From: a virus
Strand: one strand, 5' to 3'
Virus record (IMG/VR): IMGVR_UViG_3300025000_000353
Location: 1 to 27,945 of that record
Length of the DNA: 27,945 nt
Shown one piece after another: positions 1-27,945 of this stretch. Numbering within the stretch: the stretch's first letter is position 1; every line of letters begins with the position of its first letter. Below the pieces are notes generated by a model, which saw nothing but the letters and a program-made list of their open reading frames with translations, was not told the origin of the DNA and did no database searches. The translations under genes were made by a program, and so were the position numbers.

Positions 1-273
1 AACCCATCTCCCCCATCCAACCCGTATTCTCCCTCCCCTTTTTTCTTGCCTCCCAAAGCTGCACTCGCGAGGTCAATCAGGAACTCGTAATCGAGCTTTC
101 TTTTGGAAGCCCAATCCTTCGTCTTGACTTGGTAAAGTCGTTTGATTTCGTCCCAGGAGTAATTCCACTTGTAGTAGATAACCGAGAGGGGGTTGAATTC
201 TGCGAGGAGATGCAAAAGGTCGTTAATGGTGAGGGGATCGTCCTCTTCCTCGGGAGCCTTTTTTCTTACTCGT
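1..273 (-). CDS. Tail assembly chaperone, frameshift extension (partial)
   Basis: This is the downstream half of a two-part tail assembly chaperone, equivalent to the T part of lambda gpG-T. It has no start codon or ribosome site of its own. It is open for about 90 codons in the -1 frame relative to the upstream gene, from about position 272 to the window edge, where it is cut. Visible stretches include KKAPEEEDDPLTINDLLHLL and YYKWNYSWDEIKRLYQVKTK, a believable helical protein with an acidic linker. In lambda-like phages such extensions are made by ribosomal slippage near the end of gene G and recruit the tail tube protein to the tape measure during assembly. The tape measure gene would be expected just beyond the left edge. 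The frame relationship is read directly; the function is inferred from position and family. Confidence 0.72.
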
Positions 274-670
274 TTTCCGCTGCGGTCATCCCCGCTCCCT
301 GCATCGAGGATACCGCGTTGATAAAAGTTTCAATTATGTGGACCGCCATCGTGAAGAGTGCAGGCACTTCGGTCATCGAGAGATTCTTGACGTTGCCTTG
401 GGTCTTCACTTTGCCCTGCTCATCGAACTCGGTCAGCATGATGTCGCCGATGGTCCCGAAGTTATTGATGAGAGTCATCAGGTCGGTTTTTACAATACCC
501 GCGGAAGGGTCGATGATTCCATTTCTGCCGAGGAACTCCGAGAGGAGCATCTCGATTTTGCCATAGGGCACGTCGATGGTGACCCACTCGCCTTCGGCGT
601 TGAGTCTCTGATACTTTCTGTCCGAGATTTGTTTCCAGGTTTCTTTAGGTTCTACTTTAGCCTTAGCCAT
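266..670 (-). CDS. Tail assembly chaperone (gpG-like), 134 aa
   Basis: A soluble protein of 134 aa directly downstream of the major tail protein gene, the usual place for the first tail assembly chaperone. The start was set at the ATG ending at 670 because it follows a GGAGGAGAA ribosome site; a longer frame reaching 721 runs through the hairpin at 701-732 and lacks such a site. The middle resembles small tail chaperones (SEFLGRNGIIDPSAGIVKTD, then MTLINNFGTIGDIMLTEFDE). It ends with AAENE and TAA. Just before the stop the sequence GGAAAAC could allow a -1 slip into the extension that runs to the window edge. Normal termination would give the short form and slippage the long form. Assignment rests on position and on the overlapping frame. 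Confidence 0.72.
   Translation of the reverse strand: MAKAKVEPKETWKQISDRKYQRLNAEGEWVTIDVPYGKIEMLLSEFLGRNGIIDPSAGIVKTDLMTLINNFGTIGDIMLTEFDEQGKVKTQGNVKNLSMTEVPALFTMAVHIIETFINAVSSMQGAGMTAAENE
272..278 (-). promoter_or_regulatory. Putative -1 frameshift slippery site
   Basis: On the minus strand the last zero-frame codons are GCG GAA AAC GAG TAA. The heptamer GGAAAAC spans the GAA-AAC pair and is the best slippage point visible before the stop. It matches X-XXY-YYZ only imperfectly, since the P-site pairing would be GAA to GGA. The -1 frame is open well upstream, so the exact site is uncertain. Confidence 0.45.
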
Positions 671-700
671 TTCTCCTCCAAGAGAATGTCGCGTGAAACA

Positions 701-732
701 AGAGGGCGAGGCTGAGATCAACCTCGCCCTCT
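701..732 (-). terminator. Hairpin after the major tail gene
   Basis: A perfect 11-bp inverted repeat (701-711 with 722-732) with a 10-nt loop between the major tail gene and the tail chaperone gene. The run of T after it on the minus strand is short, so partial termination or 3'-end protection of the abundant upstream mRNA is more likely than a full stop. Confidence 0.6.
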
Positions 733-740
733 GATTTTGA

Positions 741-754
741 ATTCACATCTGAAT
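741..754. promoter_or_regulatory. Operator-like 14-mer ATTCACATCTGAAT
   Basis: Exact consensus copy of the dispersed near-palindrome. It lies between the major tail stop codon and the hairpin at 701-732. No promoter is obvious over it, so a stoperator-like role is possible. Confidence 0.7.
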
Positions 755-778
755 TAAAAGTTGAATGAAATCAACTAC

Positions 779-1870
779 TTAGTGCTTATAGTAGAGTTCG
801 GAGTAAAGCGGGATGTTGCGAAGCCAAGCTTGGAGCGTCTCGTACTCTTTCGGAGCAGCCGGATTCCCGGACGAGGGCAGTGCGGCAAAATCCCCATTCT
901 TGGAGACCTCGGTTTGGTTGATTGCTTCCATCTCCCACGGAAGAGTGGAGTACTCGTTCTTGGGGTTGTAGGTAGGTGCCTTGGAAATACCTGCGTTAGG
1001 AATCCAGAAGGAAACCTGGGTATTACCTCTGGTGCGCGCCACAACCTCGACCGGGCAGGCAGACATCTTAGCCTCGTTGATGGTCTGCGAAACCATGTCC
1101 TTAAGGATCTGGATCTGGCTGTTGATGAATTCCTGGGCCTGGAAGGTAATCTGTCCACTGGTCTTAGTGACAATCCTGTCCATTACTTCTGCGGGAAATC
1201 CCGATTCGAGGCTCACGATGGAGTCGATGTTCGGTGCGAAGGAAGAATCGGTCAAGCCACCTACAGACTCATTAGCACCCCTGAACATCGAGAATGGAGT
1301 CACGATGCAGGTCTGGGTGCGGTCAATAGCCGAACCAGACCAGACAGGAACTGTCCAAGTGTCACCTACCTGCGCTGTAGGGGATGCCCCGAATGCCAGA
1401 GCGATACTCAGGCCGGATGCAGTAGGAGTTGACTCGTCGTTCAGGTCGATCTCAGTAGCCGCTACAGCCCCTCCTACGAGGGTAAGCTGGGTCCTGAAAC
1501 CGTTCGGGGCGAAGACCTCAACCTTCCCGGTAGCAGCCAGCACAGACCCGAGGGTGTCGTTGTACGCCCCAGCACGGACAATAAAGCAACCGTCGTAGAT
1601 CCCGGTGTAGGTTCCTGTCACGGTGACAGGCTGCCCGGTCCAGGTATTTGCTACTGCGGAGGGGAGCCCTGAGGTAGGTAAAACAACCGGGGTCACACCA
1701 TCGGACTCGTCGATGATGATTTTGGATTTGGAAGCGGCTATCGGGGTACCTACAACGGCAGTCCCGGCAGGACGGTAAGACGACTTACTGACCCGCACCT
1801 GGGCCACGCCAACCAACACGTCTCCTGCATTTTTAACAATCGGCTGATAATCTTTTCCTAATACGGCCAT
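779..1870 (-). CDS. Major tail protein, 363 aa
   Basis: Probable tail tube subunit, which polymerises into the tail tube around the tape measure. Visible features are an N-terminal stretch MAVLGKDYQPIVKNAGDVLV, a beta-rich, Ser/Thr/Gly/Val-rich middle (about residues 45-190) that looks like an inserted beta-sandwich domain, and a C-terminal part with TKTSGQITFQAQEF typical of tube proteins. At 363 aa it is longer than the usual 150-250 aa, which the inserted domain would explain. It is preceded by a tail terminator-like gene and followed by the tail chaperones, the standard order. A hairpin and an operator-like 14-mer follow the stop codon, as they do after the capsid gene, which fits a highly expressed product. 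The assignment is mainly from context. Confidence 0.72.
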   Translation of the reverse strand: MAVLGKDYQPIVKNAGDVLVGVAQVRVSKSSYRPAGTAVVGTPIAASKSKIIIDESDGVTPVVLPTSGLPSAVANTWTGQPVTVTGTYTGIYDGCFIVRAGAYNDTLGSVLAATGKVEVFAPNGFRTQLTLVGGAVAATEIDLNDESTPTASGLSIALAFGASPTAQVGDTWTVPVWSGSAIDRTQTCIVTPFSMFRGANESVGGLTDSSFAPNIDSIVSLESGFPAEVMDRIVTKTSGQITFQAQEFINSQIQILKDMVSQTINEAKMSACPVEVVARTRGNTQVSFWIPNAGISKAPTYNPKNEYSTLPWEMEAINQTEVSKNGDFAALPSSGNPAAPKEYETLQAWLRNIPLYSELYYKH

Positions 1871-1883
1871 TGGTGAATCTCCT

Positions 1884-2306
1884 TTAGTTTGTTTCAGCGA
1901 CGTAAGTTACGCCGACTGTTAAGCTGCGAAAAGCCCCGCCGCTGAAGTGGGGCATTACAGGGCTGAGGCTGGTTTCTTGAACCTCCATCCCACCTATTTC
2001 TTGTCCGTCATCGTAGTCGTAGACCACCATTGTGGTGCCTTTGTTGACCACCTTCATGACCTGATCAACCAGCCTGATCAGAACCTCTTTCGACTGCTTT
2101 GCGTTGTTTTGCGTAGCCATGTGGATGAAAAAAAGTTGTTTCGGCTGGTCTCCCGTAGGATTAGTCAGGGTTTCGATGACGACCCACTTTTCTAAATCTG
2201 CGTATTCCTCCAAGGTGATGTCCTCGAACACTCGGATGCCGAAGGGCACTTCGAGTTGCTCGTAGAGGTACCGGAAGAAGGACGCTTCTATGTCGGTCAG
2301 AGTCAT
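1884..2306 (-). CDS. Tail terminator-like protein, 140 aa
   Basis: A 140-aa protein beginning MTLTDIEASFFRYLYEQLEV. Its length and position between the gp10-like completion gene and the major tail gene fit the tail terminator (lambda gpU-like), which caps the tail tube and joins it to the head. It overlaps the upstream gene by 4 nt (ATGA), so the two are translationally coupled. It ends with a beta-rich stretch (FRSLTVGVTYVAETN), as terminators of this type often do. No catalytic motif is expected or seen. Sequence recognition is weak; gene order carries most of the call. Confidence 0.55.
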   Translation of the reverse strand: MTLTDIEASFFRYLYEQLEVPFGIRVFEDITLEEYADLEKWVVIETLTNPTGDQPKQLFFIHMATQNNAKQSKEVLIRLVDQVMKVVNKGTTMVVYDYDDGQEIGGMEVQETSLSPVMPHFSGGAFRSLTVGVTYVAETN

Positions 2307-2905
2307 TTAGTCCCTCCCCAGTTGACGCCCTCTAAAACTGCGGTCATGACCGCTTTCTCGATTTCATTTCTTTTGGTTTTGAAAAGCTCGTTGGCGATTG
2401 TGAAGAGGGCGCGAGCCGGAACTCGTTTGTTCTTCTCGTTCACCCCACCGAACTCAGTCAGTAAGGCGTGTTTGAGGGCCTCTGCGTCTCTTGCGCCATC
2501 AATCCCAGCGAAGACCTTGGCTACCCGGTCGGAGTAGTAGGAGCCAACCTGAACTGAATGCCCAACCGCCCCAAAGACTTCCCCGGTCTGGTACCAAAAA
2601 GTGACCTTGCCTCCACGCTTGATCTTGCTGTTGATAGCCCTGGGTGAGAGTGGTTCCCAACCGCCAGCAGGTGATGCCGTAAGCCCCTCGAAGGATATGA
2701 CCGGATAAGCATGACCGCCACCTTCCATGTCTGTAGAAGCCTCCACGGTCCCTATGGCCTTGATCACCCCGTTCCTGTACGCCTTCGCGTAGTGCTCGAT
2801 TACGTAGAAGAGCTTCTTCGTGTCCATCACGTTGGATTCGAGTTTCTTGATTTTTTGGGTGATCCTGGTCAAGTCGGATTTCTTGAACTTGATAGAAGTA
2901 ATCAT
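2303..2905 (-). CDS. HK97 gp10-like / virion morphogenesis protein, 200 aa
   Basis: A 200-aa head-tail joining or tail completion protein. The central segment GGWEPLSPRAINSKIKRGGK has the W-x-P-L-S-P pattern followed by basic residues seen in phage virion morphogenesis and HK97 gp10-like proteins. The later VPARALFTIANEL matches the Pro-Ala-Arg-aromatic motif common near their C termini. The N terminus is a lysine-rich helix. It overlaps the upstream gene by 1 nt and the downstream gene by 4 nt, placing it in a tightly coupled connector block. The family call is reasonably firm; its exact place in the neck is inferred. Confidence 0.62.
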   Translation of the reverse strand: MITSIKFKKSDLTRITQKIKKLESNVMDTKKLFYVIEHYAKAYRNGVIKAIGTVEASTDMEGGGHAYPVISFEGLTASPAGGWEPLSPRAINSKIKRGGKVTFWYQTGEVFGAVGHSVQVGSYYSDRVAKVFAGIDGARDAEALKHALLTEFGGVNEKNKRVPARALFTIANELFKTKRNEIEKAVMTAVLEGVNWGGTK

Positions 2906-3528
2906 TAGCGCACGTCCACATCAACGTACAGAACCCACAGCCCAACCAAGTCATCTCGGTTGATGCTGTTGACTTTGTACACGCTGCCTGAGTCACAAAT
3001 CAGGCGGTCGTTTATCTGGACCCCAACTTTGCTCTGGATAACCACTTTGATTTTCTCAGCAGCGAGGTTTTGGTCCTTCTGTTCATTGACGTTCATCGAC
3101 ATCGAGGAGGTCATAATCGGCACGTCGTAAGCCACAATCGAACCTTCAGCTTCGGTAGCTCTACCAAACGAGTTCCTACTTGAATCAGAGAACCGCTCGA
3201 TGTTGGCTAGCACATTCACAAAATAAACCGTCCCGTCTATGTAGGCGCATACCCCACCATCTATTTCCTTCTTCAGAGACATGACCAAGTACTTTTTGTC
3301 GTCAGCGCGGTCCTGAATCAGTTCCCCATCCCCGACAGGAGCATCTGGCATGAACCAGGCTTTGTGGGTCTTGATTCGGGCGACAGGGGAGGTGGCCTGA
3401 GTGTTGATCTCGACGTAGCCGTAGAAGCTCTCGTTGCGATCCAGATTGATGATCCGGGGCTCTCCGTCAATGGTCCCTGTCCGAGTTCTCAGGATTCTGG
3501 CGGATAACCTTGCTGCAAATTTGCTCAT
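2905..3528 (-). CDS. Putative head closure / neck protein, 207 aa
   Basis: A 207-aa protein in the slot between the gp6-like connector and the gp10-like protein, where a head closure or stopper protein normally lies. It is predicted to be mostly beta strand, with segments such as DDKKYLVMSLKKEIDGGVCA and SGSVYKVNSI near a C-terminal VGLWVLYVDVDVR. It begins MSKFAARLSARILRTRTGTI after an AGGAGG-type ribosome site. No family motif is recognised with certainty. At about 200 aa it is longer than the usual 110-130 aa stoppers, so it may carry an extra domain. Confidence 0.45.
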   Translation of the reverse strand: MSKFAARLSARILRTRTGTIDGEPRIINLDRNESFYGYVEINTQATSPVARIKTHKAWFMPDAPVGDGELIQDRADDKKYLVMSLKKEIDGGVCAYIDGTVYFVNVLANIERFSDSSRNSFGRATEAEGSIVAYDVPIMTSSMSMNVNEQKDQNLAAEKIKVVIQSKVGVQINDRLICDSGSVYKVNSINRDDLVGLWVLYVDVDVR

Positions 3529-3541
3529 CCAAGATCCTCCT

Positions 3542-4120
3542 TTAAAGAACCAGAATTTTGCGATAGCGATCCAGAACTCTTTTAACTAGCATCGGAAGAT
3601 CGTCGCTTTCGAACTTCTCTTCCAAATTGTTAAACTTCTGGGCCGATACGCCCAAAGTCTCTTTGTCGATCTTGGTGTACTCAATGGCTACCAAGTAAGA
3701 TGCAGCATACTTGAGGTCGTCCGGCATCTCTTCTTCAGCAAAACCTGCGTTGAAAGATATCGAGATGTTCCTTCTACCTAAGGTGAAGACCGTGCTTCCA
3801 TCCTTAAAGAGAAGGACTCCTTCATCCTCCGCTGCAACAATGTCGGCAGTCACATCCTCGAACACGGTGTAGGTGAGGTCGTCGTAGATCAGAACTTCTT
3901 CCACTGAATTGACCGGGTAAACCCCCAAGTCCAACTCGGTGTCGCCGTTGCCGTTGAACTTCTTCTCTTCGTAATCCTTAGCCAGCATAGCCCAGCCACA
4001 GTAGTTGCTGATCACCCCGTCAATCAAAAGAATCAACGCCGAGATGGTGCTGTTCTGGGCCGTGGTGAGTACATCCTGGTTCAGGAAGGTCTTTACATTA
4101 GCTACTGTGGTAAAGCTCAT
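3542..4120 (-). CDS. Head-tail connector (gp6-like adaptor), 192 aa
   Basis: A 192-aa protein matching the phage gp6-like head-tail connector type. It has an N-terminal helix (VANVKTFLNQD), an early ISALILLIDGVISNYCGW segment typical of these adaptors, a central beta insertion with LDLGVYPVNSVEEVLIYDD, and a C-terminal helical part (PDDLKYAASYLVAIEYTK). The pattern of a hydrophobic helix, then a beta region with Y-P-V-x-S-V, then helices is characteristic of the family that docks under the portal. It lies shortly after the capsid block, as expected. Confidence 0.7.
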   Translation of the reverse strand: MSFTTVANVKTFLNQDVLTTAQNSTISALILLIDGVISNYCGWAMLAKDYEEKKFNGNGDTELDLGVYPVNSVEEVLIYDDLTYTVFEDVTADIVAAEDEGVLLFKDGSTVFTLGRRNISISFNAGFAEEEMPDDLKYAASYLVAIEYTKIDKETLGVSAQKFNNLEEKFESDDLPMLVKRVLDRYRKILVL

Positions 4121-4123
4121 GGA

Positions 4124-4495
4124 TTATTTCCTCTTGCCCTTGCCCTGCTTGGCTTCTGGAGTCTCAATTTCAAGGGCATCCTCTTTGGTCTCTGGGGCAA
4201 AATCCTTGTCCTTCTCGAAGGCGTCTTCTTTGGCAGTCATAGGCTTGGGGTTGAAGATGTCAGCATCTTCATACTGATCCAAGATCTCCTGCATATTCTT
4301 CTGGGCCTCTGCTGCGAGCCTTTCAGTTTTCTCTTTCAAGTAAGCCTCGACATCTTCGATCACCTGAAGTTTCTGCGGAAAATCTGCAAGCATCTGCGCT
4401 TTGTGCTCCTCAGAGATGTCCAGGCCGATGGTGTCACCTCCAGGCCAAATCTCGAAAGACGGCTCTCTGTAGGTTTGAATAGCTGCGAGTTCCAT
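4124..4495 (-). CDS. Hypothetical head-region protein, acidic, 123 aa
   Basis: A 123-aa charged protein of unknown function between the major capsid and connector genes. It begins MELAAIQTYREPSFEIWPGG. Residues 28-75 form a likely amphipathic helix or coiled coil (EEHKAQMLADFPQKLQVIED), followed by a low-complexity Glu/Lys/Asp/Pro tail ending in basic GKGKRK. Small acidic proteins in this slot can be head-assembly or decoration proteins, but nothing in the sequence proves that. It starts after the hairpin and operator-like site that follow the capsid gene and ends 3 nt before the next start. Confidence 0.6.
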   Translation of the reverse strand: MELAAIQTYREPSFEIWPGGDTIGLDISEEHKAQMLADFPQKLQVIEDVEAYLKEKTERLAAEAQKNMQEILDQYEDADIFNPKPMTAKEDAFEKDKDFAPETKEDALEIETPEAKQGKGKRK

Positions 4496-4519
4496 AAATC
4501 TCCTGTATTCCTATGAGAA

Positions 4520-4547
4520 AGGGCGGGGGAGCTAAGGCCCCCGCCCT
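4520..4547 (-). terminator. Hairpin after the capsid gene
   Basis: A perfect 10-bp GC-rich inverted repeat (4520-4529 with 4538-4547) with an 8-nt loop, followed on the minus strand by TTTCTCAT. It is probably a leaky terminator or mRNA-stabilising hairpin for capsid transcripts, and its layout matches the hairpin after the major tail gene. Confidence 0.6.
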
Positions 4548-4561
4548 ATTCACATCTGAAT
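4548..4561. promoter_or_regulatory. Operator-like 14-mer ATTCACATCTGAAT
   Basis: Exact consensus copy, directly against the capsid hairpin and 5 bp from the capsid stop codon. It repeats the stop, 14-mer, hairpin order seen after the major tail gene. Confidence 0.72.
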
Positions 4562-4566
4562 AGATT

Positions 4567-5922
4567 TTAGTAGTTGATGCCTACCGCGCAGGTCGGGTCG
4601 GTAGCAGTCAGGACTTTCTGGAAGTCGAGGCGCTGCGAACCGATCAGGTTCAGGGTCTGGTTGAACGGGTTGCGGAAGGTCTCCAGTGCGAAGGCGTCGC
4701 GATCACCCCACATGTAAGCGTTCTTGTTGACCAGGACGCAGGTGTTCTTGGCGTTGTTGGCTGCGGTGGTGTAGTCATGAAGGCCGGAAGCGTTCAGACC
4801 GCCAAGTGCGTCCGGGAGGTCAGCAGTGGAGCCGGTGTTGGCTTTCGGCACCAGTTCGGAGACGATGATGGGGATGTTGTCGAAGCGGCCCATCTCGCCG
4901 GTCAGGAGGGTAGCGCCTGCGCCGTAGGAGTAGAGCATCTGGAATGCCCCGCTGTTCCATGCGGTAGCCAGCATCTTGTTGTAGTCAGCCATCGAAACGA
5001 TGATCGCGAGGTCCGAGGGGGTTTTGCCATACTTGCCCATCGCGGTCCTGAGGGAGCGCAGGTTGTCCGCTGTGAACCCGCCAGAGGCGAACGAAACAGC
5101 GGCGTTACCTGCGGCAGAGTTGGTGGCGTCTGCACGGATGCCTGCGACCAGAGTACGGCAGTCAGTTGCACCATAGGCGCCGTTGGCGAGCAGCGTAGCG
5201 TTCTTGTCGCCGTTCAGGGACATAGTTTCCTGCGCGAGCGCGAAGCCGTCGATGAGCTGCTTGCGGATGAACGGCAGCACAGACACAATGCTGTCCTGCT
5301 CGAATTCGTCAGTGAACTCGATGTTGGACATGATTTTCTGGCTAGCGAAGGTCAGCTTCGCGGTGCTTGCTTTAACCTTGGTCGGAGCACCACCCTCGGC
5401 AACACTCTGAGCAATCCCACGACCCGGAGAGAACGGCAGTACGTAGGTAGGAGCAGGCATGTTGATGCGGGAGAACAGATTGGCGATTTCCAGCTTCAGC
5501 CAGATCTCTTCCTTCAGGGTGCTGGAGAAAGCGGTGGGGATGAATTCAAGACCCGTGGCGGAACCCGTGGTGGTCTGGGCATCGACGGTGAAGCCCGAAG
5601 CTTTCACTGCGTCCCGGTACTCCGGAATAGTGAGGATCGCGCCGTAGGCGTCTTTATTCAGGTGCCCGGATTCGGTACGCAGGAGGTGGGAGGCGATAAA
5701 CAGCTCATCCATCTTGCGGTCGAGTTCAACAGACTTCTCCTTGGTGACATGCTGGTCAACCGCGAACTGGTGACGCTTCTCAGTCATCTGAGCCTGGAGA
5801 GCGGTCAGTTTGTCACCCAGTTCTTTGACTTCTGCGGTCTGGCTTGCATTGACTTTATCAGCCAGAGTTTTGGTGAGGTTGGCGACTTCGCCCTGGAGCT
5901 GCTCAAGAATTTCTTTACTCAT
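4567..5922 (-). CDS. Major capsid protein, HK97 fold, 451 aa
   Basis: Main head shell protein of the HK97 gp5 type. Residues 1 to about 75 are a heptad-rich coiled coil (LQGEVANLTKTLADKVNASQ and following) that looks like the delta scaffold domain removed by the prohead protease. The mature part seems to begin around residues 105-125. Recognisable later segments are GLEFIPTAFSSTLKEEIW (N-arm and E-loop region), SNIEFTDEFEQDSIVSVLPF, and the P-domain/A-domain stretch DLAIIVSMADYNKML. The C terminus has QTLNLIGSQRLDFQKVL. Its length is slightly above HK97 gp5 (385 aa). It follows the protease gene and starts after AGGAGATAT. Confidence 0.9.
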   Translation of the reverse strand: MSKEILEQLQGEVANLTKTLADKVNASQTAEVKELGDKLTALQAQMTEKRHQFAVDQHVTKEKSVELDRKMDELFIASHLLRTESGHLNKDAYGAILTIPEYRDAVKASGFTVDAQTTTGSATGLEFIPTAFSSTLKEEIWLKLEIANLFSRINMPAPTYVLPFSPGRGIAQSVAEGGAPTKVKASTAKLTFASQKIMSNIEFTDEFEQDSIVSVLPFIRKQLIDGFALAQETMSLNGDKNATLLANGAYGATDCRTLVAGIRADATNSAAGNAAVSFASGGFTADNLRSLRTAMGKYGKTPSDLAIIVSMADYNKMLATAWNSGAFQMLYSYGAGATLLTGEMGRFDNIPIIVSELVPKANTGSTADLPDALGGLNASGLHDYTTAANNAKNTCVLVNKNAYMWGDRDAFALETFRNPFNQTLNLIGSQRLDFQKVLTATDPTCAVGINY

Positions 5923-5954
5923 GTTTGGATATCTCCTGTTTGGTTTGTGCTCTC

Positions 5955-6308
5955 TTAGTCGAGCGCCTTTTTGATTTCTTCGATCTGCACAAGCAGCTCT
6001 TTCATGGTGGTCACATCTTCCTCACTGAGTTCTTCCTCAGCAGGTGCCTCTTTTTCCTCTTCCGGGATTTCCTCAGGGGTCTCCTCTGCGGGCGCCTCCT
6101 TGAGTTGCTCCTGCAGCTTGGCTACTTCTTCCTGAAGGGCCTTCATTGCGTCGGTGACTTCCGCGAGCGCCTTGAAGACAACCTCGGCCACATATGCTTT
6201 CGCATCGACCTCGATTTCCTCCTCAAGCTTCGCGCCCATCCCGAGGGCCTCCAGTCGTTTGACCTCTGCCTCAGGCAGGGTGTCTCTGAGCGTAGAAACG
6301 AATTTCAT
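5955..6308 (-). CDS. Internal in-frame start: scaffold-like protein, 117 aa
   Basis: An ATG at codon 207 of the protease gene is preceded by AAAAAGGAGTAGCA, a very good ribosome site with 5-nt spacing. It would give a separate 117-aa acidic coiled-coil protein starting MKFVSTLRDTLPEAEVKRLE. It would mirror lambda Nu3, the scaffold made from the 3' end of protease gene C. The capsid protein has its own delta-like domain, so the protein could be an extra scaffold or an assembly co-factor. The start is read directly; the function is inferred. Confidence 0.55.
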   Translation of the reverse strand: MKFVSTLRDTLPEAEVKRLEALGMGAKLEEEIEVDAKAYVAEVVFKALAEVTDAMKALQEEVAKLQEQLKEAPAEETPEEIPEEEKEAPAEEELSEEDVTTMKELLVQIEEIKKALD

Positions 6309-6926
6309 TGCTACTCCTTTTTGTTCTTGAGTTTCATTTTCAATGGTGGGACAAATTTTTCCTGTAAGTTCGCCTGCGTAGAAACCTCCATCGTCGGGGA
6401 GGGATTTGATGATTTGGAAGGAAGATGCTGAATTCGCTGGAATTCCAACACACGAGACCTCAAGCAAAAGTGACTTCGTGATGAAGTAGACTTGGCGATC
6501 TCCGATCTTTTTGTACTCACCAGCCAGAGATCTAAATCCGACGGAGAAGTAGGAGATGAGCCCCGATTTGATGCGGTAGAAATCTTCATCATCCATCGCG
6601 CCCTTGTGGATCTCTGCTTCGATGTAAAGACCATCCTTCTTCTTGACTACGGAAATCCCTCTGCCGATTGTGGCCTGGCGGTTATGTTGGAGTAGAATCT
6701 GGGGGTTCTTCTTCCAGATCGTTACGTCAATACCACTCGCGATTATGCAGTCGCCGACCAAATCGCAATAGACATCGCCTTCTTCTACAGCCCCAGAAAA
6801 GTTCGCGTAGCCTGCTATCTTGATTACTTCGGAATCTCCAGTGTCACACGTTGCTGGATCGTGGGGAGGGTCAGTCGCAGCCTTGACCTCAAATCTAGTC
6901 AGTAGATTAAAATTTTTATTTTCCAT
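5955..6926 (-). CDS. Prohead protease (HK97 gp4 / U35 type) with acidic C-terminal extension, 323 aa
   Basis: A serine protease that cleaves the capsid delta domain during head maturation. Residues 35-170 form the protease core: IKIAGYANFSGAVEEGD at the start, the catalytic-His-like ILLQHN (H81), the Ser motif YFSVGFR (S128), and LLLEVSCVGIPANS near residue 160. These match the H...S pattern of the U35/S78 family. Residues from about 207 on are different: a Glu-rich coiled-coil extension (QEEVAKLQEQLKEAPAEE and following). This part has its own internal ATG at 6308 and looks like a scaffold. A divergent copy of the first 25 or so codons lies upstream of the HNH gene at 7696-7785, which suggests endonuclease insertion here. 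Confidence 0.87.
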   Translation of the reverse strand: MENKNFNLLTRFEVKAATDPPHDPATCDTGDSEVIKIAGYANFSGAVEEGDVYCDLVGDCIIASGIDVTIWKKNPQILLQHNRQATIGRGISVVKKKDGLYIEAEIHKGAMDDEDFYRIKSGLISYFSVGFRSLAGEYKKIGDRQVYFITKSLLLEVSCVGIPANSASSFQIIKSLPDDGGFYAGELTGKICPTIENETQEQKGVAMKFVSTLRDTLPEAEVKRLEALGMGAKLEEEIEVDAKAYVAEVVFKALAEVTDAMKALQEEVAKLQEQLKEAPAEETPEEIPEEEKEAPAEEELSEEDVTTMKELLVQIEEIKKALD

Positions 6927-7699
6927 CAGGACTCCTTCTTCCAGCGATTAAATTTTTCTTTTTTAGCAGGGTAATCTGATGAAAGCTCCTTGGCAGTTTC
7001 CACTTTGTGGCAATCAACACAAAGGGTAATTCCGTTGGACAACTCGGTGCGTAGATCAGGAAAATCCCTAAATCGTTTTATGTGGTGGGCGTTAAGTTTG
7101 CCTCCTCTTATCCCACAGTGTTGACACGTATAATCATCGCGCGTGAACACATCAATTTTCCACTGAGCCAACTCTTTAGTTGTGCGGGCTAACTCCAGTT
7201 CAGAAGTTACTCCTCCTTTCCAAAAGGATGATTTTTCTCCTGTCAACGTGGACCTCCACACATACTCACATCCTTTTGAGCAAAACCTACTGGAACTTCT
7301 GTAGGCGGGTGGTGAGTATGCCTTCCCACAGGATTCGCATATCTTGTCTATCCGACCCACCTCTTTGTAATTGTCGTCCATACATTTTCTAGAGCAGTAA
7401 TGGGTCTCGCATCTATTCGCATGTGAATTCTTTTTGTAAAAAGTAATGCCACAATAATTACAAGTAACCGCAGTCCTGGAGACTCCATGCTGGAAAATGC
7501 CCTTACAACTCCTACTACAAAATTCCCGCCCCGCTCCTGTTATTGGCTTTCCACAATGCTTGCAGGTGGTTCGGGTGGTCAATTTAATGCACTCTTTGCA
7601 TTTATGAGTTTTTCGGGTGGTGTAAAAATCGCTTTTAGGTTTTGTTATGCCACATTCACTGCACACGCGTGTTAAGGCATTTAAGTCAACCAAACTCAA
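6926..7699 (-). CDS. HNH endonuclease with zinc ribbons, 257 aa
   Basis: A probable free-standing homing endonuclease. The N-terminal 140 residues carry about four Cys-x2-Cys zinc-ribbon units (for example CSECG with CKEC, CKHCG with CSRSC, CNYCG with CSRKC, CESCG with CSKGC), likely for DNA recognition. The C-terminal HNH nuclease contains WKIDVFTRDDYTCQHCG, then LNAHHIKRF with the catalytic His pair, then NGITLCVDCH. The start is TTG at 7699, overlapping the stop of a 29-codon frame copied from the protease 5' end, so translation is probably coupled. The gene sits between portal and protease, which are normally adjacent, and looks like a selfish insertion. No group I intron is apparent around it. 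Confidence 0.87.
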   Translation of the reverse strand: MSLVDLNALTRVCSECGITKPKSDFYTTRKTHKCKECIKLTTRTTCKHCGKPITGAGREFCSRSCKGIFQHGVSRTAVTCNYCGITFYKKNSHANRCETHYCSRKCMDDNYKEVGRIDKICESCGKAYSPPAYRSSSRFCSKGCEYVWRSTLTGEKSSFWKGGVTSELELARTTKELAQWKIDVFTRDDYTCQHCGIRGGKLNAHHIKRFRDFPDLRTELSNGITLCVDCHKVETAKELSSDYPAKKEKFNRWKKES

Positions 7700-7785
7700 G
7701 CACCCCCAGTGTCGGGATCGTGAGGAGGGGATGCCGCTGCTTTGACCTCGAATTTGGTCAAGAGGTTGAACGTTTTATTTTCCAT
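7696..7785 (-). pseudogene. Duplicated, divergent 5' end of the protease gene (29 codons)
   Basis: A short frame with its own ribosome site (AGGAG) begins MENKTFNLLTKFEVKAA, almost the same as the protease start MENKNFNLLTRFEVKAA. It continues with the matching PPHDPDTGG and stops where the HNH gene begins (TGA overlapping TTG). DNA identity over the shared stretch is clearly below the protein identity, with many synonymous changes. It is therefore not a fresh duplication; it was probably brought in by the endonuclease from a related phage. The peptide may now serve only to couple translation into the HNH gene. Confidence 0.8.
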
Positions 7786-7856
7786 AATTCTCCTTATGCC
7801 TCATCTTATGTATAGGTATGTTTTTTGCCATTTTTGTATCAATTTTCTAATTTTTA

Positions 7857-7870
7857 ATTCACATATGAAT
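7857..7870. promoter_or_regulatory. Operator-like 14-mer ATTCACATATGAAT
   Basis: One-base variant of the consensus, 3 bp from the portal stop codon, in an AT-rich intergenic stretch (7786-7873). That stretch otherwise holds nothing recognisable. Confidence 0.62.
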
Positions 7871-7873
7871 ACT

Positions 7874-9250
7874 TTAAGCCGCAGGTTTAGCCTTAGGCTT
7901 CTCTCCGTTCACAGGCTTAGTCCCTCCCGGCTTTGCTCCAGGCTTCTTGTCGTTGGAGCCTGCGCCTTGATTTCCTACGTCTCCAACCGGCATTAGAGCG
8001 TTCCCGAATTGGCTGTTGTTGACCATCAGAACGTCTGCGGTGGGGTCCTTACTTAAAGGCAGGCCTATGACGGCGCGGGCTTCATTGGCGGTCATAATCG
8101 AGCTACCTACCAGAGTCTGGAGGTATTTGCTCAATGATTCTCTGTCGTCCTGCAAAGCTACGACATCTTTCAGGTTGAACTCAAAGACGAACGTGCCCTG
8201 CCCAAACATCTCGATCTGGAGGCCGCGATTCAGACCGCTTTCGATCCTACGAAGCCTAGGGATAATGCACTGGCGCCAGAAGGCGACCACTGCGTCCTTG
8301 CCTTCTTTAGCACCCGTACCTTCCTGATTACCAAGAATGGACTCAGGCACTTTGAAGATCGCCAAAATGTCTTCGCGGGACATCTTCTTCAAACCAGGGA
8401 AATCCAGATCCTTGATTGGGGAGGACACTGCGCGGTACTTCAACCCGCCTTGAAGAATCCCCACTTTGTGGGCGTTACTCACTCCTTGATGAATCCCACT
8501 CCATTCCTTCCTGAGTTTCTTCAGGAGAGTCTCACCGAGAACCTGCTCGGTCTCAAGGACCCCAACCGGAATTGCGCCGTTCACAAAATATTGATTGGCA
8601 AACGCGATGCGGTTCTTCTCAAAAGTGATTACGTCGGTCGCAGTAGCCAGAGGAGGCATCCCGTAGTACGGATCGTCCACGTCGTTGTACTTGATGTGGA
8701 TGACAGACTCCGGGGGGAAATCCATAGACTGACCATTGATGTAGTAGCGGTAGGCCTTGACCTTAATAGTAGGATCGGGAAGGATCGCTACGTACTTCGG
8801 ATTGAGGATGTAAAGTTCGACCCCGTTAGGTCCAGGTTCCTTCAGGATGTAGACGTTCCCACAGGTGTCCAGCCCCTGCTCAAGTTCTTCGAGGAACTCG
8901 AAACTCCCTTGGTAAGGATTAGGGTTCGAGAAAACTTTGTAGAAGGGGTGGTCCATTGCCTCGGTTCGCTGCCCACCTTTAAGCTGATAGACCTTGATGT
9001 TCAACCCAGCTATGGCGTCGGAAATTGCTGAAATGACCGAGTAGACTACCGGATAAGAGCGAACCGCTGTGATCGGGTTGTCGAAGATGGAAGGAGGTAA
9101 TCCACTGGCGTACTTGGTTTGGCCTATGCCTGTGTAAGTAATTTTGTCGGCAGGGTTTTCTTTGCCTGAGTAGTCAATCGTGCGTCGTGGAGGAGTCGAG
9201 TACACAGCCACGCTAGGCTGATGTGCTCTCTCTTTGAAGAACCATCCCAT
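7874..9250 (-). CDS. Portal protein, HK97 family, 458 aa
   Basis: Forms the dodecameric ring at one head vertex through which DNA is packaged and ejected. It fits the HK97-type portal family: an N-terminal AVRSYPVVYSVISAISDAIA (wing start), FLEELEQGLDTCGNVYILKE in the first beta domain, YYGMPPLATATDVI with the typical G-x-P-P/S-x-L-x-A-A motif, and SREDILAIFKVPESILGNQE in the clip/stem region. Length (458 aa) is usual. The C-terminal 60 residues are Gly/Pro/Lys-rich and probably disordered. Terminase lies 17 nt upstream. An HNH gene now separates it from the protease. Confidence 0.92.
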   Translation of the reverse strand: MGWFFKERAHQPSVAVYSTPPRRTIDYSGKENPADKITYTGIGQTKYASGLPPSIFDNPITAVRSYPVVYSVISAISDAIAGLNIKVYQLKGGQRTEAMDHPFYKVFSNPNPYQGSFEFLEELEQGLDTCGNVYILKEPGPNGVELYILNPKYVAILPDPTIKVKAYRYYINGQSMDFPPESVIHIKYNDVDDPYYGMPPLATATDVITFEKNRIAFANQYFVNGAIPVGVLETEQVLGETLLKKLRKEWSGIHQGVSNAHKVGILQGGLKYRAVSSPIKDLDFPGLKKMSREDILAIFKVPESILGNQEGTGAKEGKDAVVAFWRQCIIPRLRRIESGLNRGLQIEMFGQGTFVFEFNLKDVVALQDDRESLSKYLQTLVGSSIMTANEARAVIGLPLSKDPTADVLMVNNSQFGNALMPVGDVGNQGAGSNDKKPGAKPGGTKPVNGEKPKAKPAA

Positions 9251-9267
9251 TTGGTGTCCTTTTGGGT

Positions 9268-10869
9268 TTAAACGGAGTCACTGAACCTGAACCATCCCCG
9301 TGAGTATAGCATCTCGTCGAATTCATCTTCGGAGGCGTCTCGTTGGTTCCCGGTTTCAGTTGTGATTACCGTTGCGTCAACCCGGTTATTTTTGATGAAT
9401 GAAAAGAGGCCATAACGAAAGGCGTCGAAGAGGTCCCAGTCAGTCTTGTTTCCGCCTCCTACAGGACCTTCCTTGTCTGGAGTGAACGGCTTGGTGCCTT
9501 GAGCTGACTGTTCTTTGGTCTGCTCGTCGTCTTTGCCAGTTTTCCAGATGACCGAGGAAAGTTGCCTGATCAGTTCGGGGCATTCAGTACTCACTAGGAG
9601 CCGAGGCTTGCCTGTGATCTCGCTAGTCTGGAAGAAAAGAGTATTGAGATTATTGATGGTTTCTCTTAATACCTTCGCAGCCTTGTTGAAGTAGAGGTCA
9701 TACTCCGTGAAGTCCGCTAACTGTTGACTGGCGGCGGGGTCGGCAAACCGGATGTCAACCTGGATGTCGTTCTCGGCCTCGAACTCGTTGATGTATCTGG
9801 CATGTTCGGAAGTCAGGGTCTTATTCTTGGCATACTCAGCGAAGGCGAAGTAGGTGTCCAACTCCTCGACATACATGACCCAGACCGACGCAAAGTAGTG
9901 CGAATATCCTGAGTCGATCATGTTGATGATGACATTTCCCGAATGAAGCCACTCGTAGAGGAACGGGTAATCTTCGGGCCTGTAGACGTTTCTTTCCTTG
10001 GTGAACTCACGGCAAACTAGGCCTGCGTTGGAGGTGAAGAGCCCGAGAACCTCTTGTTCGTAAATTTCAGGCGGGAGGTCCTTCTTCATCTGGTCAAGTT
10101 CTTCTCGGGGAATTGTGGGGTTCGCGTGGGTCGGAAGGTTGATGGACCAGTACCGAGGATACTCGTCGGACTGGCCTCTTTTGTACCAGCCTTCTATCCA
10201 GTTATTTTCTGGAGAAGAAATCAAGACCGTTCTACTGAAGGGCGCGTAGTCGAGTAGCATGGGTAATAGCCCACGGACCAGAATTTGCTCCTTGAAAACC
10301 TTCGCCTCGTCAACTATCAGTAATGACACAGCTTTTCCGAGAAGGCTGTCGATAGAGTCGTTGGAGCCCACCCTAAGTTCGGCTCCATTTTTTAAGATCA
10401 ACTCCATTGCTTGCTGTCTGTCGGCTACAATTTCGTCCTTGCCGAGCAGATCTACTATGATTTTTCTAACGTTGTCGTAGATGACCTGGCAGTTGGAAAA
10501 AGTGTAGGAAACAATCAAAACTCTGGCGTTGGGCACCAACATTTCTTGAGCGCCAAGTACAGACGCGATCACGCTCTTGCCCATACGACGACCGCAAATA
10601 GCTGAAATTACACGATATTTATATTCAAAGTCGAGATTGATGCCGTTTTCAAGTGCCATTTGTATTACAGATTCCGATGCCGGAATCCTTTCTTCGTAGG
10701 CATCAATTATCTGCCACTGCCCGTCATGCGGTTCAAACTGTATTCCGGCGTCGTTCAAGACTTCGATGAAGGCAGGGGTGGTTAGCCTGCCCTTGAACCT
10801 GAAGTACTCCACAACCTCTGGTTTCTTCTTGGTGATCCTTCCGGCTCCGCGTCTAGCTCTTAGTTCCAT
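9268..10869 (-). CDS. Terminase large subunit, 533 aa
   Basis: ATP-driven DNA packaging motor and nuclease. The ATPase domain shows Walker A CGRRMGKS (residues 92-99), Walker B LLIVDEAK (D187, E188) and a coupling motif LISSP around 217-220. The nuclease domain has acidic residues in MIDSG (about D319), in RFADPAAS (about D377) and in the C-terminal KTDWDLFDAFRYG, matching the RNase H-like terminase nuclease. Length is usual for headful or cos-type large subunits. The start overlaps the stop of the upstream HNH gene by one base (TAATG). Packaging type cannot be judged without a phylogeny. Confidence 0.93.
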   Translation of the reverse strand: MELRARRGAGRITKKKPEVVEYFRFKGRLTTPAFIEVLNDAGIQFEPHDGQWQIIDAYEERIPASESVIQMALENGINLDFEYKYRVISAICGRRMGKSVIASVLGAQEMLVPNARVLIVSYTFSNCQVIYDNVRKIIVDLLGKDEIVADRQQAMELILKNGAELRVGSNDSIDSLLGKAVSLLIVDEAKVFKEQILVRGLLPMLLDYAPFSRTVLISSPENNWIEGWYKRGQSDEYPRYWSINLPTHANPTIPREELDQMKKDLPPEIYEQEVLGLFTSNAGLVCREFTKERNVYRPEDYPFLYEWLHSGNVIINMIDSGYSHYFASVWVMYVEELDTYFAFAEYAKNKTLTSEHARYINEFEAENDIQVDIRFADPAASQQLADFTEYDLYFNKAAKVLRETINNLNTLFFQTSEITGKPRLLVSTECPELIRQLSSVIWKTGKDDEQTKEQSAQGTKPFTPDKEGPVGGGNKTDWDLFDAFRYGLFSFIKNNRVDATVITTETGNQRDASEDEFDEMLYSRGWFRFSDSV

Positions 10870-11666
10870 TATGCAGCCTCCTGATTGTCAAACACAGGGA
10901 GGCCTCTGTACCGTCTGTATTCTAAGTACTCCTCGTGATTTTTGTCGTGTTTAGAACAATTACATTGAGGGCATAAAAGCTGAAGATTGGAAGGCCAGTT
11001 AGACGAACCTTCTCTACTCAAGGGGATGATATGATCTACGTGGTAGTTAGTACCTAATTCCGTCCTACAATAAGTGCAGAGACCTAATTGCTGGGTGTGC
11101 AGAGATACTATGTCTTCCGCACTGTGCTGACCTGGTACTGATTTAAGGTGGGCTATCCTGTTACGGTTGCTTGCATACACTTTAACGATATTCAGTTTGA
11201 CCCACTTTTTCTTCTGAACACTCAGCCTTGTTTTGTTCTGTTCGTAGTATCTGATACCGTAGGCCATAACATGTTCTGCATTATTAGCCCTCCACTTTGG
11301 GGTGACTACTTTGCCGTAGTCACTTAGGCACTTCTTGCATCTATTCCTGCCGGGCTCAAATTCAGAGGCCTTACCTTCATAGTTGCACTTTGTACAAATT
11401 TTTATTTTATTTGGATCTTCGCTGTACCTGCGTTCATTGTTGCGTTTGTTATCACATATTTTGCAAGTATTTCTGTGATTGATAAACTCAGTTACTGAGG
11501 CAGTCTTACCACACGAATTACACGTCCTGATCTCTGTGTTACTGCCTCCTGCCTTTTTCCAAGTTTTGGAGTATTCTGCTTTACATTTCTTGCACCAATT
11601 CAACCCCTTTATAAACTCCTCCACCGGCCCTACATGTCCACAAGTCCTACAAGTTTTCTCAATCAT
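10869..11666 (-). CDS. HNH endonuclease with repeated zinc ribbons, 265 aa
   Basis: The N-terminal half has at least three repeats of the form C-x2-C, about 13 residues, C-x2-C (CRTCG with CKKC, CNSCG with CKIC, CTKC with CKKC), a pattern common in phage homing endonucleases. The C-terminal HNH core is LGLCTYCRTELG, NYHVDHIIPLSREG with the catalytic DHI, then NLQLLCPQCNCSKHD. The ATG at 11666 overlaps the previous stop (TGATG); an in-frame TTG lies one codon earlier. It sits upstream of terminase. HNH proteins beside terminase can help packaging (HK97 gp74), but the zinc repeats make a homing role as likely. Confidence 0.85.
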   Translation of the reverse strand: MIEKTCRTCGHVGPVEEFIKGLNWCKKCKAEYSKTWKKAGGSNTEIRTCNSCGKTASVTEFINHRNTCKICDNKRNNERRYSEDPNKIKICTKCNYEGKASEFEPGRNRCKKCLSDYGKVVTPKWRANNAEHVMAYGIRYYEQNKTRLSVQKKKWVKLNIVKVYASNRNRIAHLKSVPGQHSAEDIVSLHTQQLGLCTYCRTELGTNYHVDHIIPLSREGSSNWPSNLQLLCPQCNCSKHDKNHEEYLEYRRYRGLPVFDNQEAA

Positions 11667-11905
11667 CAATTAAACCCCATCTTACTTAAAAAGATGGTCA
11701 CTAAAGCACCCAGCACAGTTGTGAGAATCAAGGTGATGAGCCAATTAAACTTCGACTCCACCTTACCTATGTCCTCCTTCAAGCTAGTCTTCATCAAAGC
11801 CAGAGTTCCTTCTTCCGGCTGAGCACACCTTTCGTGGTGCTCCTCCAACTTTTCTACTCGCTCTACAAGCTGCTCGATTTTGTAATTAAGGATTTCTTCG
11901 CTCAT
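11666..11905 (-). CDS. Small coiled-coil membrane protein, XhlA/holin-accessory-like, 79 aa
   Basis: A 79-aa protein with an N-terminal coiled coil (LNYKIEQLVERVEKLEEHHE) and one C-terminal membrane helix at about residues 53-74 (FNWLITLILTTVLGALVTIF). This is the layout of XhlA-type haemolysin or holin-accessory proteins. The start was put at the ATG ending at 11905, 8 nt after GGAGG, inside the 3' end of the upstream membrane protein gene (20-nt overlap). It probably acts in the inner membrane with its neighbour. The family call is by architecture only. Confidence 0.6.
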   Translation of the reverse strand: MSEEILNYKIEQLVERVEKLEEHHERCAQPEEGTLALMKTSLKEDIGKVESKFNWLITLILTTVLGALVTIFLSKMGFN

Positions 11906-12287
11906 AGATAAGGCCTCCAATCAGGAAAATAGCGGCGGTTATGGAGAGAACGCTACCTGCGATGATCGGAGGCTTGCGGGTCAAGTAGTCATAGCTGAGG
12001 GTGATGAAGGCGAGGACTGCGGCTGATTCACTGAGTAGGATGCCTAGCGGCCAGTTCACGTATTTGCTTCTAAAAGCCAAGCTACAGGCGCCCAGCGATG
12101 AAAACACGCCGAGCCAGAAGGAGATATCCAGCACCATGTTGAAAGCACCAAAGCAGAGATCATTCGTTGCCGCCAAATCGACTGAGGCGAAACTTAGGAG
12201 TGAAAACTGAAAAAGCACCGCTGCCATGTAAAGCCTGAAAATGACGCCAGGCCTGTTGCCGAATATCTTGGCTAAAAAAGCATTCAT
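11886..12287 (-). CDS. Four-helix membrane protein, possible holin, 133 aa
   Basis: A 133-aa integral membrane protein with four hydrophobic segments at about 16-36, 52-71, 79-98 and 107-127, and a basic C terminus (YERRNP). Size and pairing with a coiled-coil single-span protein suggest a holin-like pair. No endolysin is visible nearby, and the position between the two terminase genes is unusual for lysis genes. A superinfection-exclusion or other membrane role is equally open. It follows a hairpin that separates it from the small terminase gene, so its transcription may be partly attenuated. Confidence 0.5.
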   Translation of the reverse strand: MNAFLAKIFGNRPGVIFRLYMAAVLFQFSLLSFASVDLAATNDLCFGAFNMVLDISFWLGVFSSLGACSLAFRSKYVNWPLGILLSESAAVLAFITLSYDYLTRKPPIIAGSVLSITAAIFLIGGLIYERRNP

Positions 12288-12301
12288 TTAAGGACCCCAT
12301 A

Positions 12302-12332
12302 AAAGATATTGAATTTTGTTCTCAATATCTTT
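12302..12332 (-). terminator. Hairpin between small terminase and membrane protein genes
   Basis: An 11-bp perfect stem (12302-12312 with 12322-12332) with a 9-nt loop, extended by an imperfect GGG/CCC base. On the minus strand it is followed by TTTTATGG. It may attenuate read-through from the terminase gene into the lysis-like and later genes. Confidence 0.5.
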
Positions 12333-12358
12333 ATAGGGCCAAAAAAATACCAAACGTA

Positions 12359-12880
12359 TCAATTTTGCTGGTTAGGCAGAGATACCACCCTGGGCTGGTG
12401 GGTCAATTCCACCATCTTCTCCAGGATCTGAACATACTTGGACTCCTTCTTCTCCTCATCCTCGACCGTCTCTTTCCGGATCGCGTTGATGATGTCCACC
12501 GTGTCGGCTTTGGAGAGGCGAGCGTAGTCGTCAGTTTTTTCTGCTTCATCAATTCTGGCATTCAGGATTTTGGTCAGGATCTGCAGGCGGGTAGCCTTCA
12601 TAAGATTTGCTGATTCGAGGACCAACTGGTTTACGTAGTCACGGAACTCCGAGCTTTCCTGCCACTTCTTGATGGCTCCTATAGGAACCTTGGTTTCTCT
12701 GCTGATCTGAGCTTTGGATAACCCTGACAAAGCCATCATCTGAGCTACTTTGTGCTTCTCGATGCTCCACATGACATTAGGTACTGCTGAAGTTGAAAGC
12801 GGTGTTTCGAAATCCGCTAGTTCAAAAGCGTCAGCGTCTTTTGGTACAATTGATTTGGTTCCAATTATTGGATCTTCCAT
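12359..12880 (-). CDS. Terminase small subunit, 173 aa
   Basis: A DNA-recognition subunit for packaging. The N-terminal 40 residues are acidic and probably flexible. Next comes a helix-turn-helix of the phBC6A51/homeodomain type (VAQMMALSGLSKAQISRETK then VPIGAIKKWQESSEF, about residues 47-80), followed by long helices for oligomerisation (NLMKATRLQILTKILNARID) and a Glu/Lys-rich helix. It overlaps the regulator gene upstream by one base (TAATG). It is separated from the large subunit by three genes, which is not typical. The call rests on the HTH-plus-helix architecture and its place near the head of the late operon. Confidence 0.7.
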   Translation of the reverse strand: MEDPIIGTKSIVPKDADAFELADFETPLSTSAVPNVMWSIEKHKVAQMMALSGLSKAQISRETKVPIGAIKKWQESSEFRDYVNQLVLESANLMKATRLQILTKILNARIDEAEKTDDYARLSKADTVDIINAIRKETVEDEEKKESKYVQILEKMVELTHQPRVVSLPNQQN

Positions 12881-13263
12881 TATTCCTCCAGGTAAAATTC
12901 CTTGTACAACTGATTTATGAACCGCAGCTTCGAGTACAGCGTAGGCTTCGGGATGCCCAATTCGACACTTATTTCAGGCACAGTCAGATTCTCCAGGAAG
13001 AGATTGAAAATTTCCTGGTACTCCTCAGGAAGGGAGTCTGCAAACTTTTCCAAATCTAGTTTCTTGTCCAGTTCTGTGTAAGGGTTCGTCTCACCGTACC
13101 CTGTTACTGCCACCCAATTTCTCAGATCATCAATGTGGTTAGGTTTGACTTTTTTAAACTTCACCTTCTTCAACTCCTCCATCAGTGTGCGGCCCACCCC
13201 CTCTATGCGCCACAAGTTGCTGTTGTCCTTCCTCAGTTTGTCCAGGCCAATCGTTTTAACCAT
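12880..13263 (-). CDS. Sigma region 4-like HTH regulator, 127 aa
   Basis: The first gene of the structural operon. The C-terminal 60 residues (SLPEEYQEIFNLFLENLTVP then EISVELGIPKPTLYSKLRFI) read as a sigma-70 region 4-like helix-turn-helix, with a final aromatic-acidic tail YKEFYLEE. The same C-terminal pattern appears in the early gene at 19423-19932, so the two are probably paralogues. The start was set at the ATG ending at 13263, which follows GGGAGAAGAG; a frame from 13314 lacks a ribosome site and would overlap an operator-like 14-mer. It may be a late transcription regulator or an anti-termination-type factor; the DNA target is unknown. Confidence 0.62.
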   Translation of the reverse strand: MVKTIGLDKLRKDNSNLWRIEGVGRTLMEELKKVKFKKVKPNHIDDLRNWVAVTGYGETNPYTELDKKLDLEKFADSLPEEYQEIFNLFLENLTVPEISVELGIPKPTLYSKLRFINQLYKEFYLEE

Positions 13264-13275
13264 TTCTCTTCTCCC

Positions 13276-13289
13276 ATTCACATCTGAAT
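13276..13289. promoter_or_regulatory. Operator-like 14-mer ATTCACATCTGAAT
   Basis: Exact consensus copy in the 5' leader of the structural operon, between the -10 element (13325-13330) and the first start codon. A bound protein here could block transcript elongation. Confidence 0.75.
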
Positions 13290-13324
13290 TGTTGAGGGCA
13301 TACTTCTCCCTCATTAATAATTTA

Positions 13325-13352
13325 ATTATACCACACTCTCATTAAAAGTCAA
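13325..13352 (-). promoter_or_regulatory. Promoter for the structural operon
   Basis: Minus strand -35 TTGACT (13347-13352), 16-bp spacer, -10 TATAAT (13325-13330). It is a strong sigma-70-type promoter reading into the regulator, terminase and head genes. A perfect 14-bp palindrome lies 9 bp upstream of the -35. Confidence 0.85.
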
Positions 13353-13361
13353 GCGTTTTTT

Positions 13362-13375
13362 ATTCACATGTGAAT
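13362..13375. promoter_or_regulatory. Perfectly palindromic operator ATTCACATGTGAAT
   Basis: The only fully symmetric member of the 14-mer family. It lies between two back-to-back promoters: the structural promoter to the left (9-bp gap to its -35) and the plus-strand promoter to the right (6-bp gap). It is the best candidate for the central switch site. Confidence 0.8.
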
Positions 13376-13381
13376 TATTTC

Positions 13382-13410
13382 TTGACACCGAGCCTGACCT
13401 GAGGTAACAT
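13382..13410 (+). promoter_or_regulatory. Divergent plus-strand promoter
   Basis: -35 TTGACA (13382-13387), 17-bp spacer, -10 TAACAT (13405-13410). It reads toward the small zinc-protein genes at 13494-14425. It shares the palindrome at 13362-13375 with the divergent structural promoter. Confidence 0.7.
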
Positions 13411-13464
13411 CCTCATCAAAGGGTGTATCGAGGGCTTTAGCGGGGCCTTTCGTTTACCCGAACA

Positions 13465-13478
13465 ATTCATATCCGAAT
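13465..13478. promoter_or_regulatory. Operator-like 14-mer, variant ATTCATATCCGAAT
   Basis: Variant copy in the leader of the plus-strand zinc-protein operon, abutting the AGGAG ribosome site of its first gene. Confidence 0.5.
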
Positions 13479-13493
13479 AGGAGATTTACCAAA

Positions 13494-13676
13494 ATGCCTC
13501 TGTACGAGTACAAATGTAGCAAATGCAGTAAAACAAGGGAGGTCCGAGAAGCCTACGGCTTCGTGGGATTTCAAATGTGCGCCTGTGGTAATTTCATGCA
13601 CCGCGCCGTCTCTTCACCAACTTTTATCCTGAAGGGCTCTGGGTGGGCTAAAGATTTGTACGGAGGTGGGGAATGA
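13494..13676 (+). CDS. FmdB-family zinc ribbon protein, 60 aa
   Basis: Begins MPLYEYKCSKCSKTREVREA, the typical FmdB-family opening (M-P-x-Y-E-Y-x-C-x2-C), with the second Cys pair replaced by a C-A-C-G arrangement (MCACGNFMHRAVSSPTF), then LKGSGW as in the family. These small putative regulatory zinc proteins are common in bacteria and phages; their role is not established. It is preceded by AGGAG at 7-8 nt spacing and overlaps the next gene by 4 nt (ATGA). It is the first gene after the plus-strand promoter at 13382. Confidence 0.85.
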   Translation: MPLYEYKCSKCSKTREVREAYGFVGFQMCACGNFMHRAVSSPTFILKGSGWAKDLYGGGE

Positions 13677-13846
13677 TCGCAAGTTGCAAATCCTCGTGCT
13701 GTCCCTTCGACCCATTCATGGAAAATAAAACGTGCTGCTTCTACTGCAAGTCGCACTCCGAGTGCTCAACCGAATCGCCTGAAGTGGCCTGCATCAAGAA
13801 TCCACGCAGGTGCTTCCAACTTGTTACTTACGAAGGCGAGGAGTAG
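13673..13846 (+). CDS. Cys-rich small protein, 57 aa
   Basis: A 57-aa protein with many cysteines: C5, CC at 9-10, CC at 21-22, C25, C31, C40 and C47, with H28. It begins MIASCKSSCCPFDPF and is likely a compact zinc-binding fold. It overlaps the FmdB-like gene by 4 nt (ATGA), so translation is coupled. I recognise no family. Codon use is like its neighbours. Confidence 0.75.
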   Translation: MIASCKSSCCPFDPFMENKTCCFYCKSHSECSTESPEVACIKNPRRCFQLVTYEGEE

Positions 13847-13867
13847 GATCAGCTCAGGAGACTAGAA

Positions 13868-14020
13868 ATGATCTGCGCCTGGTGCCACTCACAGTTCAAC
13901 CACAAGGGGATCTACTCCAAGAAGTACCAGTTGGACTTCTGCTGTCGGTCGCACTTTGCCTCGTGGAAGTTTTTCAGGGAGAACTACTCGACTCCGATCT
14001 TCAAGTGGCCTTGGAAGTAA
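13868..14020 (+). CDS. Small zinc-finger-like protein, 50 aa
   Basis: A 50-aa basic, aromatic-rich protein (MICAWCHSQFNHKGIYSKKY) with a C-x2-C-H start and a second CCRSHF cluster, so one zinc site is likely. The start follows CAGGAG at a suitable distance. It ends in an unusual Trp/Lys-rich stretch, FKWPWK. Function unknown. It is third in the zinc-protein operon and lies 60 nt before the excisionase-like gene. Confidence 0.72.
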   Translation: MICAWCHSQFNHKGIYSKKYQLDFCCRSHFASWKFFRENYSTPIFKWPWK

Positions 14021-14042
14021 CTGTAATCGTTTAAAAATCCAG

Positions 14043-14068
14043 TTCAATAATTGCAAGACTATTGCAGG
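14043..14068 (+). repeat. Arm-type-like repeat near attP (copy 1)
   Basis: TTCAATAATTGCAAGACTATTGC-like element, a close match to the element at 14496-14520. It may be an integrase arm or excisionase site and lies about 500 bp left of the tRNA-derived core. Confidence 0.4.
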
Positions 14069-14080
14069 AGGGCATTTCCA

Positions 14081-14425
14081 GTGCAGATCCAGGCAGACCC
14101 AGCAGCGCTCCTCGGGCTCCTTCAGGCCCAAGCCGAGGTACACGCAGCGACATTAAAAATTCTACAAGCGGCCATCGAAGCCCTCAGCCCTAACAAGCCA
14201 GAGCCCCTGCTGATTGGCCTAAAGCAAGCCTCTCTAAAAATAAGCAAGTCCGACCGCTGGTTGAAGGGAAAGCTGGAACTTGGCGAACTTACTGGCTGGA
14301 AGACAGGTCCGAGGGGAAGATGGCAGCTTGATCCTGTGATCCTCCTGGATGAATTGAAGTCACTTCACCCGGCATCCAGGCAAGACCCTGTGCCTAAAAA
14401 AAGACGAAAAAGAATATTGACATGA
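14081..14425 (+). CDS. Putative excisionase-like / MerR-type DNA-binding protein, 114 aa
   Basis: A basic protein of 114 aa. Residues 1-45 are helical (ALLGLLQAQAEVHAATLKIL). The C-terminal half has ISKSDRWLKGKLELGELTGW then GPRGRWQLDPVILLDELKSL, like the winged helix of excisionases and MerR/HTH_17 proteins (helix, turn, G-x-L, then a G-R-W-x-L wing and a closing helix). It ends PKKRRKRILT. The GTG start at 14081 was chosen because GGAGG lies just upstream; an in-frame TTG at 14051 has none. Its place beside the attachment site and integrase supports a recombination-directionality role, but this is an inference. Confidence 0.55.
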   Translation: MQIQADPAALLGLLQAQAEVHAATLKILQAAIEALSPNKPEPLLIGLKQASLKISKSDRWLKGKLELGELTGWKTGPRGRWQLDPVILLDELKSLHPASRQDPVPKKRRKRILT

Positions 14426-14430
14426 ATTTC

Positions 14431-14477
14431 AAAATGCCCTATCTTGCGACTCACCGAAGCAAGGCAGGGCATTTTTT
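14431..14477 (+). terminator. Rho-independent terminator after the excisionase-like gene
   Basis: Near-perfect stem between ATGCCCT..CTTGC (14434-14447) and GCAAG..AGGGCAT (14459-14472) followed by six T (14472-14477). It starts 5 bp after the stop codon. Confidence 0.82.
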
Positions 14478-14495
14478 GTTAGGCAGCAATTCGGA

Positions 14496-14520
14496 TTCAA
14501 TTATTGCAAGACCATTGCTA
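14496..14520 (+). repeat. Arm-type-like repeat near attP (copy 2)
   Basis: TCAATTATTGCAAGACCATT-type element, 31 bp left of the tRNA-derived core. Its twin is at 14043-14068, and shorter TCAATTATTGC copies lie right of the core at 14838-14860. Confidence 0.5.
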
Positions 14521-14551
14521 AGGAAAAATAAACGGCGTAAGTAGTTGAAAT

Positions 14552-14590
14552 AGGGGTGTCGCCAAGCGGTAAGGCAACGGATTCTGATTC
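14552..14590 (+). other. attP-like core: 5' half of a tRNA-Gln(CUG) gene
   Basis: 39 bp match the 5' half of a bacterial tRNA-Gln: an acceptor-like AGGGGTG, then TCGCCAAGCGGTAAGGC (D arm), and the anticodon region CGGATTCTGATTC with anticodon CTG. From memory of E. coli glnV, it differs at about two positions over 38. The match ends just after the anticodon loop; no 3' half follows, so this is not a working tRNA gene. The place between a possible excisionase gene and the integrase, with repeats on both sides, fits a phage attachment core. Confidence 0.8.
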
Positions 14591-14600
14591 ACAAATGAAT
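14587..14600. promoter_or_regulatory. 14-mer ATTCACAAATGAAT at the end of the tRNA fragment
   Basis: A variant of the family that overlaps the last 4 bp of the tRNA identity. It may instead be part of the inverted core-type sites bound by the integrase. Confidence 0.4.
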
Positions 14601-14644
14601 TATTTGTTAAAGCCAAATTAGGTAATAACATCAATCAGTTATCA

Positions 14645-14673
14645 AAAGGCCCTCTTGATTCAAGAGGGCCTTT
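14645..14673. terminator. Strong hairpin right of the attP core
   Basis: A 13-bp perfect stem (14645-14657 with 14661-14673) with a 3-nt loop and A/T-rich flanks on both sides, so it may work in both directions. It would insulate the integrase promoter from the left side. Confidence 0.75.
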
Positions 14674-14748
14674 GGTTTATCAACAGAAATGCCTCAAATC
14701 CTCTAACCAACAGATTTACAAAGACTTCCTTAAATCACATCCTTTTAA

Positions 14749-14762
14749 AATCACGTCTGAAT
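14749..14762. promoter_or_regulatory. Operator-like 14-mer AATCACGTCTGAAT
   Basis: Variant copy about 120 bp upstream of the integrase promoter copy at 14878-14891. The two could be bridged by a looping repressor. Confidence 0.5.
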
Positions 14763-14836
14763 TGATAACTACTTAACTCAGCTAAGAAAAGTACCAAATC
14801 CAGCCACTTAACCGATATAGGGAACACTCGGGAAAT

Positions 14837-14860
14837 TTCAATTATTGCTCAATTATTGCA
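14837..14860 (+). repeat. Tandem TCAATTATTGC repeats upstream of integrase
   Basis: Two head-to-tail copies of TCAATTATTGC (14838-14848 and 14849-14859), the same core as the elements left of the tRNA fragment. They are candidate right-arm integrase sites. Confidence 0.5.
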
Positions 14861-14868
14861 GCCAAGGC

Positions 14869-14897
14869 TTGACTTCCATTCACGTCTGAATTATATT
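14869..14897 (+). promoter_or_regulatory. Integrase promoter with operator in the spacer
   Basis: -35 TTGACT (14869-14874), 17-bp spacer, -10 TATATT (14892-14897). The 14-mer at 14878-14891 lies wholly inside the spacer, ending at the -10, so a bound protein would block RNA polymerase. Confidence 0.82.
14878..14891. promoter_or_regulatory. Operator 14-mer ATTCACGTCTGAAT in the int promoter
   Basis: One-base variant of the consensus placed between -35 and -10, the same arrangement as in the early promoter at 21558-21586. Confidence 0.8.
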
Positions 14898-14918
14898 TCA
14901 GTCAAGGAGGGTAACCCC

Positions 14919-16157
14919 ATGCGCGAAAAAGGTTCGATTTTTAAGGTGGTCCGCTGCTACGAGTGTGGTGCTAGGAAGCGATTTGCAGACCCTCCTAAGA
15001 AGCTGCCTCCCTGCAAAAAATGCGGGAGCACCACAAACGAGGCTGATAAATTCTGGAGCATTTCCTACTCCTTCGAGGGGAAGCAAATAGCGGAGCAAAT
15101 CAGCGTCCACAAGAAACAGGCGGAAGACCGGCTCAACCAAGTCCTGGGCCAGATCGTAGATGATCGCTTCAAGCTGAACCAGAAGAAGGAAAAGCTCACC
15201 TGGGATCGCGCCACAGAGCTTTACACCGCCTACCTCCAAGGCCTCTCCAATGAGGACACCCGTGCCTTCTACGTCCAGCGGTTGAACTGCAACCTGACCC
15301 CCTTCTTCCGAGATTTCAGTTGGAAGTCAGACAAGCCCCTCCCTCGCCAGTTAGCAGACCGACTCCCAGTTTATGTAGCGGACCTCCTGCCTCAGCACCT
15401 CCAGTCCTACATGGTCTACTGCAGGGATGAACTGAAGCACTCCAACTCGACCGTGAACCGGGCCAGGTCAACCCTCATCAACATGATCAACTGCTTCGTG
15501 AAGTCCAAAATCGTAGCTCCAGACAACACGCGGTACCTGGAATATAATCAGCTTCAAGCGGTTTCTGCGTGGCCTGAGAACGATTCTAGGGAGGATAAGT
15601 TTTACACGGTGGGGGAATTGACGAGGCTATTTGAGGCTGCGGAGTTCGTAGATAAAAGGGCTTCACTAATAATTGGATTTGGGGCGTTCGGAGGGCTCAG
15701 AAGGAAAACCATCTGCTCATTAAAAAAGGAGTACCTGAACCTCCAAGAAAACCTTCTAGCCATTCCAGCAAGCAAGAGGAAGCGGGGCGACTACACGCAT
15801 TACTTGGACATGATCCCTCGGCTTAGGAGCCTGCTGGATTCCTACCTGGAGGGACTAACCAAGAAGGAGCAGGAAAGCCATTGGCTCTTCTGCGGCGAGA
15901 CTAAGGACGTGCCCATCTCCAGATCCTACTGGGACAACATTTTCCAGAAGGTCAAAAAGGAAGCAGGGCTCGAAGACAAGCGATTCCACGACACCAAGCA
16001 CTCAGCCGGGACCTTCTACTACCAAGCTACGCAGGACATCAGGAAGACCGCAGATTTCCTCGATCACAGCGATATTAACATGAGCAGGAAGTACTCATTC
16101 GTGGATCGGGAGCAAAAGAGGAAGGATGCTGATAAATTTGGGGAGCAATTTGAATAA
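14919..16157 (+). CDS. int: Tyrosine integrase with N-terminal zinc ribbon, 412 aa
   Basis: Site-specific recombinase for integration and excision. The start is the ATG at 14919, 9 nt after AAGGAGG. Residues 8-40 form a zinc ribbon (VRCYECGARKRF, then PPCKKCGSTT), unusual in front of an integrase. Next come an arm/core-binding helical region (about 95-230) and the catalytic domain: R261 in GGLRRKTICSL, a basic beta-turn Lys region around 285-290 (ASKRKRGDYTHYLD), H357 in FHDTKH, H383 in LDHSDINMS, and the nucleophile Y392 in SRKYSFV. In the H-x-x-R box the Arg is replaced by Lys (K360), a departure from the usual pentad. A terminator follows directly. The operator-bearing promoter and tRNA-derived core upstream complete an integration module. 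Confidence 0.93.
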   Translation: MREKGSIFKVVRCYECGARKRFADPPKKLPPCKKCGSTTNEADKFWSISYSFEGKQIAEQISVHKKQAEDRLNQVLGQIVDDRFKLNQKKEKLTWDRATELYTAYLQGLSNEDTRAFYVQRLNCNLTPFFRDFSWKSDKPLPRQLADRLPVYVADLLPQHLQSYMVYCRDELKHSNSTVNRARSTLINMINCFVKSKIVAPDNTRYLEYNQLQAVSAWPENDSREDKFYTVGELTRLFEAAEFVDKRASLIIGFGAFGGLRRKTICSLKKEYLNLQENLLAIPASKRKRGDYTHYLDMIPRLRSLLDSYLEGLTKKEQESHWLFCGETKDVPISRSYWDNIFQKVKKEAGLEDKRFHDTKHSAGTFYYQATQDIRKTADFLDHSDINMSRKYSFVDREQKRKDADKFGEQFE

Positions 16158-16160
16158 AAG

Positions 16161-16195
16161 AAGGCCCTTGGGAGAACCCAAGGGCTTTCATTTTT
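16161..16195. terminator. Terminator between integrase and the early operon
   Basis: A 9-bp GC-rich stem (16164-16172 with 16177-16185), AGAA loop, then TTTCATTTTT on the plus strand. The minus strand side is also T-rich, so it probably stops both int and the converging early operon. Confidence 0.85.
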
Positions 16196-16200
16196 ATAGG

Positions 16201-16218
16201 GTAGGGATCGAACCTACA
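16201..16218 (-). other. tRNA T-arm-like sequence
   Basis: On the minus strand this reads GTAGGTTCGATCCCTAC preceded by T: a perfect 5-bp stem around a canonical TTCGATC loop. The flanks do not complete a tRNA, so it may be a remnant or chance. It lies just past the integrase terminator. Confidence 0.35.
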
Positions 16219-16242
16219 GCGCTTGCGTCTGGCATATTCGTG

Positions 16243-16533
16243 TTATGCTTTCATAAACATCGGCTTCTCTGCTGGGCCTTTTTTGCCTTCAGCTATTGCG
16301 CCATACTCGAAATTAGGCACATCCATGACAGGCGTAGATCCTAGTACCTTCAACCGGCCAATGTCGAACCAGAGAGAGTCACCCGGCTTCTTGTCTTCCC
16401 CCACACCTGGATTGACGATTGTTTGAACGCAGCCATACAGGTCAAAGCTGACAGATGTGACAACGCCCTTGAATCCGGTAACTTTGTCCTCAACTTTCAG
16501 CCCCAGCATTTCCATATGTTTTCTAATGTTCAT
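16243..16533 (-). CDS. Small SH3/KOW-like phage protein, 96 aa
   Basis: The last gene of the early operon. The start was set at the ATG ending at 16533, after AAGGAAAA; a longer frame to 16575 has no ribosome site. It begins MNIRKHMEMLGLKVEDKVTG. Residues 11-60 read as a KOW/SH3-like beta barrel (VEDKVTGFKGVVTSVSFDLY, then GCVQTIVNPG), a type common as small phage proteins of unknown role. The C terminus is Lys/Ala-rich (KKGPAEKPMFMKA). Confidence 0.75.
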   Translation of the reverse strand: MNIRKHMEMLGLKVEDKVTGFKGVVTSVSFDLYGCVQTIVNPGVGEDKKPGDSLWFDIGRLKVLGSTPVMDVPNFEYGAIAEGKKGPAEKPMFMKA

Positions 16534-16642
16534 TTGATTTTCCTTTCCAAAGAAGTTGCGACGGGCATAACCCACCTATAGACCTGAACGTAAAGCCGTC
16601 CTGTCATCAGCTAACCGACACACTCTGAACCCCCGCTTCCGC

Positions 16643-17095
16643 CTAAACCACACCAACCCCAACCTCAGCCGCTTCCTCAGCAACCTCGGCAGTCCAATCC
16701 TTCTTCTGAACAAACTTCTTACCAAGAAGGTAAGTGCTACCTCGGGTCTGGATCACCTTGCCCTCTTTACGGTCCTTCGCTGGAGAGACCACCGGAGAAG
16801 TTGATATTTCAGTTCCATCGAAGAACCTCTTCAGCTTGTCGTCGTAGATGGTCCCGTAAATAATCCCACCAGCATAAGTCCAATCCTCCAACCTCCCTGT
16901 AGTCACCGAATCCCAGGCAGCAAGTTCCTCCTCAGTAAGCCTTTTGAAATTCTCCAGATTACCTACGCCTCTACAATAATCTGTCCCACCATCCAAGCTG
17001 ATCTCGCCACACTTGCACGAAACAAAGTGGTGCCTGTAGGTGGACTCGATGATGTCGCCGCAGAGAGCGCAGCGTGCGATGTTACGCGATTTCAT
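16643..17095 (-). CDS. Zinc-ribbon phage protein, 150 aa
   Basis: A 150-aa protein with an N-terminal zinc ribbon: MKSRNIARCALCGDIIESTY then HHFVSCKCGEISLDGGTDYC. That opening (N-I-A-R-C-x2-C-G-D-x-I-E-S, H, C-K-C-G, D-G-G-x-D-Y) is a recurring small-phage-protein type, probably the one Pfam calls DUF7695 (from memory). The remainder (about 50-150) is extra and ends in an Ala/Glu/Val-rich tail. It overlaps the upstream gene by 14 nt. Function unknown. Confidence 0.75.
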   Translation of the reverse strand: MKSRNIARCALCGDIIESTYRHHFVSCKCGEISLDGGTDYCRGVGNLENFKRLTEEELAAWDSVTTGRLEDWTYAGGIIYGTIYDDKLKRFFDGTEISTSPVVSPAKDRKEGKVIQTRGSTYLLGKKFVQKKDWTAEVAEEAAEVGVGVV

Positions 17096-17513
17096 TCAAG
17101 TCCCTCACTTCGCCAACCTCCGAAAAGTCGAACCCCTCGGGAACTTGGGAGAAAATAACACGCACAGGGAAGGTACCGAGCACGTTATCCGCCGCAGCCT
17201 GTGCGGCGTTAAGCTGTGTAGGGTGAAACTTAGGCTCCTCAGCGTAGTAGAGGTTCGCCCAGCCCTCAAAAGTCCTCTCGGTTAACCTAACCGGCTTCTC
17301 TGGCGCCTTGATCACGATCTCGTCCCAGAAGAGGGCAGGATACTGATCATCCGTGCTCATCATTCCCTCGTAGGTGTAGGACTCACAATCAGAACACCCC
17401 CTCTCGAACTCAACCTTGATGGGCCAAGTGCTTGCACCCTCGATTTCGTAAACCTTGCCCCATCCCCTCAGCACATCCCAAACTTGCTCTCCTACTTTCG
17501 CGTCTCTAAACAT
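17082..17513 (-). CDS. SH3/KOW-like phage protein, 143 aa
   Basis: Begins MFRDAKVGEQVWDVLRGWGK, a phage small-protein pattern in which a VGxxVWD...GWG opening leads a beta-barrel domain, with YTYEGMMSTDDQYPALFWDE as a second conserved-looking block. The C-terminal 50 residues are Ala/Glu/Val-rich. An operator-like 14-mer lies 15 bp upstream of its start, overlapping the stop of the preceding 53-aa gene. I know no function for the family. Confidence 0.72.
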   Translation of the reverse strand: MFRDAKVGEQVWDVLRGWGKVYEIEGASTWPIKVEFERGCSDCESYTYEGMMSTDDQYPALFWDEIVIKAPEKPVRLTERTFEGWANLYYAEEPKFHPTQLNAAQAAADNVLGTFPVRVIFSQVPEGFDFSEVGEVRDLNEIA

Positions 17514-17527
17514 TTGCTACTCCTTTT

Positions 17528-17541
17528 AATCACTTCTGAAT
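17528..17541. promoter_or_regulatory. Operator-like 14-mer AATCACTTCTGAAT
   Basis: Variant copy that contains the stop codon of the 53-aa gene (17530-17691) and lies just upstream of the next ribosome site. No promoter elements are obvious, so a role in blocking elongation is possible. Confidence 0.5.
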
Positions 17542-17691
17542 AGTTCTCCGCGTAAAAACGCGATAAGTTTCTGCTAATTTCCGGGCGTCCTTCAACAACT
17601 CCTCAAGTTCTGCTTCCCTTTTCTTGGATAGTTCCAGTTGAGCCTGTAGCCTGGAAATGGTGAAGTCGCAGTTAGAAAGGCAGCAGTTCAT
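17530..17691 (-). CDS. Small coiled-coil protein, 53 aa
   Basis: A 53-aa frame found by direct translation: MNCCLSNCDFTISRLQAQLE followed by a charged helix (LSKKREAELEELLKDARKLA) and TYRVFTRRTIQK. It has a Cys-rich start and a likely coiled coil. Its ATG lies 6 nt after GGAGG inside the 3' end of the upstream gene (20-nt overlap). Its last codons and stop are made from the operator-like 14-mer. No family recognised. Confidence 0.7.
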   Translation of the reverse strand: MNCCLSNCDFTISRLQAQLELSKKREAELEELLKDARKLAETYRVFTRRTIQK

Positions 17692-18160
17692 CATCTGCCT
17701 CCGTGAACACAGGCGGGGCGGGAGGATCAGGCACCTCAGGCTGGTAACCCCGCCAACCTACAGGCTCGAATTCAGGAACTTCGGGAGCAGCACCAACCTC
17801 AGGGTGCTCCGCTGCATGAACCAAACTCAGGTCCTGCTCTCTCGCGAAAGTCAGAGCCCCTTCATAGTTCGTCCTAGAAATCCGGTAGTTGTACTCGCCC
17901 AACTTCACTAGGCCTACAACCAAACAATGCTCCCCATTCCAGTTAACCAGGTCGCCTATTTTGTAGAGACAGCGGTTGACGTAGTGGTACTCGGGCCGGA
18001 AGAGAATTGTGATATCACTCTCTTCGGCATAGATGGTTGTGCCATTTTCGAGGCCTATGTTGTAGAGAGTGGAAGTCTCACTCGGGACTTTAAAAATGAT
18101 CCCTTCCTTATCACGGGAGAAATACTTAAGCCGAACCTTATCTCCAATTTCGGGTTTCAT
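17672..18160 (-). CDS. KOW/SH3-like protein with two domains, 162 aa
   Basis: Two similar beta-barrel-like segments: MKPEIGDKVRLKYFSRDKEG (residues 1-50) and YKIGDLVNWNGEHCLVVGLV (about 66-110), each opening with I-G-D-x-V as in KOW/Tudor-like folds. The remaining 50 residues are a Pro/Glu/Ala-rich tail ending in acidic DDELLPF. It follows a related two-domain gene (TAA and ATG adjacent), so the pair may be duplicates. Such small proteins are typical of phage early regions; function unknown. Confidence 0.72.
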   Translation of the reverse strand: MKPEIGDKVRLKYFSRDKEGIIFKVPSETSTLYNIGLENGTTIYAEESDITILFRPEYHYVNRCLYKIGDLVNWNGEHCLVVGLVKLGEYNYRISRTNYEGALTFAREQDLSLVHAAEHPEVGAAPEVPEFEPVGWRGYQPEVPDPPAPPVFTEADDELLPF

Positions 18161-18547
18161 TTAAACCTCCATGCCGTAGTCAGGGCGGGCGAGGAGGGTC
18201 ACTTCGTTCTCTGAGTGCCACTCATCCCCGGAATTAAATACACCTACGCGGTAAGGCTGGCCTGCGTCGTATATATCCACTTCCAGCACAACTCCCTTCC
18301 CCTCAGGAGTCGCCACAAAATCCCCGACCTTCAGCAACTCGACCACAGGCGCTTCATACTTAGCCGTTTCAACCAACACAAGCACCTCCCCACTCACCCA
18401 CCCAGAAATCTCATGCTTCTCACTGAATACCCTGTAGGGGCACTCCACATCCTCCTCAGCTACCGCAACTACGATTGACGGGAGGCCATCCCACTTCACC
18501 TTGTCGCCTTCTTTTAGCGAAAGGCCCTTCTTTGTAAAACTTGACAT
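18161..18547 (-). CDS. KOW/SH3-like protein with two domains, 128 aa
   Basis: A 128-aa protein with two barrel-like repeats, LSLKEGDKVKWDGLPSIVVA and LLKVGDFVATPEGKGVVLEV, each followed by a segment of P-Y-R-V type (YRVFSEKHEI and PYRVGVFNSG). It appears paralogous to the downstream gene. The start follows AAAGGAG, which lies against an operator-like 14-mer in the tail of the upstream gene. Confidence 0.72.
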   Translation of the reverse strand: MSSFTKKGLSLKEGDKVKWDGLPSIVVAVAEEDVECPYRVFSEKHEISGWVSGEVLVLVETAKYEAPVVELLKVGDFVATPEGKGVVLEVDIYDAGQPYRVGVFNSGDEWHSENEVTLLARPDYGMEV

Positions 18548-18787
18548 TTAAATCTCCTTTGAATTCACATCTGAATTTATCATGACGCAAGAATCCGTCT
18601 CACCAAACTCCTCCACCTCGAACTTATCCCCCGCCTCCACCTCAGCCGCTTGCCTGTTATCGAAAACAGGCATCATCCCGATCATCCCGGCGCTCCAAGA
18701 GAGTGGGATCGAACGCTCCTCTCCACTAATCCTAGCGAGCACCGATTTGTGCAGGGCGCCTACTGCGTAGAACTTTTGTTTGGTCAT
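18548..18787 (-). CDS. Hypothetical early protein, 79 aa
   Basis: A 79-aa protein, MTKQKFYAVGALHKSVLARI at the start and an acidic middle (AAEVEAGDKFEVEEFGETDS). No family recognised. Its last codons (VMINSDVNSKEI) are written through an exact copy of the operator-like 14-mer (18563-18576) and through the ribosome site of the next gene, so the reading frame has adapted to the regulatory site or acquired it. It overlaps the upstream gene by 4 nt. Confidence 0.65.
   Translation of the reverse strand: MTKQKFYAVGALHKSVLARISGEERSIPLSWSAGMIGMMPVFDNRQAAEVEAGDKFEVEEFGETDSCVMINSDVNSKEI
18563..18576. promoter_or_regulatory. Operator-like 14-mer ATTCACATCTGAAT inside a coding end
   Basis: Exact consensus copy lying inside the 3' end of the 79-aa gene and 4 bp from the ribosome site of the next gene. 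Confidence 0.7.
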
Positions 18788-19059
18788 CTTGCCTCCAGCA
18801 GAGCCGCAAGAGCTTCCATGATCAGGATTTGGCTCATCCTGCCGTTGTAACCGTTGATTTCTTGGATCTGATCCTTGAGCCTGACCAGTAGATCAGCATG
18901 GTCCTTTTTGGCTTCGACCGGGATGCATTTGACTACCTTCTGGATCTCGCGGCACTCCTCCTCATCACAAAACAAGGTGTCATCAAGTTTGTGCCTCTTC
19001 CTGTGCGGGCACCACCGAGCACACCCCTCTACCCCGGCGTGATCACAAATCACTTCCAT
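18784..19059 (-). CDS. Cys/His-rich small protein, 91 aa
   Basis: Start at the ATG ending at 19059, after GGAGGTTTAAAA. The N-terminal 45 residues hold many possible zinc ligands (MEVICDHAGVEGCARWCPHR, then FCDEEECREI), followed by helices (KDQIQEINGYNGRMSQILIM). Probably a small zinc-binding protein; family not recognised. It overlaps the downstream gene by 4 nt and follows the 59-aa gene by 2 nt. Confidence 0.7.
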   Translation of the reverse strand: MEVICDHAGVEGCARWCPHRKRHKLDDTLFCDEEECREIQKVVKCIPVEAKKDHADLLVRLKDQIQEINGYNGRMSQILIMEALAALLEAR

Positions 19060-19061
19060 TT

Positions 19062-19241
19062 TTAAACCTCCTCGATTTTCCAACTCGCGCCCCAAGAACC
19101 GTGGGCACCTTTGTGGTTTTTAAAGCGGCAGCAGACCATTTCTGGGTGGCCGGGGCAAGGCTCCCCGCAGCAGACAGCCTCCCTCTTTGGCTTGTGCTTC
19201 AGCTTCTTCAGGTTGCTCTTCACATCTACGTTCCAAGGCAT
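19062..19241 (-). CDS. Zinc-ribbon-like small protein, 59 aa
   Basis: A 59-aa frame found by direct translation. It begins MPWNVDVKSNLKKLKHKPKR and has CCGEPCPGHPEMVCCRF then NHKGAHGSWGASW, giving cysteines at 24, 25, 29, 37 and 38 and histidines at 32, 43 and 47. The ATG follows CAGGAGGGG and overlaps the previous stop (TAATG). The HxGAHG-W stretch resembles small phage proteins with a single metal site. Function unknown. Confidence 0.72.
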   Translation of the reverse strand: MPWNVDVKSNLKKLKHKPKREAVCCGEPCPGHPEMVCCRFKNHKGAHGSWGASWKIEEV

Positions 19242-19423
19242 TAAAGCCCCTCCTGTCTCGTTAATTTATCTCGCATCTTCACATAGTCGAAACGCTCGTC
19301 TGCATCGCAGCCATTCCGGACGCACCAATCTGTGAACGGATTTCTCAACCTTACGAGCCCGCATTTGCTACAGACGAGCCAAGGGATTGATCGGTAGAGC
19401 TTGACGAAGTTGTGAGGTTCCAT
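19241..19423 (-). CDS. Zinc-ribbon small protein, 60 aa
   Basis: A 60-aa protein with one clear ribbon: LVCSKCGLVRLRN then FTDWCVRNGCDADE. This layout (W-x-C-x2-C-G, about 16 residues, W-C-x4-C-D) is repeatedly seen among phage early proteins of unknown role. It overlaps its neighbours by single bases at both ends. Confidence 0.75.
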   Translation of the reverse strand: MEPHNFVKLYRSIPWLVCSKCGLVRLRNPFTDWCVRNGCDADERFDYVKMRDKLTRQEGL

Positions 19424-19932
19424 TAATTGGCCTCGTAGTAGTGCTTCTGAAGGATCTTGGCGATTTTGGCTCTCCTGCTATAGACCGTCTGGATTGGCAG
19501 GTCCAACTCCTCAGCGACTTGCTTCGCACTGCACCCGGAGAAGAACAGCAGGTAAGCCGTCTCGTAATCCTTCAACTTCAGTTTCGTGCACATGATCTTC
19601 TGGAGGTCTCTCGCGAAATCGAGAGCCTCGATGTTGAGAGGCTGGCTGATGGAGGCCCCATAATCCATACGGTCCCAAAGATCCTCTTCTTCGCTAGTAA
19701 CAAATCCGAAGCATTCTCTCCAGACGTAGGTAGCGCTTTGGTACGAGTGCTCCGCGAAATACTTTGCGTTGTCGGCTATATACATCGGGATGTAGTGGCC
19801 TTCCACTTCCCTTTTACGCATCTCAGCATGAATCTCAGCCGAACACCGCCACATCGCTCGCTGCGGATTGTTCTTGGGCATGTCCTCAGGAGCTATTGCT
19901 TTCTCGTGCGAGTTCAGCCGAGCCTTTTCCAT
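19423..19932 (-). CDS. Sigma region 4-like regulator, 169 aa
   Basis: The C-terminal 50 residues are a sigma-70 region 4-like helix-turn-helix: LKDYETAYLLFFSGCSAKQV then AEELDLPIQTVYSRRAKIAK, closing with ILQKHYYEAN. The same ending (helix, then aromatic-acidic tail) is seen in the regulator at the head of the structural operon. The N-terminal 100 residues (for example CSAEIHAEMRKREVEGHYIP) are alpha-helical with no known motif. It may switch on late transcription from within the early operon. Confidence 0.65.
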   Translation of the reverse strand: MEKARLNSHEKAIAPEDMPKNNPQRAMWRCSAEIHAEMRKREVEGHYIPMYIADNAKYFAEHSYQSATYVWRECFGFVTSEEEDLWDRMDYGASISQPLNIEALDFARDLQKIMCTKLKLKDYETAYLLFFSGCSAKQVAEELDLPIQTVYSRRAKIAKILQKHYYEAN

Positions 19933-19933
19933 C

Positions 19934-20134
19934 TCAAACCCTCCTCGCCGCTTTCGCAGCCCCGCCTTGTGCCTTCACCCAAGATGACAAAATTCTTCTG
20001 GCATCCAAAGAATCCAAATCCCCTTCCAACTTCAAGTGGTGCTCGTCACACAGACAGGCCCACTCTTTACCATCTTTAGAAAACTGCGGGTTGATTCCAT
20101 CTTCAGGGCAATCGACCCAAGTACATTTGGTCAC
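19934..20134 (-). CDS. Small Cys/His protein, 66 aa
   Basis: Begins MTKCTWVDCPEDGINPQFSK and continues with WACLCDEHHLKLEGDL, giving C4, C9, a C-x-C pair and two His, likely one zinc site. The C terminus is helical and basic (AQGGAAKAARRV). The type recurs in phage early regions, function unknown. It overlaps the upstream gene by 4 nt. Confidence 0.7.
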   Translation of the reverse strand: MTKCTWVDCPEDGINPQFSKDGKEWACLCDEHHLKLEGDLDSLDARRILSSWVKAQGGAAKAARRV

Positions 20135-20328
20135 TTTTGGGCCTCCCCCAACTTTTTCACCATCTCCGAGTACCCAGAGAACCAGCGCTCCTCCGGAACA
20201 CCGAGGACTTCCAGCATGTCCTCCAGCATCCCGTTTCTTTTTTGGAGGTACTCAAGATCCTCCACTACCACTTTAAGGTCCGCGATGATCCTTTCCCTTG
20301 CTTCCTCGGTTAGCTCAAATGTCCTCAT
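20131..20328 (-). CDS. Small coiled-coil protein, 65 aa
   Basis: A 65-aa, almost wholly helical protein (MRTFELTEEARERIIADLKV, then EDLEYLQKRNGMLEDMLEVL) with heptad-like leucines. The start follows AAGGAGAATAAG. No family recognised. It is coupled to the next gene by a 4-nt overlap. Confidence 0.68.
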   Translation of the reverse strand: MRTFELTEEARERIIADLKVVVEDLEYLQKRNGMLEDMLEVLGVPEERWFSGYSEMVKKLGEAQK

Positions 20329-20339
20329 CTTATTCTCCT

Positions 20340-20510
20340 TTAGTCCACGTATAGGACAAATTTTAGGTCCTCTATGTAAGCCTTAGCCTCTTCAATTGAG
20401 GACAGCGTGTTTATCGTAGGCATGTGCCAAAACCCGAACCACCCGTGCTTCACCTGTACCTCGTATCCACGCCCCCGATCTCGAACGATTCGGTACCTAG
20501 TCTTGAACAT
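20340..20510 (-). CDS. Small phage protein, 56 aa
   Basis: A 56-aa frame found by direct translation, beginning MFKTRYRIVRDRGRGYEVQV and continuing KHGWFGFWHMPTINTLSSIE. The pattern Y-R-I-V-x-D, G-Y-E-V-Q, then W-x-x-F-W and a short C-terminal helix is a familiar type of small phage protein without known function. Two ATGs lie in tandem after GGAGG; the second was taken because its 6-nt spacing is better. It overlaps the upstream gene by 14 nt. Confidence 0.7.
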   Translation of the reverse strand: MFKTRYRIVRDRGRGYEVQVKHGWFGFWHMPTINTLSSIEEAKAYIEDLKFVLYVD

Positions 20511-20661
20511 CATGCACCTCCAACAATTCCAGCGGAATATCCTCGCAGTCGCAGGTCAGCCGGTAGTGGGCTACGGCGCAGCCAATCCGACCACCAGGGC
20601 AAGGAATGGAAATCCGCTTGGTCATCTCAGTACCGCAGCGTTTGCAGGTTCTAGGATTCAT
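20497..20661 (-). CDS. Zinc-ribbon small protein, 54 aa
   Basis: A 54-aa frame found by direct translation: MNPRTCKRCGTEMTKRISIP, CPGGRIGCAVAHYRL, TCDCEDIPLELLEV. Cysteines at 6, 9, 21, 28, 37 and 39 suggest one or two metal sites. The ATG follows AGAGGAG. It overlaps the upstream gene by 11 nt and the downstream gene by 14 nt, fully in keeping with this densely overlapped operon. Function unknown. Confidence 0.7.
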   Translation of the reverse strand: MNPRTCKRCGTEMTKRISIPCPGGRIGCAVAHYRLTCDCEDIPLELLEVHDVQD

Positions 20662-20944
20662 CCAAATTCTCCTCTATCCACTTCAGCTTACACGGGGCAC
20701 ACGCAATCAAGGTGTCCACCAATGGGAGGTGATTGAATCCTCCGTAGTTGCAGCCTCCCAGACAGCCGGATTTGGTTCTGCCTGCATAATCACGGCTCAC
20801 CTCGCGCTCTGAAATATAAAGGCGCTCGAAAGGCAGGAACCTCTGGTTGCCTTCTGTGTCTGTGCAAGTGAGTCCTGAGACTTTTCCTACGGCATCCCGA
20901 ACTACTGTGATTTCAGTAGGGCTTTCTAGTAAGCCCAAATCCAT
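20651..20944 (-). CDS. Hypothetical early protein with Cys cluster, 97 aa
   Basis: A 97-aa protein, MDLGLLESPTEITVVRDAVG at the start, mostly beta to residue 55, then a Cys-rich part SGCLGGCNYGGFNHLPLVDT and IACAPCKLKW. C60, C64, H71, C82 and C85 (approximate numbering) could bind a metal. No family recognised. It lies 18 nt after the HD-like gene. Confidence 0.65.
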   Translation of the reverse strand: MDLGLLESPTEITVVRDAVGKVSGLTCTDTEGNQRFLPFERLYISEREVSRDYAGRTKSGCLGGCNYGGFNHLPLVDTLIACAPCKLKWIEENLDES

Positions 20945-20962
20945 TCCCCCAAGCCCAAAGAT

Positions 20963-21445
20963 CTATTCGTTGCACGAATCCTCCTTCTCCACCACAACCT
21001 CAGCCTTTAAAAGTTCCACTGTGTTCCTAAAGGCCCGATCCAGTAGCCCACTAGGCAACTCCAAATCATAAACACTCCCGCTCCGCGCCATCCCAGCCAT
21101 GACACAATCGACGATGAACTCCAGCACGTCGATCAGGTCCACGTCCTCAGGCACTCCTTCTTCAGCCGAAAGGTGGTGCCTGGAAATCTTCTTGTGCTGG
21201 TCCCACCAATCGTGCTTCTCAAACCCAGTCTGGAAGTCCGCGTGGAATTCATGAAGGTAACTCAGCTTGTCGAAGTCATGCCACTTCGTGGCGTCATCCA
21301 GAAGCCCCTTGATAAACTCCAACCCCTTCCCTACGTCCTCAATGTGCTGCTCAGATGAAGCAGCCAAAATCTCCTTGGTCACTGTAGCCGGATCTCCACA
21401 GGTCCGAGAATCCGCCGTCTTGCTTTCTTTGATCGTGATCGTCAA
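20963..21445 (-). CDS. HD-like phage protein, 160 aa
   Basis: The first gene of the early operon, starting with TTG (21445) after AAGGAGAACATT. It contains KWHDFDKLSYLHEFHADFQT, then HDWWDQHKKISRHHL and VDLIDVLEFIVDCVMAGMAR. The repeated His/Asp pattern (H-D-x-D-K, W-W-x-x-H, R-H-H, D-V-L-x-x-I-x-D) resembles an HD-type metal site and recurs as a small phage protein family of unknown role; it could act on nucleotides, but that is not shown. The C-terminal helix is Glu/Val-rich. A partial 14-mer lies just upstream at 21459-21472. Confidence 0.7.
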   Translation of the reverse strand: MTITIKESKTADSRTCGDPATVTKEILAASSEQHIEDVGKGLEFIKGLLDDATKWHDFDKLSYLHEFHADFQTGFEKHDWWDQHKKISRHHLSAEEGVPEDVDLIDVLEFIVDCVMAGMARSGSVYDLELPSGLLDRAFRNTVELLKAEVVVEKEDSCNE

Positions 21446-21557
21446 AATGTTCTCCTTAATTCAGATGTGCTTACGCACTTCGCTCCGCTACGTGAATTTG
21501 TCCGGCCAAAACAAAGGCCTCTCCCGTTAGCGGCGGGCAGACCTCTTGATGAATTGC

Positions 21558-21586
21558 ATCTTAATTCACTTCTGAATGTTTGTCAA
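21558..21586 (-). promoter_or_regulatory. Early operon promoter with operator in the spacer
   Basis: Minus strand -35 TTGACA (21581-21586), 17-bp spacer, -10 TAAGAT (21558-21563). The 14-mer at 21564-21577 fills the spacer up to the -10, exactly as in the integrase promoter, and a second copy lies 8 bp upstream of the -35. This is the probable main repressed early promoter for the 17 genes down to 16243. Confidence 0.85.
21564..21577. promoter_or_regulatory. Operator 14-mer ATTCACTTCTGAAT in the early promoter
   Basis: Variant copy inside the spacer, next to the -10 element. Confidence 0.8.
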
Positions 21587-21594
21587 GAGAAAAA

Positions 21595-21608
21595 ATTCGG
21601 ATGTGAAT
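21595..21608. promoter_or_regulatory. Operator 14-mer, inverted (ATTCGGATGTGAAT)
   Basis: Reverse-orientation variant 8 bp upstream of the early -35. Its centre is 31 bp from the spacer copy, close to three helical turns, so cooperative binding is possible. Confidence 0.75.
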
Positions 21609-21635
21609 ACATTGCGCCACGAGCCCAGCCACAAG

Positions 21636-21684
21636 CCTCCTCAGGATTAGCGCGAAGCGGGAGAAATTGAGGAAACCTGTGGTT
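21636..21684. repeat. Degenerate GCGAAGC hairpin element (copy D)
   Basis: Contains GCGAAGC flanked by CCTCCTCAGG on the left and TGAGGAAACCTGTGG on the right, an imperfect version of the element at 22445-22500. The rest of the gene-free stretch 21609-21933 holds only this element and the repeats at 21783-21848. Confidence 0.5.
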
Positions 21685-21782
21685 TGCCTGAAGAGTCCTT
21701 CTAATCATATATACCTCCCAAACCCCATCTCAAAATTTTCAGCGAAACCAACTCCCACCTCCGATCCAAATACCACATTCCC

Positions 21783-21848
21783 TAACGTATCATGTATGAA
21801 TCATTAAGGGCCAAATCTAGGCTTAACGTACCATATATGAAGCATTAA
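21783..21848. repeat. Two 25-bp direct repeats, 41-bp period
   Basis: 21783-21807 and 21824-21848 share TAACGTA, CAT, TATGAA and CATTAA, differing at three positions. The spacing of about four helical turns suggests a protein-binding pair different from the 14-mer family. Confidence 0.6.
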
Positions 21849-21933
21849 CCCAGGTACAAGAGGGGGAGGCGCTGTTCAGATTTGTGCTGCGTTCAGTTTT
21901 TATGAACAGTTATGGAATCTGAGCAGGAAAGCA

Positions 21934-22329
21934 TCAAGCAGCCCTTTTGCTCCCAGAATCTCGCTTTTCGGTCAGATTCAGGTACTTTTTGGACTCCCTC
22001 CATCCGAATTCATCAGCTTCGACACAGCAAGCATCTCTCCCCTGGTCGTGTTGGAGTGCGTGACAGTACTCGTGCCCGATGGTCTTAAGCAGATCAGGAA
22101 GCTGGCGCCTCTCCTTCGAGGCGCCAAGGGCAATCCTGATCCAGACGTTAAGGTTCCTGGCCTTCACATAGTAGCAACGACCATACGCAGTTTTGCCAAT
22201 GGAGTTCCTGGGAAGAAACTCGATGCTGATTTGGTTGGTTTGGTTGAGAGGAAACTTTTGGAGGAGGTGCTGGGTGAATTGGATAGCTTCCTCGGGAGTT
22301 GCAGGGTGATTCAGGATTATTGTCTTCAT
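21934..22329 (-). CDS. HExxH zinc peptidase, ImmA/IrrE-like, 131 aa
   Basis: A 131-aa protein with a zinc-peptidase motif HEYCHALQHD (H86, E87, H90) and a downstream EADEFGW (E104 or E107) as the likely third ligand, as in the ImmA/IrrE family (H-E-x-x-H ... E-x-x-A-x-x-F-A). ImmA of ICEBs1 cleaves its phage-like repressor to trigger excision, so an anti-repressor role is attractive here. The usual partner repressor gene is not adjacent. Other small zincins, such as SprT-like proteins, cannot be excluded. The start follows AGGAG with 9-nt spacing. Confidence 0.65.
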   Translation of the reverse strand: MKTIILNHPATPEEAIQFTQHLLQKFPLNQTNQISIEFLPRNSIGKTAYGRCYYVKARNLNVWIRIALGASKERRQLPDLLKTIGHEYCHALQHDQGRDACCVEADEFGWRESKKYLNLTEKRDSGSKRAA

Positions 22330-22400
22330 TTTAATTGGCTCCTATTTTAATGTTGGAAGATCCGTATGAGATTGCGCTGGGTTTTGGTTATCTTGGATTA

Positions 22401-22444
22401 ACCACAGGTTCGCCTAGTTCAGACCACAGGTTCGCCTAGTTCAG
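22401..22444. repeat. Two 22-bp direct repeats
   Basis: 22401-22422 and 22423-22444 are identical and in tandem. Each begins ACCACAGGTT, the left arm start of the adjacent hairpin element, so they look like partial copies of that arm. Confidence 0.75.
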
Positions 22445-22500
22445 ACCACAGGTTTCCTCAGGAGAGGTGCGAAGCATTTTTACCTGAGGAAACCTGTGGT
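22445..22500. repeat. GCGAAGC hairpin element (copy C)
   Basis: 18-bp perfect arms (22445-22462 with 22483-22500) around a 20-nt loop holding GCGAAGC. It forms the 3' end of the NUMOD gene and may act as its terminator. Confidence 0.78.
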
Positions 22501-22823
22501 TCTGCTTCAACACGCTCTCTTTCCCTCCTAGCCACCTGGGACGCCTTCATCTTCGCCTTGGCTTCCTCAGAATGCTGATAACCCTTAGGTCTTTTCGGTA
22601 CTCCCTTGTTAGCTTCTGAGAGTAGCTTCCTGGTGTGCTCGGATACCACCCTGAAGCAGCCGCAGTTCTTCGACTTATTGTGGATCAGGTTGTGTTGTGA
22701 GACCTCCCTGGTGGTGCCGCAGGTACAACGGCAGAGCCAGTGCTTTATATTGTTGGGTCTTGTTGGTGCTTGGGACAAGACAGTCCATGAATTGAATTGG
22801 TCTCCTTTGGATATTTTGTACAT
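22458..22823 (-). CDS. NUMOD/zinc-ribbon protein, homing-endonuclease-related, 121 aa
   Basis: Residues 1-56 form a zinc ribbon with WTVLSQAP, then HWLCRCTCGTTREVSQ and SKNCGC (cysteines 31, 33, 35, 54 and 56), the N-terminal type seen in phage AP2/HNH endonucleases. Residues 60-96 carry a NUMOD3-like DNA-binding motif (KLLSEANKGVPKRPKGY then HSEEAKAKMKAS). There is no nuclease domain, so it may be a truncated endonuclease or a DNA-binding regulator. The last residues are encoded by the hairpin element at 22445-22500. The start follows AAAGGAGG. Confidence 0.7.
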   Translation of the reverse strand: MYKISKGDQFNSWTVLSQAPTRPNNIKHWLCRCTCGTTREVSQHNLIHNKSKNCGCFRVVSEHTRKLLSEANKGVPKRPKGYQHSEEAKAKMKASQVARRERERVEAEPQVSSGKNASHLS

Positions 22824-22855
22824 TTTTTGGGTCCTCCTTTGTCTTGGCTATTTGT

Positions 22856-22884
22856 AGACTACAGTAATACTTGGTTCCTGTCAA
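22856..22884 (-). promoter_or_regulatory. Possible promoter for the NUMOD and peptidase genes
   Basis: Minus strand -35 TTGACA (22879-22884), 17-bp spacer, weak -10 TAGTCT (22856-22861). A 14-mer-like site lies 9 bp upstream of the -35, the same spacing as at 13362. Confidence 0.5.
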
Positions 22885-22893
22885 GCTAAAAAT

Positions 22894-22907
22894 ATGTACA
22901 TCTGAAT
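22894..22907. promoter_or_regulatory. Operator-like 14-mer, variant ATGTACATCTGAAT
   Basis: One good half (CATCTGAAT) and one weak half, placed 9 bp upstream of a -35 element. Confidence 0.45.
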
Positions 22908-22984
22908 TTTACTTCGTAGCGTGTGAGTGAATGGGTAAGGGCGCCTGGCTCTCATTAAAACTTTCACCCCGCCACCACTCCCCA

Positions 22985-23080
22985 GTGACCGAGGGCGAGC
23001 TGTAGGGTGTGACCGAGGGCGAGCTGTAGGGTGTGACCGAGGGCGAGCTGTAGGGTGTGACCGAGGGCGAGCTGTAGGGT
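22985..23080 (+). repeat. Four 24-bp tandem repeats (iteron-like)
   Basis: Four exact head-to-tail copies of a 24-bp unit (GTGACCGAGGGCGAGC then TGTAGGGT) at 22985, 23009, 23033 and 23057, with a partial fifth (GTGACC) at 23081. They lie beside a very AT-rich stretch, 23087-23163. Iterons next to AT-rich DNA are the usual form of a replication or partition origin. They do not form a CRISPR, since there are no spacers. Confidence 0.85.
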
Positions 23081-23086
23081 GTGACC

Positions 23087-23163
23087 TACATACCCCAATT
23101 GACAATCTAAGTGCCTAGTTTTACACAACAATAATTATTTTAAAATAAATGTGAAATAAATTG
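23087..23163. other. AT-rich stretch beside the iterons, possible unwinding region
   Basis: About 77 bp dominated by A and T (TAATTATTTTAAAATAAATG and similar), between the 24-bp repeats and a strong promoter. It is a candidate DNA-unwinding element. Confidence 0.5.
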
Positions 23164-23192
23164 TTGACACTAAAACAGGTATCGTGTATAAC
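23164..23192 (+). promoter_or_regulatory. Promoter next to the iterons
   Basis: -35 TTGACA (23164-23169), 17-bp spacer, -10 TATAAC (23187-23192). The predicted start is around 23199-23201, only a few bases before the ATG at 23202. Confidence 0.8.
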
Positions 23193-23201
23193 TATATCAA
23201 C

Positions 23202-23285
23202 ATGAACGAGCGGCTTACCTGGACCACTACTAACCACGGTGCCTCGCACCACAACAAGGCCATAGGCCAAAGGGGTATATCATGA
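23202..23285 (+). CDS. Possible leaderless upstream peptide, 27 aa
   Basis: A frame MNERLTWTTTNHGASHHNKA and a few more residues, ending in TGA that overlaps the ATG of the next gene (ATGA). It has no ribosome site, and its ATG lies almost at the predicted transcript start, so it could be translated without a leader and couple translation to the next gene. It may also be untranslated. Confidence 0.35.
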   Translation: MNERLTWTTTNHGASHHNKAIGQRGIS

Positions 23286-23710
23286 AAAAGCAAATTGAAT
23301 CTATGGGTATCAAAGCACGCACCGCCATCTTGAAAACCGTTGACGCTGAAAGCAAAGCATACGCTTCGCAGCAAACCCGCATGATGGAGATCATATCCAC
23401 CGTCGAAGCGCATTTCGGTGTGCCGGAAAAAGCTACAGGCTACGTTCACACCGTACACAATGCCATGCTGCAGGCAGGTCGGGACGTTCCCGAGAAATAC
23501 ACCGACGCCATTCAGGACAAAGGGGAGTGTGGCCGTTTCTTGAAAAGGCTGTATGACTTCATCAGGAACAGCGGCGACAACTCCCCCAACCCCAAAGAGT
23601 TCAACGTTGACAGCTATGTCAAGGCAGTTATGACCAAATGCGCCGGTAACGAGGGATTATTCGCGGCTCTCGAAAAGGCGCTGAAAGCGGCGAAAAAGGC
23701 AACTGCCTAG
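23282..23710 (+). CDS. Hypothetical helical protein, 142 aa
   Basis: A 142-aa, mostly alpha-helical protein: MKKQIESMGIKARTAILKTV, then VEAHFGVPEKATGYVHTVHN and GRFLKRLYDFIRNSGD, ending in an Ala/Lys-rich helix (EKALKAAKKATA). The ATG follows AAAGGGG. It sits right after iteron-like repeats and a strong promoter and before a strong terminator, so it is transcribed alone. Position suggests a replication or copy-control role, but no known domain is seen, and its codon use is more GC-rich than the DNA around it. Confidence 0.72.
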   Translation: MKKQIESMGIKARTAILKTVDAESKAYASQQTRMMEIISTVEAHFGVPEKATGYVHTVHNAMLQAGRDVPEKYTDAIQDKGECGRFLKRLYDFIRNSGDNSPNPKEFNVDSYVKAVMTKCAGNEGLFAALEKALKAAKKATA

Positions 23711-23718
23711 ACCCTAGC

Positions 23719-23746
23719 CCCCTTGCCTTAACCGGCAAGGGGTTTT
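23719..23746 (+). terminator. Terminator after the 142-aa gene
   Basis: A 9-bp stem CCCCTTGCC/GGCAAGGGG with a 6-nt loop followed by TTTT, starting 8 bp after the stop codon. Confidence 0.85.
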
Positions 23747-23794
23747 CTCTGTATCTGCTAGTGTCAATCCTAGCAACTACAGAGAAAACCCCTT
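23737..23794. repeat. 17-bp inverted repeat with an inner stem
   Basis: Perfect 17-bp arms (23737-23753 and 23778-23794). Within the 24-bp centre, TGCTAG and CTAGCA (23756-23761, 23770-23775) form a second stem. The left arm overlaps the terminator, so this is a competing or mirrored structure, possibly a terminator facing the other way. Confidence 0.8.
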
Positions 23795-24200
23795 GTATCA
23801 ATTCCCCGCTCATTGAGATTATTGTGGCGTGACACGTAACAGCCTAGCAGCCTGTTACGTGGCGCAAGTAATGCCGCGCATTACGGCATGAAACCTTAGT
23901 ACCTGTCACCTATCGCCGACAGGTTCACCACAAGATTTAGCGCGTTCGATCCCTGACGTGTATCAATTCAAAGGATAGTAGACAAGAGGTCCCATAGTGG
24001 GAGTCTACCCGACGGTACATGGTAAAGGATTGGAAAGGCGGATTTTCCCCTTATAGCTGTGAAGCTAGACGCGGGGTAGGTGATACCATGCGCCGAAACG
24101 AATAGACCGGTTAAACGCCAGATACAGCCGTCCTGCTAATAGTTGTGTCGCTGATAAGAAAGGCGAGGCATGAGGCAAACGGCGCTACTGGGTAAAGAAA
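23795..24200 (+). ncRNA. Gene-free region with many hairpins: candidate structured RNA
   Basis: No convincing gene, but a series of stems: 23833-23842 with 23852-23861 (10 bp), 23868-23874 with 23878-23884 (7 bp), 23901-23907 with 23918-23924 (7 bp), 23978-23983 with 24003-24008 enclosing CCCA/TGGG, and a nested set around 24037-24094 (GGCG/CGCC, CCCC/GGGG, then TAGCT-GTGA-AGCTA, a GNRA-type tetraloop). The density and nesting are higher than in other gaps of the window. The strand is assumed. No group I or II intron, tmRNA or tRNA signature could be completed. Expression is unknown. Confidence 0.45.
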
Positions 24201-24208
24201 ATCTAATT

Positions 24209-24231
24209 AAAAATGTGAACTTCACATTTTT
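24209..24231. repeat. Family-2 palindrome (perfect)
   Basis: 11-bp perfect arms AAAAATGTGAA and TTCACATTTTT around one C. Strongest copy of the second palindrome family. Confidence 0.75.
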
Positions 24232-24241
24232 GAGGCAACAA

Positions 24242-24277
24242 AGCGGGACCGGCCCAAAGCATCGAGCCGGTCCCGCT
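24242..24277. terminator. 12-bp GC-rich hairpin
   Basis: Perfect 12-bp stem (24242-24253 with 24266-24277) and a 12-nt loop. No strong T run follows on either strand, so it is a structural element rather than a sure terminator. Confidence 0.55.
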
Positions 24278-24282
24278 CCATT

Positions 24283-24360
24283 TAGAAAATATGAATTCTC
24301 ACATTTACTCCAGGAAGTGTTCCAAAACGGAACAAATAAAAGTGAGATTTCATATTTTCT
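24283..24360. repeat. Pair of facing family-2 palindromes
   Basis: 24284-24306 and 24338-24360 are near-exact reverse complements (AGAAAATATGA...TCACATTT). Each is also a family-2 member, so the whole forms a large inverted repeat with a 31-bp centre. Confidence 0.65.
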
Positions 24361-24426
24361 AAACTCTGCGAACGGATGTTTGCAGTGTTTAGATGGAGCA
24401 ACAAACCAACAAAGGAGCTAAACCAA

Positions 24427-24627
24427 ATGAAAGCTACGACCACAAAGCGGGAGACCTACAACTTCACTAGAATGTACCAAAGTAAGTCACTACACATGGT
24501 TGCAATGCAGATCACTAAAAACAGCGCCAATGCTTCCACGAACGGGATCGGAAAGGAAACTCTCCCATCGCACCTAAAGCAAACCACTAAAACCCAGGAC
24601 GCGCAGAGTATATCCTTTTTGATCTAG
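24427..24627 (+). CDS. Hypothetical small protein, 66 aa
   Basis: A 66-aa Thr/Lys/Ser/Asn-rich protein (MKATTTKRETYNFTRMYQSK), without clear secondary structure. The ATG was chosen at 24427 because AGGAG lies 9-10 nt upstream; the frame is open further back but without a ribosome site. No family recognised. The amino-acid make-up is less convincing than that of the next gene. Confidence 0.45.
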   Translation: MKATTTKRETYNFTRMYQSKSLHMVAMQITKNSANASTNGIGKETLPSHLKQTTKTQDAQSISFLI

Positions 24628-24675
24628 GAAAGGAAACGCGTTGGAACTTGGGGAAACACCACAAAAGGAGGAGTT

Positions 24676-24876
24676 ATGGGGTGGTACATAATTAAAAATG
24701 CTTTGACTGATTATCCAGAGACACTAGGACCTTTCTCCACCAAAAAAGAGGCCCTAGCAAATTCAGGGTCAATGGAGCCTTCCCACCGCAGTTACCAAAG
24801 CACCTATGCAAAAGGCAAAGACCGTATCGGCACGAAAGAGGTCCTAATTGCTGCTGGGTTCGATTGGGCATTCTAA
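24676..24876 (+). CDS. Small hypothetical protein, 66 aa
   Basis: A 66-aa protein beginning MGWYIIKNALTDYPETLGPF with STKKEALANSG and a Trp-ending tail (AAGFDWAF). The W-Y-I-I-K start followed by F-x-T-K-x-E-A resembles small phage proteins in which an alpha-beta fold reads W-x-I-x ... P-F-x-T-x-x-E-A. The start follows GGAGGAGTT. Function unknown. Confidence 0.62.
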   Translation: MGWYIIKNALTDYPETLGPFSTKKEALANSGSMEPSHRSYQSTYAKGKDRIGTKEVLIAAGFDWAF

Positions 24877-24916
24877 CCGCAGTCCACCTCAGTGTCTCCC
24901 GCTTCGCGCTGTTATC

Positions 24917-24960
24917 GAGGGAACCTGCGAATCTACTTAACCCAGACCGCAGGTTCCCTC
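24917..24960. repeat. GCGAAGC hairpin element (copy B)
   Basis: 13-bp perfect arms (24917-24929 with 24948-24960) and an 18-nt centre. The GCGAAGC motif occurs in reverse complement just to the left, at 24900-24906. It may end transcription of the preceding genes. The rest of 24877-25238 holds the palindrome, operator and promoter listed next. Confidence 0.72.
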
Positions 24961-25072
24961 AGTGATAAAGCTCCGCACAGCTCCTGACTAATCCTGCATC
25001 CTCCCAAAGCCAGGCCGCGCCAATTTTTATGCAGAAACGCATAATTTAACATTCGCCCATCAAATTAACCAA

Positions 25073-25092
25073 AAATGTGGAATTTCACATTT
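25073..25092. repeat. Family-2 palindrome
   Basis: AAATGTG and CACATTT arms with an imperfect centre, about 30 bp upstream of the promoter at 25123. Confidence 0.65.
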
Positions 25093-25100
25093 CCATTTAA

Positions 25101-25114
25101 ACTCACTTCCGAAT
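25101..25114. promoter_or_regulatory. Operator-like 14-mer, variant ACTCACTTCCGAAT
   Basis: Variant copy 8 bp upstream of the -35 of the right-cluster promoter, the same spacing as upstream of the structural and early promoters. Confidence 0.6.
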
Positions 25115-25122
25115 TAAAATGC

Positions 25123-25151
25123 TTGACTGAATTCCATAAAGCCGCTATAAA
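25123..25151 (+). promoter_or_regulatory. Promoter of the right-hand gene cluster
   Basis: -35 TTGACT (25123-25128), 17-bp spacer, -10 TATAAA (25146-25151). It reads into the genes from 25239 onward. Confidence 0.8.
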
Positions 25152-25238
25152 GGCCACATAAAAGGTTTTCAAAAGGTTTCATCCACTACCCATAAAGGAT
25201 AATAAAAGAAATCGCCCCTAATCACAAAGGAGGATGAA

Positions 25239-25460
25239 ATGATCCCGAACTACGAACTCACCGCAACTGTGCTCTCGCCCTACGATCCCAACAGGATGTT
25301 CACGGTTTTCCTCAACCTGGAAGGGGAGCTTATAAAGGACCAGCGCCAGATCCCCGAGGGCTGGGAGGAAATCTACGAGTTCAACTTCTGTGGTCCCTAC
25401 GTCCCGTTCTGGGAGAGGGGCTACGACCACGAATTCTACGTTCACTCGCTGCGGAAATAA
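25239..25460 (+). CDS. Hypothetical protein, 73 aa
   Basis: The first gene after the right-cluster promoter. It reads MIPNYELTATVLSPYDPNRM then FTVFLNLEGELIKDQ and GPYVPFWERGYDHEFYVHSL. It is acidic and aromatic-rich with a probable beta fold. The start follows AAAGGAGGATGAA. No family recognised; this is a good gene by ribosome site, length and context. Confidence 0.7.
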   Translation: MIPNYELTATVLSPYDPNRMFTVFLNLEGELIKDQRQIPEGWEEIYEFNFCGPYVPFWERGYDHEFYVHSLRK

Positions 25461-25478
25461 AGTGAAATCTCACATTTT
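25459..25478. repeat. Family-2 palindrome between genes
   Basis: GTGA-AATC-TCAC core between the stop at 25460 and the next ribosome site (AAAGGAG). Confidence 0.62.
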
Positions 25479-25492
25479 CAAAGGAGATCCAA

Positions 25493-25822
25493 ATGTCCGA
25501 CAAAATCGAAATCAAATTGCCCTACAGGACTTCAGGACACTTATTCCCTGAAATCGTGTGCAAAGACGGGTTTATGATGAGTGTCCAAGCTAGCGACCGG
25601 CATCGTTGCTGTCCTAAAACTTTGGACTTCTTCAAGCTCTCTTGCTATAGCGAAGTCGAAGTCGGCTTCCCTAGCGCGACTGAAGAACTCCTCATGCCTT
25701 ACCAAGTCAGCGAAGGCTCTAACGTGTTTGGATACGTCCCGCTGAAAGTTGTCCAGGAGATTATCCGGAAGCACGGAGGGACTGTTTGTTTAAAATGTGG
25801 AATTTCACATTTTCTGAGTTAA
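25493..25822 (+). CDS. Hypothetical protein, 109 aa
   Basis: A 109-aa protein, MSDKIEIKLPYRTSGHLFPE, with a Cys pair near residue 40 (HRCCPKTLDFF) and a late CLKCGISHFLS. The C terminus is written through a family-2 palindrome (25792-25813), so CGISHF is repeat-encoded. The VPLKVVQEIIRKHGG helix is a believable domain end. No family recognised. The start follows AAGGAGATCCAA. Confidence 0.65.
   Translation: MSDKIEIKLPYRTSGHLFPEIVCKDGFMMSVQASDRHRCCPKTLDFFKLSCYSEVEVGFPSATEELLMPYQVSEGSNVFGYVPLKVVQEIIRKHGGTVCLKCGISHFLS
25792..25813. repeat. Family-2 palindrome inside a coding end
   Basis: AAAATGTG and CACATTTT arms with an imperfect centre, inside the last codons of the 109-aa gene. Confidence 0.7.
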
Positions 25823-25878
25823 CCGCAGGTTCCCTCATGTTTTAATGCGAAGCAATTTGACCTGAGGGAACCTGCGGT
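25822..25878. repeat. GCGAAGC hairpin element (copy A)
   Basis: 16-bp perfect arms (25822-25837 with 25863-25878) and a 25-nt centre holding GCGAAGC. It begins at the last base of the 109-aa gene's stop codon. Confidence 0.78.
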
Positions 25879-25901
25879 CTAAGCAACTAATAAAAGGAGG
25901 A

Positions 25902-25925
25902 TAAAAAGTGAAACTTCATATTTTC
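25902..25925. repeat. Family-2 element over a start codon
   Basis: AAAAAGTGAAACTTCATATTT-like copy whose GTG is the start codon of the next gene, so a bound protein or RNA structure would touch initiation directly. Confidence 0.5.
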
Positions 25926-26132
25926 TACTCAGCCTCCTGCAACTTCTGCGGGAAGCGAGCCCAAACCCGCGACATCATTGTGGTGGATAAATCTTCGCAA
26001 TTCACCGCATCCGCGTGCCCTAAGTGCTTGCCGGTTCACCGGGAGGAGCACTCGTTCACTAGAACAATTTTGCTGGAAGGTTACGAGGCCAAGAAAGGAG
26101 CCAAAAATGAAATTCAACCTAGTTGCGCTTGA
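25908..26132 (+). CDS. Zinc-ribbon small protein, 74 aa
   Basis: GTG start at 25908 after AAAGGAGGATAAAAA. It reads MKLHIFYSASCNFCGKRAQT and later ASACPKCLPVHREEH, giving C-x2-C pairs for one zinc ribbon. The first codons are made from a family-2 element. The C-terminal part overlaps the next gene by 26 nt. Function unknown. Confidence 0.68.
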   Translation: MKLHIFYSASCNFCGKRAQTRDIIVVDKSSQFTASACPKCLPVHREEHSFTRTILLEGYEAKKGAKNEIQPSCA

Positions 26133-26475
26133 GGAAACCCAGCATTGGGACCCCGAAATCACCAACAAAACCGGCAGGATCTTTACGGTCTATGCCTATA
26201 ACCCAGAAGAAGCAACAAATTGCTGCGAAATCACGCCTTCTTACTACCTGATCCCGGTGGATTTCTTCTGCGAGAATACTCTTAGCGATAGCTTGCAGGA
26301 AAGCGTTTACAGGGAGTGGGCTATAGCAACTGATCCCTTCTACGCTCACTGCAGTACTATTGACAGGATGCCTGAGAAGAGGGACGGGTTCTTGGTTCGC
26401 TATGAAAGCAAAAACGATTTCGATGATGAGGATTCCGCTTTGGATTACTTCCAGGGAAACTCATTTCTCGGATAA
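26107..26475 (+). CDS. Hypothetical acidic protein, 122 aa
   Basis: Start at the ATG of 26107, after AAAGGAGCCAAAA; the frame is open further back only as a shadow of the zinc-ribbon gene. It reads MKFNLVALEETQHWDPEITN, YYLIPVDFFCENTLSDSLQE, and an acidic end (KNDFDDEDSALDYFQGNSFL). The alternation of strands and helices looks like a real domain. No family recognised. Confidence 0.68.
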   Translation: MKFNLVALEETQHWDPEITNKTGRIFTVYAYNPEEATNCCEITPSYYLIPVDFFCENTLSDSLQESVYREWAIATDPFYAHCSTIDRMPEKRDGFLVRYESKNDFDDEDSALDYFQGNSFLG

Positions 26476-26479
26476 AAAA

Positions 26480-26498
26480 AAAATGAAACTTCACATAA
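26480..26498. repeat. Family-2-like element
   Basis: AAAATGAAACTTCACAT, one good half and one weaker, upstream of the ribosome site of the 230-aa gene. It could read as the start of a short frame (MKLHI), but that is not supported. Confidence 0.45.
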
Positions 26499-26520
26499 AC
26501 CAAAAAAGGAGAAAAGTAAA

Positions 26521-27213
26521 ATGTGCGAATTCTTTAGTTGCATCTCGAACGGACAGGGTAACATCTGGTATTTCGATTGGGAACTCAGAAAGAAGTGCCT
26601 TTCGGGTGAACTCGACTACTCCCCCGACTCTCACTCATCCATAGCCGATTACTTCGGCTTCAAGGGGGATAAAGAAGACCGGATGAACAAATACGAGTTC
26701 AACCCCCTGACTGGAAAATTCACCATTGACCAACTCAACGGAAAGGATGATTCGGAAGTAGTGGAAAGAAAACTCCGGAAGCTCGACTTTGTAACGATTG
26801 TCCCTTCCTTGAAGATCAAGGAGATCTTTCACCCATTTAATCAAATTCCTGTCGCTCCGGAAGTAACGCCGGAAATGATTGAATTACTCCAAAAGTGGGC
26901 CTCGGTGGGGGACTCGGTGTGGGACTCGGTGCGGAACTCGGTGTGGGACTCGGTGTGGGACTCGGTGTGGGACTCGGTGGGGGCCTCGGTGCGGGACTCG
27001 GTGCGGGACTCGGTGTGGGCCTATACTGCCTCGTTCTTTCCTGAAATAACCGAATGGAAATACGTGGAAAACTTAGGACCTAACCCTTGGGAGCCTTGCC
27101 AGAAATTGTGGGAGATGGGAGTGGTACCAAGTTTCGACGGCAAGACTTGGAGGCTTCACGCCGGGGAAAAAGCTGAAGTTATTTACGAGTGGGTGCCTAG
27201 TCAGGAAATATGA
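26521..27213 (+). CDS. Tetrapeptide-repeat phage protein, 230 aa
   Basis: Three parts. Residues 1-100 are a domain seen in phage proteins (MCEFFSCISNGQGNIWYFDW, then DSHSSIADYFGFKGDKEDRM and FNPLTGKFTIDQLN). Residues about 128-167 are ten copies of a Ser-Val-x-(Asp/Asn/Ala) tetrapeptide, for example DSVWDSV. The rest (WEPCQKLWEMGVVPSFDGKT then WRLHAGEKAEVIYEW) is a small C-terminal cap also found with such repeats. The repeat is coded by ten 12-bp units (26902-27021). The start follows AAAAGGAGAAAAGTAAA. Function unknown; a rod-like, binding or decoy protein is possible. Confidence 0.75.
   Translation: MCEFFSCISNGQGNIWYFDWELRKKCLSGELDYSPDSHSSIADYFGFKGDKEDRMNKYEFNPLTGKFTIDQLNGKDDSEVVERKLRKLDFVTIVPSLKIKEIFHPFNQIPVAPEVTPEMIELLQKWASVGDSVWDSVRNSVWDSVWDSVWDSVGASVRDSVRDSVWAYTASFFPEITEWKYVENLGPNPWEPCQKLWEMGVVPSFDGKTWRLHAGEKAEVIYEWVPSQEI
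26902..27021 (+). repeat. Ten 12-bp tandem repeats
   Basis: Units of TCGGTGNGGGAC type with point changes, all in frame, coding a Ser-Val-x-Asp-like tetrapeptide array. Copy number is likely to vary between relatives. Confidence 0.85.
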
Positions 27214-27226
27214 AATCTCACATTTT
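27206..27226. repeat. Family-2 palindrome over a stop codon
   Basis: ATGAAATCTCACATTTT-like copy whose TGA is the stop codon of the 230-aa gene; the next ribosome site follows at once. Confidence 0.62.
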
Positions 27227-27240
27227 AGGGAGGACTAAAA

Positions 27241-27357
27241 ATGTCCATCATCTGCGAAGTCAAACTAAAATCAGGCAAAACCAAACGAATCAAAACGACC
27301 TGGGATTGGTACATGAACTACGGCTATCACTACACCGTGGCTATTTTCATGCCCTGA
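27241..27357 (+). CDS. Small basic protein, 38 aa
   Basis: A 38-aa frame found by direct translation: MSIICEVKLKSGKTKRIKTT then WDWYMNYGYHYTVAIFMP. Basic first half, aromatic second half. The ATG follows GGGAGGACTAAAA. The repetition of family-2 palindromes before and after supports a real unit in this gene series. Function unknown. Confidence 0.6.
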   Translation: MSIICEVKLKSGKTKRIKTTWDWYMNYGYHYTVAIFMP

Positions 27358-27360
27358 TAA

Positions 27361-27374
27361 ATTCAGAAGTGGAT
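27361..27374. promoter_or_regulatory. Operator-like 14-mer, inverted variant (ATTCAGAAGTGGAT)
   Basis: Reverse-orientation variant just after the 38-aa gene; weak match. Confidence 0.4.
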
Positions 27375-27382
27375 TTGAAGGC

Positions 27383-27403
27383 AAAAGTGAATTCTCACAT
27401 TTT
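27383..27403. repeat. Family-2 palindrome between genes
   Basis: AAAAGTGAATTCTCACATTTT-like copy immediately before the AAAGGAG ribosome site of the last gene. Confidence 0.65.
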
Positions 27404-27421
27404 AACCTAAAGGAGATCAAA

Positions 27422-27945
27422 ATGCAGAAATTATTCAAACTCACTAATCAAGACGGAACCACCTACAACGGCTACCCCTACGGCGAAGTCGAAAAGATCC
27501 ACACCAAGCCTAAAAAGGATAATCCGCGACTCTGTTCCTCCGACGTGCTCCATGCGTACAGGAACAAGAACCTGGTGTTCCTCCTTAACCCGATTCATGC
27601 GGATATTAGCAACCCAAAACTTTGGGAGATTAAAGGCGCCGTAGTTTGTCACGACTTCGGGAAAGTAGGTAGCTTGACCCAGGAAGTCGTGAAGGAGTTG
27701 AAGTTGCCTAAGTGGGTAGGATCGGAGAAGGAACAGCTGGTTCGGGTCGCCTTCGCTATCCTATGTGCTGAGGTGGTTTTGCACCACTTCGAGGATGTCA
27801 TGCCTGGAGACGACAGGCCTCGGAAAGCTGTCGAAGCTGCGAAGGAGTATCTGAAGAATCCTTCGGTGGCGTATGCGGCGAGGGCGGCGTATGCGGCGAG
27901 GGCGGCGGCGTATGCGGCGGCGTATGCGGCGAGGGCGGCGGCGTA
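27422..27945 (+). CDS. Protein with DDRPRKAVEAA motif and Ala/Tyr/Arg repeats (partial, 174+ aa)
   Basis: Begins MQKLFKLTNQDGTTYNGYPY after AAAGGAGATCAAA. The middle has a Trp-containing beta region (NPKLWEIKGAVVCHDFGKVG). Near residue 120 it reads HHFEDVMPGDDRPRKAVEAA, a motif of proteins sometimes annotated as putative immunity proteins, followed by EYLKNPSV and an array of A-A-Y-A-A-R type repeats that runs off the window. The repeat DNA (GCGGCGTATGCGGCGAGG) may vary in length. The family name is from memory; the function is not known. The 3' end is missing. Confidence 0.7.
   Translation, partial: MQKLFKLTNQDGTTYNGYPYGEVEKIHTKPKKDNPRLCSSDVLHAYRNKNLVFLLNPIHADISNPKLWEIKGAVVCHDFGKVGSLTQEVVKELKLPKWVGSEKEQLVRVAFAILCAEVVLHHFEDVMPGDDRPRKAVEAAKEYLKNPSVAYAARAAYAARAAAYAAAYAARAAA

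Follow-up and report, generated by a model that had tools for sequence, protein, structure and literature searches.

Palindromic 14-bp sites at promoters and gene junctions of a temperate phage genome, and a MarR-family protein as their predicted binder

Sites in the window and in the complete genome

The window, i.e., the whole stretch of 27,945 nucleotides analysed here, belongs to the circular genome of a temperate phage (hereafter A). This genome, closed from two public records, measures 106,462 bp, of which the window makes up about one quarter. The signs of a temperate phage are an integrase, a tRNA-Gln attP remnant and the operators found in both the integrase and the late promoters (Table 1). 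A preliminary description of the window had proposed that copies of a 14-bp sequence are dispersed over it, nearly all of them between genes. A pattern scan allowing up to 3 mismatches from ATTCACATCTGAAT gave 31 strand-matches at 19 places of the window. As that description had suggested, we compared this number with shuffled sequence: 100 dinucleotide shuffles of the window gave 2.56 strand-matches on average and 8 at most, so that none of the 100 reached 31. At 2 mismatches, we counted 14 forward and 10 reverse matches, and the reversed-pattern control gave none. Overall, 18 window sites were accepted, namely the 14 already named, whose coordinates are all correct, and those at 7415, 14587, 21459 and 27361. 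Our own gene caller places 15 of the 18 in noncoding DNA, in line with the earlier claim; the exceptions are 7415, 17528, which falls in a doubtful ORF of 53 aa, and 18563, which coincides with the final codons of an ORF. The matrix scan of the whole phage, likewise proposed beforehand, detected 58 sites of at least 11 bits against 3.6 expected, and 43 of the 58 are noncoding, whereas noncoding DNA makes up 16% of the positions. Place 9354 (11.9 bits, in the terminase gene, unchanged in the relative G003 and lost in the relative B) was dropped; together with 2546, 48112 and 79055 it was taken as false, these places being coding, weak and below 11 bits in B. Positions 48112 and 79055 are genome positions outside the window.

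The site is a 5-4-5 palindrome, ATTCA-N4-TGAAT, which ranks first in an unbiased palindrome scan of both A (32 copies vs. 0.27 expected) and B (26 vs. 0.20). Its palindromic nature had not been visible in the preliminary description. The outer 5 bp are perfectly palindromic in 27 of the 43 noncoding sites. On the other hand, bases 6 and 9 are CC or GG in 29 of the 43 and complementary in 4, so that a simple symmetric dimer does not explain the centre of the site. This central asymmetry is used both ways, with 9 GG, 8 CC and 4 others among the 21 start-proximal sites; the operator sites have no orientation relative to transcription.

Of the noncoding sites, 31 can be aligned to B, and B retains every one of them (13.6 expected), which supports selection on these sites; furthermore, the flanks diverge between relatives while the site stays. 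The coding sites show no excess (5 of 9 kept, 4.7 expected). Sites are present in all nine records found via the terminase, one of them A itself, in both of two further records and, in three copies, in a TerL relative (58% identity) from another metagenome. Promoters with an operator in the spacer, searched for over viral contigs, occur in 8 stretches on six contigs, all of the phage family of A. A search for near DNA among phages with window positions 1-25000 gave no match. The TerL alignment also served for a peptide-pattern scan over 84,980 genomes; a scan of this type misses diverged copies, and it found no relative and hence no host prophage. The short motif and the AT-rich intergenic background could suggest chance, a composition artefact or a repeated mobile element. 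This explanation is already refuted by the shuffles, the genome-wide excess, the noncoding bias and the conservation of the site within diverging flanks; the probability left to it is negligible.

Table 1. Operator sites, promoters and the integrase gene in the window (B, G002, G003 and G005 are relatives of A)
Feature	Position	Strand	Remarks
Operator, junction class	741..754	.	23.5 bits; all 14 positions identical in B; follows gene 779-1870 and precedes 266-670
Operator, junction class, before gene 4124-4495	4548..4561	.	23.5 bits; identical in G002, G003, G005
Operator-like site inside HNH-like ORF 6926-7699	7415..7428	.	20.1 bits; not alignable to B
Operator, junction class	7857..7870	.	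21.1 bits; B and G005 read ATTCACACGTGAAT
Operator in late-promoter leader (+35.5)	13276..13289	.	23.5 bits; identical in B, G003; 12 bp before called start of gene 12880-13263
Late-operon promoter TTGACT-16-TATAAT	13325..13352	-	sigma70-like, score 14.6
Perfect 14-bp palindrome between divergent promoters	13362..13375	.	centre -50.5 and -48.5; 1-2 changes in G002, G003, G005, at least 21.1 bits in each
Promoter TTGACA-17-TAACAT	13382..13410	+	score 12.2; faces 13494 and attP side
Operator directly before ribosome-binding site of ORF 13494-13676	13465..13478	.	17.7 bits; identical in three relatives
Operator-like site overlapping end of attP tRNA-Gln piece (tRNA 5' part)	14587..14600	.	19.5 bits
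Operator upstream of integrase promoter	14749..14762	.	15.3 bits; identical in three relatives
Integrase promoter TTGACT-17-TATATT	14869..14897	+	score 13.7
Operator filling integrase promoter spacer (centre -19.5)	14878..14891	.	18.7 bits; identical in three relatives
Tyrosine integrase	14919..16157	+	Pfam Phage_integrase 1.1e-20 (ORF read from 14898); phrog_1
Operator 14 bp before start of gene 17082-17513	17528..17541	.	18.5 bits; lost (alignment gap) in B and G005
Operator 15 bp before start of gene 18161-18547	18563..18576	.	23.5 bits; identical in B
Operator 13 bp before start of gene 20963-21445	21459..21472	.	15.1 bits
Promoter TTGACA-17-TAAGAT	21558..21586	-	score 12.0
Operator filling 21558 promoter spacer (centre -19.5)	21564..21577	.	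21.8 bits; unchanged in G002 and G003, a single change in G005
Operator at -50.5 of 21558..21586 promoter	21595..21608	.	20.1 bits
Promoter TTGACA-17-TAGTCT	22856..22884	-	score 10.2
Weak operator at -51.5	22894..22907	.	11.9 bits; identical in G002, G003
Weak operator at -50.5	25101..25114	.	12.9 bits; five differences in B, where a better site stands, ATACACATGTGAAT
Promoter TTGACT-17-TATAAA	25123..25151	+	score 11.4
Operator, junction class	27361..27374	.	18.3 bits; G002, G003 read ATTCAGAAGTGAAT

Promoter and junction classes

The sites form two classes, promoter and junction. Those of the promoter class stand mainly in fixed registers, centred near -50, -19.5 or +1, and 12 of 22 noncoding promoters in A and 12 of 23 in B carry a site; the -50 register alone recurs 8 times in A and 7 times in B. 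Two copies, 14878 and 21564, had been described as filling promoter spacers, and both indeed occupy spacers of 17 bp. Likewise, the sites 21595, 22894, 25101 and 13362 (the last with regard to the minus-strand promoter) end 8-9 bp before a -35, as had been noted; in addition, 13362 serves the divergent plus-strand promoter, at 6 bp from its -35. An activating role had been considered for these upstream positions; exclusion of the alpha subunit from AT-rich upstream DNA fits as well.

The junction sites occupy the gap that separates a stop codon from the ribosome-binding site after it. Among the 43 noncoding sites, 18 are start-proximal (3.9 expected) and 14 follow a stop codon (2.9 expected). 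Furthermore, the distance to a called start codon downstream is 8-30 bp for 21 sites; for 14 of these it is 10-16 bp, and they adjoin the Shine-Dalgarno sequence. As for terminators, 5 of the 43 sites adjoin one, against 1.7 by chance and a maximum of 6 in 500 draws, and we claim no association; a terminator-like hairpin at 4520-4547 adjoins the site 4548..4561.

Candidate binder and MarR homologues in other phages

Regulator domains were sought in three Pfam searches with 80 protein entries, some used twice, which covered part of the 144 called genes. Outside the window, at genome positions 39338-39694, A encodes a MarR-family winged-helix protein of 118 aa, which matches MarR_2 (1.2e-8; 35.5 bits, above the curated cut-off of 27). 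Its paralogue of 116 aa (38896-39246, also outside the window) has no Pfam match at 0.1; both match phrog_9665, the paralogue at 3.9e-7. The structural model of the candidate (pLDDT 80, built from 4 sequences) aligns to the MarR, MexR and MepR structures, with Z 11.8 over 81 residues at 1.2 A for MexR and Z 11.4 over 78 residues at 1.0 A for MarR. The predicted fold is thus the winged helix of MarR proteins; other winged-helix proteins and the Rio2 kinase domain score similarly, so that the fold alone is not decisive. Both MarR genes have weak sites in their promoter or leader (38860, 39265 and 39283, identical in B), and the operator is a palindrome of a length suited to a MarR dimer. Judging from these sequences, the binding protein is most likely a phage-encoded repressor of the MarR family. 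The location of the two genes, 23 kb from the integrase gene and not beside it, counts against this. Searches of viral contigs for further MarR relatives returned only records of the phage family of A (four loci each).

We then applied the matrix derived from A to phages of unrelated type which carry MarR homologues. In the T7-like Rhizobium phages RHEph01, TRX32-1, RHEph21 and RHph_I20 it found 7, 7, 3 and 3 sites, respectively, enriched between genes; 0, 0, 2 and 5 of 300 scrambled matrices reached these counts. The other four of the eight MarR phages tested in this way (LUZ100, YIMV22061, CRP-113 and HTVC022P) showed no enrichment. What has been published on the supporting phages points both ways. 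The record of TRX32-1 gives it as induced from a lysogen. PMC8631192, in contrast, describes RHEph01 as lytic and reports that lysogens are lysed by some members of the TRX32-1 group, which according to its authors may mean that immunity is impaired. For LUZ100, PMC10134795 reports that a stable lysogen was not obtained. The Rhizobium consensus has 4 near-matches in LUZ100, against a mean of 0.15 and a maximum of 3 for scrambled versions; one of the 4 is within the DNA polymerase gene, in a coding context common to RHEph01, and others overlap gene ends, and for this reason LUZ100 was not counted among the phages with such operators. Individual scrambles in this control gave up to 11 matches in TRX32-1 and 8 in RHEph21, perhaps because their order was near the real one. 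Pasto, another phage with a MarR homologue, has one match to the A matrix (11.7 bits) and its own palindrome, GTCAC-N6-GTGAC, in 5 copies against 0.07 expected, with 10 of 14 near-matches noncoding. In YIMV22061, TCTCG-N4-CGAGA is repeated 5 times (0.08 expected); these repeats were dropped, as three copies or near-copies have longer common flanks and may be phage promoters. Eight T7-like phages were also scanned for near-perfect 14-bp palindromes ahead of their RNA polymerase genes, and one was found, in RHph_I20.

Proposed mechanism and comparison with known systems

The network, its palindrome, its positions and registers and its conservation are direct results of the computation; the identity of the binder, prophage silencing, an elongation block and an effect at -50 are inferences. 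It had been proposed that one network governs early, late and integrase promoters, and the noncoding bias, the registers and the conservation support this genome-wide, many junctions included. We consider it probable that the copies are all bound by a single dimeric repressor which the phage encodes; the best candidate is the 118-aa MarR protein, with which the 116-aa paralogue perhaps acts. On strong sigma70 promoters, a repressor sitting at -19.5 or around +1 would block initiation, and this would affect the integrase gene, further operons and the gene of the paralogue itself. At the junctions it would form a stoperator-like roadblock, keeping stray transcription from 100 kb of lytic genes in the prophage, while at -50 it may tune promoters, by alpha-subunit exclusion or by activation.

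It is unlikely that the same network, with the same silencing, is served instead by one of the other DNA-binding candidates of A, namely a ribbon-helix-helix protein (37020-37175) or two sigma-region-4-like proteins (12880-13263 and 19423-19932). The former matches RHH_1 (2.9e-4), has site 36982 directly upstream and is 94% identical to its orthologue in B; of the latter, 12880-13263 has a site just before its start and an orthologue of 57.5% in B. However, 19423 has no full-length orthologue in B, which yet keeps the operator, and the same operator type occurs in T7-like phages having a MarR homologue. That the phage has borrowed a host regulator for lysogeny control is still more improbable. 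Some phages are known to use the host LexA; yet the density of the network, the sites at its own MarR genes and the near-identical operators of the Rhizobium phages argue for a phage protein, and 56 kb of bacterial DNA at attP-like tRNA loci, not known as host, held one weak match (11.4 bits). The attP tRNA-Gln piece matches 8 stretches, five of Gammaproteobacteria, two of Pseudomonadales and one locus of a Desulfuromonas MAG; the latter, with 50% GC and a TTTTAGCTTGAC promoter context, is only a hint to the host.

A further reading, to which we give some weight while doubting it, keeps only the promoter sites as operators and lets the junction sites act on translation or mRNA fate or mark recombination boundaries. 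The spacing of the start-proximal sites by the Shine-Dalgarno sequence and a possible, weak 5-bp RNA hairpin fit the former, and PMC4351075 links the repeats of Cluster O phages to recombination events. Against this reading, the same sequence stands at -50 and -19.5 of promoters whose own transcripts do not include it, the two central orientations occur with about equal frequency, and Rfam matched no known RNA element in the window.

Returning to a MarR repressor as the binder, we propose tentatively that MarR proteins are a class of phage immunity repressor, common to unrelated temperate phages (the 106-kb tailed family and T7-like phages), with genome-wide palindromic operators at promoters and as elongation stops, and with operator specificity partly conserved. 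The repressors so far associated with dispersed-operator silencing of whole genomes are few and special; this would then be a second stoperator-like mechanism, of independent origin, which rests on a small dimeric winged-helix protein of an ordinary kind. If silencing is the work of a MarR-type protein of 118 aa, no special fold is needed, the mechanism may be common in uncultured temperate phages, and it would be recognisable from sequence by the pattern of junction sites. It would also give the lysis-lysogeny regulator of T7-like phages, which has been proposed and is unproven, a concrete set of operators across the genome. With promoter sites in fixed registers, repression and a possible activation from -50 lend themselves to direct testing.

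The resemblance to the stoperators of mycobacteriophage L5, put forward in the preliminary description, holds for the layout and not for the site. L5 and Cluster A phages are described as temperate, with more than 20 dispersed sites of one repressor at promoters and in short intergenic gaps (PMC9283540, PMC6550527), and A has 58, 43 of them noncoding, at 12 of 22 promoters and in short gaps. According to PMC9283540 and PMC4351075, the 13-bp L5 sites are asymmetric, oriented with transcription and bound by a monomer, whereas those of A are 5-4-5 palindromes (27 of 43) with no orientation (9 GG vs. 8 CC). The L5 repressor gp71 is a monomer with two DNA-binding domains, an HTH and a Stoperator domain, in contrast to the predicted MarR-type repressor of A. 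With its presumed block of elongation, the network of A would work like the L5 stoperators without being a member of that system. The unoriented sites count against our preferred explanation, as L5-type stopping requires orientation.

A shows general features of phage immunity systems, being a temperate phage which has an integrase and whose key promoters carry operators. The operators of phage P1 C1 and the inverted repeats of phiC31 are likewise dispersed and served by one repressor each, the repressors and sites being other than in A. The MarR regulator of temperate T7-like phages (LUZ100, Pasto, RHEph01/TRX32-1) belongs to a homologous protein family (phrog_9665), and RHEph01, TRX32-1 and RHEph21 have similar dispersed operators; these phages differ from A in their unrelated type, their size of 37-43 kb (for the records used), a single-subunit RNA polymerase, fewer sites and, where an integrase is annotated, a MarR gene directly upstream of the integrase, RHph_I20 having a second copy elsewhere. 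SPbeta is likewise a temperate phage, with a conserved intergenic repeated element (SPBRE) to which a master repressor, MrpR, binds; the latter, however, has a tyrosine-recombinase fold, the best candidate of A being MarR-like, and a 15-bp motif, with ten prominent ChAP-seq peaks in promoter regions reported in PMC10516654. Closer in symmetry are the 34 dispersed palindromes of Cluster O (Corndog), many intergenic and with no clear orientation; they are 17-bp sequences (TGTTCGG-N3-CCGAACA), about a third coding, in phages not obviously temperate, and PMC4351075 gives their function and binder as unknown. Finally, PMC10276819 describes dispersed operators of one repressor in Streptomyces phage R4, where both repressor and site differ from those of A.

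Extent and retention of the repeat

We scanned the window with the pattern ATTCACATCTGAAT, allowing up to 3 mismatches, and obtained 31 strand-matches at 19 places. All 14 coordinates named in the preliminary description proved correct, and further sites were found at 7415, 14587, 21459 and 27361; place 9354 was left out of the accepted sites. In 100 dinucleotide shuffles of the window the mean was 2.56 matches and none reached 31, so that the objection raised in the preliminary description, namely that shuffled DNA might give as many hits, fails. The reversed pattern, used as control, gave no match in the window at 2 mismatches. For the motif itself, one weak match was detected in 56 kb of bacterial loci with the same attP tRNA, loci which may not be those of the host.

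The window is an entire public virus record of the class linear, a class that is often fragmentary. Its positions 1-23084 and 26878-27945 match IMGVR_UViG_3300024999_000057 (102,669 bp) at 100%; the window thereby joins both ends of that record, resulting in a circle of 106,462 bp, hereafter genome A, with 144 genes according to a simple in-house gene caller. Just before 23084, where the 102-kb record breaks off, a 24-bp unit, GTGACCGAGGGCGAGCTGTAGGGT, is present in four tandem copies (22985-23080). Because the window encodes portal, terminase, capsid and a phage integrase, and contains an attP remnant formed by a 38-base 5′ piece of a tRNA-Gln gene (14553-14590), its gene content identifies A as a temperate tailed phage.

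At the operator-like site 14587 (within 14553-14600), the left four bases belong to the anticodon-loop region of this tRNA; phages B and D have a variant tRNA piece, and the site there reads ACTCACAAGTGAAT. The tRNA-Gln locus of a Desulfuromonas MAG (L045 6100-6290) has the same 38-base tRNA start and, in TTTTAGCTTGAC, a promoter context resembling several phage promoters; this locus is a possible hint to the host. Other features include two ORFs amid the head and terminase genes (6926-7699, which contains site 7415, and 10869-11669) that by eye look like HNH endonucleases with zinc-finger cysteines, a protein with DSVWDSVR repeats (26521-27213) and, on the other strand of genome A (27649-28110), a called ORF that is an Ala/Tyr repeat.

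With a symmetric weight matrix built from and trained on A itself, A contains 58 sites of at least 11 bits, as compared to 3.6 in Markov-1 sequence (30 simulations, maximum 8), and 45 sites at 14 bits, as compared to 0.73 expected. An unbiased palindrome scan (half-sites of 5-7 bp, gaps of 0-8) ranked ATTCA-N4-TGAAT at the top both in A (32 vs. 0.27) and in its relative B (26 vs. 0.20), a genome of 82,561 bp with 84% identity to A in the flanks of alignable sites. Sites are noncoding in 43 of 58 cases in A and 36 of 40 in B, while only 16% and 25% of positions, respectively, are noncoding. Matches with up to 2 mismatches were present in all nine records found with the terminase (A among them), with 1 control match in total, and in both of two further records. 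For a terminase relative (58% identity) from a different metagenome, 8.5 kb contained 3 sites, a number equalled by none of 300 scrambled matrices.

Between A and B, 31 noncoding sites can be aligned, and all of them remain at or above 11 bits in B, 20 of them identical and 11 altered inside the motif. At the local flank mutation rate (16%), 13.6 would be expected to survive (sd 2.4), and 31 was reached in none of 2000 simulations. Among the coding sites 5 of 9 were kept; because this is close to the chance expectation of 4.7, most coding matches, judged by their conservation, need not be functional.

Sites at promoters and gene junctions

Among noncoding sigma70-like promoters scoring at least 10, a site lies between -80 and +40 in 12 of 22 cases in A and 12 of 23 in B, each dozen including one doubtful promoter with a +34.5 site alone. 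In both genomes the site centres form groups, from -48.5 to -51.5 (8 in A, 7 in B), at -19.5 (4 in each) and at -2.5 to +1.5 (3 in each), the remaining ones being +34.5 and +35.5 in A and -42.5, +27.5 and +34.5 in B. The late (terminase-portal-capsid) operon begins with a small sigma-region-4-like protein (12880-13263), possibly a late regulator, and its promoter has the top score among the noncoding promoters of A (14.6).

Promoter-class sites in the window (window coordinates)
Feature	Site(s)	Class
Integrase promoter	14878	promoter
21558 promoter	21564, 21595	promoter
Divergent promoter pair, site between	13362	promoter
Promoter sites	22894, 25101	promoter

The second class of sites occupies gene junctions. 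In A, 18 of the 43 noncoding sites are 8-30 bp upstream of a start codon, where 3.9 are expected, and 14 are immediately 3′ of a stop codon (2.9 expected; p ≤ 2e-4 for both); the corresponding values in B are 10 of 36 (2.5 expected) and 8 of 36 (1.8 expected). The typical order is stop codon, site, ribosome-binding site and ATG, as at 55976, 56815, 51104 and 51387 of A. The sites have no orientation relative to transcription, since the central bases of 21 start-proximal sites (coding ones included), read along transcription, are GG in 9, CC in 8 and other in 4.

The inner pair of the A site (bases 6 and 9) avoids palindromy, because it is CC or GG in 29 of the 43 noncoding sites (e.g., 741, 4548 and 13276) and complementary in only 4. 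In the Rhizobium phages, unlike in A, the majority of sites are CAC-NN-GTG, palindromic at the inner pair.

Candidate binder and related systems

Outside the window, tandem genes of A encode two paralogues with 23-25% identity, of 116 aa (38896-39246) and 118 aa (39338-39694), both matching phrog_9665 (transcription regulator). The 39338 protein matches Pfam MarR_2 (1.2e-8), and its structure model (pLDDT 80, built from four sequences) aligns best with MarR-family repressors (MexR, Z 11.8, 81 residues, 1.2 A), other winged-helix proteins scoring close to MexR. Its predicted recognition helix does not change between A and B. Weak sites, the same in A and B, are located at +1.5 of the 38896 gene's promoter and in the leader of the 39338 gene, as would be expected for autoregulation. 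A also encodes further candidates, namely a ribbon-helix-helix protein, whose gene is preceded by a site, and a pair of sigma-region-4-like proteins; of this pair, 19423 lacks a full-length orthologue in B.

Most likely, all the sites are bound by a MarR protein as a dimer. What is observed is their positions and conservation; we infer that a dimer at -19.5 or +1 would cover the promoter. In the -50 position, which adjoins an AT-rich stretch, the dimer would either exclude the alpha subunit or activate. At junctions, it would halt stray polymerase, an action proposed for the L5 repressor at stoperators.

Dispersed systems are also found in P1 and phiC31. Others are SPBRE with MrpR, the Corndog palindromes, whose function is described as unknown, and R4, according to excerpts of the respective papers (PMC10516654; PMC4351075; PMC10276819). 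In the literature searched, mostly outside subscription journals and in the form of listings and excerpts, no dispersed operator network based on a MarR protein came up. The stoperators of mycobacteriophage L5, chosen for comparison in the preliminary description, have the same layout as the A network. The latter would work in the same manner but does not belong to the L5 type, because L5 sites are asymmetric and oriented, a monomer binds them and reversal abolishes their effect (PMC9283540), whereas those of A are palindromic and unoriented.

MarR-carrying phages of other lineages

The MarR protein has matches in 35 phage records. We tested eight phages, seven of these 35 plus one of the 25 records that a search with the RHEph01 protein yielded, all eight being Autographiviridae per their records. 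The A-only matrix gave 7 hits each in RHEph01 and TRX32-1 (none of 300 scrambled symmetric matrices equalled either), and 3 each in RHEph21 and RHph_I20 (reached by 2 and 5 of 300, respectively). No enrichment with this matrix was seen in LUZ100 (0 hits), YIMV22061 (0), CRP-113 (1) and HTVC022P (3). RHEph01, TRX32-1 and RHEph21 are closely related and were counted as a single lineage. The 7 hits in RHEph01, whose genome is 91% coding, extend no more than 2 bases into genes, and 5 of them begin 4-9 positions past the last base of a gene. A wider consensus, ATYCACNNGTGRAT, has 15, 15 and 8 sites (up to 1 mismatch) in RHEph01, TRX32-1 and RHEph21, counts that are not independent, since the consensus was derived from those hits.

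As for lifestyle, a stable lysogen of LUZ100 was not obtained, according to part of the text of PMC10134795. In the paper on the TRX32-1 group (PMC8631192), RHEph01 is called lytic, several phages weakly lyse lysogens, some their own, and the term MarR is absent from the main text.

A ninth phage, the T7-like Pasto (L060, MT708545), encodes a MarR homologue that matches the one of B (2e-8, BLASTP among 13 sequences), and it gives a single hit to the A matrix. It has a palindrome of its own, GTCAC-N6-GTGAC, with 5 exact copies against 0.07 expected, 4 of them noncoding. Near-copies are noncoding in 10 of 14 cases; three of the ten sit in the gap ahead of the gene that is next upstream of the RNA polymerase gene, and gene junctions account for others.
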